Part shown: in pieces, positions 1 to 64,000 of the stretch
Layout of the letters: each line of letters starts with the position of its first letter
Numbering within the stretch: the stretch's first letter is position 1
From: Thalassotalea psychrophila
GTDB taxonomy: Bacteria > Pseudomonadota > Gammaproteobacteria > Enterobacterales > Alteromonadaceae
Direction of reading: 5' to 3'
DNA length: 64,000 nt
Assembly: GCF_031583595.1 (NCBI RefSeq)
Contig: NZ_CP134145.1
Coordinates: 1,302,001-1,366,000 of the forward strand
The notes under the pieces: model-generated
Databases searched by the model: none
Told to the model about the DNA's origin: nothing
Seen by the model: the letters and a program-made list of their open reading frames with translations, nothing else
Program-made: the position numbers and the translations under genes

Positions 1-674
1 ATGAATGGTCAAAATATAACGCTGAAGTATTACTCATTGAAGAGTTCACTTCTTTGCCTTGGCAAATTGTGCGTGTGGCCACCATAGTTGCCGATAATGA
101 GTTAGGCGAAGTGAATCAATATAACGTATTTCATCAAACTTTACGGCTGTTGTTTTATGGTTTATTAGCAGTGATGCCTGGAGAAGAGTCGACAAAAGTT
201 TATTTAACAACAAGAGATCAATCAGCTCAATTGTGTGGCCAATTATTACTGAATGAAAGCCGAGGATTTTTTCATTCGTCAATAGATGATGATCACGCCT
301 TGGCATTAGGCACCTTGATTGATGAGGTGTATTCACAGTTCAATTTATATGATGAATTTGTGAAAAAACGAATTTTAAAGCCTCGTTTTGCCAGTTGGTT
401 TGCATTTAAAAAGCTAATTGACGGTACGCAATCATTAGGTAGTATTTTAGGCCAAGCGCTTACCGTTATGGCTCCTTTTAGCCAACAATTATACGCAAAC
501 AAAGTGGTTAAAAATGAAAGAACTCGCGCGTCATCTAATGTGAGTGTTAATTTTAGCGTAAAAAAAATTCTCCCTAAAGTTTGCTCTTATTTAATCGAGA
601 ATAAATGGGGCAGAACAACGACTAACAAACACTCATCTAAAGTTACCAAGCAAGGAATGAAAACGCATGGATAA
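1..674 (+). CDS. SDR / thioester-reductase-like protein, C-terminal part (5' truncated by window)
   Basis: The reading frame is open from base 3 with no stop, so the gene begins before the window; the TTG at 54 is only an internal codon. About 223 residues are visible. A segment with YNAEVLLIEEF followed by LPWQIVRVATIVAD resembles the region after the catalytic Tyr-Lys of extended short-chain dehydrogenases, including thioester (acyl-ACP) reductases and male-sterility-type reductases. The Rossmann glycine motif and the catalytic Tyr would lie upstream and cannot be checked. It overlaps the next gene, a phosphopantetheinyl transferase, by 8 bp. An acyl carrier protein follows further on, so reduction of a carrier-bound acyl group is a reasonable inference. 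A nucleotide-sugar epimerase-like enzyme is the alternative. Confidence 0.55.
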   Translation, partial: EWSKYNAEVLLIEEFTSLPWQIVRVATIVADNELGEVNQYNVFHQTLRLLFYGLLAVMPGEESTKVYLTTRDQSAQLCGQLLLNESRGFFHSSIDDDHALALGTLIDEVYSQFNLYDEFVKKRILKPRFASWFAFKKLIDGTQSLGSILGQALTVMAPFSQQLYANKVVKNERTRASSNVSVNFSVKKILPKVCSYLIENKWGRTTTNKHSSKVTKQGMKTHG

Positions 675-1284
675 AATGTTGAGTCAATGGTCAGGCAAAA
701 AGGTGTTAGTTGAAATGTGCAAGCAGCAATTGCCTTTAGCACAATTAAGCATTAATGAGCGCAAACACTATGATTCTTTCACCACGCAGTCGCGTAAAGC
801 CGAGTGGTTAAAGGGCCGTAACGCGTTAAAAGTATTGCTACATAAAAACAACGAAAGCTTGGATACAGAGCAAATAAGCTTTCCTAATAAATCATATTCA
901 CTTACTCATAACGACGGTTTAGCAATAGCAATTGCCATGGATGATGTTACTGGCGTGGGAGTAGATTTTGAAGTCTGGCATGACGTTAAGCCTACAATGG
1001 TTGAATGGTTTTTAAATAATGCTGAAAAGTTATGGTTATCTACGTTAAGCGGTCAAAAATTTGAACAAGAGTTCGTTCGCCTCTGGACGGTTAAAGAAGC
1101 GTTATTTAAAGCCACAATGAACAATGAAGAGTTAGGTTTAATTGATTTTAAAATAGACGAGCCAAGTGCAATTTCTGGTCTGGCTACCGTTGTCAATCAT
1201 CCTTATTGGCAATTGCGCTATAAGTGTATTGTTAATAATGCAGGCGCATTATGTGTGGCCTTTTGTCAAAGGAGTTCAATATGA
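667..1284 (+). CDS. 4'-phosphopantetheinyl transferase, Sfp/AcpT superfamily
   Basis: Transfers 4'-phosphopantetheine from CoA to a serine of a carrier protein. The 205 residues show the Sfp-type signature motifs: KAEWLKGRNA (CoA binding), SLTHNDG, GVGVDFEVW (Mg-binding Asp/Glu) and FVRLWTVKEALFKA (the W-x-x-KEA-x-x-K motif). Its length fits the short Sfp-like class. The ATG at 667 lies inside the end of the previous gene, downstream of an AAGGAA ribosome-binding sequence. The stop shares an ATGA overlap with the next gene, so the run appears translationally coupled. The acyl carrier protein at 2038 is the likely local substrate. Confidence 0.88.
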   Translation: MDKMLSQWSGKKVLVEMCKQQLPLAQLSINERKHYDSFTTQSRKAEWLKGRNALKVLLHKNNESLDTEQISFPNKSYSLTHNDGLAIAIAMDDVTGVGVDFEVWHDVKPTMVEWFLNNAEKLWLSTLSGQKFEQEFVRLWTVKEALFKATMNNEELGLIDFKIDEPSAISGLATVVNHPYWQLRYKCIVNNAGALCVAFCQRSSI

Positions 1285-1838
1285 ATATAAATGAAAATAT
1301 TCGTTGGTTATTGAGTTTTTATCGAACATCTGAAATATCAGGTGCGTTATTTTTTGGTCAACTAGCGCGTAGTATGAAACCAGGTATTATCCAACATAAC
1401 ATGACCCAACAATTTGCCGATGAAGCACAGCATTCAAGATATTGGGCCGATTGTTTACAACAGCTGGATATGAAGCCAATCAAACTTGAACGCAGTTACC
1501 AAGATTATTATTTAAAAGCTGCAGGCTTACCATCTAATTTAATGGAAGTACTAGCCATTACCCACGTATTTGAACTAAGGGTGTTTGAACAGTATTCACA
1601 TCATAAAAAAATAATTACCCAACCCAAAATTGTACTTCAAACATTAGATACTATTATTGGTGAAGAAGTATGGCACTTAAAATGGGTACGAAAAGCACTT
1701 AAAGACATGGAAGCTGAATATGGCGTTAATGAAGTACAATCAACAATTAAGCGCTTTATGCAGGCTGACAGAGATGCATACCTTAAAGTAACAGATGAAT
1801 ATCAAGATAGAATTGATTCAATGATGCTTACAGCTTAG
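1281..1838 (+). CDS. Ferritin-like diiron protein, putative oxygenase/oxidase
   Basis: A 185-residue, mostly helical protein with two E-x-x-H motifs, Glu48-His51 (DEAQH) and Glu129-His132 (EEVWH). Additional Glu residues sit at 18 and 98/103 in the spacing expected of a four-helix diiron site. There is no signal peptide. The start at 1281 is supported by AAAGGAG seven bases upstream and by the ATGA overlap with the transferase gene. Ferritin-like diiron enzymes include aldehyde-deformylating oxygenases, tRNA hydroxylases and N-oxygenases; the subfamily cannot be assigned by eye. Its place between a reductase-like SDR, a phosphopantetheinyl transferase and an ACP suggests oxidation of a carrier-bound or released acyl product, which is inference. 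Confidence 0.7.
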   Translation: MNINENIRWLLSFYRTSEISGALFFGQLARSMKPGIIQHNMTQQFADEAQHSRYWADCLQQLDMKPIKLERSYQDYYLKAAGLPSNLMEVLAITHVFELRVFEQYSHHKKIITQPKIVLQTLDTIIGEEVWHLKWVRKALKDMEAEYGVNEVQSTIKRFMQADRDAYLKVTDEYQDRIDSMMLTA

Positions 1839-1844
1839 GATATT

Positions 1845-2006
1845 ATACCAACTCCATTAATTATGTGATCTACTTTTAAGTGAGGAAAAAGGGATAAATA
1901 CAAGGCATAAAATTTTATAAGTAGTTACTCTACTTAAAGATTTTATAACGCAGTAGTTATTCATTTTAACCAGTAAAAATGAGCAGACAATTAATGGACT
2001 TGGTAT
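1845..2006 (+). repeat. MITE-like element, copy 1 (162 bp, terminal inverted repeats)
   Basis: Begins ATACCAACTCCATTAATTAT and ends with the near-exact inverse, a 20-bp terminal inverted repeat with one or two mismatches. An internal inverted pair, TAAGTAG and CTACTTA, gives a second hairpin. Similar sequence occurs at 46456-46616 (full length) and 53559-53620 (internally deleted). It fills most of the gap between the ferritin-like gene and the ACP gene. It has no coding capacity, so any mobility would need a transposase in trans. Confidence 0.8.
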
Positions 2007-2037
2007 TGAACTGAGTATTAGTGAAAGGAGACGAAAA

Positions 2038-2262
2038 ATGGTAGATGAAAAACAGTTTTTTTCAGACATGGCTAATATTTTAGCTTGCCCTGCAGAACAA
2101 ATTAATGCAAAAACTAAGATGCTTGATCTAGTCGATAATTCCTTCACCTTAGTTGAATTAATTATTGAGATGCAAGAATTGTACGGGATCAGTTTTGGCC
2201 AAATAGAATTGAAAACTGTTGAAAATGTTGGTCAATTGCAGGAACTTTTTAACATAGATTAA
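2038..2262 (+). CDS. Acyl carrier protein
   Basis: A 74-residue acidic protein with the four-helix carrier-protein pattern. The phosphopantetheine site is Ser35 in the context LVDNSFTLVELI, where most ACPs have D-S-L. Helix II (TLVELIIEMQELYG) is typical. A strong AAAGGAG lies eight bases before the ATG. It is probably activated by the phosphopantetheinyl transferase at 667 and holds the acyl substrate for the neighbouring reductase and diiron protein. It is not the housekeeping AcpP, which carries DSLDTVE. Confidence 0.85.
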   Translation: MVDEKQFFSDMANILACPAEQINAKTKMLDLVDNSFTLVELIIEMQELYGISFGQIELKTVENVGQLQELFNID

Positions 2263-2269
2263 TTTGAGT

Positions 2270-4582
2270 ATGGATTTCTCTACAAAGGTTCATAAAAATT
2301 ATCTAAATCTTCAAAAATTGGTTGGTAAAAATCAGTCTTTAATCATGCTGTCTTTTTTTATTCTTTGGTTAGCAATAAGCCTGGGGATTTTTCAACTTCG
2401 TTACGACTTTTCATTTAAACCATTTTTCCTTACGCAAAGTTCGCAGTATCAAATAACCCAGAAATTTGAACAAACCTTTGGTCAGAATTCTGGTAGTTAT
2501 GTCATTTTCATTTTGCATGAACAAAATATTCTACAGCCTCCTTTTGTATCAACATTAAACAAATTATCACTACAAATTAAAGGCGTTAACGGTGTTTCAC
2601 AAGTACTTAGTTTAACTACTTTAGAGAGCTTAGTTAACGTTCCATCGCAAAATAATTCGTCAGCGTTAAAAATAATTCCTCTGTTCTCCCCTGAAATTTT
2701 TAATAATGAGGTTGAATTGCAAAAACGTTTGCAGCAAATCTCTAATAATGCTGATGAATATCGTTTGCTGTTATCAAAAGACCAAAAACATACCTTATTA
2801 GCGGTTAAGCTTATTCCGCCGTTAAGTGACTTGCAGCAACGGCAATTAATTATTGAAAACATAGAAAGTCAAATTAATAGCCACTTATCTGAAAACACTC
2901 AAGTATATAAATCAGGTGTTTCTGTTGTTGAAGCAACTTATGCCGAGCAGATATTAATTGATCAATTAATTGCAACAACATTAACTACATTATTTGTCGC
3001 GTTGCTAATTTATATAGTGCTAAAACAATGGCGGGTATTATTGATTGTACTTACGCCAGTGTTTCTGGTGATTGTTTCCTGTATTGGTGTTATGGGCTGG
3101 TTAAATATTCCGATAACCATAATCAATAGTGTGGTTCCGGCCATAATTCTGGTTATAGGTGTTGCCGATGCTATTCATATGATTCTGGCTTTTCTACGCA
3201 ACTACTCACAAGACAATGGTACCGAAGTGGCCATTGAAAAAATGTTATTTAGTACATCACCAGCTTGTTTTTACACTTCAATTTCTACTGCTGCCGGTTT
3301 CTTCTCTTTGCTTATGGCAAAGCTAGTTATTATTCAAAATTTTGGTCTAATAGTTGCTATTGCTGTTATTCAGCTTTGGCTTGCTAACCAAATATTAATT
3401 CCATTTTTACTGCGACACATTGCTTTAAAACCTAAGGTTATAGACAATTATTTTAGCAATAAGGTGGTTACCTTAATGTATACATTAGCTAATTTTGCGT
3501 TGATGAAACCGTATAGGATCTTATGCTGTACAGGCGGCGCTGTGGTTATTTGTTTGCTTAGTTTTAACTATATAAACATAGAACAAAAATTTAACGAAGA
3601 GCTAGCAAAACAGCACTCTGTACGCGTTGCACAAACATTATTAGAGCAAAAGTTCAGCGGTTTTTTAGGGCCAGATATTAGCATCACAAGAGTTGATGGT
3701 GAGGACGTATTTACTAATAATTCAGTTAAAAAAATCCGCACATTTATAACTGCAATTAAAGCGTTAGAGCATACCGATTCAATCCGTTCTATTTTTAATT
3801 TTTTACCGCATAAAAATGATGAACTTCAATATCAACATTTTATCAAGCAACTGAGAAGCTTGCCCGCAGAGCAGATAAACCTTACTGAATTGATTAATGC
3901 AGATAATACCGTTGCGGCCTTGCAGGTTCGCATTTCTGATATTGGTTCTAAACAAGCAATGTTGTACACAAAACAAATACAAGACCTGGCTGAACAGCAT
4001 TTAGGCAGCGAGTTTAAGGTCAATATAGTAGGGCAGTGGTGGCTTGCCCAGCAAGGAATGAATCAAATATTGATAGATATGATCATAACTTTATGTACGG
4101 CATTTGTGATCATAATCCCTATTATTATTGTCGCTTTGAAAGAAAAACGTTTAATAATAATTGCCGTGCTTATAAATTTTTTGCCCATTTTGATCCCACT
4201 AGCTTATATGGCATTTACGGGCATAAAAGTAAGAATTGGCACCGCAGTTGTATTAGCTATTGCTATTGGTATTGTGGTTGATAATAGCTTTCATTTACTG
4301 ACAAAATTGAGGCTTTTAGCCAAACAAGGGTTGTCTGTGCAAGCTCAAATCCAAACTATGTTAGATCATGCCGGTAAAGGTGTTATGTATACTACATTGG
4401 CATTAGTCGCTGGATTTTTATCTATGCTAAGTAATCAACTTATTGCAATTAATGATATGGGAGTTATTGCTAGTGTTACATTTGTCGCAGCGTTACTAGC
4501 CGATATTTTACTGCTACCTGCGTTGTATTCTTTATCTTTAAAGAACCTAAATAAAAAAGGGGCGACGCTTAACATTGCGTGA
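2270..4582 (+). CDS. RND-superfamily / MMPL-type exporter
   Basis: About 770 residues in the duplicated RND layout: an N-terminal membrane segment near residue 25, a large extracytoplasmic loop, a block of membrane helices near 230-400, a second loop, then a second block from about 605 to the end. The GVADAIHM and GIVVDNSFHL motifs in the fourth helix of each half carry the Asp typical of proton-driven MMPL/SSD transporters. The ATG at 2270 was chosen; an in-frame TTG at 2264 is possible. It follows the ACP by 7 bp and probably exports the lipid-like product of the cluster. The sequence is closer to the hydrophobe/amphiphile (HpnN-like) group than to AcrB. Confidence 0.85.
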   Translation: MDFSTKVHKNYLNLQKLVGKNQSLIMLSFFILWLAISLGIFQLRYDFSFKPFFLTQSSQYQITQKFEQTFGQNSGSYVIFILHEQNILQPPFVSTLNKLSLQIKGVNGVSQVLSLTTLESLVNVPSQNNSSALKIIPLFSPEIFNNEVELQKRLQQISNNADEYRLLLSKDQKHTLLAVKLIPPLSDLQQRQLIIENIESQINSHLSENTQVYKSGVSVVEATYAEQILIDQLIATTLTTLFVALLIYIVLKQWRVLLIVLTPVFLVIVSCIGVMGWLNIPITIINSVVPAIILVIGVADAIHMILAFLRNYSQDNGTEVAIEKMLFSTSPACFYTSISTAAGFFSLLMAKLVIIQNFGLIVAIAVIQLWLANQILIPFLLRHIALKPKVIDNYFSNKVVTLMYTLANFALMKPYRILCCTGGAVVICLLSFNYINIEQKFNEELAKQHSVRVAQTLLEQKFSGFLGPDISITRVDGEDVFTNNSVKKIRTFITAIKALEHTDSIRSIFNFLPHKNDELQYQHFIKQLRSLPAEQINLTELINADNTVAALQVRISDIGSKQAMLYTKQIQDLAEQHLGSEFKVNIVGQWWLAQQGMNQILIDMIITLCTAFVIIIPIIIVALKEKRLIIIAVLINFLPILIPLAYMAFTGIKVRIGTAVVLAIAIGIVVDNSFHLLTKLRLLAKQGLSVQAQIQTMLDHAGKGVMYTTLALVAGFLSMLSNQLIAINDMGVIASVTFVAALLADILLLPALYSLSLKNLNKKGATLNIA

Positions 4583-4590
4583 CGCCCCCT
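4551..4590 (-). terminator. Rho-independent terminator of the ABC efflux operon
   Basis: GGGGCGACGC and GCGT..CGCCCC form a GC-rich hairpin. Read on the minus strand it is followed by a run of T (the AAAAAA at 4553-4558). The hairpin overlaps the last codons of the plus-strand RND exporter gene, so one sequence serves as coding end and terminator. Confidence 0.75.
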
Positions 4591-4618
4591 TACTACGCTT
4601 TTCTCATAGAGCTGCTAC

Positions 4619-7048
4619 TTATTCGTAACGTAGTGCCGTTATTGGGTTTTGCCTTGCCACTTTAAATGCGTGTAACGCAATGACAACCCAAGCTAAGCCT
4701 ACAGCAACAATTCCAGACATTATAATGATAGGGATTTGCATATCGATGCGCTCTGCAAAAAATTGTAAATACATGTTTGAGGCAAAGTACGCTAACGGCA
4801 GGGCAAAAATAATGGCCCACATTACCGGCTTAGAAAATTGCCATAATAACAATTTAACTATTTGAGGTAGTGAAGCACCCATAACTTTGCGAATGCCTAT
4901 CTCTTTGGTACGAGAGCGTGCCATAAATGCAGCCAAGCCAAATAATCCTATTAATGCTAGCAGTAACGCTAGACCAGCAAAGCCAGCTAACACGCCATTC
5001 ATAGTTTTATAAATTTGATAAATTTGATTAAATAAACCATCTAAAAATTTATGTTGAATAGGGTAGTCAGGTAATACTCTTTTCCATGCTTCTTCAATCT
5101 CTGAAATAATGTTTGCTGATGCACCTTTACGAATACGAATTGCGCCATAGCGATGTGGATATGGGTTGTTAATAAAAATCCACGCTTTCATTTTATTATG
5201 CAGACCTAACAAGTTTTGATCTTCCATTACGCCGACAATGTCGTATTGAAATGCTTCTTTTTCGCCTGGCTCACCCCAAAATGTTTGTCCAACAGCATCT
5301 TCGGGACTAGTAAAACCGAGTTTCTTAGTTAATAACACGTTGACGATGACATTGGCTCTACGGTTTTCAACATCGCGTCGTTCATCGCCAAGAACATCTC
5401 TTGAAAAATCTCTACCCGCAACTAAAGGTACGTCAAAGGTTTTCAAAAAATCATGATCTACTTCATTTATATTTGCTTGTACATCACTGTTCTCATCGCC
5501 TTTAACTCTACTCACTTCACGTTGACTGTTGCTTTGTTCAAATGGCACTTGTGCCGCAAACGTTACACTGCTTACATCATCTAATTGCAGTAATTCATTG
5601 CGTAGTGTATTTTCTCTTTTACGAATCGACTCTACCGATGTTTTTTCAAGCACTAACACTTCATCTTTGGGGTAAATATCACTGCTTTGTTGAACCTTTT
5701 CATTTTGAAAAAATACTATCATTACCAGAGCAAGCATAAAAATAGACAACATAAATTGCGTGCCGATCATTATTGAACGGAAAAGGTTACCTTTTGCGCC
5801 CTTTCCATTTACATCCCGTAATGCATCAATAGGCGTGGTTTTGGTTATTAAGTAACTTGGATAAGCACCTGCGATAAGGCCAACAATAACAGTTGTGGCT
5901 AATAACCAAGGCAGTAAAGCAACATATTCTATGACTACAACTTTATCGGTTGCATTATTAAACAGTGGCACTAGTAGCTCTAAAAACACAATCGCTAAAA
6001 TCATAGATATAAAGGCTATGGTCATGCTTTCTGTTAAAAATTGCGTCATTAACTGGCCTCGACCAGCCCCTAATGTTTTGCGTAAACCGACTTCTTTGGC
6101 ACGGCCTATGCTTTGCGCTGTGGCAAGATTAGTGTAATTAACAATGGCGATTATGAGTACTAACACACCCAATATTTGAATGCTCTCAATTACCGGCATG
6201 CCAACCATGTCCCAAAATGCAGCATTGGTATCTTTAAGTTGGCGGGCATTTAATGACGTCATAAACTTTTCTTTCATCTCTGGTTCAACGTGACGGTCAA
6301 ATATTGCATTTAATTTACGGTTTAAATCTGTAAGTGGCATAACTTCTTTAGTCATTACATAAACTTGATTACCGCCGCTAATGTTGTTCCAATTGCCAGC
6401 CAAATCCCAATCATCTATTCGGTTCAGTGCTTCTAATGGAGCAAACATTGTTACTGAACCACTGATAAGAGATGAATTAAAGTGACTATTTTGTGGTACT
6501 TCTTCAATAACCGCCGTTACGTGTAAGTCGAACTCGTGATTAAGCATAACTGTTTCACCAACAACATCCGTTCGACCAAAAAATTTCATTGCTGTATCAC
6601 GAGTTAATACTAAGCCTTTAGGATCAGCCAATGCACTGGAATCACCTGAAAGATAATTAAAATCAAAAATGGTTAATAGCTCTTTGTCAGCAAACTTTAC
6701 CGTTTCATGAAAATGATCATCGCCAATTGTTAATAAATAACCACGTCTTATAGTGCGGGCAAACGCTTCAAGTTCTTCAAGTTCAGCGCCAATTAGAGGC
6801 CCCATTGCCGAGTAAGTGTTGTCGAGTTGGCTAACACCAATATTTGCCGTAGGAGACATAATAGAGCCGACGGTATAAATGCGCTCATGGTTTTTATACA
6901 TAGTGTCATGATTACGTTCATATTCGGCAATAATGCCACCGAATAAATATACGGTTATGCCAATGGCTAAGCCGATTATATTTATCGCCGCATAAAGTTT
7001 ATTTTTAGCTAATGCGCGAAGTGCTATTTTTATATAATTTTGAAACAT
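4619..7048 (-). CDS. ABC transporter permease, MacB/FtsX type (second permease)
   Basis: An 809-residue permease with an N-terminal helix (INIIGLAIGITVYLF), a MacB-type periplasmic domain (about 45-280), a three-helix FtsX block (about 285-420), a second periplasmic domain and a second FtsX block ending in ALRYE. The motifs AKEVGLRKTLGA and TKEIGIRKVMGA are typical coupling segments of this family. It lacks an ATPase domain; the ATPase is the separate gene at 9686. AAGGA lies six bases before the start. It is the last gene of the operon and probably pairs with the similar permease at 7118 as a heterodimer. Substrate unknown; export of peptides or toxic compounds is usual for the family. Confidence 0.9.
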   Translation of the reverse strand: MFQNYIKIALRALAKNKLYAAINIIGLAIGITVYLFGGIIAEYERNHDTMYKNHERIYTVGSIMSPTANIGVSQLDNTYSAMGPLIGAELEELEAFARTIRRGYLLTIGDDHFHETVKFADKELLTIFDFNYLSGDSSALADPKGLVLTRDTAMKFFGRTDVVGETVMLNHEFDLHVTAVIEEVPQNSHFNSSLISGSVTMFAPLEALNRIDDWDLAGNWNNISGGNQVYVMTKEVMPLTDLNRKLNAIFDRHVEPEMKEKFMTSLNARQLKDTNAAFWDMVGMPVIESIQILGVLVLIIAIVNYTNLATAQSIGRAKEVGLRKTLGAGRGQLMTQFLTESMTIAFISMILAIVFLELLVPLFNNATDKVVVIEYVALLPWLLATTVIVGLIAGAYPSYLITKTTPIDALRDVNGKGAKGNLFRSIMIGTQFMLSIFMLALVMIVFFQNEKVQQSSDIYPKDEVLVLEKTSVESIRKRENTLRNELLQLDDVSSVTFAAQVPFEQSNSQREVSRVKGDENSDVQANINEVDHDFLKTFDVPLVAGRDFSRDVLGDERRDVENRRANVIVNVLLTKKLGFTSPEDAVGQTFWGEPGEKEAFQYDIVGVMEDQNLLGLHNKMKAWIFINNPYPHRYGAIRIRKGASANIISEIEEAWKRVLPDYPIQHKFLDGLFNQIYQIYKTMNGVLAGFAGLALLLALIGLFGLAAFMARSRTKEIGIRKVMGASLPQIVKLLLWQFSKPVMWAIIFALPLAYFASNMYLQFFAERIDMQIPIIIMSGIVAVGLAWVVIALHAFKVARQNPITALRYE

Positions 7049-7117
7049 AGGTGTTCCTTTAATGTATCTGTAACTATTTAATTTTTATTCAATTTGTTAT
7101 TTAAGTGCTAAGCGTTT

Positions 7118-9637
7118 TTATTCGTAATGTAACGCTTTAATCGGATTTGAACGGGCTACCTTTGCCGCATTTCCGCCGACAGTTAACCAAGCAATTAATA
7201 ACGCACCACCGCCTGCGGCTAAGCAAATAGGCAATAGCCAAAATGTATTTATTCGATAAGGGAAAGCTTCCAACCATTGCAGCATTAAATAAGCTGATAT
7301 TGGCCAGGCTACCAGCATTGCGATGATAACTGGTTTAGAGAACTGCCAAATAAGCAGTGAAACTATGTCTCTTACCCTTGCGCCCATTACTTTTCGTATG
7401 CCAATTTCTTTTGTTCTACGCTCTGCAGTAAAAGCGGCTAGACCATATAGCCCTAAACAGGCTACCAAAATTGCCAATATTGAGAAGGCTGAAAATAACT
7501 TTGCTTGTGCCATTTCTTGGGCATATTGCGCGTTCATCATTTCACTTAAAAATTGCATATCAACTGGCTGCATAGGCACGTTAGCTTTCCATATTGTTTC
7601 TATTTTTGGTAGCAGACTCGATACATCTCTAGTATTAAACGATAAGCTTGCCATACGAAAACGTTCTGGGTTGAGCATATAGGCACTAGCTCTTACACCA
7701 AACTTTATGGAACGAAAATAAATATCAGGGATAACGCCAATAATCGTTAGGTGGTATTTACCCGCTCTAAACACGTCAGATTCAAGAGTTTTGCCAATGG
7801 CTTGCTGTGGGCTTGTAAAACCAAACTTTTTAACTGCTGTTTCATTTAGTATCACATTGGCATTGCCAATACGGTCATCACCATTTGCTATAGGTTTTAT
7901 TTCATCAGTCGTATGTGCCTGATCAAATAACCGACCAGCAATAGGTTTAATATCATAAGCCTCAAAAAATCCGTAGCCCATGTTATGATAATTTAGTAAC
8001 TCGCCTTGGCTATTCGATCCATCTTGATCTTGTTCTAATAACTTGAATCCATTGTTATTTTCATTATCCTGAGTTGGTGATTCAGATGAAAACACCACTG
8101 AGCTTAGCTCGGGTAAATTTAACAGTTCTTGTTTCAAACTTTCTAAATTCTCAGCGCTTCTAATATTTAATATCAGTTTGTTTTCAGTTTCATAGCCAAC
8201 ATCCATTGAGTTGGCATACACTGTTTGTCCGTAAACTACTGCCGTGCTTATGATGAGTGATATTGATGTGACGAATTGAAATACAACTAAAGCAGTACGA
8301 AGGGTTGATGAGCTGCTTGATTCTGCACCTTTGCTTGATTTTAATATGTGAACTGGTAAATAGCGTGACAAATAAAGTGCAGGGTAAATTCCTGCGCCCA
8401 AGCCAACTAAAAGAGAAGTGCCAAGTAATGATAAAATTAAGTCCGCATCTTCAAATAAACGTAATTCAAGCTCACGACTTAAAGCCGAATTATATAAAGG
8501 TAATACAGCCTCAACTGCAACCAAAGCAAATAACAGGGAAATGAACACCAGGGCAATTGCTTCGCCTAAAAATTGCGTTGCCACTTGTCTACGGCTTGCG
8601 CCCATCACCTTGCGCATGGCTACTTCTTTCGCACGTTGACTTGCTCTTGCGGTAGCTAAGTTCATAAAGTTTATACAAGCAATTAGCAGTATTAAAGCCG
8701 CAACGATGATAAAAGTGTATATCATTTTTAAATCGCCCATAGGAGTGACATCTCCCATGCTTCCGGCATGCTCTTTTGCTTGTAAATGCAAATCTGGAAC
8801 GGCCATTACGCGATGTTTTACCATATCAGTGAGTTTAGAGTCGCTAGGTAGCTCACCCATGTTTTCTTTAAACATTTGCACAAAAGGGCTTTCATTATTA
8901 ATCCAATACTCAATACGCTCTTGCAATTGAGCAACGCTCACTCCTTGGTGCATTTTAAAATAGGTCATGACATTGACACTATTCCAGGTATCCAAAATAT
9001 TAGGTTGGTCGGCAAAAAGCGATGGCTGTAGGTAAACCATCATGTTCAAATCTAAGTGGGTGGCACCGGGTAAATCTTTTAACACCCCGGTAATTGATAA
9101 TGTAGTCGGATCGTCAGCGAAACAACATAGCGTGATCGTTTCACCAACAACGTCTGTTTTACCAAAATACTTTAACGCCACTTCTTCAGTAATGACCAAA
9201 TCATAAGGTTTTTTAAATGAGCTTTCTTTAGAACCATGCTTAAATGGCAAATCAAAAATATCAAAAAAACTACCGTCTACTAGGTTTATCCTTTCTGAGT
9301 ATGCATCATTGTTCTGTCTAACCGTTGTACCAAAATTAAGTACTCTTACACCGTTTTCAATCTCACCTTTAGCATAATCTCGTAGCGCCTCCATCATTTT
9401 ACCAGCTGAGTTAACTGTTAAAAATGGTGGCCTGTCAGGCATAACATATGCAGTATGTAATCTAACTAAACGATCGCTGTCTTTAATCCATTGATCATAG
9501 CCCGTTTCTTCACGTACAAATAACATGATCAAAATACAACTCATTAAACCAATGGCTAAGCCAAAGATGTTAATGAATGAAAACATGCCATTTTTGACTA
9601 TGTTGCGCCATGCTGTAATTAGGTAATTACGAAACAT
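7118..9637 (-). CDS. ABC transporter permease, MacB/FtsX type (first permease)
   Basis: An 839-residue protein with the same two-block architecture as its neighbour at 4619: N-terminal helix, MacB periplasmic domain, FtsX block with AKEVAMRKVMGAS, second periplasmic domain, and FtsX block with TKEIGIRKVMGAR, ending KALHYE. The two permeases are diverged paralogues. AAGGA precedes the ATG. It lies 69 bp upstream of the second permease and 48 bp downstream of the ATPase gene, consistent with one transcript from the sigma-54 promoter at 11859. Confidence 0.9.
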   Translation of the reverse strand: MFRNYLITAWRNIVKNGMFSFINIFGLAIGLMSCILIMLFVREETGYDQWIKDSDRLVRLHTAYVMPDRPPFLTVNSAGKMMEALRDYAKGEIENGVRVLNFGTTVRQNNDAYSERINLVDGSFFDIFDLPFKHGSKESSFKKPYDLVITEEVALKYFGKTDVVGETITLCCFADDPTTLSITGVLKDLPGATHLDLNMMVYLQPSLFADQPNILDTWNSVNVMTYFKMHQGVSVAQLQERIEYWINNESPFVQMFKENMGELPSDSKLTDMVKHRVMAVPDLHLQAKEHAGSMGDVTPMGDLKMIYTFIIVAALILLIACINFMNLATARASQRAKEVAMRKVMGASRRQVATQFLGEAIALVFISLLFALVAVEAVLPLYNSALSRELELRLFEDADLILSLLGTSLLVGLGAGIYPALYLSRYLPVHILKSSKGAESSSSSTLRTALVVFQFVTSISLIISTAVVYGQTVYANSMDVGYETENKLILNIRSAENLESLKQELLNLPELSSVVFSSESPTQDNENNNGFKLLEQDQDGSNSQGELLNYHNMGYGFFEAYDIKPIAGRLFDQAHTTDEIKPIANGDDRIGNANVILNETAVKKFGFTSPQQAIGKTLESDVFRAGKYHLTIIGVIPDIYFRSIKFGVRASAYMLNPERFRMASLSFNTRDVSSLLPKIETIWKANVPMQPVDMQFLSEMMNAQYAQEMAQAKLFSAFSILAILVACLGLYGLAAFTAERRTKEIGIRKVMGARVRDIVSLLIWQFSKPVIIAMLVAWPISAYLMLQWLEAFPYRINTFWLLPICLAAGGGALLIAWLTVGGNAAKVARSNPIKALHYE

Positions 9638-9685
9638 TAGAGTGTCCTTGTTGATACATTTATTAGTTCTGCTTTTATTTACTGA

Positions 9686-10366
9686 CTAAGCTGCACGCAC
9701 GTTTTCAGTCACCACATGACCATCAAATAAATTGATAGTACGACGCGCGTAATCTGCATGTGCTGGGCTATGCGTTACCATAACTATTGTGGTGCCTTCT
9801 TGGTTCAGCTGTTGCAGCATTTCCATTACTTCTTGGCCATGGGCACTGTCTAAATTACCTGTTGGCTCATCGGCAAGGATCATTGCTTGATCGCCAACTA
9901 CAGCACGGGCAACTGCAACACGTTGTTGTTGACCTCCAGATAATTGACTTGGCATATGCTTAGCTCGATGAGCAATGCCTACTTTATCCATCACTTTAGC
10001 CACACGTTCTTTACGTTCAGCAGCAGGAATGTTGTGATAAAGCAACGCCAGTTCAATGTTTTCTTGTACTGATAATTCTTCAATTAAATTGAAGTTTTGA
10101 AAAATAAAGCCGATATTTTGTTTACGGATGTTAGCTAATTGAGCTTCGCTATAACCTGAAATGTCTTCGTCCATAAACATATACTGACCATCGGATGGAT
10201 TATCTAACATGCCAACAATGTTTAATAAGGTTGATTTTCCACAACCCGAAGGCCCCATAATGGCAACAAATTCACCTTGTTCTATTTCAATGTTGACGCT
10301 GTTTAATGCGGCAGTTTCAACTTCGTCTGTTTGGTATACTCGTGAAAGATTGTGTAGCTTTAACAT
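9686..10366 (-). CDS. ABC transporter ATP-binding protein, MacB/LolD-like
   Basis: A 226-residue ATPase with Walker [10 protein letters not shown] near residue 39, the Q-loop FIFQNFNLIEEL, the signature [14 protein letters not shown], Walker B MILADEPTGNLD and the switch His in VTHS. Length and motifs fit the LolD/MacB clade that works with FtsX-type permeases. It lies between the adaptor gene and the two permeases, and its separate coding (instead of fusion as in classical MacB) matches permeases lacking a nucleotide-binding domain. Confidence 0.93.
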   Translation of the reverse strand: MLKLHNLSRVYQTDEVETAALNSVNIEIEQGEFVAIMGPSGCGKSTLLNIVGMLDNPSDGQYMFMDEDISGYSEAQLANIRKQNIGFIFQNFNLIEELSVQENIELALLYHNIPAAERKERVAKVMDKVGIAHRAKHMPSQLSGGQQQRVAVARAVVGDQAMILADEPTGNLDSAHGQEVMEMLQQLNQEGTTIVMVTHSPAHADYARRTINLFDGHVVTENVRAA

Positions 10367-10433
10367 AATTAATATTCCTATTTAGTTCGTTGTTATTCGT
10401 TTAAAATTTAGCTTGTATCCATTGTTATCTGTT

Positions 10434-11780
10434 TTAATTGCTAAGGTTCAGTCGGTCCATGTCTTGATAACTGCTATATGGGCTAGTCACCACTTGCTCG
10501 CCTTCTTCTAGCCCATCCAGTACTTCAATAAAGCGACTGTTCCTGCGACCTAATCGCACGGTGCGTTTAACTGCTTGGCTTTGATCCGCGGTGACAACGA
10601 AAATCCAGTTGCCGCCAGTGTCTTGAAAAAATGCACCGTTAGGAATTAGCAGGGCTTTAGTTTCATCTCCTAAGGTTAATTTGGTTTGAATAGTTTGACC
10701 GCGACGAATGCCGCTAGGTTGCTCTCCGATAAATTTGAAATCGACTTCAAACTGACCATTTTGTACTTGTGGATATATCTTTGAGATCACTAATTGGTAG
10801 TTATCAAATTGAGCCTTTTGGCCCAAGTCGACTCGACCCAAATAAAATTCATCAATATTTGCAGTAAGTTTATAATCGTTTGGAGTGTCTATTTGACCAA
10901 GGCGTTCGCCACGACCAATACTTTGACCTACTTCAACATTGAAACCTGATAATTTGCCATTTACTGGTGCGCGCACATTCATATTTTCTAGGTTTTTACG
11001 AGAGATCTCTAAGTTACCCTCTAAGCGTTTGCTTGTTTCTTTTAAAAACACCAACTGCTCACTTTGCATACGGGTATCTGAAGCTTGGCTCTCCAAAGTT
11101 ATGGTTAAGCGATTCTTGTACCATTGCAGAGTGTCGCTGGTATCATCAAACTTGGTTTGCGCAACTGAGCCGGTAGTTACCAATTGTTGTTCACGTTGCA
11201 ATTGACGGGTAAGCATTTTTATTTGGTAGTTAATGTCTACTAAGTTGCTTTTATGTTGTAAACGATTTTGTTCAAGTGATAGCTCAATAGAACGCATGTT
11301 GTTTAACTGCTCTGCAACTCTGGCCTCGTTACCCAAAACGTTAAGTTGTAATGAGGCATTCGATAACTCAACTATCAAATCACCACTGCTTAAATCCGCA
11401 CCATCTTCAACTAAAATGCGTTCAACCCGGCCACCTTCAATGGCATCTAAATATACGGTTTTTGCAGGCGTTACTCGACCTCTAACTGGAATGAAGTCTT
11501 CAAAAGTACCACTGGTTACTTTTGAAACCACAATTCGATTTTGATCAACACTTAATGATCTACCACTAGGTGATGTAATGAATTGGTAGCCCAAATAAAC
11601 AATAGCTAATGCGATGATCACAACCCCTGACCATTTTTTTAACGGGTTTTGTTTACGTGTAACCTTGCGGTCCATGCCAGCACCAGACACTGCTTTAGAA
11701 GTGCTGTTTGCTTTCTTAGTTGGCATTTTGATTTCTTTCTTGCCTTTAGATGTTTGTTCCATTGGTGTAATTGTGCCCAT
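10434..11780 (-). CDS. Periplasmic adaptor (membrane fusion protein), HlyD/MacA type
   Basis: 448 residues: a basic N-terminal tail, one membrane helix (about 54-70, VVIIALAIVYLGYQFI), a biotinyl-lipoyl-like half (VYLDAIEGGRVERILVEDG), a coiled-coil hairpin (about 155-265), the second lipoyl half (VRAPVNGKLSGFNVEVGQS) and beta-barrel domains. This is the architecture of MacA-type adaptors joining an inner-membrane ABC exporter to an outer-membrane channel; no TolC-like gene is in the window. First gene of the operon, with GAGGA upstream of the start. Its promoter carries sigma-54 elements and enhancer boxes, so it should respond to the adjacent two-component system. Confidence 0.9.
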   Translation of the reverse strand: MGTITPMEQTSKGKKEIKMPTKKANSTSKAVSGAGMDRKVTRKQNPLKKWSGVVIIALAIVYLGYQFITSPSGRSLSVDQNRIVVSKVTSGTFEDFIPVRGRVTPAKTVYLDAIEGGRVERILVEDGADLSSGDLIVELSNASLQLNVLGNEARVAEQLNNMRSIELSLEQNRLQHKSNLVDINYQIKMLTRQLQREQQLVTTGSVAQTKFDDTSDTLQWYKNRLTITLESQASDTRMQSEQLVFLKETSKRLEGNLEISRKNLENMNVRAPVNGKLSGFNVEVGQSIGRGERLGQIDTPNDYKLTANIDEFYLGRVDLGQKAQFDNYQLVISKIYPQVQNGQFEVDFKFIGEQPSGIRRGQTIQTKLTLGDETKALLIPNGAFFQDTGGNWIFVVTADQSQAVKRTVRLGRRNSRFIEVLDGLEEGEQVVTSPYSSYQDMDRLNLSN

Positions 11781-11858
11781 AACTTAACTGTCCTCATTAA
11801 GCTAAATTGTCCGGCTTTTAATTGGCCATGATAATTTGCTTTGCTCTACCCTTGATTT

Positions 11859-11874
11859 TGCAAGTACTGTGCCA
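11859..11874 (-). promoter_or_regulatory. Sigma-54 (RpoN) promoter of the ABC efflux operon
   Basis: On the minus strand the sequence reads TGGCACAGTACTTGCA, with the -24 GG and -12 GC elements in exact spacing and nearly identical to the consensus TGGCAC-N5-TTGCW. Transcription would begin about 12 bases downstream, giving a leader of about 70 nt before the adaptor ATG. The neighbouring activator carries the GAFTGA sigma-54 contact motif. Confidence 0.87.
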
Positions 11875-11913
11875 TTGTTTAAGTTGTTGTAATTACTAGT
11901 GTTATTTGTAAGA

Positions 11914-11974
11914 TGTTCGATATTGAACATTCCCTACTGTACGAATACGAACAGTTGGTGTACGATAATGAACA
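11914..11974. promoter_or_regulatory. Three enhancer boxes for the sigma-54 activator
   Basis: Three 16-bp imperfect palindromes lie at 11914-11929 (TGTTCGATATTGAACA), 11938-11953 (TGTACGAATACGAACA) and 11959-11974 (TGTACGATAATGAACA). The consensus is TGTWCGAWAWYGAACA. Starts are 24 and 21 bp apart, about two helical turns, so all could lie on one DNA face. They are 40 to 100 bp upstream of the -24 element of the efflux promoter, the usual position for an upstream activating sequence. They also sit just before the activator gene, so autoregulation is possible. Confidence 0.8.
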
Positions 11975-12009
11975 GTTATAAAGTTGTTAATGGTTTGTGT
12001 GGGGGTAAT

Positions 12010-13425
12010 GTGAAACAAGATGGTGTAATACTTATCGTTGATGATGACGAAGATATATTGGTTGCAGGTAAGTTGTTGCTTAAAAGACATTTTTCTAGTG
12101 TGCAAATATGCAACCAACCTGAGAACATTCCCCGTTTATTGAGTGAACAAAAATTTGATGCCATTTTATTGGATATGAACTTTGGACCTGGTGAAAGCAG
12201 TGGTGCACAAGGATATTTGTGGCTTGAAAAAATTCTAGAAATTGATCCACAAGCAGTAGTGATCATGATCACTGCCCATGGTGGGGTTGATGTTGCCGTT
12301 GACGCAATGAAGCTTGGTGCTACCGATTTTATTGCAAAGCCTTGGCAAAATGAAAAGGTTGTCGCAACGCTTTCGTCGGCAGTACAGTTAGGACGAACAA
12401 GAACAGAGGCGAAAGTTCTTAGAAATACTAATAAAATGTTGGCAGAAGTCAGTGGAGCAAACTCAGGGCAAACATTGTTAGGTAATTCAACGGCAATGAA
12501 AACTGTATTTTCATTGATTGAACGCACTGCACCAACCGATGCTAATGTTTTGATATTAGGCGAAAATGGTACTGGTAAGGAACTTATTGCTCGTGAAATC
12601 CATGCTCAAAGTTTACGTTCGAATAAAGTATTTATGTCTGTCGACTTAGGATCCCTATCTGAATCGTTATTTGAAAGTGAATTATTTGGTCATAAAAAAG
12701 GTGCCTTTACCGGAGCCAAAGAGGACCGAGTAGGGCGGTTACAAGCAGCTAATGGTGGCAGCTTATTTTTAGACGAAATTGGTAACTTGCCATTGCATTT
12801 ACAAGCTAAATTATTAACCGTGCTCGAGCAACGCATGGTTACGCCTATAGGGGCTAATTTAGCTGTGCCAATTGATGTAAGAGTAATAACCGCAACGAAT
12901 GTAAGTAAACAAGACTTAAGTTTAGAGTCTAAATTTAGGCAAGATTTGCTGTTTCGCTTAAATACCGTAGAAATAGATCTACCGCCGCTGAGAAAGCGCT
13001 GTAATGATATTGAAGTTATCGCTAATCACTATATTAAATTGTATGCTAAAAAATACCAAAAGTCCGATAAATCACTCTCTGCAAGTGCGTTAGCTGCCAT
13101 AGAAAGTTATCCTTGGCCGGGCAATGTCAGGGCATTAAGGCATGCTATTGAAAGAGCAATTATCCTGTCGCAAGGTCACGAGTTAGAGCCCATAGATTTT
13201 CAATTAGATCCCACTCCCAATCAAGCCGGTGATGTAGTTGCCCCAGCACCAATTAGTTTGTCGAATAACGCTGTAGATAACGATGATTTAAATCTTGATA
13301 GGTTAGAAAAAAGTGCTATTAAACAGGCACTGCAAAAGCATCATTACAACATTAGTCATGCAGCCAAAGATTTAGGTTTAACCCGTGCGGCACTTTATAG
13401 AAGGATGGAGAAACATGGGTTTTAA
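12010..13425 (+). CDS. Sigma-54-dependent response regulator (NtrC family)
   Basis: 471 residues from the GTG at 12010, which follows GGGGG at ribosome-binding distance. The ATG at 11968 would overlap the third enhancer box and add an unconserved extension. Receiver domain 1-120 with phosphoacceptor Asp55. AAA+ domain with Walker A GENGTGKE (184-191), GAFTGA (231-236, sigma-54 contact) and Walker B SLFLDEIGN. A Fis-type helix-turn-helix at the C-terminus (NISHAAKDLGLTRAALYRRM). It probably binds the three boxes just upstream and activates the divergent ABC operon. The kinase gene overlaps its end by 11 bp. Confidence 0.92.
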   Translation: MKQDGVILIVDDDEDILVAGKLLLKRHFSSVQICNQPENIPRLLSEQKFDAILLDMNFGPGESSGAQGYLWLEKILEIDPQAVVIMITAHGGVDVAVDAMKLGATDFIAKPWQNEKVVATLSSAVQLGRTRTEAKVLRNTNKMLAEVSGANSGQTLLGNSTAMKTVFSLIERTAPTDANVLILGENGTGKELIAREIHAQSLRSNKVFMSVDLGSLSESLFESELFGHKKGAFTGAKEDRVGRLQAANGGSLFLDEIGNLPLHLQAKLLTVLEQRMVTPIGANLAVPIDVRVITATNVSKQDLSLESKFRQDLLFRLNTVEIDLPPLRKRCNDIEVIANHYIKLYAKKYQKSDKSLSASALAAIESYPWPGNVRALRHAIERAIILSQGHELEPIDFQLDPTPNQAGDVVAPAPISLSNNAVDNDDLNLDRLEKSAIKQALQKHHYNISHAAKDLGLTRAALYRRMEKHGF

Positions 13426-14767
13426 AAAATTCTCTTTAATGGTCGCTTTACGCACCGTTATGATAATGCTGACACTGATATTGCTGACATTTTTAATAAC
13501 TACTCCGGGTTATCATGCGGCAACATTATTAACGTCGCTGTTTTTAATTGTACAATGCATTATGGTGTTTCGTTTTATTACCAAAACCAATGCTGAATTG
13601 GCTCGATTTCTAGACGCTGCCCGCTATGCTGATTTCTCGCAACGGTTTGAGCTGAAAAGTTTAGGGGCCGGTTTTGGTGAATTAGGCAATGCCTTTACCG
13701 ATATTCTCAAACGTTTTCAAGCGGTACGTACCAGCCAAGAAGAAGAACTTAGGCATTTAAAAGCTATGGTTGAACATGTGCCTGTGCCTTTGATGAGTGT
13801 GCACTCTGATGGTGTTTTAACATTATGGAATAATAGCGCTCGCCGTTTATTTGGCTCAAATCATGTTACTAAGGTTGACGATTTACGTCAGTTTGGCGAA
13901 GACTTTGCAAGCCATATACAATCAGTTCAACCCGGAGAGCGCCGCTTAGTCACCTTTGAAGTTGATGGCATGGAGCAACAACTCACTATTTTATCTACTC
14001 AAATAATTACTGCTGGTAAACAAGAAAAGTTACTGAGTATGCAAGACATTCAAAGCGAACTAGATGTGGTGCAATTGCAAGCTTGGCAAGATTTAGTGCG
14101 AGTATTAACGCATGAAATTATGAATAGTATAACGCCAGTAGCATCATTATCGAAAACCGCAGTCGACTTATTAGACGATGCAAAAGCTAAAATAATTGAT
14201 CGCCCAGATCTGGTTGAGTCATTGGCTGATGTGTCTGATGCCATACAAACTGTTGCCCGTAGAAGCGATGGCTTAACTAAGTTTGTTGGCAGTTATCGTC
14301 GCCTAACTCGTTTACCGCCGCCAAACAAAAAAATGGTTAAACTCAGTGATATATTCAGCCAGGTTACTTTGCTGGGCACCCAACAATGGTTAGAGAAAGA
14401 CATAAGTTTTAGCTCAAATATAGAACCCGCTGAATTAGATATTAATGTAGATAAAGATATGATTGAACAGCTGCTGATAAACCTATTACAAAATGCAGAA
14501 CAAGCACTAACAAAAGTATCAAACCCAGTGGTAACAATGAATGCATACTTAAATAAACGTGGTCATGCCGTTATAGATTTATCCGACAATGGCGCAGGCG
14601 TGGCAGATGAAATAGCTAAAAAGGTATTTGTGCCATTTTTTACTACTAAAAAAGAAGGCTCTGGTGTTGGTTTAGCATTAACTCGCCAAGTTATGGTAGC
14701 TCATGGTGGTAATGTAAAACTGGAACAAAGCGCATTGGGCGGCGCTCTGTTCAGGTTAACCTTTTAG
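13415..14767 (+). CDS. Sensor histidine kinase, NtrY/NtrB-like
   Basis: About 450 residues from the ATG at 13415, preceded by GGAG and overlapping the regulator stop by 11 bp. Two adjacent N-terminal helices (about 9-30 and 32-52) with almost no periplasmic loop suggest sensing within or at the membrane. A HAMP-like stretch and a PAS-type domain follow (LKAMVEHVPVPLMSVHSDG). The HisKA box has His233 in LTHEIMNSITP; the ATPase domain has NLLQNAEQAL, DNGAGV and GSGVGLALTRQ. Likely partner of the regulator at 12010, forming a two-gene operon that controls the efflux genes. Confidence 0.92.
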   Translation: MGFKKFSLMVALRTVMIMLTLILLTFLITTPGYHAATLLTSLFLIVQCIMVFRFITKTNAELARFLDAARYADFSQRFELKSLGAGFGELGNAFTDILKRFQAVRTSQEEELRHLKAMVEHVPVPLMSVHSDGVLTLWNNSARRLFGSNHVTKVDDLRQFGEDFASHIQSVQPGERRLVTFEVDGMEQQLTILSTQIITAGKQEKLLSMQDIQSELDVVQLQAWQDLVRVLTHEIMNSITPVASLSKTAVDLLDDAKAKIIDRPDLVESLADVSDAIQTVARRSDGLTKFVGSYRRLTRLPPPNKKMVKLSDIFSQVTLLGTQQWLEKDISFSSNIEPAELDINVDKDMIEQLLINLLQNAEQALTKVSNPVVTMNAYLNKRGHAVIDLSDNGAGVADEIAKKVFVPFFTTKKEGSGVGLALTRQVMVAHGGNVKLEQSALGGALFRLTF

Positions 14768-14785
14768 CCAGAACTTGGATTAGAA

Positions 14786-15400
14786 ATGAACAAACCTACT
14801 TTATATTATGTATATGATCCGATGTGCAGTTGGTGTTGGGGATATAGGCCTGCTTGGCAGACGTTACAAGAACAGCTGCAACCACTGGTAAACATACAAT
14901 ACAAGGTTGGTGGTTTGGCGCCAGACAGTAATGTTCCAATGCCGACTGATATGCAGAGTTTTTTGCAACAAACCTGGCATAAAATAGCGACGCATTTAGG
15001 CACCGAATTCAATCATGATTTTTGGACGTCTTGTCAGCCAAGACGCTCAACTTATCCCGCGTGTCGTGCGATGTTAATTGCTCGACAGCATAACCTTGAA
15101 CAAGAAATGTATTTAGCGGTTCAGCAAGCGTATTACTTAAACGCAAAGAACCCATCTAATATTGATACACTCGTTAGCATTGCGGCTGAGTTAGGCCTTG
15201 ATGAGGTGATGTTTGAACAGAAAATGCTAAGTGCCGAGGTACAGCAGCAATTAATTGATGAAATAGATTTTGTGAGTAATATGCCGATACGAGGGTTTCC
15301 CTCTTTAGTATTATCAATTAATGGTGAGTTAAAGGCGATACCAATTGATTATCAACATTGGCTGGCTAGCTACGAAGCGGTAACTGCTCACAATTTGTAG
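14786..15400 (+). CDS. DsbA-family thioredoxin-fold protein (FrnE-like)
   Basis: 204 residues beginning with a beta strand and a Cys14-Ser-Trp-Cys17 active site (DPMCSWCWGY). The helical insertion is typical of the DsbA/FrnE group, and a cis-proline loop occurs in RGFPSL. There is no signal peptide or membrane helix, so it should act in the cytoplasm, as FrnE-like oxidoreductases do. It follows the kinase gene by 18 bp on the same strand and could be cotranscribed. Substrate unknown. Confidence 0.8.
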   Translation: MNKPTLYYVYDPMCSWCWGYRPAWQTLQEQLQPLVNIQYKVGGLAPDSNVPMPTDMQSFLQQTWHKIATHLGTEFNHDFWTSCQPRRSTYPACRAMLIARQHNLEQEMYLAVQQAYYLNAKNPSNIDTLVSIAAELGLDEVMFEQKMLSAEVQQQLIDEIDFVSNMPIRGFPSLVLSINGELKAIPIDYQHWLASYEAVTAHNL

Positions 15401-15405
15401 ATGTC

Positions 15406-15425
15406 ATTCTCGCGAAGGCGAGAAT
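15406..15425. repeat. Short hairpin repeat after the DsbA-like gene
   Basis: ATTCTCGC-GAAG-GCGAGAAT is an 8-bp perfect stem with a GAAG loop, directly after the stop codon. There is no long T-run after it, so it is more like a palindromic intergenic repeat than a strong terminator, though it may end transcription from either side. Confidence 0.55.
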
Positions 15426-15459
15426 CCAAGAATCGTTTGCTTTTTGCCAGAAGCATTTC

Positions 15460-15909
15460 CTATTTGATTGTCTTGTTATGTTCACTTTGCGACTTGCCAA
15501 TACCCCAAATAGCTAAACCGAATAAAAAGTAAAATAACTTTTGACTTGATAATTCAATAGAAACAGATGCATCTTGTACGTGTTGAGATAACACTGAAGC
15601 TATAAATATATCAGCTAAACTTTGCAATATTGGAAAAGATATTAAAGAAATTGCAGCGACTTTAGCAAAACCATAAGAACCAGGCTTTGATATGAACTTA
15701 GTTAAAAAAATAAGAGCGATTGCTATAGCAGAATTAGGTATTAAAAGAATTAGTGATGATTTCAACACTTGTTCATCATTTGCACCTTTAGCAAATGGAA
15801 ACGTTTCAATTAGCTCATTTAAATATGAGGCAGGTTCAACAATTCCCCAAAAAGGATACAGCATAATTAAAATTGCTGTGAAAAATAAAATACCTTTAAC
15901 TATTATCAC
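15460..15909 (-). CDS. Hypothetical integral membrane protein (149 aa)
   Basis: Not recognised as a known family. GTG start with a perfect AGGAGG seven bases upstream. Four hydrophobic segments at about 4-22, 50-70, 80-105 and 125-142 indicate a small polytopic membrane protein. The C-terminus is short and hydrophilic. By eye the base composition is very AT-rich. It is on the minus strand between plus-strand genes, next to another unrecognised membrane protein. Confidence 0.6.
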   Translation of the reverse strand: MIIVKGILFFTAILIMLYPFWGIVEPASYLNELIETFPFAKGANDEQVLKSSLILLIPNSAIAIALIFLTKFISKPGSYGFAKVAAISLISFPILQSLADIFIASVLSQHVQDASVSIELSSQKLFYFLFGLAIWGIGKSQSEHNKTIK

Positions 15910-15989
15910 CCAACACCTCCTATAAATATAACGACCTGTTAAATGGCTTTATAATAGGTTGCCAAAGCTTGTGATGTGATATGGTCATT

Positions 15990-16685
15990 CTAAGGAGTCA
16001 TTTCAAAGTTGTTTTTCTTGAGGTATGACTCTATTTCGAGTATTAGAGAATCTAGGGTTTTCCCATAGTTGCCCAGAGCATCGAGATACCACAAGTTCCA
16101 ACCGATATGAATGTAGCGAAATTGATTTCGAACAGTAGCAAGCTCGCGAACATCAGTCGTCAGCAGTCGAGCATTACCCGAATCCCAAACTTTGGGGACT
16201 GAATTGCGTCCCAAATCATTTAGCCCTTCGTCGAAATCATTGCCGTTATCGATAATCCGTGCTGTTCTGCTCTCGTAAAAATTACCAAGACGTGCCACCA
16301 AGTCAGGCGCATCTAGCTTGCTCAATTGCCCCGCGGCAACCATTGTGGCCCACGCAGAACGTCGTGGATATAATGTTCGATTTTCAAGAAATATTGCGTC
16401 AATTGCTTCTTTCATTGAGTCCAAAGGTATAGAGTCGGGGCTCGAAAACCACTTTTCCAAAGCTTGATATTGTTTATCTCTCACGAATTGCTCTGCACGG
16501 ATTTCGTTAACGTCGGCTCGATCTTCTCGCATTTCCTCTAGCATCTGAGCCAGTGCTGTATGAGCTGACTGCCTCGCTACACGGTCTTGTGAAATACCTT
16601 CTAAGAATATCGCTAAGTACACGGCTACGATAATCAGGGCGCCTTCGCCGATTATCTTGTTCCAAGGGAGTATCGGTAGATTCAT
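15990..16685 (-). CDS. Hypothetical single-pass membrane protein (231 aa)
   Basis: Start chosen at the ATG at 16685, preceded by AAAGG; the frame is open further to 16754 without a better start. One membrane helix near residues 12-30 (GEGALIIVAVYLAIFLEG) is followed by a soluble, probably helical domain with many Arg and Glu (SQDRVARQSAHTALAQML). No family can be named with confidence. By hand count, sampled lines of this gene reach 43-55% GC, against roughly 27% in a sampled line of the neighbouring gene at 15460. This suggests recent acquisition from another genome. Confidence 0.6.
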   Translation of the reverse strand: MNLPILPWNKIIGEGALIIVAVYLAIFLEGISQDRVARQSAHTALAQMLEEMREDRADVNEIRAEQFVRDKQYQALEKWFSSPDSIPLDSMKEAIDAIFLENRTLYPRRSAWATMVAAGQLSKLDAPDLVARLGNFYESRTARIIDNGNDFDEGLNDLGRNSVPKVWDSGNARLLTTDVRELATVRNQFRYIHIGWNLWYLDALGNYGKTLDSLILEIESYLKKNNFEMTP

Positions 16686-16890
16686 TGCTTGGCCTTTGAT
16701 TAATTCATATTGTTTTAATCTTAGTCTACATAAGATTGTGCGATTTTGACACATCCATAAACTGTTTTTTGTCCTTGTTAAACAGCTTGTTATGTTTAGT
16801 TATGACGTTTTTTTTGGCTAACGCGTAACAACCAACGCAATAACGAATCCAATCCAGTAAACATCATTATTTTAAGACTAAGACTACACT

Positions 16891-17040
16891 CTATACACCA
16901 ACTACAGTCCCTATTCCGTAAAGTGTAAAAGCATAAAATACCCCTTTTCCCTTTCCAAAAAGCATTGATAAGGAAATCAAAAATAAAGGAATGCCCGCAA
17001 CCAAGCTCATATAAACTAAAATTTCATCATGTGATAGCAT
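16891..17040 (-). CDS. Possible small membrane protein (49 aa)
   Basis: A short frame, ATG at 17040 to TAG at 16891. It encodes a protein beginning MLSHDEILVYMSLVAGIP with two hydrophobic stretches (about 8-27 and 33-48) separated by a Gly/Lys turn (FGKGKG). No clear ribosome-binding site was identified. The amphipathic-then-hydrophobic pattern looks like a real two-helix membrane peptide rather than random translation. It shares the strand of its neighbours. The rest of 16686-17199 shows no other gene. Confidence 0.35.
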   Translation of the reverse strand: MLSHDEILVYMSLVAGIPLFLISLSMLFGKGKGVFYAFTLYGIGTVVGV

Positions 17041-17160
17041 TGACAAAATGAATGCGCCAACTTACATTAATATCTATAAAAATCATGCGATTAAAATGAA
17101 AAATGTTTATTGTGAAAATAAACAATGAAATAAAAGTGTGGTTTAGAAACGTGAATTAAA

Positions 17161-17181
17161 GGGCAATATTACTTATTGCCC
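17161..17181 (-). terminator. Hairpin after the VOC gene
   Basis: GGGCAATA and TATTGCCC form an 8-bp stem with a 5-nt loop, just downstream of the minus-strand VOC gene stop. Only TTT follows on the minus strand, so it is a weak terminator candidate. Confidence 0.45.
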
Positions 17182-17199
17182 CTTGTATAAGTGTATTGC

Positions 17200-17619
17200 T
17201 CAATTTACTTTGAACATTACCTCTGGGCTTACCATAGTTTTCATTTCAAGAACATTGCCGTTAGGATCTTCAATAAAAAAGGTTTCTTGTTCATATTCAG
17301 TACCGACAAAACGACGATAAGGCTCGTCTAAATAAGGAACACCAGCCTTTTTAATGCGTTCTTTTAGCGCTTGAAACTCGCTTTCTGGTAAATGTATACC
17401 AAAATGGGGGACTGCTACAGCCCCCATGTCAACGTTATGTCGTACGGTTGGCAACTGTTCTTCACTCTGGTGAATGGTTAATTCATTGCCCCAAAAATCA
17501 ATATCTATCCAGCGACCTTCTTCTCGGTTACCCGTTTTACAACCTAGTACGTCGCAATAAAATGTTATCGCTGTATTTAGATCGCCCGCAGGAATGGCAA
17601 GGTGTAAGCAGTTGGACAT
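17200..17619 (-). CDS. VOC / glyoxalase-superfamily protein
   Basis: 139 residues with the paired beta-alpha-beta-beta-beta modules of the vicinal-oxygen-chelate fold. Candidate metal ligands are His6 (CLHLAIP), the Glu or His residues near the middle (HFGIHLPE) and the Glu in GNVLEMK near the end. The FFIEDPNGNVLEMK stretch is the standard C-terminal module. AAGGAGG lies just before the ATG. Family members act as lyases, dioxygenases or resistance proteins, and the substrate cannot be read here. It is divergent from the pst operon. Confidence 0.8.
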   Translation of the reverse strand: MSNCLHLAIPAGDLNTAITFYCDVLGCKTGNREEGRWIDIDFWGNELTIHQSEEQLPTVRHNVDMGAVAVPHFGIHLPESEFQALKERIKKAGVPYLDEPYRRFVGTEYEQETFFIEDPNGNVLEMKTMVSPEVMFKVN

Positions 17620-17937
17620 AAATCCTCCTTGAGATTTAACGTGATGAGATACAGTTATTGTTTTTTATATAATAAAACTGAAATTAATACGATAGTAATG
17701 GCTTTGGTCAGCAAGTGCTATTTACGAGCTGAATTATGCTTTTAGTATATGAACGTTAAGGAAAATAATGTTTACACTAAGGTTGCTACCAATGACCGCG
17801 ATTTGTTATATGTCTTGCTTGGTGGGGGAAGATTGAACGACTAAATATCGACTATTCCTTTGTTGTAATAAAACTGTCACATAACTGTCTTATAATCTCT
17901 AGTGTCGAATAAAGAACACTTATTTTAAGGTTGTATA
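17620..17937. other. Divergent intergenic region between VOC gene and pst operon
   Basis: 318 bases. The right end holds the Pho box and -10 element listed separately. A 22-codon frame at 17768-17836 has an AAGGA before its ATG but no further support. No other gene or repeat seen. Confidence 0.5.
17874..17896 (+). promoter_or_regulatory. Pho box and -10 element of the pst operon
   Basis: CTGTCAC-ATAA-CTGTCTT matches the PhoB-binding Pho box (two CTGTCAT-like heptads 11 bp apart). TATAAT follows immediately at 17891-17896, where the -10 element of a Pho promoter is expected. No good -35 hexamer is seen, as usual for PhoB-activated promoters. The GTG of pstC is about 40 bases downstream. PhoB/PhoR genes are not in the window. 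Confidence 0.85.
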
Positions 17938-20181
17938 GTGACAATTTCTGCAAAATCTTTTGAGCCAAGGCAAGTTAAAAATACACTGGCTAAGTGGCTT
18001 ATTTCTGTTGGCGGTGTAAGTGTATTATTTACACTGGTACTGATATTTGCTTACCTTGTTTGGGTAGTAAAACCGGTGTTTGAGTCTGCCAGTATTGAAC
18101 CATTAACAAATATTGAAACTCAAACCGCAACTAATTTGGCTGTCGGTGTTGATGAGTTAAAAGAAATAACATTCAATATTAATACCAATGGTGAGATTAA
18201 TTTCTACCAATTAAAAGCCAATGATACTCACCAAACCGGTGATTTATTGCTTTCTGAAAAACTCATCCCTGAACAAGTTACATTACTTGATGTATTTACA
18301 ACAAATACCAATCAATATGTATTGTTAACTTCAGATGGCTTAATTAGAGTTATCCAGCCTAAATTCAAAGCTAACTTTGTTGCTGATATACGAACAATTA
18401 GCCCAAGCGTTGGTTATCCATTGGGTGAAGAGCCTATTGTGATTGATGAAGATGCCACATCAGGTTCTTCCTTGGCTTCATCAATTTTCGCCTTTGCAAT
18501 GACCGAAGAACGCGCGGTTGTTGTTGCCTTAACCAATGATAATCGGCTGCTCAAAACATCTCTCATCGCAGAAGATGATTTTAATTATGACCCTGAGTAT
18601 TCAACTGAATTTCAGCTAATTAAAGATGATGTAGAAAGCCTAGATTTTGTAGAGATAACCCCTGATTTATCAATGGCAATTGCCGTTGAAAATAACGCTG
18701 TTACTATTTTTGATTTAAGCGATGAATACGATGTCCCTGTTAAAACCGTATTTAATCCTGTTTATGAATCTGCTGCAGACATTACTTCTTTGGCATTACT
18801 TTCTGGGAGCAGTTCTGTGCTGTTTGGTACGAGTGATGGCAAAGTACACCAGTACTTTGAAGTTGCGGGCGAGAACGGTCGAAGCTTTCAATTAATTCGC
18901 TCGTTTGATGTTAGCGCTAATGAAACTGTTGCTGCTATATATCCAGAAACCTATCGTAAAAGTTTTTATACTGTAACACCTACAGGTAATGTAGGTGTTT
19001 ACTATACAACGTCCGAAGCTAAACTCTGGCAAGGTAAGTTACTAGATAATGCCGAGCAACCTTTTGCTATCGCTCCACGTGCAAACGGAATAGTTATTGG
19101 TAGTGGTCAATCAGTAGAGCTTTTTAGCGTTCATAATGAGCACCCTGAAGTTACTTGGTCAGCTTTGTGGCAAGAAGTTTGGTATGAAGGATATCCAGAG
19201 CCTGACTACATTTGGCAATCAACATCTGGCTCAGATGATTTTGAGGCAAAGTTTTCATTAGTGCCAATCTCTTTTGGTACAATGAAGGCAGCTCTATATG
19301 CGATGTTATTTGCTGTGCCAATAGCAATTTCTGCAGCTATATATACCGCTTATTTCATGCCTCCTGTTATGCGTAAAACTGTTAAGCCTACCATCGAATT
19401 AATGGAAGCATTGCCTACTGTGATATTAGGTTTCTTAGCCGGGTTGTGGTTAGCACCACTTATTGAAGAGTTCCTACCTGCAGTATTTTTACTCTCTATA
19501 CTGTTACCGTTTGCCACATTTGTAACGGCATTCGCATGGTACAAAGTGCCTAAAAAAATTAAACTTATTTTACCTGAAGCATTTGCTCCAATTATTTTAT
19601 TACCGGTGTTAATCCTAGCTGGTTTGTTAGCATTTGAAGCATCGCCATTTATTGAAGATGCAATGTTTGGCGGTGATATGCGCCAATACATTACGAACGA
19701 TTTAGGTATCAATTTTGACCAACGTAATGCACTTGTCGTTGGTATTGCTATGGGCTTTGCAGTTATTCCTACTATCTTTTCGATGGCAGAAGATGCAATT
19801 TTCTCAGTACCAAAACATTTAACCTCAGGCTCACTAGCTTTAGGCGCAACACAATGGCAAACCTTAGCTAAAGTGGTATTACTCACTGCAAGTCCTGGGA
19901 TTTTCTCCGCCGTTATGATGGGCTTGGGGCGCGCAGTTGGTGAAACTATGATTGTGTTAATGGCTACCGGTAATACTCCTGTAATTGACTGGAGTGTATT
20001 CCAGGGGATGCGAACCTTATCAGCAAATATAGCGGTAGAAATGCCTGAATCTGAAGTGGGCAGCTCACACTATCGAATTTTATTCTTAGCAGCCTTTGTG
20101 TTGTTTGTATTCACCTTTATTTTTAACACGCTCGCTGAATTTGTCCGTCAGCGTTTGCGTGAAAAATATAGCTCGCTGTAA
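17938..20181 (+). CDS. pstC: Phosphate ABC transporter permease PstC, long form
   Basis: 747 residues, more than twice the length of E. coli PstC. GTG start with AAGG upstream, directly after the Pho box. One membrane helix (about 25-47) is followed by a large extracytoplasmic region (about 50-430) rich in short beta strands and possibly propeller-like. The conventional permease domain of about six helices occupies the C-terminal 300 residues. The binding-protein-dependent transport motif (SGSLALGATQWQTLAKVVL) contacts the ATPase. It forms the phosphate channel with the PstA at 20202. The long form is known in marine gammaproteobacteria; the role of the extra domain is not clear. Confidence 0.9.
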   Translation: MTISAKSFEPRQVKNTLAKWLISVGGVSVLFTLVLIFAYLVWVVKPVFESASIEPLTNIETQTATNLAVGVDELKEITFNINTNGEINFYQLKANDTHQTGDLLLSEKLIPEQVTLLDVFTTNTNQYVLLTSDGLIRVIQPKFKANFVADIRTISPSVGYPLGEEPIVIDEDATSGSSLASSIFAFAMTEERAVVVALTNDNRLLKTSLIAEDDFNYDPEYSTEFQLIKDDVESLDFVEITPDLSMAIAVENNAVTIFDLSDEYDVPVKTVFNPVYESAADITSLALLSGSSSVLFGTSDGKVHQYFEVAGENGRSFQLIRSFDVSANETVAAIYPETYRKSFYTVTPTGNVGVYYTTSEAKLWQGKLLDNAEQPFAIAPRANGIVIGSGQSVELFSVHNEHPEVTWSALWQEVWYEGYPEPDYIWQSTSGSDDFEAKFSLVPISFGTMKAALYAMLFAVPIAISAAIYTAYFMPPVMRKTVKPTIELMEALPTVILGFLAGLWLAPLIEEFLPAVFLLSILLPFATFVTAFAWYKVPKKIKLILPEAFAPIILLPVLILAGLLAFEASPFIEDAMFGGDMRQYITNDLGINFDQRNALVVGIAMGFAVIPTIFSMAEDAIFSVPKHLTSGSLALGATQWQTLAKVVLLTASPGIFSAVMMGLGRAVGETMIVLMATGNTPVIDWSVFQGMRTLSANIAVEMPESEVGSSHYRILFLAAFVLFVFTFIFNTLAEFVRQRLREKYSSL

Positions 20182-20201
20182 GAATTTTAGGAATTATAGA
20201 C

Positions 20202-21836
20202 ATGAATAAATGGTTTAAATCAGGCTCTCCTTGGGTTTGGCTAAGTGCAGCAGGTGTATCAATTAGTTTGATTTCAGTTGTTGGTTTATTGTGGTTAATT
20301 GCATCGCGTGGTCTAACGTACTTTTGGCCTGCACAAATTCATCAATTTGAAATGGTCGATCCAAGCGGCATTACCTCCACTGTAATTGGAGAGGTATATG
20401 ATGTTGAGCGTATTCCTGTAGAACAATTAGCGCATACAAATATTGATACCAAAGATGCAGTTACTATTGAACGCTTTTTAATTAAAACCGGTAACCGTGA
20501 ATTAGTTAGCTTAGATTTTCGTTGGATTGTTGAACCATTAATAACTAAGCAAAGCCAACCTAAAAATGTGGCCGTTATTGAACGTCGTACTAATGGTAAC
20601 TTTTATGGCTTTATCGAACAGGTCTTCATGGATGGCAAACAAGTTTCTATTACAGAACTTGATAGATTTTTAGATCGAGTAAACAATTTACAAGATGAAA
20701 TAGCCGAACTGCAAAAAACAGATATAGGTGCAATTAATTATAGTCTTGAGAGTATTCGGTTAAAAGAGCGCAAAGCTGAAATTGATGGCAAGTTAACGAG
20801 TAAGTTAAAAGCTGAACTTGCAGAGAATAGAAAATCACTTAATGATGAGTACCTTGCTTTAGAAGAAAAATTGAATGAATTGCGCAGCGCTGTACAACGC
20901 GACAAAATTGTTGTGCGAGCAATGGGCGGTGAATTTGTAGATATTAATCTTGAACAGGTTATGCAAGTTAGCTTTAACAACCAGCTAGGTGTATTAGAAA
21001 AAGTTGGAAAATTCTTCAGTCATATAAGCAGCTTTCTAGTTGACGACCCAAGAGAAGCAAATACTGAAGGTGGAGTATTTCCAGCCATATTCGGTACAGT
21101 TTTAATGGTTTTGCTAATGACCGTTATTGTCGCGCCTTTAGGTGTTGTTGCTGCTATTTATTTACATGAATATGCAGGCAATAATGGTTTTACTAAACTA
21201 CTACGTATTGCAGTAATTAATTTAGCTGGTGTTCCATCAATTGTTTACGGCGTATTTGGTTTAGGTTTTTTTGTGTATATGGTGGGCGGATCGCTTGACC
21301 AAATATTTTATCCGGAATCGTTACCAAATCCAACGTTTGGCTCGCCAGGAGTACTTTGGTCAGCTCTTACTTTGGCTATATTAACTTTACCCGTAGTAAT
21401 TGTTTCTACTGAAGAAGGATTAGCGCGCATTCCATCAAGTATGCGTCATGGTTCACTAGCCTTAGGCGCTACTAAAGCTGAAACGTTATGGCGAATTATT
21501 TTGCCAATCGCAAGTCCTGCAATTATGACCGGAATTATATTAGCAATTGCTCGTGCAGCCGGTGAGGTGGCACCGTTAATGTTAGTTGGTGTGGTGAAAA
21601 TGGCTCCGACATTACCCGTTGATGGTAATTTCCCATTCTTGCATTTAGAGCGCAAGTTCATGCATTTGGGTTTTCATATATATGATGTAGGTTTTCAAAG
21701 TCCTAATGTTGAAGCTGCGAGGCCGTTAGTGTATGCCACAGCATTTTTATTGGTCTCCATTATTGTTGGCCTGAATATGACTGCAGTGTCTATTCGAAAC
21801 AAATTACGTGAAAAATATCGTTCATTAGAACATTAG
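20202..21836 (+). CDS. pstA: Phosphate ABC transporter permease PstA, long form
   Basis: 544 residues against about 300 in E. coli. An N-terminal helix (about 13-35) is followed by an extracytoplasmic insertion with a predicted coiled coil (about 160-240, rich in Glu, Lys and Leu). The permease domain begins near 285 and carries the coupling motif HGSLALGATKAETLWRIILP and the PstA-like end (NKLREKYRSL). It follows pstC by 20 bp with AGGA before the start. Both permeases carry extra periplasmic domains, so these may pack together or receive a particular phosphate-binding protein. Confidence 0.92.
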   Translation: MNKWFKSGSPWVWLSAAGVSISLISVVGLLWLIASRGLTYFWPAQIHQFEMVDPSGITSTVIGEVYDVERIPVEQLAHTNIDTKDAVTIERFLIKTGNRELVSLDFRWIVEPLITKQSQPKNVAVIERRTNGNFYGFIEQVFMDGKQVSITELDRFLDRVNNLQDEIAELQKTDIGAINYSLESIRLKERKAEIDGKLTSKLKAELAENRKSLNDEYLALEEKLNELRSAVQRDKIVVRAMGGEFVDINLEQVMQVSFNNQLGVLEKVGKFFSHISSFLVDDPREANTEGGVFPAIFGTVLMVLLMTVIVAPLGVVAAIYLHEYAGNNGFTKLLRIAVINLAGVPSIVYGVFGLGFFVYMVGGSLDQIFYPESLPNPTFGSPGVLWSALTLAILTLPVVIVSTEEGLARIPSSMRHGSLALGATKAETLWRIILPIASPAIMTGIILAIARAAGEVAPLMLVGVVKMAPTLPVDGNFPFLHLERKFMHLGFHIYDVGFQSPNVEAARPLVYATAFLLVSIIVGLNMTAVSIRNKLREKYRSLEH

Positions 21837-21845
21837 CGCTGCAAG

Positions 21846-21863
21846 GCTGTAAGGCCTTACAGC
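21846..21863. promoter_or_regulatory. Perfect palindrome between pstA and pstB
   Basis: GCTGTAAGGCCTTACAGC is an 18-bp perfect inverted repeat just after the pstA stop, followed by ATTTTAG. It could form an mRNA hairpin that attenuates or stabilises the pst transcript, or be a processing site. The T-run is too short for a strong terminator. Confidence 0.5.
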
Positions 21864-21930
21864 ATTTTAGCCGAATGATATTTAGCAAAACAAATTCAGA
21901 AATTTAAAGTTTGAACAGAGTAAAATTACG

Positions 21931-22755
21931 ATGATTAATGTAACTCCAGAAGTATTAATGCAAAACCAGCAAACGGTGGATGTCAATAATTTACCTGCTG
22001 AGCAAGTTGCACTAGAAATTAAAGGCTTAAATCTTCACTATGGTGATAAGCAAGCGTTAAATAATATTTCGATGAAGATCCCAAAAGGTAAAGTAACTGC
22101 TTTTATCGGCCCAAGTGGTTGTGGTAAGTCGACGTTATTACGTTGTATTAACCGCATGAATGACTTGGTTGATATCTGTAAGATTGAAGGTGAAATTGAT
22201 CTACACGGTGAAAATATTTACGGCAAACATGTCGATGTTGCACAGCTTCGTCGTAAAGTCGGTATGGTGTTTCAACGACCGAACCCATTTCCTAAATCAA
22301 TTTACGAAAATGTAGTTTATGGCTTGCGCTTAATTGGTCAAAAGAATCGTCGGGTTTTAGATGAAGCGTGTGAAAAATCACTTCGAGCTGCCGCATTATG
22401 GGATGAAGTAAAAGATAGAATTCATGATAGTGCATTAGGTTTATCTGGTGGTCAGCAACAACGCTTAGTAATTGCAAGAGCTATAGCAATTGAACCTGAA
22501 GTACTATTATTAGATGAGCCAACATCGGCACTTGATCCAATTTCTACTTTAGTGATTGAAGAGTTAATCACTGAGCTTAAAGAAAAATACACGGTAGTTA
22601 TTGTAACCCACAACATGCAACAAGCTGCACGAGTATCAGATCACACTGCATTTATGTATATGGGGGATTTAATAGAGTACAGCGATACTAATACTTTATT
22701 TACGACACCTGCAAAGAAAAAAACTGAAGATTATATTACAGGCCGTTACGGTTAA
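21931..22755 (+). CDS. pstB: Phosphate ABC transporter ATPase PstB
   Basis: 274 residues with Walker [10 protein letters not shown], the Q-loop [19 protein letters not shown], the signature [14 protein letters not shown], Walker [13 protein letters not shown] and the switch His in [16 protein letters not shown] and the C-terminal [10 protein letters not shown] are characteristic of PstB. The N-terminus is about 25 residues longer than the core; the ATG at 21931 is kept although its ribosome-binding site is weak. It powers phosphate uptake through PstC/PstA. Confidence 0.96.
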
Positions 22756-22771
22756 TTAAGGAGAAATAAAA

Positions 22772-23476
22772 ATGGAAACTTTTGATACAGGTCGTCATAT
22801 TTCTGGCCAGTTTAACCAAGAGCTTGATGCCGTACGTAATAATGTAATGAATATGGGCGGCATGGTAGAGCAGCAACTTAAAAATGCATTAACAGCGGTC
22901 AGTGAAAACAACGAAGAGCTCGCTCGAAAAGTATTATCTAGTGATTACAAAATAAATTTAATGGAAGTGACCATTGATGAAGAATGTACTCGTATTATTG
23001 CCAAACGCCAACCTGCGGCCAGTGATTTACGTCTAGTGATGGCAATAATAAAAACGATTGCTGATTTAGAGCGTATTGCTGATGAAGCTGAAAAAATAGC
23101 TAGAGTTGCCTTAGAACAGTTTAGCGCTAAACAACAAGATTTATTATTAAACTTAGACAACCTAGGTCGTTTAGTATTAACCACATTACATGATACTTTG
23201 GATGCTTTTACACGCATGGATTTTGATGCAGCATTAAAAGTACACCAAAGTGACAGTCGTATTGACCGTGAATACGAAGCATTAATGCGCCAGCTAATGA
23301 CGTACATGATGGAAGACCCTCGTTCGATACCATCAATTATGTCGGTAATTTGGTCTGCCCGAGCGTTAGAGCGTATCGGTGATAGGTGCCAAAATGTTTG
23401 TGAATACATTATTTATTTTGTTAAAGGCAAGGTTATACGCCATATATCTGAAGAGGATGTACCTGGAATTTTTTAA
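22772..23476 (+). CDS. phoU: Phosphate-signalling regulator PhoU
   Basis: 234 residues made of two repeated three-helix bundles. The metal-cluster motifs ERIADEAEKIAR and ERIGDRCQNVCEYI carry the E-x-x-x-D pattern of PhoU. AAGGAG precedes the start and pstB ends 16 bp upstream. PhoU links the Pst transporter to the PhoR kinase and represses the Pho regulon when phosphate is plentiful. Last gene of the Pho-box operon. Confidence 0.95.
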   Translation: METFDTGRHISGQFNQELDAVRNNVMNMGGMVEQQLKNALTAVSENNEELARKVLSSDYKINLMEVTIDEECTRIIAKRQPAASDLRLVMAIIKTIADLERIADEAEKIARVALEQFSAKQQDLLLNLDNLGRLVLTTLHDTLDAFTRMDFDAALKVHQSDSRIDREYEALMRQLMTYMMEDPRSIPSIMSVIWSARALERIGDRCQNVCEYIIYFVKGKVIRHISEEDVPGIF

Positions 23477-23719
23477 TTATTTAAGTAAATTTGAATAGTT
23501 TAAAACAACTTTTAAATTATTCGTTTTGTAATAAGTGAGCTAAACTTGTTGCAAAGTTAAGCCGTTTTAAAACAAGTTGTGTTTTTTTTATACATATTGG
23601 GTTATGTTAGAAAAAATAGCATGTTTTTCATAAGTTAAACTTTTAAATTATCTGGCAAATAGGGTATATTTGCCAAGATTTTAACAAGCAACACTATATA
23701 TAGTTGCAGGATAAAAAAT
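23477..23719. other. Intergenic region between phoU and the DUF47 gene
   Basis: 243 bases, AT-rich. It holds ACTTGTT and AACAAGT arms followed by a T-run (about 23545-23591), a weak terminator candidate, and a 7-bp hairpin GGCAAAT / ATTTGCC at 23654-23674. No Pho box was seen, so the DUF47-pit pair probably has its own, phosphate-independent promoter here. Confidence 0.4.
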
Positions 23720-24397
23720 ATGAGTGGAAATACAATCCTTGGCGTTTTTGCAAAATCGCCGTTAAAGCCGTTAGAACAACATATTCGTAAAGTAAATGAA
23801 TGTGCTGATCTACTTCCTTCTTTCTTTGTTGCTTGTACCGCCGGTGACTGGGATAAAGCTGAAAAAATTCGTAAAGACATTTCTTCGCTTGAAAAAGCTG
23901 CCGATACAATGAAGCGCGACATTCGAAATGAATTGCCGGGTGGGATTTTTATGCCTGTGCAGCGTACCGACGTTCTAGAACTGGTAAGTCAACAAGATAA
24001 AATTGCTAATAAAGCAAAAGACATCTCAGGACGAATTTTAGGTCGTCAATTAGTTATTCCAGCAGCATTATCAGATGACTTTAATAGTTATTTAACTCGT
24101 TGTATAGATGCGATAAAACAAGCCGCAGATGCAATTAATGAATTAGATGATTTACTAGAAACTGGTTTTCGTGGCCGTGAAGTGAAACTAGTAGAAAAAA
24201 TGATAATTGAATTAGCTTCTATCGAAGACGATACAGACTTTATGCAAATTAAGCTTCGTAGAGCTTTAATGGCTATTGAAGAAGGTATGAACCCTGTTGA
24301 TGTAATGTTTTTATATCAAATTATTGAATGGGTTGGTGATTTAGCAGATCTAGCTGAGCGTGTAGGTGCTCGACTAGAAATTATGTTAGCAAGATAA
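23720..24397 (+). CDS. DUF47 / TIGR00153 family PhoU-like protein
   Basis: 225 residues, all-helical, with E-x-x-x-D metal motifs resembling PhoU (EWVGDLADLAERVG near the end). The start MSGNTILGVFAKSPL and the middle segment QQDKIANKAKDISG fit the TIGR00153 group. These genes usually stand directly before a PiT transporter, as here (11 bp gap), and are thought to control it. AGGA precedes the ATG. Confidence 0.88.
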   Translation: MSGNTILGVFAKSPLKPLEQHIRKVNECADLLPSFFVACTAGDWDKAEKIRKDISSLEKAADTMKRDIRNELPGGIFMPVQRTDVLELVSQQDKIANKAKDISGRILGRQLVIPAALSDDFNSYLTRCIDAIKQAADAINELDDLLETGFRGREVKLVEKMIIELASIEDDTDFMQIKLRRALMAIEEGMNPVDVMFLYQIIEWVGDLADLAERVGARLEIMLAR

Positions 24398-24408
24398 GGT
24401 AGATTCTA

Positions 24409-25674
24409 ATGGATATTATAGCTAATTACGGTTCTACCCTAGTTATTTTTGCCGCCATTGTTGGTTTTGTTATGGCTTGGGGTATTGGGGCAAATGATGT
24501 TGCCAATGCCATGGGTACATCAGTAGGCTCGAAAGCATTAACAATTAAACAAGCAATAATTATTGCAATGATTTTTGAATTTGCCGGTGCATATTTAGCC
24601 GGTGGTGAAGTTACCTCTACTATTCGTAAAGGAATAATAGATTCAAGCTTCTATATAGATACACCTGAGCTCTTAGTGTTTGGTATGATCTCAGCACTCC
24701 TTGCCGCAGGTACATGGTTACTTATCGCATCATATATGGGCTGGCCAGTATCGACTACACATTCAATTATTGGTGCGATTGTTGGCTTCTCAGCAATTGG
24801 TGTCGGAATACATACTGTTGATTGGGCCTCTGTTGGTGGTATTGTTGGTAGTTGGATAATAACACCGCTGATTTCCGGGGTGTTCGCTTTTGTGATATTT
24901 AACAGTGCACAAAAACTTATTTTTAATGACGATAATCCTTTAGCCGCAGCTAAAAAATGGGTTCCGCTATATATGTTTTTAGCTGGTTTTGTATTGTCAT
25001 TAGTGACAATCAAAAAAGGCTTAAAGCACATAGGTTTAGATATTGGCTCCGTTGAAGGGTACATGTATGCAATAGCTGTTGCTGTTGGTGTAGCAATTAT
25101 TGGTAAGTTCTTTATTTCAAGATTGAAGTTTAAAGAGTCTAAAAACCGCAGAGCTAATTATATTAACGTTGAAAAAGTATTTGCAGTACTAATGGTCATT
25201 ACGGCCTGTGGTATGGCTTTTGCTCACGGTTCAAATGATGTTGCTAATGCTATTGGCCCATTAGCTGCCGTAGTTTCAATTGTAGGTAGTAACGGTGAAA
25301 TAGCCTCTACATCAGCCCTTGCATGGTGGATATTGCCTCTTGGTGGTATTGGTATTGTTGCTGGCCTTGCTTTATTTGGTCATAAGGTAATTGCCACCAT
25401 TGGTAAAGGTATTACTCACTTAACGCCAAGCCGTGGTTTTGCTGCTGAACTTGCTGCAGCATGTACCGTAGTTGTAGCTTCTGGTACTGGTTTACCAATT
25501 TCAACAACACAAACACTGGTTGGTGCTGTGCTAGGTGTAGGTATGGCCCGCGGTATTGCGGCAATAAACTTAGGTGTTGTGCGTAACATCGTAGTTTCTT
25601 GGGTTGTTACCTTACCGGTAGGTGCTGGATTATCAATCATGTTTTACTGGATGATTAAAGGCGCGTTCATGTAA
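24409..25674 (+). CDS. pitA: Low-affinity inorganic phosphate transporter, PiT family
   Basis: 421 residues, about ten membrane helices. The duplicated PiT signature appears as GIGANDVANAMGTSVGSKAL near the N-terminus and AHGSNDVANAIGPLAAV in the second half, each with the Asp used for cation-coupled phosphate entry. STTHSIIGA and STTQTLVGA are the paired internal repeats. It probably couples to proton or sodium influx. Forms an operon with the DUF47 gene and ends in a clear terminator. Confidence 0.93.
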   Translation: MDIIANYGSTLVIFAAIVGFVMAWGIGANDVANAMGTSVGSKALTIKQAIIIAMIFEFAGAYLAGGEVTSTIRKGIIDSSFYIDTPELLVFGMISALLAAGTWLLIASYMGWPVSTTHSIIGAIVGFSAIGVGIHTVDWASVGGIVGSWIITPLISGVFAFVIFNSAQKLIFNDDNPLAAAKKWVPLYMFLAGFVLSLVTIKKGLKHIGLDIGSVEGYMYAIAVAVGVAIIGKFFISRLKFKESKNRRANYINVEKVFAVLMVITACGMAFAHGSNDVANAIGPLAAVVSIVGSNGEIASTSALAWWILPLGGIGIVAGLALFGHKVIATIGKGITHLTPSRGFAAELAAACTVVVASGTGLPISTTQTLVGAVLGVGMARGIAAINLGVVRNIVVSWVVTLPVGAGLSIMFYWMIKGAFM

Positions 25675-25697
25675 ACGCTCAATCATTATCGAATAAG

Positions 25698-25729
25698 AAG
25701 GCGAAGCACATCGCTTGGCCTTTTTTTTT
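25698..25729 (+). terminator. Terminator of the DUF47-pit operon
   Basis: AAGGCGAAGC and GCTTGGCCTT form a stem with one mismatch, followed by nine T. Confidence 0.8.
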
Positions 25730-25730
25730 A

Positions 25731-25840
25731 CATCAGGGAAGATGGAATGTCGACTTGCCATGGATGGCAATAAAGTCGACTCACATCAAGGATGTGCTTA
25801 TCCTCCCGCAACTAGGATGATGGAATGTTGATTTGAGTAC
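25731..25840 (+). repeat. Hairpin repeat, locus C (one full 53-bp unit and a decayed second)
   Basis: The first unit, 25731-25783, opens with CATCAGGGAAGATGGAATGT. It contains the nested stems GTCGACTT / AAGTCGAC (outer, perfect) and TGCCAT / ATGGCA (inner). A second start, CATCAAGGAT, lies at 25784, exactly 53 bp on, but decays after about 15 bases; a GATGGAATGTTGATTTG remnant lies near 25819. Same family as the arrays at 32036 and 56911. Confidence 0.75.
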
Positions 25841-25845
25841 TTTGA

Positions 25846-25870
25846 TTGGCGTGAACTTGTTCGCGCGTTA
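25846..25870. repeat. Half of a dispersed palindromic element
   Basis: TTGGCGTGAACTTGTTCGCG and the following bases match the left arm of the inverted repeat at 63321-63403 with only a few changes. The right arm is missing here. It has no coding sense. Confidence 0.5.
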
Positions 25871-26012
25871 AAGCTTTAGCAATGGAGGAATGCAAAACCA
25901 TGGAAGGGAAAGTGCTGTTAACATTAAAGTAACAAAGTACTAACAAACTATTGCAGTATTACTTTTTGAGGTTGTTATTATATCCGCAGTCAACTTACTT
26001 AAGGAATCATCC

Positions 26013-26258
26013 ATGAAAAAACTTATTATATTAATTACCAGTGCATTATTATTCTCAGTATCTGCACAAGCAGAAATTAAAGATTGTGATGATTTAAAAG
26101 ATGAAATACATACAAAAATATCGAATAACGGTGTAGAAAGTTTTGATTTGATTGTTGTTGAAAACGACGATGTTGAAGACCATGATGGCTATAAAGTTGT
26201 TGGTAGCTGTGAATCTGGCTCTCAAAAAGTGTTATATAAGAATTTATACAAAGCGTAA
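26013..26258 (+). CDS. Small secreted DUF1161-like protein
   Basis: 81 residues with a typical signal peptide (MKKLIILITSALLFSVSAQA, cleavage after residue 20). The short mature domain has Cys25 and Cys66, placed to form one disulphide, and KVVGSC near the end. Length, cysteine spacing and the CDDLKDEI start resemble DUF1161 proteins such as E. coli YnfD, whose function is unknown. AAGGAA precedes the ATG and a strong terminator follows, so it is a single-gene unit. Confidence 0.75.
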   Translation: MKKLIILITSALLFSVSAQAEIKDCDDLKDEIHTKISNNGVESFDLIVVENDDVEDHDGYKVVGSCESGSQKVLYKNLYKA

Positions 26259-26296
26259 ATTCTTATATAAACCTTAAAGAATCTAATTCAATTAAA

Positions 26297-26327
26297 GAGC
26301 TCATCGGATCCGATGGGCTTTTTTTTT
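26297..26327 (+). terminator. Terminator after the DUF1161-like gene
   Basis: AGCTCATCGGATCCGATGGGCT forms a stem with few mismatches, followed by nine T. Confidence 0.82.
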
Positions 26328-26505
26328 GCTTAGCGCTGCATATACAATATCCCTATTGAAAACAGCTTATTTAATGTTTTACATCATGTGAAATTGAATG
26401 AAATCACTATAGACGGATCTAGGTTTGTAAATTTTTTATTGGCAAAAAATCTATTTTTAGATTAAATTTATTAACTTACTATTGTAAATTTGATTGAAAA
26501 TATCG

Positions 26506-27423
26506 ATGAATACTCATTTACCCAACTTAAAACATCTGCAATATCTACTCGCATTAAACGAGCATCAACACTTCCATCGAGCAGCGGATGCATGTTTTGT
26601 AAGTCAGTCAACTCTTAGTAGTGCTGTTATAAAACTTGAACAACTTTTAGATTGTCAGCTTATAGAGCGAGATCATAAAAGCTTTGTCTTTACTGCGCAT
26701 GGCAAAGCAGTAGTAAAAATGGCTGAACAGTTAATTCATAGCGCCACTGATTTAGTCGAATTCTCAATGTCACAGGGCTTAACTAGCAAAGGCCATATAT
26801 ATTTAGGCTGTATACCAACTATCGCACCATTTTTATTAACTGATGTGATATCTGCCACTTCAGAATTATTGCCTGATATTGAATTATTTATTAAAGAAGC
26901 GCCAACAGATGAATTGCTCAAGCAATTAGCTAATGGTGACATTGATATTGCCATTCTAGCTTTGCCGATTGATAACAAACATAATCACAACTTTAAACAA
27001 ACCCACTTGGGCAACGATGAGTTCTATTTAGCCGGTAACGAAGAGTTAGTAAAACAAGTAATAAGCGATGAAGATTATCAAAATATACCTGACGAAAGTG
27101 TATTTTTATTATCAGAGGAACATTGTTTAACTGACCACGCTTTATCAGCTTGTAAATTAGTGAACAAATCTAAAATAAATCCTTTTGCTGCCACTTCATT
27201 AGCGACCCTTTTACAAATGACGATTCATCATAATGGTTTGACCTTTTTACCTGAAATGGCAATAAATAAAGGCATTGCAGGCCATGCTTATTTGACCGTA
27301 CAAAAGCTTAATAAGCATCCCTACAGAGAAATAGCCATGCTTGAACGTAATGGCAGTCTTCGCTCTGAAACCTTCAGTTTACTGGCAAATGTAATTACTG
27401 ATTTGTTTGAGCAAAACCGTTAA
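26506..27423 (+). CDS. oxyR: Hydrogen-peroxide sensor OxyR (LysR family)
   Basis: 305 residues from the ATG at 26506; an in-frame TTG at 26494 would add four residues. The LysR winged helix is at 1-60 (HFHRAADACFVSQSTLSSAV). The two redox cysteines of OxyR are present as Cys207 and Cys216 in SEEHCLTDHALSACKL, with the same nine-residue spacing as Cys199 and Cys208 in E. coli. Peroxide should join them in a disulphide and switch on catalase and peroxidase genes. No katG or ahpC is in the window. The AT-rich region upstream probably holds its promoter. Confidence 0.93.
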   Translation: MNTHLPNLKHLQYLLALNEHQHFHRAADACFVSQSTLSSAVIKLEQLLDCQLIERDHKSFVFTAHGKAVVKMAEQLIHSATDLVEFSMSQGLTSKGHIYLGCIPTIAPFLLTDVISATSELLPDIELFIKEAPTDELLKQLANGDIDIAILALPIDNKHNHNFKQTHLGNDEFYLAGNEELVKQVISDEDYQNIPDESVFLLSEEHCLTDHALSACKLVNKSKINPFAATSLATLLQMTIHHNGLTFLPEMAINKGIAGHAYLTVQKLNKHPYREIAMLERNGSLRSETFSLLANVITDLFEQNR

Positions 27424-27542
27424 AAATATAAAGTTGAAAAAAAATTTAAAATTTTCAAACTATTTTCTCAATCCTTCCTACATATATAGTAAATCGATAT
27501 TAATAAAGAAAATAATAATGACAAACCTTCTAGGTATATATT

Positions 27543-28091
27543 TTGTTTGAACGCAGCGATGAAACATTAATAAGCCTTGCTTTAAAGGGGAAAAAATCTG
27601 CTTGGATGACGTTATTAAAGCGTTATGAAAAGCCGATTTATAATTACACTTTACGTATGGTTAGTAACCCTGATGATGCTTTGGACTTATTACAAGATAT
27701 CTTCATGGCGGTTTTTAAGAATTTAGCCTCGTTTCGTGGTGACAGTAAATTTAACAGTTGGTTATTTAGAATTGCACATTATCGATGTATTGAGTATTAC
27801 CGGCGCAAGAAACCTCATCAATCTCTAGATGATGAACCAGAGCAAGAAGCCGATATTAGCGATAGTTGTCCTGAAAATAATATAAAACAGTCTCAACAAT
27901 CGGAAGCGTTAGCTACGGCGATGAAAATTTTACCAATAAACCAGCGTACCGTTATTGAGCTAAAGTTTTTCCAGCACTTTACCTTCGATGAAATAGCCGG
28001 TCAGCTTGGTATATCAAGTAATACAGTGAAATCTCGTTTATATAGTGCGTTAGATAAATTAAAAGGCGTTTTGGAGGTAGATTATGTCTAA
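27543..28091 (+). CDS. ECF-type RNA polymerase sigma factor
   Basis: 182 residues with sigma region 2 (DALDLLQDIFMAVFKNLASF, then FNSWLFRIAHYRCIEYYRR) and region 4 (LPINQRTVIELKFF...FDEIAGQLGISSNTVKSRLY), and no regions 1 or 3. Only TTG is available as a start; the next in-frame Met is residue 22, inside region 2. AGG lies 11 bases upstream. An out-of-frame 10-codon ORF at 27518-27550 overlaps the start and may couple translation. The next gene, overlapping by 8 bp, is its likely membrane anti-sigma factor. Confidence 0.88.
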   Translation: MFERSDETLISLALKGKKSAWMTLLKRYEKPIYNYTLRMVSNPDDALDLLQDIFMAVFKNLASFRGDSKFNSWLFRIAHYRCIEYYRRKKPHQSLDDEPEQEADISDSCPENNIKQSQQSEALATAMKILPINQRTVIELKFFQHFTFDEIAGQLGISSNTVKSRLYSALDKLKGVLEVDYV

Positions 28092-28788
28092 TTCAGAAAA
28101 TCATAAAGACCATGAATTTAAGTTATGGTTAGATGGCAAGCTAAGCCCTGAGCAAAGTATGCAGTTTGAACAGGATATTGCCGATGATGAAGCTATGCAG
28201 CAACGCCTTGCTACTGCACGCTTTATTGAACAACAAGTACATTGTTATGAAGAACAAGCGACACCTACTTGGGATCGGGAAAGTACTTTTCTTGCTGATT
28301 CAAAGCCTTGGTGGCAATGGCAAGGGCTGCCAGCATTGTCTATGGCATTTTCGATATTTGCTATTTGTTTAGTGATTTTTAAAGTCGAACTAGTTATGCA
28401 AGACAGTGGACTTTTGGTTAACTTTGGTGGAAAAAGTGTTCAACAAAACCCAGTGAATGTTGACCAACTTATAAATCAACGTCTAAAAGAATTTGCCGCT
28501 GAACAGCAGGTCGTTATGGCAAATTATGCTGCAGATATGAAAGATGACCAACAAGATAATAATTTAAAACTTGCCACTTATTTAATGAGTGCCTCCAGAC
28601 AAGAACGTAAAGAAGATATTTCAAGTTTTGTTAAGTTTGTAAATGAGCAACGAGACGAAGATGCAATTGATCAAAAGTTACGCTTTCAAAAGCTTGAGTA
28701 TGCTTTACAGTCGCAATCAATTGAAAACACATTAAATTCACCAATGCTTAAAAAAGCAAATTATGAACAACCTATGCAGGAGAAATAA
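28084..28788 (+). CDS. Putative membrane-anchored anti-sigma factor
   Basis: 234 residues: an acidic N-terminal cytoplasmic part (about 1-75, with FKLWLDGKLSPEQSMQFE and DIADDEAMQQRL resembling anti-sigma domains), one membrane helix (about 80-100, LSMAFSIFAICLVIFKVELV), then a periplasmic part rich in Gln and charged residues. There is no zinc-binding H-x3-C-x2-C motif. Its overlap with the ECF sigma gene is the main reason to call it an anti-sigma factor; it is probably released by stress-induced proteolysis, which is inference. Confidence 0.7.
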   Translation: MSNSENHKDHEFKLWLDGKLSPEQSMQFEQDIADDEAMQQRLATARFIEQQVHCYEEQATPTWDRESTFLADSKPWWQWQGLPALSMAFSIFAICLVIFKVELVMQDSGLLVNFGGKSVQQNPVNVDQLINQRLKEFAAEQQVVMANYAADMKDDQQDNNLKLATYLMSASRQERKEDISSFVKFVNEQRDEDAIDQKLRFQKLEYALQSQSIENTLNSPMLKKANYEQPMQEK

Positions 28789-28790
28789 AA

Positions 28791-29720
28791 ATGAAAAATA
28801 TTAATAAGGCGGCTTTACCTCTCGCATTGGCATCAGTACTGTTTAGCAGTCATGCGAGTGCAATTGATTATGACAAATTGCATCAGCAACTAGATATTAT
28901 GAGTGACATTATTAAGAGCTCTGTTAAAAAGCAAAGTGATAATAAAGGACCGCAGCTTGCAAGAATAGAAAGTCACTATTTAGCTGGTCAAGGTGTTGTT
29001 TTTAATTTGAACGTTGCCAGGGTTCTATATTATGGTCACAACAGCAATATAAATACTCCAGTGATGCCGCTTATGCCTGTTGTACCTCGCCCGCCACGTA
29101 ATTCTGAAGGGCACGAAGGAGCAGAGCTCTTTGGTGAAAACTATGAAATAGTCATTGAAGAGGCTATGGAAGAAGCTGCGATAGCTATTGAAATGATAAA
29201 TGAAAACATTCGTTTTGATGCTGAAGATCAACGGGAGTTAAGAGAGCAAGAGCGAGAGCTTGCCTATGAGTTAAGAGATTTAGCACGCGAAGAACGCGAT
29301 TTAAACTATGAAAAACTGCATTTAGACGACGATGAAAAAGCTGAGTATCAAAAAGAATTAGTTGAAATAAAGAAACGTAAAGAAGTTATTGAGCAAGCCA
29401 AAGTAAAAGTTAAAAAACGTGCTAAGGAATACAAAGCTAAAGTACAAAAAGTACAGGATGAAAAAGCAAAACAACAACAACTATTTTATTCACAGCTTGA
29501 ATCAAATATAACCGATGTACTGTGCAGTTATGGTGGAGGCTTGAAAGAGTTACCTGATTCAGAATATATCTCAATGATTATTAATGGAGCAGGAAATACC
29601 ATTGATGGACGAACTAAAGATAAAGTATTGGTATTTAATAAGTTAGACGTTAAAAATTGTGTACTTGAACGCATTGATGCTGCAGCTTTACTCAGTAAAG
29701 CTAATGGCTACCAGTTTTAG
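28791..29720 (+). CDS. Hypothetical periplasmic coiled-coil protein of the ECF operon
   Basis: 309 residues with a signal peptide (about 1-24, cleavage near ASA). A linker containing a Pro-rich stretch (MPLMPVVPRPPR) is followed by a long highly charged coiled coil (about 135-240, rich in Glu, Arg and Lys). The C-terminal domain has two cysteines (VLCSYGG and NCVLERI). Family not recognised. It follows the anti-sigma gene by 2 bp with AGGAG before the start, so it is the third gene of the sigma operon and may be a sensor or effector of envelope stress. Confidence 0.65.
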   Translation: MKNINKAALPLALASVLFSSHASAIDYDKLHQQLDIMSDIIKSSVKKQSDNKGPQLARIESHYLAGQGVVFNLNVARVLYYGHNSNINTPVMPLMPVVPRPPRNSEGHEGAELFGENYEIVIEEAMEEAAIAIEMINENIRFDAEDQRELREQERELAYELRDLAREERDLNYEKLHLDDDEKAEYQKELVEIKKRKEVIEQAKVKVKKRAKEYKAKVQKVQDEKAKQQQLFYSQLESNITDVLCSYGGGLKELPDSEYISMIINGAGNTIDGRTKDKVLVFNKLDVKNCVLERIDAAALLSKANGYQF

Positions 29721-29749
29721 GTAGAGGGAAATAAGCGAGCAATAATAAG

Positions 29750-29779
29750 AAAGCCCTGTATTTAACAATACAGGGCTTT
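29750..29779. terminator. Bidirectional terminator between the ECF operon and bamE
   Basis: AAAGCCCTGTATT-TAAC-AATACAGGGCTTT is a perfect 13-bp stem lying between two convergent genes, with A- and T-rich flanks. Confidence 0.85.
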
Positions 29780-29808
29780 AATGCTTTTAGAGCTTATTAG
29801 GTTTTGTA

Positions 29809-30150
29809 TTACTGATCCATAGGTACGTGAAAGTTTTCACCTACTTCAAAGTCACCTTCTGCTTTGGTTAGTAAATCGCCATCAAAGCTTAAAACCAACT
29901 TTTTACGTTTATTAAAAGCTTCATCTTTACCAGATAAGAACTCATAAACGTAATACCAAGTATCATTATTGAAGCTGTCTTTTATTACTGGGTTACCAAG
30001 TACATATTTTACTTGCTCTTTGGTCATACCTACTTGTAATTTATTAATTTGTTTTTGTTCTAGGTAATTACCCTGAGGCACGTCTATTTTGTATACACAG
30101 CCCGAAACTAAGCATAATGCTAAGCTTAAAATTATTGCGCGAGATAACAT
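29809..30150 (-). CDS. bamE: Outer-membrane assembly lipoprotein BamE (SmpA/OmlA)
   Basis: 113 residues with a lipoprotein signal (lipobox VSGC, lipidated Cys18). The BamE core includes NKLQVGMTKEQVKYVLGNPV and DTWYYVYEF. It stabilises the BAM complex that inserts beta-barrel proteins in the outer membrane. It is downstream of recN on the same strand, the order also found in Vibrio. Confidence 0.95.
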   Translation of the reverse strand: MLSRAIILSLALCLVSGCVYKIDVPQGNYLEQKQINKLQVGMTKEQVKYVLGNPVIKDSFNNDTWYYVYEFLSGKDEAFNKRKKLVLSFDGDLLTKAEGDFEVGENFHVPMDQ

Positions 30151-30265
30151 CTATTATTTATTCCTATCTATCCTGAGCAAGGATAATAACCAAGCCAGTT
30201 AAGAGATTAAAGGTTTTTGTCATTTATTTGCAAAATTTATTATTATTGCTGTCTATATTGAGTAA

Positions 30266-31930
30266 CTAACTAGCTAAAAGTTCCTTCGCATTTGCTAAAC
30301 TTGTTTTTGTTATTTCATCTCCAGCTAATAACCGAGCTATTTCATTTTCTCTGGCATCAAGGCTGAGTTCAGTCACACTAGTTTGTGTATTTTTTCCATC
30401 AGTGAGTTTTGCCACAAATAGTTGCTGATGCCCTTTACTTGCAACTTGTGGTAAATGAGTGACACAAATAACTTGCGTAGACTCACCAAGCTTATTCAAT
30501 TGTTGTCCTACCTTTGCTGCTGTTGGACCACTGATACCAACATCCACTTCATCAAAGATAAGAGTAGGTGTAACAACCTTTTCAGCAAGGATCACTTGTA
30601 TTGCTAGACTTATTCTTGATAACTCACCACCTGACGCAACTTTTGCTAAAGGTTCAACTGGTTGGCCTGGGTTCATGCTTACTAAAAATTCGATATTATC
30701 TGTGCCATTTGTAGTTGGCTCTGTGATCTCTTTTTCTGCTATAGCTAATTTGAAAATTGCCTCTGGCATATTCAATTGGCGAATGGACTTCGTTATTGCT
30801 TTTTCGAGCTTAGTTGCAGCTTTTATCCTGCTTACTCTAAGTTTACAAGAAAGCTCTTTATATTCGAGTAGGCAACTCTCCATTTCATCATGTATGTGTT
30901 CAAGTCGTGAATCATCTGAAGCAATAGCATGCAACTCTTTACAAATGTCACGGTGAAAACTATCCAAATTTTCAGGTGCTACTTTATGTTTTCTCGCTAA
31001 ATCAACAGCGGTAGAATAGCGTTCTTCGATTAATGCGAAAGTTTGTGGATCTAAGTCGATACTTTGTTGATATTCTATAAGGTCATGGCTTGCTTCTTCA
31101 AATTGGATCCTAGCTTCATTTACTAATGTTGCGATTGCTTTAACGCTGGGGTCGAGTTCTGCCAGTTGATTTAGGTTTTCGGTAGATTTTTGTAGTTGGC
31201 TAAGAAGATTGAACTGCTCATCGTTTGCTATTTCTTGTACGCATTGTTCCGATAACTGCATTAATTGTTGAGAATTACTATTTCGCTTAAAATCTGCTTC
31301 TAGTTGTGTAAATTCATTTACTTGCAGGGAAAATTCATCAAGCTCTTTTACTTGATATTGCAATAATTGTTGTTGTGCCAAGCGTTGCTGTTTACTTTGT
31401 TGAAGAATTTGTAACTCACTCTTGAGTGCTCGCCACTGGTTTTGGTAATGTTTTAGCTCTGATAACATCTCTTGATGGTTGGCATAATCATCTAATAATC
31501 GGCATTGCTCTTGGTTTTTCATTAACAGTTGATGGTCGTGTTGGCCATGAATATTTAATAAGTATTGACCAAGATCTTTTAATTGCGCTAAAGGGACAGG
31601 GCTACCATTTATGTATGCTTTCGAGCGGCCTTCTGCGCTTATTACTCGTCTTACAATACACTCACCATCTTGTTGTAGATCATGGGTAGCAAGCCACTTT
31701 AATGCTTTAGGTGTATCTGTTATTTCAAAAGTTGCAGTAAGCTCAGCTTTGGTGCTGCCTGGTCTAACAGTATTCGCTAACGCCCTACTACCTAAACATA
31801 AACCTAAAGCATCTATGGCAATCGATTTACCAGCACCTGTTTCGCCTGTGATGGTGGTCATGCCTTTTTGCCAGTCGATTTCTACAAAGCTGACAATGGC
31901 GAAGTTTCTTATGGCTAAATTTAATAACAT
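30266..31930 (-). CDS. recN: DNA repair ATPase RecN
   Basis: 554 residues from the ATG at 31930, whose product MLLNLAIRNFAIV aligns with the usual RecN start; an in-frame TTG at 31942 would add four residues. SMC-like layout: Walker A GETGAGKS (29-36), a long coiled-coil middle, and the signature and Walker B near the end (ASGGELSRISLAIQ, PTLIFDEVDVGISG). It acts at double-strand breaks. A LexA box lies about 50 bp upstream, so it belongs to the SOS response. Confidence 0.96.
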   Translation of the reverse strand: MLLNLAIRNFAIVSFVEIDWQKGMTTITGETGAGKSIAIDALGLCLGSRALANTVRPGSTKAELTATFEITDTPKALKWLATHDLQQDGECIVRRVISAEGRSKAYINGSPVPLAQLKDLGQYLLNIHGQHDHQLLMKNQEQCRLLDDYANHQEMLSELKHYQNQWRALKSELQILQQSKQQRLAQQQLLQYQVKELDEFSLQVNEFTQLEADFKRNSNSQQLMQLSEQCVQEIANDEQFNLLSQLQKSTENLNQLAELDPSVKAIATLVNEARIQFEEASHDLIEYQQSIDLDPQTFALIEERYSTAVDLARKHKVAPENLDSFHRDICKELHAIASDDSRLEHIHDEMESCLLEYKELSCKLRVSRIKAATKLEKAITKSIRQLNMPEAIFKLAIAEKEITEPTTNGTDNIEFLVSMNPGQPVEPLAKVASGGELSRISLAIQVILAEKVVTPTLIFDEVDVGISGPTAAKVGQQLNKLGESTQVICVTHLPQVASKGHQQLFVAKLTDGKNTQTSVTELSLDARENEIARLLAGDEITKTSLANAKELLAS

Positions 31931-31978
31931 AGTCGCACTCAATTAATTATTTATTTACCAAAAGGTAAAAAATAAACA

Positions 31979-31994
31979 CTGTTGATTTATACAG
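31979..31994. promoter_or_regulatory. LexA (SOS) box upstream of recN
   Basis: CTGTTGATTTATACAG is a perfect CTGT-N8-ACAG operator extended on the right by TA, as in the gammaproteobacterial consensus. A second, imperfect CTGT-N8-ACTG lies on the minus strand at about 31992-32008. Confidence 0.87.
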
Positions 31995-32035
31995 TAAAGT
32001 TAACAGTGATTTTTTTTGAATGCAAGTTTTATTTC

Positions 32036-32347
32036 CATTCAGGGAAGAAGGTATGCCGAGCTACCATGGATGGTAAAGGATCGGCGACATTCAGGGAAGA
32101 AGGTATGCCGAGCTGCCATGGATGGTAAAAGGTCGGCGACATTCAGGGAAGAAGGTATGCCGAGCTACCATGGATGGTAAAGGATCGGCGACATTCAGGG
32201 AAGAAGGTATGCCGAGCTGCCATGGATGGTAAAAGGTCGGCGACATTCAGGGAAGAAGGTATGCCGAGCTACCATGGCTGGTAAAAGGTCGGCGACATTC
32301 AGGGAAGAAGGTATGTCGAGCTACCATGGCTGGTAAAAGCTCGGCGC
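32036..32347 (+). repeat. Tandem hairpin repeat, locus A (six 52-bp units)
   Basis: Units begin CATTCAGGGAAGAAGGTATG at 32036, 32088, 32140, 32192, 32244 and 32296, exactly 52 bp apart. Each holds an inner stem TACCAT / ATGGTA and an outer stem GCCGA / TCGGC. Units alternate between two variants (ACCATGG with AAAGGA, and GCCATGG with AAAAGG). The last unit has TCGAGCT / AGCTCGG, a longer stem. The array lies between nadK and recN, about 40 bp upstream of the LexA box, in a 469-bp gap with no gene. Confidence 0.92.
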
Positions 32348-32411
32348 GTTTTCAATTAGGGCTTTGTCGAATTAGTTTTTGACGATTGGTATTTAAAGCT
32401 TACTTATGGTT

Positions 32412-33293
32412 TTAATAAACTTTATTACCCCAACTCAGTTTTGTTCGTAATACATTAAAATAATCATGATCAAGAGGGTGTACTAAACGAAGTGTGTATT
32501 TACATTTTTTGATACGTATTTCATCTCCTGGCATAACCGCTAAGATCACGTGACCATCACAACTTACTTGTAATTCTTCATGGTTATTCGTGGCAACAAC
32601 AAGCTTAATCTCACTGTCTCCATCAACCACAATAGGACGAGAACTTAATGTATGTGGAAACATTGGCACTAATGACAAGGCATTTAACGTTGGTGTCATA
32701 ATAGGTCCGCCGGCCGACATTGAATAGGCAGTGGAACCTGTAGGCGTAGACACGATAATTCCGTCAGAGCGTTGTGAAAACATGAATGTATCATCTAAAT
32801 AAACAGCAAACTCCATCATACTGGCAACTTTGCCTGGGTGAAGTACAGCCTCGTTCATCGCGCTATTAGAACTTTTTAATTTACCATGCCGATAAACTTC
32901 GGCCTGAATTAAAAATCGTTGTTCGGTTTTAGAACGGCCATCAAGAATTGCTTCAAGCGGTTCAATTAGGTTGTCCGGTGATAAATCGGTTAGAAACCCT
33001 AAGTTGCCGCGATTAACACCAAGTACAGCAATGTCATAACTTGATAATACCCGAGCTGCACCTAACATATAGCCATCTCCACCAACCACAATTGCCAAAT
33101 CAGCTTGTTCTCCAATATCAACAATATCAAAGGTATGGATATCTGCTTTATTTAATTTGTTGGCAACAGATGTTTCTATCATTACGTTGTAATTATTACC
33201 TTCTAGGTAATGATGAAGCGCGGCGATAGTCGCTAATGCACCTTCATGTTCGGGTTTGCCGATAAGGCCTATCGTTTTATACATTTTACTCAT
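32412..33293 (-). CDS. nadK: NAD kinase
   Basis: 293 residues. Phosphorylates NAD to NADP using ATP. The catalytic GGDG motif is at 71-74 (VVGGDGYML), followed by [10 protein letters not shown] and the NAD-binding [22 protein letters not shown]. Soluble. It lies between recN and the divergent grpE, the order also seen in Vibrio. Confidence 0.97.
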
Positions 33294-33385
33294 TCAAATA
33301 GCGCTAATATATTGTTTATTATGGCAGTTTTACCGACATTTTTCCTATTGTAAAGAGGGCATTTAATAAATAGTTAAAAAATCTC

Positions 33386-33414
33386 CTTGAAACCTTTGAT
33401 AAAGCCCCCATAAT
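33386..33414 (+). promoter_or_regulatory. Sigma-32 heat-shock promoter of grpE
   Basis: CTTGAAA (33386-33392) and CCCCATA (33406-33412) are separated by 13 bp, matching the RpoH consensus CTTGAAA-N-CCCCATNT. The grpE ATG is about 60 bases downstream. Confidence 0.85.
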
Positions 33415-33473
33415 TACCACAATTATGAATTAATAAGTCTTGTTTAAGACTAAATGATACTGTGGAGTTATCG

Positions 33474-34109
33474 ATGACTACTGAGTCAACCAATACTGAT
33501 AAAGAAGTTTCAGCAACTGAAGCTGAAGTTAATGCAACTGAAGAGCAAGTAGTTGAGCAAAACGATGTAGAGCAAACTGAAGCTACAACCGAAGTTGTTG
33601 AAGAAGAAGTTGTTGTTGAATTGACTGCCGAGCAACAAAAAATTGCAGAGCTTGAACAAGCTTTAGCAGCAGCTCAATTTACAGTTGCTGACCAAAAAGA
33701 TTCAGTAATTAGAGCTAAAGCAGAAGTTGACAACATGCGCCGCCGTAGTGCTCAAGAAGTTGATAAAGCGAAAAAATTTGCTTTAGAAAAATTTGCCGGT
33801 GAAATGTTAAGTGTTGTTGATAACTTAGAACGTGGTTTAGCAACAATTGATGCTGAAGCAGAAGAACAAAAAGCAATATTTGAAGGCGTTAACTTAACCC
33901 TACAAGGCTTGTCTGCAGGCTTAGAGAAATTTGGTGTAAAAGCTGTAGATCCAAAAGATCAACCTTTTAACCCTGAATTGCACCAAGCAATGTCAATGCA
34001 ACAAGTTGAAGGTGTGGAACCAAACACTGTAATTGCTGTAATGCAAAAAGGTTATGAGTTAAATGGACGCTTAATTCGTCCAGCTATGGTTATGGTTTCT
34101 AAAGCATAA
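33474..34109 (+). CDS. grpE: Nucleotide exchange factor GrpE
   Basis: 211 residues from the ATG at 33474 (GGAG seven bases upstream; an in-frame GTG at 33462 is less likely). An acidic, disordered N-terminus (about 1-60) precedes a long helix and the GrpE core ([28 protein letters not shown] end). Speeds ADP release from DnaK. Separated from dnaK by about 7.5 kb of sensory genes. The heat-shock promoter is directly upstream. Confidence 0.96.
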
Positions 34110-34135
34110 CCAGCTAAATATATTTAAAATATTAA

Positions 34136-34172
34136 AAGAGCGAGAAAGTTATCTTTCTAGCTCTTTTTTTTT
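34136..34172 (+). terminator. Terminator of grpE
   Basis: AGAGCGAGAAAG and CTTTCTAGCTCT form a 12-bp stem with one mismatch, followed by nine T. Confidence 0.83.
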
Positions 34173-34335
34173 GTTTCAAGGATGAAGCAATGCAAATCGC
34201 CATGGACCGTGCCTTCACATCCTCGGCAACTGCTTCCTCGATAACGCTCCTGAGCTATTCTACTTACATACGTCCCTATATTAATGCATGGCTCTACCTC
34301 CTGCACCCCTGCAGTGGTCCTTGAAGGTGACGTGG
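34173..34335. repeat. Degenerate intergenic repeat patch after grpE
   Basis: No gene. It contains a small palindrome CTGCACCCCTGCAG near 34300 and phrases such as CAAGGATGAAGCAATG and CTTCCTCGATAACGC. These recall the repeat families at 25731 and 63321 (which has CTTCCTCTTCGAGGATAACG). It looks like a decayed composite of intergenic repeats and marks the boundary of the inserted sensory block. Confidence 0.45.
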
Positions 34336-35241
34336 TTAATTGTTTCTGATTAAGTTATCTATTTGCCATTGCATGGCATGGTGTTGCAAAATTAGCTGGC
34401 AATGAGTTTTAACCCTTGCTGACAAAATTTCAGGGATAACTGGCTTTGTTATGTAGTCTACGGCACCAAATTCAAATCCTTTAATTACGTCATTTACCTC
34501 AGACAAGGCAGTTGTAAAAATGACTCTAATGTTCTGGGTCAGAGGATTGCGCTTTAACTGTTTACAAAAGGTTAAGCCATCAATATCAGGCATCATGATA
34601 TCAAGTAATATTATATCTGGGGGAGTGTTTGACAAACAAACCGTCATTGCTGAACTGGCGTTGTTTGCTGCTTTCACTTTATATTGCGGTTTTAAAATAC
34701 CAACAATTATTTCAATATTCATAGCTACGTCATCAACCACTAGAATTTGAATTTCTTTGAGTGTAGTTTTTGCAGCAAAGCGTCTATTTTTCAATTTGTT
34801 AGGAATATCTTGAGGTTGATTTCTGATGGGAAAGTTAATTGCATGCAGTAAACGCTCAGTCAATATAGTCTGATTAAAAGGTGGGACAATATATTCGGTA
34901 ACACCATGTTTAATAAGTTTATCAATGAGTACAGGGTCGATAATATCAGAAATAACAATAAAAGGGATTTTGTAAATGTCTTCATTATTTCTAACAAAAC
35001 TCAACAACTCAAAAACACTTGCATCGTCTAGGTTCTGCCAAAAACAAATAATTAAATCGAACTTTTTAATTTGCAGGTAACTCTTACTTTGTTCAATAGA
35101 TGCGGCAACGTTTTTACTGAAGTTGTAAGCGTCAAAGCGGGAATCGAAGTTAAGATCATTTTGTGAGCTGAAGTTAACTATAAGAACCGATTTTTTCTGC
35201 AATAACGCTAATGCATTTTGTGGCATGTTTGTTCTCTTCAT
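34336..35241 (-). CDS. Response regulator with two receiver domains, first degenerate
   Basis: 301 residues. An N-terminal receiver-like domain (about 18-140) has lost the phosphoacceptor: where Asp is expected there is Phe67 (FDLIICFWQN). The second receiver (about 165-285) is intact with Asp214 (IILLDIMMPD), Thr in IFTTA and Lys in YITKPV. There is no output domain, so it probably works by protein contact. Divergent from the hybrid kinase, its likely partner. A start at residue 6 (35226) has a better ribosome-binding site. Confidence 0.83.
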   Translation of the reverse strand: MKRTNMPQNALALLQKKSVLIVNFSSQNDLNFDSRFDAYNFSKNVAASIEQSKSYLQIKKFDLIICFWQNLDDASVFELLSFVRNNEDIYKIPFIVISDIIDPVLIDKLIKHGVTEYIVPPFNQTILTERLLHAINFPIRNQPQDIPNKLKNRRFAAKTTLKEIQILVVDDVAMNIEIIVGILKPQYKVKAANNASSAMTVCLSNTPPDIILLDIMMPDIDGLTFCKQLKRNPLTQNIRVIFTTALSEVNDVIKGFEFGAVDYITKPVIPEILSARVKTHCQLILQHHAMQWQIDNLIRNN

Positions 35242-35313
35242 TCAAACTTAAAAAAGTCGCAATTTCTCATTCTCTTTATATACTAGAATAAAAGCTGAAA
35301 AAATTAACTATTA

Positions 35314-38300
35314 ATGAACTACTTAAATAAATTAATTACTCTCTTAGTCACAATTATCTCCTTATTGTGTTGCTTTACAATATCAGCAAACGAATTGTCT
35401 CCTGAATTGCAAGCCTGGGCAAAAGCAAATCCGAAAGTAGCAGTAGGTATAGATTCTGAGTTAGCTCCTTTAGATCACGTAGATGAAAATGGAATCGCAA
35501 TAGGCATAGGGGCAGCTTATCGCGAACAGTTAAATAAAGTTTTACCGGTTCAGTTAATGGTTAAATCGGCAACAACATTTGCAAAAGAATATAGCGCAGT
35601 ACAACAGCATAAGCTTGACGCGCTATCACTTTGTGCTCGCAGTGATAATCGCAAAGGACAAGTTTTATTTACAACTCCAATAGTCACACGAAAATCAATT
35701 TTAGTCGTATCAACACTTTCAGGCATCACATCAATTTCGGATATACAAGCAACTACAAAGATTGGTGTGGTTAAAGCATATTCAAATTTTGAGCATGCGA
35801 AGGCTTTAGTCGGAGATAAAAATGTCATTCAAGTAAGTGACTTAGTCACTGGTTTAGAGCAAATGAATCTTGGTCAATTAGATGGTTTTGTCACCACATC
35901 ATTAAACCTTATTTACGCAGAAAGGGAACAAGACGAAAGCCGTTTTCGTTCAATTGCTTTAGATGGTTTTGCACCATTTGAATTAGGTTTTTGCGTCGAT
36001 ACTGAAAAACCAGAATTGGTAGAAATATTAAATTGGGGTATTGAGCAACTTGGAGAAGAAGCCTGGCAAGAACTTCAGTTAGATTGGAGCGAATCGTTTC
36101 GCAAGAGTCAACCCGAAATGGATATAACAAAAATAAACTATCCGCTTTATTTATCTATCCTTGTAGCGCTAATTTTTGTTTCTTTGGTTATTTTAAAAAG
36201 TCGTAAGTATGCCGATGAAATAGCAAATAAGTTTGGCACTGAGCGGTTTAAAGCGATTTACATCATGATTATTGTCTTGATTTTGACGATTGTGAGTGTA
36301 GCCACCACTGTTTTTTTAAAAGACTTTAAGAAGGAATCGCTTGAAAAAATTGAAGGGGTCTTAGAATTAAATCAAGAAATAATTAATGATGATTTATTAA
36401 ATTGGTATAACTCTAGAGAACAACTTGTAAAAGGCATAAGCAGGTTAGGGAAGTTTAAAAGGTTAGTAATACAACTAAATACATCAATAACAAATAATGA
36501 TTTAAAAAATGAGCAGCTAGCCAGAGATTCATTGCATGATTTTTTTGCAGCAAGGCCATCAACAACAATAAACTCTCGTGATTTTAATATTATCTCTGCA
36601 GGTGGTATAAACCTGTTTAATAATGTTGAAAAATTAACGGGTGATATAAGTGTACTAATAGCTGAGCGACCAGGGATATTTAATCTGGTACTTGGCGGAA
36701 AAACGATGTTTTTCCCTGCAATTAGAGAAACTGACGCTAGAAAGCAAACCAAGGCATTACTCTATATAGCTGCACCTATTTTGGATGACACTGGCAAAGT
36801 TATTGCTGTTTTCGCCTTAAATTTTGATCCTAATAAAAGTTTTACCAGCATATTTACCCGTGCTAAGTATGGTAAAACGTTCGATGCTTATGCAATTGAC
36901 GGTAGCGGCTATTTAGTCTCAGGCAGTCGCTTTACTAAGCAGCTTATCAGTTTGGGTAAACTATCGAAAAACCAATCAAGTATTCTTAACGTTTCTCTAC
37001 CAAATATAGAGCAAAATTCTATTGTACAAAGTACCTTACTCGGTTCTTCCGGACAAAATTTAACAGGGTATATTGATTATCGAGATCACTATGTCGTAGG
37101 CATATGGCAATGGAATGAGAAGTTTAGTTTGTCTACTGTGGTTGAAATAGATTTTGACGAGTCGCAACAAGAGTATCTGCAATTACGAGATTTGTTGATC
37201 AGCATACTCGTTGCAACTGCGTTAATTATTATCGCGCTTTCAGCGTTTATGTTTATTATTTCTCGCAGAGCAAATGAAATTAATAATCGATCAAAAGATG
37301 AGTTAGAAGCTATTGTAAATGAAAGAACTAAAGCATTAGCACGTTCAGAGAGTAAGAACCGCACTGTTTTAAGCTCTGTAGCCGATGGCATTTTTGGCAT
37401 TGATAAAAACGGCCGATGTGTATTATTTAATGAATCAGCAAGTCAGTTACTCGGTTACAGCGAAAAAGAAGCCATTGGTCAACCGCATCTAACATTATTT
37501 CATCATACCAATGAAGATGGCAGCAAACATCAGACAAGTGAAAGTCCTATATTTAATGCCTTGCTAACTCAAAAAGTAGTGCATGTCCCTAACAATTTCT
37601 TTTGGCATAAAGATGGCCATAAGGTTTTTGTTGAATATAGTGTCGCGCCAATTACTTCTGCGGGAGATGAACTTGCAGCGGTGATCGCGTTTAAAGATAT
37701 TAGTGAACGGTTGAAAGAAAGAGAGCGGTTAGACCGAATATTAGAATCTGCGCCGATAACAATGCTGGTGGTGAACAAAAATGATGTCATTGAACAAGCC
37801 AACGCAACCGCCGAAAGAATGTTGGGGTTTGAAGTTGAACAGTTAATCGGTAAGCCTTTAGCCACAATTGTGCCTGAACACCGCCGAGATGAGCATCACG
37901 CTTTTACTAACGAGTACTGGCAAGATCCAATTATCCATCGCAGTGGTATAGATGACGGTACATTGGATATGCTCACTAAGAGTGGACAAACCATTGAGGT
38001 TGAATCTGTTTATACCCCGGTATCTTTACGCGGAGAAGAACTACTTATTATTTCTATTCGTGATATAACCCAAGAAAACATGGCTAAAAAAGCCTTATTT
38101 GAAGCCAAAACGTTAGCTGATGATGCCAGTAAAGCCAAATCAGATTTTTTAGCGAACATGAGCCATGAAATTCGCACCCCCATGAATGCAATTATTGGTA
38201 TGTCACATTTGGCCCTTGAATACGACTTGGAAAATAAACCGCGCAATTATATTCAGAAAGTGAATAAAGCCGCGGAGTCATTGTTAGGCATAATTAACGA

Positions 38301-40386
38301 TATTCTTGATTTTTCAAAAATTGAAGCGGGTAAACTTGAGTTGGAAAATGTTGATTTTCATCTTGAGGATGTCATGCATGATCTCTCAAATATTATTGGT
38401 ATACAAACTCACGAAAAAGGCTTGGAGTTACTGTTTAATATTTCAACCAATGTGCCAGTTTTTGTAAAAGGTGATCCACTTCGATTACATCAAATACTTG
38501 TTAACCTTGCAAGTAACGCAAGCAAGTTCACTCATCAGGGCCAAATTGTTATCTCGATTAAACTCGTTAGCTCTGCAGATGAAAGAGTTAAATTACGTTT
38601 TGCAGTACAAGATTCGGGTATAGGCATGAGTGATGAACAACAGAAAAAACTGTTTAAATCTTTCTCACAAGCTGATTCATCAACAACACGTAAATATGGC
38701 GGCACAGGACTAGGCCTTACTATCTGTAAAAATCTTGTTGAGATAATGGATGGAGATATATGGGTTGAAAGTGAGATTGGTAAAGGCAGTTGTTTCTTTT
38801 TTGATATCTACCTGAATTTACCTGAAGGTAAACTAGAGCAAAAATTTAGCAATGCACAAATGCAGATGCTGACCGATAAAAATGTATTAATCGTAGATGA
38901 TAATGCTATGGCTCTTGATGTATTAAGTAATATTATGAGCTCATTCAAATGTAATGTAACAACGGCTAGTAATGGCTTGGAGGCCATTGCGGTTGCGCAA
39001 GCTTATGAAGGTGAATTTGACTTTGCCATGATTGATTGGAAAATGCCGGGGCTTGATGGCATTGAAACAATTAATAAACTTAAAGATTTGGTTTCTGATA
39101 AAACCAAAAACTTTATTATGGTTACCGCTCATGGAGAGCAAGAGATAAAACAGCATGTAGATTCTATTGGTGAAAAATCAATAGACAGTTTTTTAGCAAA
39201 ACCGGTAACCGCATCATCAGTGTTTGATGAAATGATGCGCTTGATGGGACAATCTTATATTGCTACGACACGTAAAATTAAGAAAACAGATGAAATCAGA
39301 AAATATCAGCAAGCGTTAGCTGGCTGTAAAATATTGCTGGTTGAAGATAATGAACTTAATCAAGAGTTGGCAATAGAGTTGTTGAAACAGGCTAACATCA
39401 TGGTAGAACTTGCGCAAAATGGCGAGCAAGCAGTAGAAATGGTAAACACTCATCTTTACGACGGAGTGTTAATGGATTTACAGATGCCAATTATGGATGG
39501 ATATACTGCAACGGGTATAATTCGCCAAGATCACCCCAACTTAGCTATTATCGCCATGACTGCCAATGCAATGGCTGGTGATAAAGAAAAAGTTATTGAT
39601 GCTGGCATGAATGATCATATTGCCAAGCCTATTCATCTTGGAGAAATGTTTTCAACCATGCATCGCTGGTTTAAACCCTCAGGTTTATCCGCCAGTGAAA
39701 AACGAGCCGTTGAAGAGACCACTACTAACATAAACCACTCTAACAAAGCCATTAACGATATAGCTTCTGCTAATTTTTGTCATATAAATATAGAGGCTGG
39801 GCTTGCTATAAGTGGTGAAAACTCTGATCTCTATGTTCGTTTATTGAAAAAGTTTATGAGCAGCCAAAGTGATTTTTACATTAACTTTGGCGAAGTTTGG
39901 GCAGAAGGGCAACTTAAAGATGCGGTATTAATCGCCCACACCTTAAGAGGTACTGCAGGAAATATTGGTGCCACAGCTTTGCAACATCAAGCTGGGATCT
40001 TGGAAACTGCTTGCGCCAATCAAGCCGAAACTGAAGTTATTAGCACCGAGTTTCAGTTGTGCAGCCAAAAATTACAAAGTGTGATGTCTGAACTCATACA
40101 GTTTTTTGAACATCAAAATGTTGAAACACCTTCCAGTCTAGCTCGTTCACCTGTTGAAGAAGTATCCCTAGACAAATTGCAACCCAAGCTAATTGAATTA
40201 CTTTCTATGGTGAATGAATTTGATACAGATGCAAACGAGTTGGCTGAAAAAATTGCAGATGTCATATTTGATGTAATAATTAAAAAGCAGTTTGAAAAAA
40301 TTATAACAAGCATTGAAAGTTATGATTTTGACTTGGCGGCAGAGCAATTACGAGATTTTTTAAACACTCACGATATGGAAATTTAA
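35314..40386 (+). CDS. Hybrid sensor histidine kinase with periplasmic solute-binding domain
   Basis: 1690 residues. In order: signal peptide (1-27), bacterial solute-binding domain type 3 (about 30-265), membrane helices near 275-295 and 312-333, a second extracytoplasmic (Cache-like) domain (about 340-625), a helix near 628-650, two PAS domains (about 680-925), HisKA with His951 ([15 protein letters not shown]), ATPase domain, receiver 1 with Asp1241, receiver 2 with Asp1388, and an HPt domain with His1542 ([10 protein letters not shown]). It should run a full phosphorelay internally. Two extracellular sensor modules suggest it integrates a small molecule and a second cue. The stop codon abuts the HD-GYP gene. 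Confidence 0.9.
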
Positions 40387-41436
40387 ATGAGCGAACAAGC
40401 AACAGTGCTAGTGGTAGATGATAACTCCGACAATATAGACGTATTGAATGGAATTTTACGACCATTTTATAAAATTAAAGCAGCCCTAAATGGTGAACTA
40501 GCGTTAAAGATTGCCAACGGAAAACAAAAGCCCGATCTTATTTTATTAGATGTGATGATGCCAGGTATGGATGGCCATGAAGTTTGTCGTCGCTTAAAGG
40601 CAAGCCCTGTCACTTCTAATATTCCGGTTATTTTTGTGACGGCGAAAACTGAGATTGCCGATGAAGAAAGTGGCTTCGCTTTAGGGGCTGTTGATTATAT
40701 TACCAAGCCGGTAAGCGTGCCTATTGTACAAGCTCGAGTGAAAACCCAATTGGCGTTATATAACCAACAACGTGAATTAGAGAAAAAAGTTAAAGAAAGA
40801 ACCAAAGCATTGGAAAATACCCGTGCTCAAATCATTAGAAGATTAGGCCGTGCTGCAGAGTTTAAAGATAATGAAACTGGCATGCATGTCATTCGGATGA
40901 GTTACTATTCAAAATTTTTGGCCGATGAAATCAACGCCAACAGTGATTGGGCAGAATTGCTGTTTGATGCAGCACCTATGCATGATATTGGCAAAATAGG
41001 GATAGCTGATAATATTATATTAAAACCGAGTAAACTCAATGATGACGAATGGAAAGAAATGCAACGACATGTTGAATATGGCGCTGAAATCCTCGGTAAT
41101 GATGATTCACCTTTACTGTCGTTAGCCGTTGAAGTTTGTTTATATCACCATGAAAAATTTGATGGCAGCGGTTATCCGCATCAACTTAAAGGCAAGAATA
41201 TTCCATTAAGTGCTCGCATTGTCGCAATTGCTGATGTGTTTGATGCCTTAACATCAGAGCGACCCTACAAAGAAGCCTGGAGTATTGAGCAAGCTTTTAC
41301 CTATATAACCGAACAGTCTGGAAAGCACTTTGATCCTGATTTAATTGAACCATTTAAAAATTGCTTAGAGAGGATCAAAGAAGTTATGGTTAAATATGCC
41401 GATGAGCATGAACGTGCCACCTTCGGGAATATGTAG
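40387..41436 (+). CDS. Response regulator with HD-GYP cyclic-di-GMP phosphodiesterase domain
   Basis: 349 residues. Receiver 1-125 with Asp55 (LILLDVMMPG), short linker helix, HD-GYP domain (about 145-345) with His199-Asp200 (MHDIGKIG), HHEKFDGSGYP at 254-264 and DVFDALTSERPYKEAW. All metal and GYP residues appear intact, so it should hydrolyse cyclic di-GMP when phosphorylated. The ATG directly follows the hybrid kinase stop, so it is the likely output of that kinase. Confidence 0.92.
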   Translation: MSEQATVLVVDDNSDNIDVLNGILRPFYKIKAALNGELALKIANGKQKPDLILLDVMMPGMDGHEVCRRLKASPVTSNIPVIFVTAKTEIADEESGFALGAVDYITKPVSVPIVQARVKTQLALYNQQRELEKKVKERTKALENTRAQIIRRLGRAAEFKDNETGMHVIRMSYYSKFLADEINANSDWAELLFDAAPMHDIGKIGIADNIILKPSKLNDDEWKEMQRHVEYGAEILGNDDSPLLSLAVEVCLYHHEKFDGSGYPHQLKGKNIPLSARIVAIADVFDALTSERPYKEAWSIEQAFTYITEQSGKHFDPDLIEPFKNCLERIKEVMVKYADEHERATFGNM

Positions 41437-41537
41437 TAAAGCTAGCTAGAAATATAAGGATTTGTGGAAAATAAACGCCGTTTCTTCAGGGTTTTCATCA
41501 AAAGTTCATTTTTTTTTAATTTATTTTAACTTTTCTA

Positions 41538-41566
41538 TTGAAAAATAATTCAGCCCACCCCACTTA
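41538..41566 (+). promoter_or_regulatory. Sigma-32 heat-shock promoter of dnaK
   Basis: TTGAAA (41538-41543) and CCCCACTTA (41558-41566), 14 bp apart, match the RpoH consensus. The dnaK ATG is about 48 bases downstream. Confidence 0.8.
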
Positions 41567-41613
41567 TTGAATATCAAAGAATTATCTGAAATATTTTAAG
41601 TGGAGATCCTCAA

Positions 41614-43536
41614 ATGGGCAAAATTATTGGTATTGACCTTGGGACAACAAACTCATGTGTTGCTGTATTAGACGGCGATAGCGTACGTGTTATTGAAAAT
41701 GCTGAAGGGGATCGTACAACTCCTTCAATTATCGCATACACCGCAGAAGGCGAAACGTTAGTTGGTCAACCAGCAAAACGTCAATCAGTAACGAACCCTG
41801 AAAACACTTTATACGCAATTAAGCGTTTAATTGGTCGTCGTTTCGAAGATAAAGAAGTTCAACGTGATATCTCAATTATGCCATTTGGCATTGTTAAAGC
41901 TGACAATGGTGATGCTTGGGTTACAGCACGTGATAAAAACGTTGCTCCACCACAAGTTTCTGCTGAAGTTTTAGCAAAAATGAAAAAAACTGCAGAAGAC
42001 TACTTAGGTGAATCAGTAACTGAAGCTGTTATCACTGTTCCTGCATATTTCAACGATTCACAACGTCAAGCAACTAAAGATGCTGGTCGTATCGCTGGTC
42101 TTGATGTTAAACGTATTATCAACGAACCAACTGCTGCTGCACTTGCGTACGGTATGGACAAGCAAGAAGGCGATCGCGTAGTTGCTGTATATGACTTAGG
42201 TGGTGGTACATTCGATATCTCAATTATTGAAATTGATGAAGTTGAAGGTGAACACACATTTGAAGTACTTGCGACAAACGGTGATACACACTTAGGTGGT
42301 GAAGATTTCGATAACCGTTTAATCAACTACCTAGTAGCTGAATTCAAAAAAGACCAAGGTATGGACTTAACAACTGATCCACTAGCTATGCAACGCTTAA
42401 AAGAAGCTGCTGAAAAAGCTAAGTGTGAACTATCTTCTGCACAACAAACTGATGTTAACTTACCTTACATCACTGCAGATGCCTCAGGTCCTAAGCACAT
42501 GAACATTAAAGTTACTCGTGCGAAATTAGAATCTCTTGTTGAAGATATGGTTAAAGCTACTTTAGAGCCGTTAAAAACTGCTTTAGCAGATGCTGACTTA
42601 TCTACATCTGATATCACTGATGTGATCATGGTTGGTGGTCAAACACGTATGCCTATGGTTCAAGAAGCTGTTACTAACTTCTTCGGTAAAGAACCTCGTA
42701 AAGACGTAAACCCTGATGAAGCTGTAGCTTCTGGTGCAGCGGTACAAGCTGGTGTTTTATCTGGTGATGTAACAGACGTTCTTCTTCTTGACGTTACTCC
42801 TTTATCTCTTGGTATTGAGACAATGGGCGGCGTGATGACTAAAGTTATCGATAAGAACACTACTATCCCAACTAAGCAGTCACAAACGTTCTCAACAGCT
42901 GAAGATAACCAATCTGCTGTAACCGTGCATGTTGTGCAAGGTGAGCGTAAGCAAGCATCTTTAAACAAGTCTTTAGGTCAATTTAACCTTGAAGGTATCG
43001 ATGCTGCACCACGTGGTACACCGCAAATCGAAGTAACTTTTGATATTGATGCTGACGGTATCTTGCACGTAACTGCGAAAGATAAAAATACTGGTAAAGA
43101 GCAAAAAATTACCATTAAAGCTTCTTCTGGTTTATCTGATGATGAAGTAGAGCAAATGGTACGTGATGCAGAAGTTAACGCTGATGCTGATGCTAAATTT
43201 GAAGAGCTAGTTACTGCACGTAACCAAGCTGATGGTATGGTTCACGCAACTCGTACACAAATTACTGAAGCTGGTGATGATTTACCAACTGAAGATAAAG
43301 AGAAAATTGAAGCAGCTTTAACTGAACTTGAAGAGTCTCTTAAAGGCGATGACAAAGAAGCTATTGATGCCAAATCTCAAGCCGTAATTGAAGCGTCTGC
43401 AAAACTTATGGAAATTGCTCAAGCGAAAGCACAAGCTCAAGGCGGCGAAGCTCCTGAAGGTCAAGAGCAACAAGCTCAACCTGCAGACGACGTTGTAGAT
43501 GCTGAGTTTGAAGAAGTAAAAGACGATAAAAAATAA
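41614..43536 (+). CDS. dnaK: Molecular chaperone DnaK (Hsp70)
   Basis: 640 residues, the standard length. ATPase domain with [29 protein letters not shown] and [13 protein letters not shown]; substrate domain starting near 390 ([20 protein letters not shown]); helical lid and the DnaK tail [19 protein letters not shown] lies upstream of the ATG. Codon use looks strongly biased, as expected of a highly expressed gene. Followed by dnaJ after a small hairpin. Confidence 0.98.
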
Positions 43537-43572
43537 TAGCTAACTAAGCACCGCTTAGATTAGATATTGAAT

Positions 43573-43609
43573 AGAGCGCTGCTACCTAAAAGGTTAGTCA
43601 GCGCTTTAT
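43573..43609 (+). terminator. Hairpin between dnaK and dnaJ (attenuator candidate)
   Basis: AGCGCTG and CAGCGCT pair, with an inner TACC / GGTA-like stem, followed by TTTATTG. The T-run is short, so partial termination would leave dnaJ expressed at a lower level than dnaK. Confidence 0.55.
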
Positions 43610-43645
43610 TGTTTGTAACAGACACCATTTAAAGTAAAGATAACT

Positions 43646-44788
43646 ATGTCAAAACGCGATTATTATGAAGTTCTAGGTTTGTCGAAAGACGCTGGTGAAC
43701 GTGAAATTAAAAAAGCCTATAAGCGCTTAGCAATGAAATTCCATCCTGACCGTACCAAAGGTGATAAGGATAAGGAAGAGCAATTTAAAGAAGTTAAAGA
43801 AGCTTACGAAATTTTAAATGATGATCAAAAGCGCGCCGCTTATGATCAATATGGCCATGCAGCTTTTGAACAAGGTGGTCACGGCGGTGGCGGTGGTGGA
43901 TTCGGCGGTGGTGGCTTTGGTGACCAATTCGGCGATATCTTTGGTGATATTTTTGGTGGCGGCGGTGGTCGAGGTGGTCAATCTCGAAATCGACGTGGTT
44001 CAGACTTACGCTATAACTTAGACATGAGCCTTGAAGAAGCTGTTAAAGGTAAAACTGTAGAGCTTAAAGTACCTACTTATGTAAACTGTGATCCTTGTAA
44101 GGGCAGCGGAGCTAAAAAAGGTACTTCAGCGAGTACTTGTTCAACTTGTCATGGTCATGGTCAAGTACAAATGCGTCAAGGTTTATTTGCTGTACAGCAA
44201 ACCTGTCCTACTTGTTCTGGTCGCGGTAAAGTGATCAAAGAGCCATGTACATCATGTCGTGGTCAAGGACGAGTAGAGAAAACCAAAACATTATCTGCTA
44301 AAGTTCCTGCAGGTGTTGATACTGGCGATAGAATTCGTTTATCTGGTGAAGGAGAAGCCGGTGAAATGGGCGCTCCAGCAGGTGATTTATACGTACAAGT
44401 TAATGTACGTGATCATGACATATTTGTACGTGATGAAAATAATTTGTATTGTGAAGTACCAATTAGCTTTACTACGGCGGGTCTTGGCGGTGATATTGAA
44501 GTACCGACACTAGATGGTAAAGTTAAACTTAAAATACCAAGCGAAACTCAAACGGGAAAAATGTTCCGTATGCGTGGCAAAGGTGTTAAATCAGTGCGCA
44601 GTTCTATTACCGGTGATTTAATGTGTAAAGTTGTCATTGAAACGCCAGTAAACTTGAAGACTGAACAGAAAGAATTACTAGAGCAATTACAAGCTAGTAT
44701 GGGTGAAGGTAAAGCCGCTGCTCATTTCCGTCCAAAAGAACAAGGTTTCTTTGATGGAGTTAAAAAATTCTTTGATGGTTTGAAATAA
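43646..44788 (+). CDS. dnaJ: Co-chaperone DnaJ (Hsp40)
   Basis: 380 residues. J domain 1-70 with the HPD motif at 33-35; Gly/Phe linker (about 76-115, rich in GGGG); four CxxCxGxG zinc repeats (about 147-210); C-terminal substrate domains. Stimulates DnaK ATP hydrolysis and hands over clients. The gene follows dnaK by 109 bp and ends with a strong terminator. Confidence 0.98.
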
Positions 44789-44811
44789 TACCTCGATTTG
44801 AATTGATATAT

Positions 44812-44841
44812 AAAAAAGGCTGCATTTGCAGCCTTTTTTTT
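44812..44841 (+). terminator. Terminator of dnaJ
   Basis: AAAAAAGGCTGCA-TT-TGCAGCCTTTTTT is a near-perfect stem with an eight-base T-run. Confidence 0.88.
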
Positions 44842-44845
44842 GTTT

Positions 44846-45017
44846 AGAAACAAGAAACAAGAAACGAGAAACGAGAGAGAAAGTGCAGTTCAGGTTGGCT
44901 CGAATATGTTCTGACGTAAATTCCATATGGAGTTTTCCACATGTAAGCATAAAAGCAGATTCTGAAACAAGTTCAAAAAGATCAGTAAGTTCTGAGTGCT
45001 CTTCGTTTCTCGTTTCT
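44846..45017. repeat. Heptanucleotide tract and inverted copy flanking about 120 bp
   Basis: The left end has four 7-bp units (AGAAACA twice, then AGAAACG twice, 44846-44873). The right end carries the inverse at 44999-45017 (CGTTTCTCGTTTCT, with one extra T nearby). The 120 bp between them have no gene. The arrangement resembles a small non-coding element with terminal inverted repeats, or a mirror pair of simple repeats. It fills most of the 326-bp gap before the Sel1 gene. Confidence 0.6.
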
Positions 45018-45114
45018 AGCCTCTCGTTTTTTAACTTATCTTTTCTAAAATAATATACCGTTATATTAGTAATTTAGACTATAATGAAAACACCAATTAT
45101 TAGGAGTTAACCGA

Positions 45115-45843
45115 ATGTTTTCTAATAAAAAATTCTTAGTATTAATATTCTTAATGGCAGCAGCAAATCCTGCATACTCTGGCTATGACGAAGCTTTAGA
45201 TATGATCAATAAAGGTGACTTTATTGAAGCCATAGAAGAATTAAAACCACTCGTTGAGTTAGGTTATCCACCGGCGTTATACCAACAAGCTACTCTTTAT
45301 GAAAATGGCCAAGGAGTACAAAGGGATCAGAGCAAGGCTTTTGAATTATACCAACGTGCTGCCGGTCGTGGCATCGCTGAAGCTCAGTTTGCTATTGCTC
45401 AAATGTACCTAGAAGGAAGAGGTTGTACCAAAGATACAACGCAAGGGTTCGAGTATACTCGCCGAGCCGCAGATAAGGGCCTAGCTGCAGCGCAGTATAA
45501 TTTAGCATTGATGTATCAAAAGGGCGAAGTTATTACCCAAAGTTATCGAAATGCGGCAATTTGGTATGAAGATGCCGCTATGCAAAATTTTGCCTTAGCA
45601 CAGTTTAATTTAGCATTACTATATTTTGATGGGTTGGGTGTTACTAAAGATATAGAAAAGTCTTATATTTGGAATCGGGTTGCGGCATTTAATGGTTATG
45701 ATCCTGCTGAAAAAAGCATGAATATGGACTCGAAAAGCCTATCACGTGAGCAAATTAAAAGTGCGCGTGAACGTGCCGATGAACTATATTTAAAAATTAG
45801 TCCTGACGAGCAAAATTATAAACCGTTTAGCTTTGAAGGTTAA
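45115..45843 (+). CDS. Secreted Sel1-repeat protein
   Basis: 242 residues with a signal peptide (about 1-22). Four or five Sel1/TPR-like repeats of about 36 residues run from about 24 to 200 (patterns such as ALYQQATLYENGQGVQRD, AQYNLALMYQKGEV, AQFNLALLYFDGLGVTKD). These alpha-alpha repeats bind partner proteins; it probably acts in the periplasm. GGAG lies before the ATG. Single-gene unit. Partner unknown. Confidence 0.85.
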   Translation: MFSNKKFLVLIFLMAAANPAYSGYDEALDMINKGDFIEAIEELKPLVELGYPPALYQQATLYENGQGVQRDQSKAFELYQRAAGRGIAEAQFAIAQMYLEGRGCTKDTTQGFEYTRRAADKGLAAAQYNLALMYQKGEVITQSYRNAAIWYEDAAMQNFALAQFNLALLYFDGLGVTKDIEKSYIWNRVAAFNGYDPAEKSMNMDSKSLSREQIKSARERADELYLKISPDEQNYKPFSFEG

Positions 45844-45857
45844 ACCGTAAGGGGCAA

Positions 45858-45917
45858 AAAAAACTAGGGTCAGAGTCAAGTTATTGAAGAATAACTTGAC
45901 TCTGACCCTAGTTTTTT
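45858..45917. repeat. Long perfect inverted repeat (28-bp arms, GAAG loop)
   Basis: The arms at 45858-45885 and 45890-45917 are perfectly complementary over 28 bp and contain CTAGGGTCAGAGTCAAG; the loop is GAAG. The ends supply A6 and T6, so it acts as a terminator in both directions between the convergent Sel1 and Lrp genes. A related inverted repeat is at 63409-63458. The GGGTCAGA core is reminiscent of REP-like elements. Confidence 0.88.
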
Positions 45918-45930
45918 GCTCTGAATTTTC

Positions 45931-46395
45931 TTAACTGAAATTAGGTATTGCTGAGCTTCTTGAATGCTCAAAAACTAATGCTGTTTCCACATTTGTAACC
46001 TCGTCACGAGAAGTGATCGCTTCAAACACAAAACGTCGTAAATGCTCGGTGTCTTTAACCGACATGTGAATATAAAAATCAAATGCTCCGCCCATATGAA
46101 ACATACTGACAATTTCAGGCAAAGGCAAAAGCTCATCGCGTAATAAATTTACGATCTGTTCTGAATAGGGCTGCACTTGGATGGCTGCCATTGCCTGTAT
46201 ATTGCCACCTATGGTGTTGTAATTTACGTCAATAAAAGAACCTTTAATTACTCCTGATGATTTTAAGCGTTTAACTCGCTCTAAACAGGTTGAAGGGGCT
46301 ATGCCTATTGCTGCAGCAAGATCTTTGTTGGTGATGTCAGCATCTTTGAATAACAAGGTTAATATTTGCAAGTCGACATCATCAAGCTTCTTCAT
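45931..46395 (-). CDS. Lrp/AsnC-family transcriptional regulator
   Basis: 154 residues: N-terminal helix-turn-helix (about 20-45, TNKDLAAAIGIAPSTCLERVKRL) and a C-terminal RAM/AsnC ligand domain (GAFDFYIHMSV). Forms octamers in the family and senses amino acids. By length and the FDFYIH segment it is a local Lrp-like regulator rather than global Lrp. The MITE copy at 46456 lies just upstream of its start, in the promoter region. Confidence 0.9.
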   Translation of the reverse strand: MKKLDDVDLQILTLLFKDADITNKDLAAAIGIAPSTCLERVKRLKSSGVIKGSFIDVNYNTIGGNIQAMAAIQVQPYSEQIVNLLRDELLPLPEIVSMFHMGGAFDFYIHMSVKDTEHLRRFVFEAITSRDEVTNVETALVFEHSRSSAIPNFS

Positions 46396-46455
46396 CGTTG
46401 GTTCTCTGTAAGTTGTTTTAATTAAGCTAACTATATCGTAAAGTTTGAAAAGGTT

Positions 46456-46616
46456 ATACCAATTCCATTAATTATGTGATCTACTTTTTAGTGAGGGGGA
46501 ATGGATAAATACAAGGCATAAATTTTTCTAAGTAGTTATTCTACTTAAAGATTTTATAACGCAGTAGTTATTTATTTTAACAAGTAAAATGAGCAGATAA
46601 TTAATGGACTTGGTAT
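46456..46616 (+). repeat. MITE-like element, copy 2 (161 bp)
   Basis: Starts ATACCAATTCCATTAATTAT and ends with its inverse, like the copy at 1845. The two copies are closely similar throughout, with scattered substitutions and small indels. It lies between the divergent Lrp-like gene and epmC and occupies about half of their 303-bp shared promoter region. Confidence 0.85.
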
Positions 46617-46698
46617 TTAATCACAATTAATTGTACTGATTTACCCGGTACTGTTTTATTGCTAAAATGCGAGCAATTATCGTTCATTAGCTATTTTC

Positions 46699-47283
46699 AT
46701 GAAGCACAACTACCAAGATTTAATTCATATCTTTGCCGAACAGTTTTCACTTACTGACAATACTCGCTTAGTAAAAGGTGATGACGAGCCGATCTACCTG
46801 CCAGCAGATGAACGCTATAGCTATCATCGGATTATTTTTGCTCATGGCTTTTATGCCAGTGCATTTCATGAAATTTCACATTGGTGCATAGCCGGAAAAA
46901 ATCGACGTTTACTCGAAGATTTTGGTTATTGGTACGCCCCTGACGGTCGCGATGCAAAACAACAAGAAAATTTTGAACAAGTTGAAATTAAACCACAAGC
47001 CATAGAATGGGCATTTTGTATTGCGAGTGGCTTCAACTTTAACGTTTCTGCCGACAACCTGTCTGGCATTGAAGTTGATAGGTTTGGCTTTCAATGTAAA
47101 GTATTTGAGCAAGTTATAAATTACTTAGAGTATGGTTTTCCCAAAAGCGCAAAGTTATTCATTGACGCGCTTATTGCTTTTTATCAGCCTGGTTTGATAT
47201 TAAATGCTGAAATGTTTGAGTTTAATAATCCCTTACACTTCACCAATACAACTGAAACTGTGTTGATGGAAGGTGTTATTTAA
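46699..47283 (+). CDS. epmC: Elongation factor P hydroxylase
   Basis: 194 residues. Hydroxylates the lysyl-lysine modification of EF-P in E. coli (YfcM). Strong family stretches: FAHGFYASAFHEISHWCIAG with the metal-binding H57-E-x-x-H61, and FGYWYAPDGRDAKQQ. The next gene begins one base after the stop. The neighbours yfcL and mnmC match the E. coli order around fabB. The partner genes epmA and epmB are not in the window. Confidence 0.93.
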   Translation: MKHNYQDLIHIFAEQFSLTDNTRLVKGDDEPIYLPADERYSYHRIIFAHGFYASAFHEISHWCIAGKNRRLLEDFGYWYAPDGRDAKQQENFEQVEIKPQAIEWAFCIASGFNFNVSADNLSGIEVDRFGFQCKVFEQVINYLEYGFPKSAKLFIDALIAFYQPGLILNAEMFEFNNPLHFTNTTETVLMEGVI

Positions 47284-47284
47284 T

Positions 47285-48430
47285 ATGACTAGCATGACAC
47301 AATTTAAATTAGGATTTTTAGTTAATCCTATTGCAGGTATAGGTGGAAGTGTCGCGCTAAAAGGAAGTGATGGCAAAGATACTGCTGAAACAGCGTTGCG
47401 CTTAGGAGCAGAACCCAAAGCTAACCTTAGAGCCAAACTCGCTTTAGAAGTGCTACTTCCATATAAAGACAAAATAATCATTTATACCGCTAATGACGAT
47501 ATGGGAGGAACTACAGCCAAAGAGTTAGGCTTTAATGTTGAGATCATATATCACTATGAAGACCCTCATTCGACACCTGCTGATACTGAGCAGCTAGTAA
47601 AAGCACTACAACTTAACGGTGTTGATTTGTTGTTATTTGCTGGTGGCGATGGTACAGCTCGCAATGTCTGTCATCAAGTTGATAGTTATTTCCCCGTTTT
47701 AGGTATTCCTGCAGGCTGTAAAATTCATTCTGGTGTATATGCTTTAACACCTAGTGCAGCGGGCAGAGTTGTTGAACTCATGGTAAATAATGAATTAGTT
47801 TCATTTACCGATGCCGATGTTATGGATATTGATGAAGCTGCATTTCGCACCGGTACTGTAAAAGCTAGGCGCTATGGTGAAATGCAAATTCCAAGCGAGT
47901 TACAGTATATCCAAGCAGTAAAATCCGGTGGCAAAGAGACCGATGAAATGGTACTGATGGACATTGCAGCTCATGTTATTGAACTTATGGATGAAGAGTT
48001 ATTTGTTATCGGATCCGGTTCAACTGTTGCCGCTGTTATGGAAGAACTTGCCATCGATAATACCTTACTAGGTGTTGATTTATTGCAAGAGCAAGAGTTG
48101 TTACACAGCGATGTTATTGAAAGTGAGTTATATCAAGTCGTGATAGACTCAGAATTACCGGTGAAATTAGTAATAACTGTTATTGGTGGCCAAGGTCATA
48201 TTTTTGGTCGGGGTAATCAACAGTTAAGTCCTCGGGTTATCCGCGCCATTGGTAAAGATAATATTATCGTCGTAGCCACCAAAAGCAAACTACAAGCGCT
48301 TAATCATAGGCCTCTAATTGTTGATACAGGAGAGCCGCAATTAGATAAAGAATTATCTGGCTTTATACCGGTAGTTACCGGTTTTCATGATCAAGTATTA
48401 TACCCAGTTGCAAGCCCAGGTTTAGAATAA
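47285..48430 (+). CDS. ATP-NAD kinase-like protein (COG3199 type)
   Basis: About 381 residues from the ATG at 47285 (an in-frame GTG at 47273 overlaps epmC). The N-terminus has LGFLVNPIAGIGG, and LLLFAGGDGTARNVC carries the GGDG motif shared by NAD and diacylglycerol kinases. Later stretches such as GVYALTPSAAG and TVIGGQGHIFGRGNQQLSP are typical of the COG3199 group, whose role is unsettled. It is distinct from the true nadK at 32412. Cotranscribed with epmC. Confidence 0.85.
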   Translation: MTSMTQFKLGFLVNPIAGIGGSVALKGSDGKDTAETALRLGAEPKANLRAKLALEVLLPYKDKIIIYTANDDMGGTTAKELGFNVEIIYHYEDPHSTPADTEQLVKALQLNGVDLLLFAGGDGTARNVCHQVDSYFPVLGIPAGCKIHSGVYALTPSAAGRVVELMVNNELVSFTDADVMDIDEAAFRTGTVKARRYGEMQIPSELQYIQAVKSGGKETDEMVLMDIAAHVIELMDEELFVIGSGSTVAAVMEELAIDNTLLGVDLLQEQELLHSDVIESELYQVVIDSELPVKLVITVIGGQGHIFGRGNQQLSPRVIRAIGKDNIIVVATKSKLQALNHRPLIVDTGEPQLDKELSGFIPVVTGFHDQVLYPVASPGLE

Positions 48431-48503
48431 AGCAGATGCAGAGATTGTAAGCTATCTCACTCGCATCGATTAGAAGTTTAAAATATTAGTTTAGAAATAC
48501 AAA

Positions 48504-48785
48504 ATGAATTTAGATAAAGTAGATAACCTTGAGCAATTATTTGGCTATTTTGATGGTTTAATTGAATTAGATTGTGATGACCAATTGTTTGCTGCAAGTT
48601 ACTTGCGTGGTTTTATAGAAGTTGCCGCTGTTGAATATGGTGAGCTAGACCAACTTCTAGTGTTCCCGCTTTACACCAAAGTTGATCAACAGGTCATCGC
48701 GGCTCAAAGCGAATTGTCTGAACAAGATCAAGTTATTGTCAGTGCATTCTGGCAATCTATCAAGCCGCGTTTTAAAGCATATTAG
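48504..48785 (+). CDS. yfcL: YfcL-family protein
   Basis: 93 residues, acidic, helical, with no signal or membrane segment. DDQLFAASYLRGFIEVAA and the convergent overlap with mnmC match the YfcL family, which has no known function. The stop overlaps the mnmC stop by 4 bp, the genes being convergent. Confidence 0.85.
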   Translation: MNLDKVDNLEQLFGYFDGLIELDCDDQLFAASYLRGFIEVAAVEYGELDQLLVFPLYTKVDQQVIAAQSELSEQDQVIVSAFWQSIKPRFKAY

Positions 48786-50815
48786 CTTTTTGATTTGATC
48801 AAGTCGCGAATGATGAAACGATTTGGGGATAAATTAAATAGCATTTCTTCATCAACCGGGTAATCGTCATTGCAGATTTCAGCGGCAAGAATATCGGCTA
48901 GTAATGGGGCTGAACATAACCCCCTAGCACCTAATCCAGTTAAGACATATAGGCCATTTTTTAATGGCGCCACCTGTTGATAATGCCAGTTTTTATCTTT
49001 ACTTAAATGCGCATAGTATTGTTTGTGTAAATCAATATTTGGTATGCGGCCAACAATTGGTAAATGATCCGGCGTGCAGCAGCGTAATCTCGCTTTACTC
49101 GCTTTTACGTCTTCACTCGTCCATTGGCCTATGTCACCCAAACAACGCTCTAACATTTCAATATTATAAGAATCATCGATTGATCGAGATGATAGGTCGC
49201 TGTCATCTTTATCGAAGGTTGCGCCGATGCAATGCACATTATTATTTTCTGGCGTTAAATAGCCTTTATGACAAAGTACTGTTTTCAAATTATTGATCTT
49301 GGCATTGGTTTTCATTTGGCTAACTTGACCGCGCACGATAGACAATGGCATGTCATTTAAAGCATCAATTTTCAGGCTGTCAGCACCAGTACATATAATC
49401 AGATTTTGTACTTGTTTTTGTTCTTGCTTTTGACCTTTTTGAGTTGTAATTAGCCAGCGATCATTTTTTAAAGCTTTAACTGCTAATAATGTTCGCTTGT
49501 TTTTTACTTTCACTTTTCCTGTGTCTATTGCGGCTTGGATGATTGCATTAACCAGCTCCGGAGGGCAAACCCATCCGGCCCTAGGCATATATAAACCGGG
49601 GTGATTTACCTCAACACCGCTGATAGCATTGACTTGTTTAGCACTAATTGCTTGGATTAAGTTTTCTGGCCAGGCTTGTTTTTGCGCAAATACTGTTTGC
49701 CTTTTTACTAACGCATCTTTATACGACACCTCAATCAGACCATTAAAGCCATGACTAAAGTTGTAACCTAGCCCTAATAGTTCTTGGTATAAAGCCATTG
49801 AACGTTCGAAACCTTGCTGATAAAAATCACTTATGGGATCTTTATTTTGATGAAGTAACGGGTAAATGGCACCAATAGCATTGCTTGATGCGCCTTGAGC
49901 TAGATGTTCATCCTGGCACAGCAATGTTACTTTAATGCCTTTTTTAGCCAAGGCAAAAGCTGCACAGGCACTAGCTAATCCACCGCCAATAATGGTGGCA
50001 TGTTTCGAACTTTCAACTTTCTCTCTAACTTTGAAACCTGTCAATGGTTTACCTTTACGCAGGCCAACATAAGTGGCTATTAAAGATTGTGACTTTTCTG
50101 CTCGGCTTTCACTATTTTCTACTTCAGCTTTATCATGATCGAGTTTACTCACTTTAAAACCAACTTCTTCAAGTCCCCGTCTTACTATGCCCGCTACAGT
50201 AAAAGTTGCCAAAGTCGCATTTGTTTTTGCAATTCTAGCGAGTTGTAAAAACAAACCTTTATTCCACATCTCAGGATTTTTAACAGGAGAAAAACCATCA
50301 AGGTAAAAACAATCTACTATGCCTTGTTTAGGTACCTCTATACTCGCTAATGCTTTAGTTGAGTCAGAAAATAAAATTGTCAAGGTTACAGCACTATCTG
50401 CAAATAAAAATGTTTGCTGTTGTTCATGTAATTCATATTGTTTGAGCAATTCATTGCTGTACTCGGCATACTCTGGCCATAAGGCTAGGGCACTAGTAAG
50501 GTCATTCTTACTTAAAGGAAATTTTTCAGTGCTGATAAACTGGAGTTTCAGGGGGGAATCAGTTTGTTGTTTGAATTTAATAAAACGGTCTAAAGTAAGT
50601 AAAAAGTTTAATCCTGTGCCAAAACCGGTTTCAACAATAACAAAGGTATCTTCACTGTGTTCATGCCAAACTTGCGGAATATTATTTGCTTCAATGAACA
50701 CTTGTACACTTTGTGAGCAGCCTTGATTGCTATCAAAGTAAATATCGTCAAATTCTTGCGAAAATGGTGCACCATTTTCATTAAAACTTACATTTGCTGT
50801 TTTTATTTGTACCAC
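48782..50815 (-). CDS. mnmC: Bifunctional tRNA wobble-uridine modification protein MnmC
   Basis: 677 residues. The N-terminal methyltransferase domain (about 1-245, with VIVETGFGTGLNFLLT and YLDGFSPVKNPEMW) converts the aminomethyl intermediate to mnm5s2U34. The C-terminal FAD oxidoreductase domain has HATIIGGGLASACAAFALA near 268 and the closing GLGARGLCSAPLLA. The only start is a GTG. Divergent from fabB, as in E. coli. Confidence 0.96.
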   Translation of the reverse strand: MVQIKTANVSFNENGAPFSQEFDDIYFDSNQGCSQSVQVFIEANNIPQVWHEHSEDTFVIVETGFGTGLNFLLTLDRFIKFKQQTDSPLKLQFISTEKFPLSKNDLTSALALWPEYAEYSNELLKQYELHEQQQTFLFADSAVTLTILFSDSTKALASIEVPKQGIVDCFYLDGFSPVKNPEMWNKGLFLQLARIAKTNATLATFTVAGIVRRGLEEVGFKVSKLDHDKAEVENSESRAEKSQSLIATYVGLRKGKPLTGFKVREKVESSKHATIIGGGLASACAAFALAKKGIKVTLLCQDEHLAQGASSNAIGAIYPLLHQNKDPISDFYQQGFERSMALYQELLGLGYNFSHGFNGLIEVSYKDALVKRQTVFAQKQAWPENLIQAISAKQVNAISGVEVNHPGLYMPRAGWVCPPELVNAIIQAAIDTGKVKVKNKRTLLAVKALKNDRWLITTQKGQKQEQKQVQNLIICTGADSLKIDALNDMPLSIVRGQVSQMKTNAKINNLKTVLCHKGYLTPENNNVHCIGATFDKDDSDLSSRSIDDSYNIEMLERCLGDIGQWTSEDVKASKARLRCCTPDHLPIVGRIPNIDLHKQYYAHLSKDKNWHYQQVAPLKNGLYVLTGLGARGLCSAPLLADILAAEICNDDYPVDEEMLFNLSPNRFIIRDLIKSKS

Positions 50816-50927
50816 GAAGCAGAAACCTTGTTATTTAATTTGAACGAAAAATAGTGCATTAACCCGCTAATTTTGTTAAATTTTACTCCTTAGTCGAGCG
50901 ATTATCTACTAAAGTCTATGGCAAATC

Positions 50928-50956
50928 AGCGTACAAGTGTACACTGGACAGACCAG
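50928..50956. promoter_or_regulatory. FabR-like and FadR-like operators upstream of fabB
   Basis: AGCGTACAAGTGTACACT (50928-50945) differs by one base from the FabR palindrome AGCGTACA-N2-TGTACGCT. CTGGACAGACCAG (50944-50956) differs by one base from the FadR core CTGGTC-N-GACCAG. They touch each other about 60 bases before the fabB start. In E. coli fabB is repressed by FabR and activated by FadR, and this arrangement suggests the same control. Confidence 0.8.
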
Positions 50957-51015
50957 ATAGAGTTTTTTTCGTAGTATGATACGCACAATTAAATCAATTA
51001 ACGATGGTTAAATAT

Positions 51016-52227
51016 ATGAAACGTGTAGTTATTACAGGTCTTGGTATTGTGTCTAGTATAGGTAACAATGCAAACGAAGTACTAGATTCTTTACAAAATG
51101 GTCGCTCTGGCATCAGCCGTGCAGAAAGTTTTGCTGAAAATGGTTTAAAAAGCCAAGTTTGGGGACAACCTAACATTACTCCAAGCGAGCATATAGATCG
51201 TAAAGTTATGCGCTTTATGGGCGATGCCGCAGGTTATGCTTACATTGCTATGCAAGAAGCAATTGACGATGCAAAATTAACAGATGAGCAAGTATCTAAT
51301 GTTCGTACTGGTTTAGTTGCAGGGTCAGGTGGTGCTTCTTCAATGAACGTAATTAATTCAAATGATACTCTTCGTGCAAAAGGTATTCGTCGTGTTGGTC
51401 CTTATGCGGTACCAAAAACAATGTCGAGTACTTGTTCTGCCTGTTTAGCAACACCATATAAAATTTTAGGCGTTAACTATTCTATCAGTTCTGCCTGTGC
51501 TACATCAGCTCACTGTATTGGTCATGCTGCAGAGTTAATTCAATTAGGTAAACAAGATGTTGTATTTGCTGGTGGTGGTGAAGAAGTAGATTACTCATTA
51601 GCTATGATGTTTGACGGTATGGGTGCACTATCAACTAAAATGAATGACAATCCTGAACTTGCTTCACGTACTTACGATGCAAACCGCGATGGTTTTGTTA
51701 TCTCTGGCGGCGGCGGTATGGTTGTTGTTGAAGAACTAGAACACGCTCTTGCTCGTGGCGCGCACATTTATGCAGAAATCGTAGGTTACGGTGCAACTTC
51801 TGACGGTTACGATATGGTAGCTCCGAGTGGTGAAGGTGCTGTACGTTGTATGCAACAAGCTATGCACGGTGTTGAAGGTAAAGTTGATTACTTAAACACT
51901 CATGGTACATCTACACCAGTTGGTGATGTTAAAGAACTTGGCGCAATTCAAGAAGTATTTGGTCATGATTCTCCAATGATCTCTGCGACTAAAGCGATGA
52001 CTGGTCATGCTTTAGGTGCTGCAGGCGTTCATGAAGCTATATACACAATGTTAATGATGGAAAACGACTTTGTTGCTCCTTCAATTAACGTTGATGAGTT
52101 AGATGAAAAAGCTGCAGGCTTGAACATTATTACTGAAAAACTTGATACTGAAATTAACCTAGCTATGTCAAACAGCTTCGGTTTTGGCGGTACTAACGCT
52201 ACGCTAGTAATGGCAAAATATAAATAA
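51016..52227 (+). CDS. fabB: 3-oxoacyl-ACP synthase I (FabB)
   Basis: 403 residues from the ATG at 51016, which gives [16 protein letters not shown] as in E. coli; an ATG at 51004 would add four residues. The catalytic triad is Cys161 (SSACATSAH), His296 (NTHGTST) and His331 ([10 protein letters not shown]), shifted by two from E. coli. Elongates unsaturated and saturated fatty acids. The operators at 50928 fit its role at the unsaturated branch point. Confidence 0.97.
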
Positions 52228-52254
52228 ACGATATTTATATATTTAAAGTTTGTT

Positions 52255-52281
52255 AAAAACCAGGTGCGTCCTGGTTTTTTT
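52255..52281 (+). terminator. Terminator of fabB
   Basis: AAAAACCAGG-TGCGT-CCTGGTTTTTTT, a strong stem followed by seven T. Confidence 0.88.
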
Positions 52282-52298
52282 GTGCTTAAAATATGAGA

Positions 52299-52354
52299 AG
52301 CTAGGAGCTAGGAGCTAGGAGCTAGGAGCTAGGAGCTAGGAGCTAGGAGCTAGG
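52299..52354 (+). repeat. Heptanucleotide tandem repeat (AGCTAGG) x 8
   Basis: Eight exact copies of AGCTAGG occupy 52299-52354 between the fabB terminator and pdxB. A short inverted pair, GTCCTAGTTGGTCCTAA and TTAGGAC, follows. Likely to vary in copy number by slippage; it is outside any gene and about 75 bp before the pdxB start. Confidence 0.95.
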
Positions 52355-52429
52355 AGTGGTCCTAGTTGGTCCTAATTCATTAGGACGTTTTTCCTAAATA
52401 GATAAATTACTAATATCGAGTGAACTAGT

Positions 52430-53548
52430 TTGAAAATTTTTTACGATGAAAACATCCCTTATGCTAAAGAGTTCTTCAGTGACTTTGGCGAACTTGTACC
52501 CTTTGCCGGCAGAGAGTTAAGTGCTGAACAAATCAAAGAGGCTGATGTTTTATTAGTGCGTTCAATTACTAAAGTAAACGAACAATTATTACATTTAAAC
52601 ACCTCATTAAAATTTGTTGGCACAGCAACAATTGGTTTTGACCATGTCGACCAAAATTATTTAAAGCAAAGAGGCGTTGTTTTCACCAATGCTCCAGGTT
52701 GTAATGCCATATCAGTTGCCGAATATGTTCTAAGCGCTCTAATGGTTATGGTTGAACGTTTAGATTTTGATTTAAAGACTAAAACAATTGGAATTGTCGG
52801 CGCTGGTAATACCGGCACACGGTTGTCTGAAAAGTTAGATGCATTTGGGATTAACTATTTATTATGCGATCCGCTACTAGAAAAAGCAGGTGATAGTCGA
52901 ACATTTAGCTCGTTGAAAGAGATTCTAGGTTGTGACATTATCTCCTTGCACGTGCCAATAACTCAAAAAGGCGATCACAGAACTTTTCATATGTTTGATG
53001 ATTTGCTGTTGTCTGAGTTATCTAATCAACAAATATTAATCAATAGCTGCCGCGGTGAAGTTATTAATAATCAAGCGCTGTTGCAATTGAAAAAAAGCCA
53101 AAAAGGCCCCCATATTATTTTAGATGTTTGGGAAAATGAACCTAATGTTTTAACTGAATTAATTCCTTATTGTGAAATAACCACTGCACACATTGCTGGT
53201 TATAGCTTAGAAGGAAAAGCTCGTGGTACAGAGATGCTATATCAGGCATTATCTAAACTTGTAAATAAACCAATCGAAAAACAGCTAGAGCAATTTTTAC
53301 CGAAAGCCGAAATTGAGTATGGAAATCAACATTCTCAAAACGAGTTATTTTCTGTAAAACAAAGAGTTTTTGATGTTTATGATGTAAGACGGGATGATAA
53401 AATATTCCGGGAACAGCTAAATATTAAATCTTTTGACTATTTACGTAAAAATTACCCTGTTAGAAGAGAGTTTAGTGCGTTAGAATTATCGGTCCAGCAA
53501 TGCTGGCCAGATACGTTAAAAAACCTTGGCTTTAACGTTAAAGATTAG
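52430..53548 (+). CDS. pdxB: Erythronate-4-phosphate dehydrogenase
   Basis: 372 residues. Second step of the DXP-dependent pyridoxal phosphate pathway. TTG start giving MKIFYDENIPYAKEFF, which aligns with E. coli MKILVDEN. NAD fold with GIVGAGNTGTRL near 116; catalytic Arg and Glu in NSCRGEVIN and NEP; catalytic His in AHIAGYSLEGKARG; a C-terminal dimerisation domain typical of PdxB. The AGCTAGG tract upstream could influence its expression. Confidence 0.96.
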   Translation: MKIFYDENIPYAKEFFSDFGELVPFAGRELSAEQIKEADVLLVRSITKVNEQLLHLNTSLKFVGTATIGFDHVDQNYLKQRGVVFTNAPGCNAISVAEYVLSALMVMVERLDFDLKTKTIGIVGAGNTGTRLSEKLDAFGINYLLCDPLLEKAGDSRTFSSLKEILGCDIISLHVPITQKGDHRTFHMFDDLLLSELSNQQILINSCRGEVINNQALLQLKKSQKGPHIILDVWENEPNVLTELIPYCEITTAHIAGYSLEGKARGTEMLYQALSKLVNKPIEKQLEQFLPKAEIEYGNQHSQNELFSVKQRVFDVYDVRRDDKIFREQLNIKSFDYLRKNYPVRREFSALELSVQQCWPDTLKNLGFNVKD

Positions 53549-53558
53549 AAAATAAATT

Positions 53559-53620
53559 ATACCAATTCCATTAATTATTTTAACCAGTAAAAATGAGCAG
53601 ATAATTAACGGACTTGGTAT
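53559..53620 (+). repeat. MITE-like element, copy 3 (62 bp, internally deleted)
   Basis: Keeps both terminal inverted repeats (ATACCAATTCCATTAATTAT at the left, and the inverse with one change at the right) but lacks about 100 internal bases present at 1845 and 46456. It lies between pdxB and asd. Confidence 0.8.
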
Positions 53621-53667
53621 TAATACCATAACTTAAATTAATCCAGTAAATTGAGTAGAGAAAGAAA

Positions 53668-54684
53668 ATGGCGCAAAAATTTGATGTAGTTGTATTAGGT
53701 GCAACGGGCCTAGTGGGTAAGCACATGATGGAAATTCTTGAACAACGAAAGTTTCCAATAAATACCCTTTATCCATTAGCAAGTAGCCGTAGTGCTGGCG
53801 AGATTATTGAGTTTAACGGCCAAAGTGTTGAAGTACTTGATGCTGACACATTTGATTTCACCCAAGCTCAAATCGGATTTTTCTCTGCGGGTGGCGCAAC
53901 GTCTGCTAAATTTGCGCCTATTGCTGCTGATGCAGGCTGTATTGTTATTGATAATACCTCTGAGTATCGCTATGACCCAGAAATCCCTTTAGTGGTTCCA
54001 GAAGTTAACCCTGAAGCATTAGCTGATTACCGCAACCGCAACATTATTGCTAACCCTAACTGTTCAACAATTCAAATGATGGTTGCACTTAAACCTATAT
54101 ATGACGCCGTAGGTATTGACCGTATTAATGTAAGTACTTACCAATCTGTTTCTGGTGCAGGTAAAGTAGCAATTGAAGAGTTAGCAAAACAATGTGCTGA
54201 TTTATTATCTGGCAAGCCAGTAAAGGTAGAAGCGTTTTCTCGTCAAATAGCGTTTAACTCTATTCCACAAATTGATTCGTTTGAAGATAACGGTTATACC
54301 CGTGAAGAAATGAAGATGGTCTGGGAAACTAAAAAAATACTTGGCGATGAAAGCATTTTAGTTAACCCGACTGCGGTTCGAGTTCCTTCGTTCTATGGAC
54401 ATGGTGAAGCGTTGCATATAGAAACTACGCAGCAAACATCTGCCGAAGAAGTTAAAGAGTTACTTGCACAAGCTCCTGGTATTGTACTTGCAGCTAAGGA
54501 TGAAGACTTCCCAACTCAAGTGAGTGATGCTAGCGGCAATGATGAAGTATTTATTGGCCGTGTACGTGAAGATATTTCACATCCCAATGGTATTAACATG
54601 TGGATTGTTGCTGATAATGTTCGTAAAGGCGCTGCAACAAACAGTATTCAAATTGCTGAGCTATTAATTAAAGATTACTTATAA
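53668..54684 (+). CDS. asd: Aspartate-semialdehyde dehydrogenase
   Basis: 338 residues. NADP fold with VVVLGATGLVGKHMMEIL; catalytic Cys132 in NPNCSTIQMM; later His in VRVPSFYGHGEALHIE. The lysine/threonine/methionine branch enzyme. In E. coli the gene in this position (usg) is a catalytically lost paralogue; here the catalytic Cys is kept, so it should be active. AAAGAAA precedes the ATG. Confidence 0.93.
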   Translation: MAQKFDVVVLGATGLVGKHMMEILEQRKFPINTLYPLASSRSAGEIIEFNGQSVEVLDADTFDFTQAQIGFFSAGGATSAKFAPIAADAGCIVIDNTSEYRYDPEIPLVVPEVNPEALADYRNRNIIANPNCSTIQMMVALKPIYDAVGIDRINVSTYQSVSGAGKVAIEELAKQCADLLSGKPVKVEAFSRQIAFNSIPQIDSFEDNGYTREEMKMVWETKKILGDESILVNPTAVRVPSFYGHGEALHIETTQQTSAEEVKELLAQAPGIVLAAKDEDFPTQVSDASGNDEVFIGRVREDISHPNGINMWIVADNVRKGAATNSIQIAELLIKDYL

Positions 54685-54718
54685 GCTATATAATTTTTAT
54701 ACCAATAAACTGCTTTAA

Positions 54719-54775
54719 ATAAACCAGAAATTGACTCGGAAAATATTAATAGGATCCGCGTTATTTCTGGTTTAT
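54719..54775. repeat. Inverted repeat between asd and fimV
   Basis: ATAAACCAGAAAT (54719-54731) and ATTTCTGGTTTAT (54763-54775) are perfect 13-bp arms around a 31-base loop. No T-run follows. It could be a weak terminator or the remnant of a small element. Confidence 0.55.
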
Positions 54776-54873
54776 AGTATCTTATTAAGTTACTAAAAAA
54801 TATAAGCAAAAGAGATTCTAGACCCTCTTTGCTGTCATATATAAAATTGCCGCAGAATAGGACGGATCTTTTC

Positions 54874-56862
54874 ATGGCTGATAATAACAATAAGTCGTTA
54901 TTTAAAACGATAAAACAATCAATTAGTGTTGCGCTCATTTTAGTAACATCTTTTCATGCTGTAGCTCAAGATGAAGCATCATCTGTGGCGGAAACTAATC
55001 AAACAGTATTGAACAAACCCATCGATAATGACGTTTCAACTTCTAGCTCAACTATCACTGGTAGTGAAATTACTAGCTCTATAAGCCCAAGCTTCGATGA
55101 AGATAATAAAGCCTCATATGGGCCAATTATTAACACTGATACATTATGGAAAATTGCTGTTGCACATCGTCCGGATAGTACAGTATCTAATTACCAAGTG
55201 ATGATGGCATTATTTAATACCAACCCTAATGCCTTTTTACGTAATGATATTAATACTTTGGTTGCAGGACAGTTTCTACGTATTCCGACTCTTGAAGAAA
55301 TTCGCCAAGTTGCGCCATACCCTTATGGTAATACTAAAACTGTAGAAACCGTTGATACCACGGATACTGAATTAGCTTCAGCAGCTTCTACTGAATCGCC
55401 TATAGAGGTTGCTAATGAAGCAGTTACTGCTAGCGAACAAGTTGTTAAAAATATTACTGTTGAAGAAAACACTGTCTCTAATGATATTGAGGTAGTTTCT
55501 GTAAGCACAGTTACGAGTTTTGAAATTATTGAAGAAGAAGCCGTTGAAACATTAAAAGCAGAAAATAGTGAGCTTAAAGAAAGTTTAAATGCCGTTGATG
55601 ATCAACTGTCTTATTTACAATATGAGGTTGCTAAAGCAACTGAAATGCAAGCGCAAATGGATGCTAAACTAGCAGAGCAAAATGCGCTGTTAAAAGAAGC
55701 AAAAATGCGAGAGCAGAAGCTATTAACCCAACAACGTGAATTGACAGAACATCAACAAGGATTCTTTAATAATCCAATAACATATTGGTCAATTAACGGC
55801 TTGTTAGCAATATTAGTGATTATTTTGTTTGTGTTAGTGTCTCGTCGCAAAAAAATGGAAGAAACAGTAAACAATACTGTTGATGACAAAGCTAATAACG
55901 AATCTAAAGCAGTAGAAAAATCAGCTGTTAGCGTAGAAGAAAGTATAAAAGAGCCAATTGATGAAAATGCCGAAGTTACAACTGTCGGTATTGAAGAGTT
56001 TGAACAAATTGATGTCTCACAACCAAGTACTAATCTTCATATTGTTGAAACAATTGAACCACCTTCTGAAAATGAACATGTTGTTACTGCTTTTTCTGAG
56101 ATAGAATTAACTCCTGAAAAACATGATCATGAACTTGAAATTTTAGATGATAAAGATTTATTGGCTAAGCTTGTACCCGGTGGAGTACAAGACAATCGTG
56201 ATGAAGATAATGTAAAAATTCAAGCTACTGAAGATGATTTAGATATTGAACAAATCATAGACGACATGCTCGATGAAGAATCAAAACCCGCAAAACTTCG
56301 TTCAGCCAGAGCGCCGTTAGAAGAGCTTGTTACTTCAGATGAGCTTAATGAAGAAGACTTAGAAATAAATCGCTCAGAAGTGCATGAAATAAACGACTTT
56401 GATGATATAGAGTTTGATAAGCTATTAGCTGAAATTTCAGCTGAATCAGAGCATATAAAGCCGCCGAGCAATGTTACACAATTGCGAAGAACCACTGAAA
56501 TTAAAGCGCATGCAATACAAGATGTTGTTGAATCAGTTAAACCAGAGAAAATAGATCAAGACTTTATTGGTGTTGATGCATTACTTGAAGAATCTGCGTT
56601 AGCTGAGGAATTAGATGAAAGCATTTTTGACCAGCATAAAATTGATGTAGGGTTAGATGAATTTCCAGAATTTACCTCACAAGTAAATCACGTTAATGTG
56701 GATGATGATAAGCATGGTGTTAATGCTAAATTAGATTTAGCTCAGGTTTATATCGAAATAGGTGACTTAGATAATGCTGCTGTCATTTTAAAAAGTGTGA
56801 TGAAACTTGGTAATTCCGGACAACAACAGCAAGCACAAGACTTATTGTATTCAATAAAATAA
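54874..56862 (+). CDS. fimV: FimV/HubP-family polar organiser
   Basis: About 662 residues from the ATG at 54874. N-terminal membrane segment or signal (about 15-33), LysM-like periplasmic module (about 80-150, DTLWKIAVAHRPDST and FLRNDINTLVAGQFLRIPT), coiled coil (about 225-300), membrane helix (about 308-328, LLAILVIILFVLVSRRKK), a long acidic cytoplasmic region, and the C-terminal FimV domain (AKLDLAQVYIEIGDLDNAAVIL). The family organises cell poles, type IV pili and chemoreceptors. It sits between asd and truA, as in Shewanella and Vibrio. Confidence 0.9.
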   Translation: MADNNNKSLFKTIKQSISVALILVTSFHAVAQDEASSVAETNQTVLNKPIDNDVSTSSSTITGSEITSSISPSFDEDNKASYGPIINTDTLWKIAVAHRPDSTVSNYQVMMALFNTNPNAFLRNDINTLVAGQFLRIPTLEEIRQVAPYPYGNTKTVETVDTTDTELASAASTESPIEVANEAVTASEQVVKNITVEENTVSNDIEVVSVSTVTSFEIIEEEAVETLKAENSELKESLNAVDDQLSYLQYEVAKATEMQAQMDAKLAEQNALLKEAKMREQKLLTQQRELTEHQQGFFNNPITYWSINGLLAILVIILFVLVSRRKKMEETVNNTVDDKANNESKAVEKSAVSVEESIKEPIDENAEVTTVGIEEFEQIDVSQPSTNLHIVETIEPPSENEHVVTAFSEIELTPEKHDHELEILDDKDLLAKLVPGGVQDNRDEDNVKIQATEDDLDIEQIIDDMLDEESKPAKLRSARAPLEELVTSDELNEEDLEINRSEVHEINDFDDIEFDKLLAEISAESEHIKPPSNVTQLRRTTEIKAHAIQDVVESVKPEKIDQDFIGVDALLEESALAEELDESIFDQHKIDVGLDEFPEFTSQVNHVNVDDDKHGVNAKLDLAQVYIEIGDLDNAAVILKSVMKLGNSGQQQQAQDLLYSIK

Positions 56863-56884
56863 GAGCAATATTTCTCTAACGATG

Positions 56885-56909
56885 AATACCGGCAATTGCC
56901 GGTATTTTT
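56885..56909 (+). terminator. Terminator of fimV
   Basis: AATACCGGCAATTGCCGGTATTTTT, a 10-bp near-perfect stem with a T-run, directly before the repeat array. Confidence 0.82.
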
Positions 56910-56910
56910 A

Positions 56911-57175
56911 CATCAGGGACGATGGAATGCCGGCTTGCCAAGGATGGCAGTGAAGTTGGCTCACATCAGGGACGATGGAATGCCGGCTTGCCAAGGATGG
57001 CAATGAAGTCGGCTCATATCAGGGACGATGGAATGCCGGCTTGCCAAGGATGGCAGTGAAGTCGGCTCACATCAGGGACGATGGAATGTCGGCTTGCCAG
57101 GGACGGCAATGAAGTTGGCTCACATCAGGGATGGTGAAACATCAATTTGCCATGGATACAAATGAAGTAACTCCT
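56911..57175 (+). repeat. Tandem hairpin repeat, locus B (five 53-bp units)
   Basis: Units begin CATCAGGGACGATGGAATGC at 56911, 56964, 57017, 57070 and 57123, 53 bp apart; the last is degenerate. Each holds an inner stem TGCCA / TGGCA and an outer stem around GCCGGCTT and AAGTCGGC. Same architecture as locus A with different bases. The array fills most of the 408-bp gap between fimV and truA; the rest shows no gene. Confidence 0.9.
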
Positions 57176-57270
57176 CTTCTAGATTGCTATTAGCTTTGCC
57201 GTACAAAATAGACGATAATAGCGAAAATTTTACATAGGCTTACTTAAGTGAGTTAAAAGGTTAGCAATAG

Positions 57271-58050
57271 ATGCGAATCGCATTAGGCATTGAATATGAT
57301 GGTAGCAATTATTGTGGTTGGCAACGCCAAAACCATGTTGCAAGTGTTCAAGAAAAATTAGAAAAAGCAATATCTGTAGTTGTTAATCAACCAACTGAGA
57401 TTGTTTGTGCTGGTCGCACCGATACCGGCGTACATGGAACAGGGCAGGTGGTACATTTTGACTCTCCTGTTGATCGAGGAGATCGTGCCTGGACGTTAGG
57501 GGTGAACACAAATTTACCAAAAGATATTTCAGTAAAGTGGAGTCAAAGTGTTACTGAAGACTTTCACGCTAGATTTAGTGCTACAGCAAGGCGTTATAAA
57601 TACATAATTTATAATGGCACAAAACGGCCAGCTATTTTTCATAAAGGTTTAAGCCATTGTCATGATCATTTAGACGCAACTTTGATGCACCAAGCTGCCC
57701 AACACTTAGTTGGCAAACATGACTTTACCTCGTACCGTACTGTGCATTGTCAATCTCATTCTCCAGTCAGAACTATTATCCATTGTAATGTATTTCGCCA
57801 AGGTGAATATGTTGTTATCGATATAAAGGCCAATGCATTTTTACATCATATGGTAAGAAATATTGCAGGCAGTTTAATGCGTGTAGGCCGAAAAATTGAA
57901 ACTGTTGAGTGGATTGATGAAGTACTGGCACATAAAAATAGATGTAAAGCTGGTATGACTGCACCATCGGGTGGCTTGTATTTTATTGAAGTTGATTATC
58001 CTGAGCAGTTTAATATTCCACAGACTGAAAACGGTCCATTATTTTTATAA
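57271..58050 (+). CDS. truA: tRNA pseudouridine38-40 synthase TruA
   Basis: 259 residues. Isomerises uridines 38-40 in the anticodon arm. Catalytic Asp51 in [25 protein letters not shown] and the second-half [15 protein letters not shown] are typical. First gene of the conserved truA-accD-folC-dedD-cvpA-purF run. Confidence 0.97.
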
Positions 58051-58062
58051 ATTACTTGGCTA

Positions 58063-58081
58063 TTGCCTAAAAGTTAGGCAA
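58063..58081. repeat. Short hairpin after truA
   Basis: TTGCCTAA-AAG-TTAGGCAA, an 8-bp perfect stem without a T-run. The rest of the 244-bp gap before accD holds a half-site like FadR (CAGACCAGTT near 58114) and probably the accD promoter, but nothing firm. Confidence 0.45.
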
Positions 58082-58294
58082 AAGTCTGGATTTTAAGGTA
58101 AAATACGACAAGACAGACCAGTTTTTACTATAAATCAATAGGTGATTTATGGTTAAATTGGCGCTAATTTATTTTATAAGTTTATTGATCTGATAATTTC
58201 ATGTTTGATAAACAAAAAAGTTAATATTTCAGTGGCAAAATGAGTTCATTTTAGCGGCTGAAAATAATTACCAATATAAAGGTATACTCAAATT

Positions 58295-59158
58295 ATGAGC
58301 TGGATTGAAAAGATTCTACCAAAACCGAAAACATCGTCTTCTAGTAAGCGTAATATCCCTGAAGGTGTTTGGAGTAAATGTAATTCTTGTGGAGCTGTTT
58401 TATATACGGCTGAGTTAGAACGCCAATTAGGTGTTTGTCCTAAATGTGACCATCATATGCGTCTTACTGCGCGTAAACGTTTAGAGTCATTCTTAGATCA
58501 AGGCGAAAAAACCGAATTAGGTAAAGAATTAGAGCCACAAGATAAACTTAAATTCAAAGATTCAAAACGTTATAAAGACCGTCTAGCTGCTGCGCAAAAA
58601 GCAACTGGTGAAAAAGATGCTTTAGTTGCACTTCGTGGTGAACTTGCTGGTATGCCGGTTGTTACTGTAGCATTTGAGTTTTCTTTCTTAGGTGGTTCAA
58701 TGGCATCTGTTGTGGGTGCTAGGTTTGTTAAAGCTGCGGAAGAATGTTTAAAACATGACTTACCTTTAATATGTTTCTCAGCCAGTGGTGGCGCTCGTAT
58801 GCAAGAAGCCCTAATTTCTTTAATGCAAATGGCAAAAACCAGTGCAGCATTAGCAAAAATGAGCGAAAAAGGCTTACCTTTTGTTTCTGTATTAACTGAC
58901 CCTACAATGGGCGGTGTATCGGCTAGTTTAGCTATGTTGGGTGATATTAACGTTGGCGAGCCAAAGGCACTAATTGGTTTTGCTGGTCCTCGAGTTATTG
59001 AACAAACTGTTCGCGAAACATTACCGGAAGGGTTCCAACGCTCTGAATTCTTACTCGATCATGGTGCTATCGATATGATTGTCGATCGTCGTCAAATGCG
59101 TTCTACCCTGGCTAGAATGATCGCCAAATTTATGGGTCATCCCGAACCAACTATTTAA
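58295..59158 (+). CDS. accD: Acetyl-CoA carboxylase carboxyltransferase subunit beta
   Basis: 287 residues. Zinc ribbon Cys29, Cys32, Cys48, Cys51; crotonase-like core with [20 protein letters not shown] and [12 protein letters not shown]. With AccA it transfers carbon dioxide from biotin to acetyl-CoA, the first step of fatty-acid synthesis. Followed by folC after 15 bp, as in E. coli. Confidence 0.97.
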
Positions 59159-59173
59159 TTTATAAGATTTTTT

Positions 59174-60436
59174 ATGAATCTACAAAACAGCCACTTGAAG
59201 CTAGCCAGCCTAGATGAGTGGCTTTTTTATTTGGAGTCTATTCATCCAACTGAAATAGATATGGGCTTAACCCGTATTAGGAAAGTTGTTCAACGATTGA
59301 ATATTTCTTTGAGTGCATCAAAAATAATTACCGTTTCAGGTACTAATGGCAAAGGTACAACTTGTGCTTTTATAGAAAATGCACTGCAAAGTGAAGGGCA
59401 CAGCGTTGCTGTATACAGCTCGCCCCATATTGAAAAATTTAATGAGCGCTTACGCATCAATAACGTTCTTGTTGATGATAAAAGTTTAATAGCAGCATTT
59501 AATCGAATAGAACAAACTCGTCAAGAAATATCATTAACCTATTATGAATACACCACACTTGCTGCACTTTTAATTGCTGAACAAGTAAAACCGGAATACT
59601 TAATTTTAGAAGTCGGCTTAGGAGGTAGACTTGATGCTACTAATGTTATTGATACCGATGTAGCGGTGATAACCAGCATAGATTTAGATCATCAAGCGTT
59701 CTTAGGAGACACCAGAGAAGCCATAGGCTATGAAAAAGTCGGTATAGCCAGAGGTAATACCCCACTTGTTATTGGCGATTTAGACATACCTTTGAGTGTC
59801 AAAAATTATTGTAACGAAATAGGGTGTTTAACAAAAATTCGAAATAAAGACTTTCATCTATTTAGTGAAGGTTTAGCCAATGCGTGGCAGTGGCAATCTG
59901 AAGATACTTTGCTCAAAAATTTACCTGTGCCATTTATCCCCCGTGACAATGTTGCTACCGCTTTAATGGTGCTATCTGAATTAGGTATTGATCTTAACTC
60001 AAAGCAAGTTTCTCACTGGATTAATACGACAAAACTTGCAGGCAGAACTGAGATTGTAAAATCAGAACCTTTAGTTGTATTAGATGTTGGTCACAATCCA
60101 CATGCAGCTCGCTATTTAAATAAATTTGTTAAAGCAAATCAACAGGGTAAAGTCCATGCCATAACTGCTATGTTAAACGATAAAGACATTCAAGGTACCT
60201 TGTCTGAAATGTTTGATTGTGTTGATTTTTGGTACGTATCTAGTTTGTCGGTTCCTAGAGGTGCAAAGCAAGAAAAATTGAGTCAAATCCTTAAAGATGC
60301 CAATATTAATTGTAATAGCTTTGACAATGTTGTTGATGCCTATAGAATAGCGTTAGCTAATGCGAATAATAATGACATGATTCTAATTTTTGGTTCGTTT
60401 TTTACTGTAGCCAAAATTAAAAAATCAGAGTTTTAA
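59174..60436 (+). CDS. folC: Bifunctional folylpolyglutamate/dihydrofolate synthase
   Basis: 420 residues. Mur-ligase fold with P-loop VSGTNGKGTTCAFIE near 53-67; YEYTTLAALLIAE and LEVGLGGRLDATN follow; C-terminal domain with VLDVGHNPHAARYL. Adds glutamates to folates. Close spacing from accD and to dedD indicates one transcript. Confidence 0.96.
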   Translation: MNLQNSHLKLASLDEWLFYLESIHPTEIDMGLTRIRKVVQRLNISLSASKIITVSGTNGKGTTCAFIENALQSEGHSVAVYSSPHIEKFNERLRINNVLVDDKSLIAAFNRIEQTRQEISLTYYEYTTLAALLIAEQVKPEYLILEVGLGGRLDATNVIDTDVAVITSIDLDHQAFLGDTREAIGYEKVGIARGNTPLVIGDLDIPLSVKNYCNEIGCLTKIRNKDFHLFSEGLANAWQWQSEDTLLKNLPVPFIPRDNVATALMVLSELGIDLNSKQVSHWINTTKLAGRTEIVKSEPLVVLDVGHNPHAARYLNKFVKANQQGKVHAITAMLNDKDIQGTLSEMFDCVDFWYVSSLSVPRGAKQEKLSQILKDANINCNSFDNVVDAYRIALANANNNDMILIFGSFFTVAKIKKSEF

Positions 60437-60456
60437 ATAAGATTTAAGGAGCCGTT

Positions 60457-61131
60457 TTGTCGACGCCGTTTCAAAACCGAATTGTAGGGACTATCATAAT
60501 TGCCGCCGCTGCAATCATATTTTTACCAGATGTGTTTGATGGAGAAAAACAAGCTTATCAAGCGCAGTTTGAAGCTGTACCTGAAGGAGCTAAACCGGTT
60601 AAAAAAATTGACATTAAAGCATTTCCTGATGAATCGTTTTCAGCATTGAATAAAACTCAGCCATTAGCTAAGGATACCGCTCTTGATGATAGCCTTAAGC
60701 AGGCAAATGATAACGAGCAAAAAACATCTAGCTCAGCAGATGAACTACAAATAAAAGCGCCGATAAAACAAGCAAGTACCACGGTTGCAGCTAAACCTTT
60801 GGATAAACCAAAGAGCAAAACTGAAACTGCTGCAACTGGTAAACCTAAGGTTATTAACGTTACTCCCCCAACAGTTAAAAAGACACAGGCCTATGTTATT
60901 CAGCTTGGTAGCTTTAAACACAAGAAAAATGTTGCGCAATTAGTTAAAAAGCTAAAATCTGCCGGATATACGGTATTTACTAAACCAATTAAAACCTCAG
61001 CTGGTAATTTAACTAAAGTATTTATCGGCCCAGAGATTAATAAAGCATCATTACAAGCTAAGTTACCGAAACTTAAACAGTTAAGTGGTGTACAAGGACG
61101 AATTGCAGTTTATCAACCGATCGACAAGTAA
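60457..61131 (+). CDS. dedD: DedD-like SPOR-domain cell-division protein
   Basis: 224 residues. TTG start with a clear AAGGAG seven bases upstream, giving STPFQNRIVGT. One membrane helix (about 8-24), a low-complexity linker rich in Lys, Ala and Thr, and a C-terminal SPOR domain (about 145-224, AYVIQLGSFKHKKNVAQLV). SPOR domains bind denuded septal peptidoglycan. Position between folC and cvpA matches E. coli dedD. Confidence 0.92.
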   Translation: MSTPFQNRIVGTIIIAAAAIIFLPDVFDGEKQAYQAQFEAVPEGAKPVKKIDIKAFPDESFSALNKTQPLAKDTALDDSLKQANDNEQKTSSSADELQIKAPIKQASTTVAAKPLDKPKSKTETAATGKPKVINVTPPTVKKTQAYVIQLGSFKHKKNVAQLVKKLKSAGYTVFTKPIKTSAGNLTKVFIGPEINKASLQAKLPKLKQLSGVQGRIAVYQPIDK

Positions 61132-61221
61132 TGTCTATTGTTAGATAAAGCAATAAATCAGTAGTAACTAAAGCGGTGATTCTGATAGAATGCGCCGCAA
61201 CAAAAGTAGGAAAACTTGCAT

Positions 61222-61704
61222 ATGATTTGGATCGATTATGCCATCCTAATAATAATAGGCATATCAACACTGATCAGTTTAATCAGGGGCTTTGTAAAAG
61301 AGGCCGTGTCATTAATTGTTTGGGTGTCTGCTTTTTTTGTAGCGAGTACTTTTTATCAAGACTTAGCTGCATATTTAACGAATATAAACGACCCGATGTT
61401 TAGAAATGCAGCGGCAATCGCAATATTATTCGTAATAACTTTAATTTTAGGTGCGGTGATCAATTATTTGATTGGGCAACTAGTAACAAAAACTGGATTG
61501 TCTGGTACTGACCGAGTTCTTGGATTGGCATTTGGAGCATTAAGAGGGGCCTTAGTTGTAAGTGCCGTACTCTTTTTCATGGATGTATTTACTCCAGCAC
61601 CAGAAAGTACTTGGTGGCAACAGGCAGTTTTAATCCCCGAATTTAGGGTAGTAATTGAGTGGTTTTTTGATTACATCAAAACTACGTCAAGCTTTCTAAC
61701 TTAA
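61222..61704 (+). CDS. cvpA: Colicin V production protein homologue CvpA
   Basis: 160 residues from the ATG at 61222 (a TTG at 61216 is possible). Four hydrophobic helices at about 5-22, 27-45, 62-85 and 100-122; [19 protein letters not shown] and [16 protein letters not shown] are family stretches. An inner-membrane protein needed for colicin V export and envelope robustness in enterobacteria. Upstream of purF as in E. coli. Confidence 0.94.
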
Positions 61705-61732
61705 TTCAATATTTCTTGCGGAGAGAAGATTC

Positions 61733-63250
61733 ATGTGCGGTATTGTTGGCATAGTAGGTACATCACCGGTAAGTCAAGCTCTATATGATGGTTTAACTGT
61801 AATTCAACATCGTGGCCAAGACGCCGCTGGTATTGTTACAATCAGTGATAACAAATTTAGATTAAGAAAAGGCAATGGTCTTGTAAAAGATGTTTTTCAT
61901 ACAAGGCATATGGTAAGACTTCAAGGCGATATAGGTATAGGGCATGTCCGCTATCCTACCGCTGGAACATCTAGCTCTTCTGAAGCTCAACCATTTTTTT
62001 CAAACTCTCCTTACGGTATTTCTTTAGCCCATAATGGTAACTTGACCAATGCTGAAGAACTAGCTGACTGGTTATACAATAATGCACGCCGTCACGTAAA
62101 TACAACATCAGATTCAGAGTTGTTGCTCAATGTATTCGCTCACGAATTGCAAAAATCTGACAGTTTAGACCTTACTCCTGATGATATATTCAAAGCGGTA
62201 AGTAATGTACATCGTCATGTACGTGGCGCATACGCAACCGTTGCATTGATCGTTGGTCATGGCTTAGTTGCATTTCGTGACCCTCATGGTATTCGTCCAT
62301 TGGCTTTTGGCAAACGTGAAACTGAAAAAGGCACTGAATATATGGTGGCGTCAGAATCTGTGGCATTAGATGCTTGTGATTTTGAATTTATTCGCGATGT
62401 TGCACCGGGTGAGGCTATTTACATTACAGAAGATGGTCAATTATTCAGCCAACAGTGTGCGCAAAACCCTGCTTATAACCCGTGTTTATTTGAATTTGTA
62501 TACTTTGCACGCCCTGATTCTACAATGGATAAAATGTCTGTTTACGGCTCTCGTGTTGAAATGGGTACTGCTTTAGGTAAGAAAATATCTCGTGAGTGGG
62601 AAGATTATCAAATTGATGTTGTTATTCCAATTCCTGAAACGTCATGTGATATCGCTTTACAAATTGCTCATGAGCTAAATATTCCATATCGCCAAGGCTT
62701 TGTAAAAAACAGATATGTTGGTCGTACGTTTATTATGCCTGGTCAAGCTGAGCGTAAAAAATCAGTTAGACGTAAATTAAATGCCATTGGCGCCGAGTTT
62801 AAAGGTAAAAATGTTCTACTGGTTGATGACTCAATTGTACGTGGAACTACTTCAGAGCAAATTATAGATATGGCTCGTAAAGCAGGTGCAAAGAAAGTTT
62901 ATTTTGCCTCAGCTGCGCCAGAAGTACGTTTCCCTAACGTATATGGTATTGATATGCCAAGTGCAAATGAACTTATTGCTCACGGCCGTGAAAATGAAGA
63001 CATCTGTGAATTAATTGGTGCTGATAAGCTAATCTTCCAAGATTTAGAAGACTTGATCAGTGCCGTTGGCAAAGGTAATAAAGACATTAAAGAATTTGAA
63101 GCATCTGTTTTTAGTGGCCATTATATTACCAAAGATATTGATCATGATTATCTTGAACAGCTTGATGCTATGCGTAACAATGAAAATAAAGAAGGATCAG
63201 ATAAAGAAGCTGATTCTATTTTAGATCTGCATAACGAAGGTGCTGAGTAG
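61733..63250 (+). CDS. purF: Amidophosphoribosyltransferase
   Basis: 505 residues. First committed step of purine synthesis. N-terminal nucleophile Cys2 after Met removal (MCGIVGIVG), glutaminase motifs HRGQDAAGI and [15 protein letters not shown]-binding loop [23 protein letters not shown] lies upstream of the ATG. Last gene of the block; a strong terminator follows. Confidence 0.98.
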
Positions 63251-63276
63251 CTTATCACTTCAGATTAAAGGTTTAT

Positions 63277-63302
63277 AAAGGCTGCTTCTGCAGCCTTTTT
63301 TA
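63277..63302 (+). terminator. Terminator of purF
   Basis: AAAGGCTGC-TTCT-GCAGCCTTTTTT, a 9-bp stem with a T-run. Confidence 0.88.
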
Positions 63303-63320
63303 CGTTTGGTTGGACTTAAC

Positions 63321-63403
63321 TTGGTTGGCGTGAATTTATTCGCGCGTTATGGCGCAGCCACTTCCTCTTCGAGGATAACGTCCGAATAAATTCGGACCAA
63401 CCA
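63321..63403. repeat. Palindromic intergenic element (about 83 bp)
   Basis: The left arm (63321-63349, TTGGTTGGCGTGAATTTATT and nine more bases) and right arm (63376-63403, TAACGTCCGAATAAATTCGG and eight more) are largely complementary, with a few mismatches, around a loop with its own small hairpin (CCTCTTCGAGG). A related left arm without the right arm is at 25846. Confidence 0.65.
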
Positions 63404-63408
63404 GAACT

Positions 63409-63458
63409 GGGGTCAGAGCAAAACCTTATTCAAACATAATAGGTTTTGGTCTGACCCC
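63409..63458. repeat. Inverted repeat with GGGGTCAGA ends
   Basis: Arms 63409-63430 and 63438-63458 pair over about 21 bp with one mismatch and one indel (GGGGTCAGA ... TCTGACCCC). Related in its core to the 28-bp hairpin at 45858. Confidence 0.75.
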
Positions 63459-63562
63459 GTGTATCTGCACTTGCTAGCTCTATATGGTTGGCGGGACTTT
63501 AATCTCGCAAAAACAAAAAATTGCTCCTGCATTTTTGTCATATGGGCCATCCATGGCCCAAA

Positions 63563-63588
63563 AAAAGGCGCTAAAAAGCGCCTTTTGT
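63563..63588 (-). terminator. Terminator of the Yip1-family gene
   Basis: AAGGCGCT-AAAA-AGCGCCTT, with six T following on the minus strand. A second palindrome, TGGGCCAT-CC-ATGGCCCA, lies just beyond at 63543-63560. Confidence 0.83.
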
Positions 63589-63610
63589 TGTAATTATATA
63601 AAGGTTAAAG

Positions 63611-64000
63611 TTAACCCATAAACTCAGGTCCAAAGCCTAAAGTCCAGAACATCGCTGTAGCGACTAAGATAGATACAAGTAAAACTAATCCTACCGTTAC
63701 AACTGAACTTGCATAGATAAAGCCTTTCTCTTCAGGAATATGCATCATAATTGGTACACCTGAATACAGCAGGTAAACCGAATAAGCTATTGCTACCATA
63801 CCGGCTAAAGCAACAAACCATAATACAGGGTACAAAGCGGCCAAACCGACCATTAACACTGGTGTTGCAGCGTATGCCGCTAACTCTAATGCTTGAGTAA
63901 AGTTTGGTGTGGCATCAAATGTTTTCGCCATCCATTGAATTAAATACGCTAATAAGAATACTCCAGCGATAATCGCTGCGTACATACCACTAGCTAACAT
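63611..64000 (-). CDS. Yip1/DUF1282-family inner-membrane protein (truncated by window)
   Basis: 129 residues visible, with about four membrane helices. The family is about 200 residues long, so the Met at 64000 is probably internal and the N-terminus lies outside the window. YAATPVLMVGLAALYP and YSGVPIMMHIPEEKGFIYA are typical of Yip1-domain proteins such as E. coli YohC, whose role is unknown. The gene ends in a clear terminator. Confidence 0.8.
   Translation of the reverse strand: MLASGMYAAIIAGVFLLAYLIQWMAKTFDATPNFTQALELAAYAATPVLMVGLAALYPVLWFVALAGMVAIAYSVYLLYSGVPIMMHIPEEKGFIYASSVVTVGLVLLVSILVATAMFWTLGFGPEFMG

Follow-up and report, generated by a model that had tools for sequence, protein, structure and literature searches.

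The question raised by a 64,000-nt stretch of the Thalassotalea psychrophila genome (NZ_CP134145.1, positions 1,302,001 to 1,366,000; hereafter the window) is what family its short, hairpin-rich tandem repeats belong to, where such repeats settle, and what they may do there. A sequence-only reading had described three intergenic arrays, A to C, as one family at three loci. The elements and associated terminators in the window are as follows.

25698..25729, + strand: intrinsic terminator (hairpin and T-run) directly 5' of array C
25731..25783, + strand: full unit of array C; the loops are AGGGAA in hairpin 1 and ATGGAT in hairpin 2
25784..25840, + strand: remnant of array C, pieces of other sub-families (CATCAAGGATGTG..., ...GGATGATGGAATGTTGATTTG)
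31978..32019, + strand: A+T-rich hairpin with T-run, about 16 nt 5' of array A
32036..32347, + strand: array A, six 52-bp units
34136..34172, + strand: terminator after the grpE gene
34173..34230, + strand: fourth element, of a compound sub-family (32.4 bits with model R2)
56886..56909, + strand: symmetrical intrinsic terminator, between fimV and array B
56911..57175, + strand: array B, five 53-bp units, four near-identical and the fifth diverged
63506..63558, - strand: probable fifth element, behind a terminator; far end (about 63506) set by eye

A genome-wide repeat family

Arrays A, B, and C lie where they had been placed (Tandem Repeats Finder scores of 552 for A and 388 for B), and one covariance model, R1, whose training set included units of all three, matched them all, supporting their assignment to a single family. 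The array C unit scored 77.7 bits, as a member of that training set, and folds at -18.7 kcal/mol (z -3.6). The neighboring genes recN, nadK, and fimV, together with truA, were confirmed, whereas the gene called pit is supported only by scores short of the curated thresholds (75 bits for PitA, where 800 are needed, and 123.5 for sulfate permease, where 400 are needed). The fourth and fifth elements, the terminators directly 5' of arrays B and C, and a hairpin at the start of the unit had all escaped the sequence-only reading. The fourth element folds no better than its shuffles (z 0.16). The fifth, detected by a loop scan and missed by both R1 and R2, consists of two hairpins, GGCC-ATGGAT-GGCC and one whose loop is AGGA, and its stems are unrelated to those of the other arrays.

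The family extends far beyond three loci. Our covariance-model search counted 133 or more units at E≤0.01 dispersed throughout the genome, and the same search of related genomes found at least 20 to 100 units in each of the four nearest relatives; these counts are lower bounds because 150 candidates were scored in the source genome (G000) and 99 in each relative. Outside the genus, 3 of 44 genomes had matches. The 60 source-genome loci that we examined were mostly sites with E below about 2.5e-4 and supplied 112 units, to which array A contributed three of its six (32088, 32192, and 32296), its first unit being absent. The earlier reading knew of no family that fits exactly; a scan with all of Rfam gave no family at gathering threshold in the window, and we found no description of the repeat in the literature within reach, which excluded most subscription papers. 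We rejected a phage or plasmid origin, as searches with array B at E 1e-5 had no match in the phage or the plasmid collection.

Paired stems and constant loops

A unit of about 52 nt forms two hairpins, both with A-N-G-G-A loops in which the A and the GGA are nearly invariant and N is free. The inner and outer stems previously described fold as proposed in B1 to B4, C1, and array A, but B5 and the array C remnant do not; the unit-start hairpin is of the CATCA-GGGA-TGATG type. Among 108 distinct units, 190 cells had changed on both sides of a stem; shuffles gave 66, none of the 500 reached the observed count, and the best slid control gave 40. This covariation recurred in 68 distinct units from other genomes. 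At columns 3/14 of hairpin 1, for instance, the compensatory pair is U-A in 60 and A-U in 27 of the 108. Of eight units that we folded, five outdid their 200 shuffles with at most one exception. Stem covariation is well supported, and the earlier observations that pairing is kept while bases change, and that arrays are homogeneous inside and divergent from each other, were both borne out. In array A, hairpin 1 is down to a weak 3 bp, and units 5 and 6 carry GGC for GGA in hairpin 2.

The loops show constraint no less plainly than the stems do. In hairpin 1, the leading A was found in 107/107 units, followed by a variable N (G71, A18, T15, C3), G (106/107), G (107/107), and A (107/107), with the base after GGA again variable (T70, A24, C13). 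In hairpin 2, the corresponding counts were A in 97/99, N as T72, A12, G12, and C3, G in 96/97, G in 92/97, and A in 87/91. Six other genomes showed the same pattern in 68 distinct units. Because GGA-bearing units went into building the models, GGA is favored in later matches, and because linker bases such as GAATG are conserved too, the constancy of GGA could partly reflect ancestry.

Orthologous sites offer a comparison within shared positions. Across eight ortholog unit pairs, which were few and hand-chosen and used one unit twice, N differed at 7/16 positions, GGA at 2/48, and all others at 30/322 (N versus GGA, Fisher p 0.0005, or 0.002 excluding one N difference that is a one-base gap of ambiguous placement). 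Left out were L100/L289, where unit number differs, the element at 34173, and array A of G000. Units were more alike than their flanks in L086/L303 (no mismatch in 51 nt; flanks 82 and 80%), L085/L309 (92.3%; 85 and 82%), and L092/L294 (92.5%; 85 and 85%), and not consistently better kept than flanks in L006/L298 (90.6%; 92 and 87%), L014/L297 (94.3%; upstream flank 96%), and L117/L310 (69%; upstream flank 73%).

Both occupancy and unit number differ between sister species. The orthologs of array A in G004 and G010 have two units plus a remnant, with perfect pairing in each genome: AAT/ATT in G004, AAC/GTT in G010. The terminator of array C is orthologous in G004 and stands there without this unit. 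The site at 34173 is filled in G010 and, by a truncated copy, in G004, and the element at 63506..63558 was not seen at the aligned sites of either genome.

Position behind intrinsic terminators

Together with the two ANGGA loops, adjacency to terminators is the key feature of the family. In the source genome, 50 of 58 array starts come immediately 3' of an intrinsic terminator's T-run, in the sense orientation, compared with about 1.5% of random positions drawn from the whole sequence rather than from intergenic DNA only. These 58 are what remained of 73 starts after 15 were judged by reading to be internal or nested (three of array A, five on the opposite strand or nested, and seven behind variant units). 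The first unit of array A is outside the 73; counting that array as a failure gives 50/59. Array A is an exception to a strict terminator rule, and its upstream hairpin is overlapped by CTGT-N8-ACAG, a candidate LexA-box-like motif. Of the eight failures, L088, L092, L112, and L113 resemble terminators with longer loops. In six related genomes, 36 of 42 starts at selected loci were directly 3' of a terminator under a somewhat altered test (longer loops and a higher score; 40 loci from the top matches). One pass (L310) is doubtful; of the six failures, L296 accounts for three starts, L291 and L315 for one each (both behind variant units), and L299 for the last. At least five T's occupied the last 10 bases before 40 of these 42 starts, compared with 921/5000 random positions. 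Most junctions between terminator and unit read TTTTTA-C (junction at the hyphen).

In 52 of 58 arrays, the ANGGA loops lie in sense to the upstream gene, taken as the longest ORF. A sense terminator was predicted within 250 nt downstream of only 1 of the 58 (control, 5/108), and therefore the arrays are not small RNA genes closed by a second terminator, a possibility that we rejected. A model-free scan of a 464-kb sample found that hairpins with unrelated stems and GGA loops likewise follow terminators; 7 of these 12 hairpins are within the window, and some (63306, L190, and L193) look like chance. Units were co-directional with replication in 46 of 61 hand-listed loci, as was about 64% of sampled ORF length by a hand sum (p 0.08), and we do not claim insertion into single-stranded lagging-strand template.

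CsrA and the competing explanations

A CsrA gene is present in 14 of 15 genomes of the genus, and the source-genome protein carries the RNA-binding residues L4 and R44. PMC7652899 gives a CsrA SELEX consensus of RUACARGGAUGU, an ANGGAN hexaloop with variable N, and bridging by CsrA of sites 10 to 63 nt apart. Judged by sequence, both predicted hairpins of the unit present this published CsrA/RsmE loop type, ANGGA(N) with GGA invariant and N free, and the GGA starts of array B, 25 nt apart, fall within the bridging range. Because each copy can fold into two hairpins with CsrA-type loops, the repeats may be scattered decoys for CsrA. Elements would insert, or be retained, directly 3' of intrinsic terminators and then grow and shrink in tandem; polymerase reading through would produce RNA with one dual CsrA site per unit; and the arrays could titrate CsrA or set a CsrA-controlled leader before the next gene. 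The best reading of the family is as a genus-specific, terminator-targeted repeat presenting putative dual CsrA-type sites in read-through RNA, and we give roughly even chances to this explanation. Its stronger form, in which copies are mobile sponges kept behind terminators for the dual site each adds, so that a lineage tunes CsrA or couples it to terminator leakage by gaining and losing copies, we consider less likely than not. Counting against a role for CsrA, a transcript stopped at the terminator would not include the repeat, units 5 and 6 of array A lack the hairpin 2 GGA, and the precedent, E. coli rrB RNA, had modest effects in vivo.

The repeat might instead be a selfish DNA element of the REP kind, in which a Y1/HUH (RAYT-like) protein recognizes the hairpins and GGA loops as single-stranded DNA and places copies behind terminators, the likeness to CsrA sites being coincidental. 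Differing occupancy between species and the recurrent TTTTTA-C junction fit such copying, as does the single PF01797 gene of the source genome, which adjoins galU; the closest relatives of its product are in G000, G010, G004, G006, and G011, which include the four unit-richest genomes, and in G000 and G004 variant units separate the galU terminator from this gene. However, this correlation is confounded, since these five are also the nearest kin when judged by TruA. At its expected position, the HUH motif is degenerate in 11 of the 15 aligned PF01797 proteins, reading HIQ, HIQ, QIQ, HIQ, and HIQ in those five genomes, so that the sole source-genome match is not intact; H-x-H is kept only in G012, G007, and the second genes of G008 and G009. 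The NCBIfam model REP_Tyr_transpos scored 44.6, where its cut-off is 80. In G009, one of the two PF01797 genes keeps H-x-H, yet the genome has no unit at E≤0.01, whereas G001 and G003 have no such gene yet at least 1 and at least 8 units. REP elements carry a GTAG-type tetranucleotide 5' of the palindrome; the unit consensus here has none. BIME/REPIN elements are inverted pairs; the arrays are direct tandems, with opposite-strand matches overlapping or neighboring units in L120 and L098. Nor does copying of this kind predict the contrast between N and GGA. With the motif degenerate and the adjacency of gene and units inconsistent, we rejected a RAYT as the driver; support for one is weak, and we consider the selfish-repeat explanation unlikely, at perhaps half the credence given to CsrA. 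A reverse transcriptase does not fit as the copier either: RVT_1 matches occur in only 4 of 15 genus genomes and not in unit-rich G004, G006, and G011, and the single reverse transcriptase of the source genome is DRT9-like.

Hairpins that stop or protect read-through RNA, as a back-up terminator or mRNA 3'-end element with incidental loops, would account for a sense-strand site directly behind terminators, for compensatory change, and for the five units that outfold their shuffles. That explanation is improbable, given the near absence of downstream sense terminators, a GGA steadier than the adjacent loop base, and tandem copies that would be redundant. More doubtful still is neutral debris of a lost enzyme, with pairing that mirrors several founder sub-families rather than selection. 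Numerous decayed and compound copies, the inflation of shuffle tests by relatedness, and the three ortholog pairs not consistently better kept than their flanks favor it; the perfectly paired array A orthologs, the three pairs more alike than their flanks, and the N/GGA contrast at orthologous sites do not.

If the CsrA reading is true, a proliferating intergenic repeat would titrate a global post-transcriptional regulator or wire it into operons, a case that we did not find in the literature searched; even without CsrA, the repeats are a family with a precise terminator-adjacent site rule, whose mode of copying is testable. Group IIC introns insert behind terminator hairpins and share this placement, but the 52-nt unit has neither a ribozyme nor a reverse transcriptase, and RVT_1 matches are absent from unit-rich G004, G006, and G011. 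Like REP/BIME sequences with their RAYT proteins (PMC2817692), the repeats are intergenic, short, structured, present in more than 100 copies per genome, and patchy between species; they differ in their two-hairpin direct tandems, terminator adjacency, and conserved GGA loops, and in a source genome without an intact-HUH PF01797 protein. CsrB, CsrC, RsmY, and RsmZ similarly repeat many ANGGA-type GGA hairpin loops along one RNA, whereas our repeats are scattered genome-wide behind terminators, with 57 of 58 arrays lacking a sense terminator within 250 nt downstream. With the CsrB model RF00018, the genome yielded only a 34-nt match below threshold (17.4 bits; cut-off, 71), which adjoins a unit and by position is the terminator. 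According to PMC8144298, E. coli rrA, rrB, and rrF occupy three rRNA-operon loci, are closed by a second terminator, and form no repeat family; rrB RNA, a read-through product from between two terminators, binds CsrA in vitro with modest effects in vivo. Our repeats resemble them as candidate CsrA-binding RNA that would arise by read-through of an intrinsic terminator.

Repeat elements in the window and beyond

The three arrays lay at the positions assigned to them by the sequence-only reading, and all were intergenic as it had claimed, with recN, nadK, fimV, and truA confirmed by NCBIfam. Array C had been placed after pit; the gene before it encodes a phosphate/sulfate permease-like protein, but one that scores below NCBIfam cut-offs. 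We detected two further elements.

Repeat elements in the window
25731-25783: array C, a single unit (remnant following, 25784-25840)
32036-32347: array A, six units of 52 bp
34173-34230, + strand: further element
56911-57175: array B, 53-bp units, four near-identical and one diverged
About 63506-63558, - strand: probable further element, found by loop scans only

Other repeats were also present. An AGCTAGG heptamer forms a perfect tandem repeat of 8.3 copies between two ORFs (52299-52356), and a second intergenic family, GTCCGAATAAATTCGGACCAACC and GGTTGGCGTGAATTTATTCGCGCG, forms hairpins without GGA loops at 63323-63402, at loci L106 and L114, and at the pit-like site of the relative G004.

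A covariance model built from 21 units (R1) recovered at least 149 units from the 4.81-Mb genome at E ≤ 10, at least 133 of them at E ≤ 0.01, a lower bound because 150 candidates were scored. A search of 59 genomes under stricter filters, again yielding lower bounds, found matches at E ≤ 0.01 in 14 of 15 genus genomes: at least 101 units in T. psychrophila (G000), 100 in G004, 72 in G010, 44 in G011, and 20 each in G002 and G006, with the lowest number, one, in G001. In the same search, G009 had no unit at this threshold, and 3 of 44 genomes outside the genus had matches (G026, four; G017, three; G056, one). A strict pattern consisting of a T-run, a short gap, and TCANGGANGA matched our genome 103 times forward (overlaps counted) and 34 times in reverse, versus 0 and 0 for the reversed-pattern control. 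We also searched 344 genomes from the rest of the order, all outside the genus, and 168 were matched at least once. Counts were mostly 0 to 3 per strand, like those in the control columns; the exceptions were G245, G062, and G177, with 5 to 7 forward, and G164, from another genus, whose 24 reverse matches versus 0 in its own control possibly represent an independent family. An 18-base pattern of one sub-family matched 16 stretches in a named genome collection, 7 in Thalassotalea records and 9 as single matches in unrelated taxa, and array B matched nothing among plasmid and phage records. We conclude firmly that the repeat family is real and genus-specific; we found no description of it in the literature searched.

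Unit structure, covariation, and turnover

Hairpin 1 has a 4- to 5-bp stem (e.g., CATCA/TGATG, CTTCA/TGAAG, or ATTCA/TGAAT; only three pairs are left in array A). Next comes a linker, in most cases with ATG at its end, and then hairpin 2, which has an outer stem of 5 to 7 bp and an inner stem of 4 to 5 bp and is bulged on its 3' side. A short tail closes the unit. When eight units were folded individually, five were equalled or beaten by no more than one of 200 shuffles (z -3.1 to -4.3). Units B1 and A1 did less well, with 12 and 27 such shuffles, respectively, and the compound element at 34174 had 106. Compound elements of greater length also occur. At L120 and L098, opposite-strand matches with AAGGA loops overlap or adjoin units and may be inverted units nested in hairpin 2. 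A separate element behind a terminator (L176, 14241, + strand) comprises a CACATGGAGGTG hairpin, TTATCCTCCC, CCAGGGATGG, and GGGAGGG, with other stems and GGA loops; similar pieces occur in L108, L120, and the array C remnant.

Compensatory counts on 108 and 68 distinct units upheld the earlier proposal that pairing is kept while bases change. The structure was used in fitting both alignments, and relatedness of units may inflate the counts. Among the 108 units, 88.6% of cells were paired versus 76.2% in shuffles, 12 of 15 pairs showed change on both sides, and 190 cells changed on both sides, versus 66 in shuffles (none of 500 reached that value) and no more than 40 in slid controls. The 68 units, from six other genomes, had 91.4% of cells paired, 10 pairs changed on both sides, and 127 such cells versus 45 shuffled (slid controls, at most 13). 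A small MAFFT alignment not fitted by covariance model (alignment A1) gave the same picture for paired cells, for cells with two-sided change, and for the covariation score (0/500 each time), with no excess in pairs changed on both sides (6 versus 5.6 shuffled, 277/500) or pair types (16 versus 14.8, 134/500). The cleanest case of covariation is array A, present in three species, with CCGAATT/AATTCGG in G004 units and CCGAACT/AGTTCGG in G010 units, each homogeneous within its species.

Site-by-site comparison of G000, G004, and G010 indicated that occupancy and tandem number differ at the sister-species scale. Where G000 has array B between fimV and truA, G010 has a terminator without a unit, and G004 has a unit on the opposite strand of the same symmetrical terminator. 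The pit-like site, occupied by array C in G000, has a different unit in G010 and none in G004. L011 is filled in G000 and without a unit in G004, L100 has one unit in G000 versus two in G004, and L085 has one in G000 versus several in G010. All three share array A and the head of the element at 34173. In G000 (L006) and G004 (L298), units of differing content separate a leader peptide, MFNLNLHHRHHIID, and its attenuator from a gene that we read as hisG, and so would lie in the his mRNA leader. Identity of units at orthologous sites was 69 to 100%, exceeding that of the flanks at L086, L085, and L092 and not at L006, L014, and L117.

As a candidate copying enzyme, our genome encodes a single PF01797 protein:

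L132, G000 1399231-1399974: RAYT-like gene beside galU (relatives, L260-L266 and L269)

This protein scored 44.6 against REP_Tyr_transpos (cut-off, 80). The HUH motif was degenerate in 11 of 15 aligned genus PF01797 proteins, this one included, and the protein resembles a domesticated Y1 protein. The genomes with its closest relatives are rich in units and are also the nearest kin by TruA. Reverse transcriptases were absent from G004, G006, and G011; L328 (927-2447) encodes one of the DRT9-like defence type (720.8 bits in PADLOC).

Position behind terminators

Units begin directly behind a T-run, as in 'hairpin-TTTTTTA|CTTCAGGGATGAAGG'. A hairpin-plus-T-run test was passed by 50 of 58 array starts in our genome versus 284 of 20000 random positions, and by 36 of 42 starts at 40 selected loci of relatives (G004, G010, G011, G006, G008, and G007) versus 77 of 5000. 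The main exception was array A, which follows a T-rich stretch and no proper terminator. By longest ORF, the upstream gene was in sense for 52 of 58 arrays, and the downstream gene, where called, was in sense for 29 of 51 and antisense for 22. Behind 130 predicted terminators, drawn from the window and from 20 stretches of 20 kb each, GGA occupied hexaloop positions 3 to 5 in 12 cases versus 1.3 expected (7 of the 12 from the window itself), the most over-represented loop trinucleotide among those seen at least twice. As description, this precise site rule is firm.

Loop signature and CsrA

The strongest signal, an unexpected one, is in the ANGGA loops. In hairpin 1, A was found in 107/107 units, N varied (G71, A18, T15, C3), GGA was nearly invariant (106/107, 107/107, 107/107), and the next base was T70, A24, or C13; in hairpin 2, the values were A 97/99, N T72, A12, G12, C3, GGA 96/97, 92/97, 87/91, and T next in 91/97. 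Two cautions apply to this GGA constancy: the models were built from units with GGA, and conservation extends to linker bases. The pattern recurs in units of other genomes. Across eight orthologous unit pairs, N differed at 7 of 16 positions, counting one gap whose placement is ambiguous, and GGA at 2 of 48 (p 0.0005; 0.002 without the gap), compared with 1 of 16 for the preceding A, 3 of 16 for the base after GGA, and 30 of 322 elsewhere. Both GGA changes sit in L014, whose outer stem also lacks two pairs, and L117, which has 16 differences.

According to PMC7652899, CsrA/RsmE has the SELEX consensus RUACARGGAUGU, binds GGA in mostly six-base hairpin loops (ANGGAN, N variable), and bridges pairs of sites separated by 10 to 63 nt (optimum, >18). 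The units follow the same pattern, GGA constant with N free, and CsrA is encoded in our genome, with L4 and R44. From sequence comparison, we are confident that the loops carry the signature of CsrA sites; that the family works via CsrA we put at about even odds. If so, terminator read-through would yield RNA with one dual CsrA site per unit, and arrays in such RNA might titrate CsrA; alternatively, an array followed by a sense gene could act as a CsrA-sensitive leader. No CsrB match above threshold was found in our genome, which says little because Csr sRNAs usually lack sequence conservation (PMC11882849). In E. coli, a CsrA-binding RNA arises by read-through past a first terminator, with modest in vivo effects, and is closed by a second (PMC8144298). 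In contrast, a terminator lay within 250 nt downstream of only 1 of 58 arrays here (control, 5/108), which disfavours closed sRNAs; what remains is action in cis or leaky read-through.
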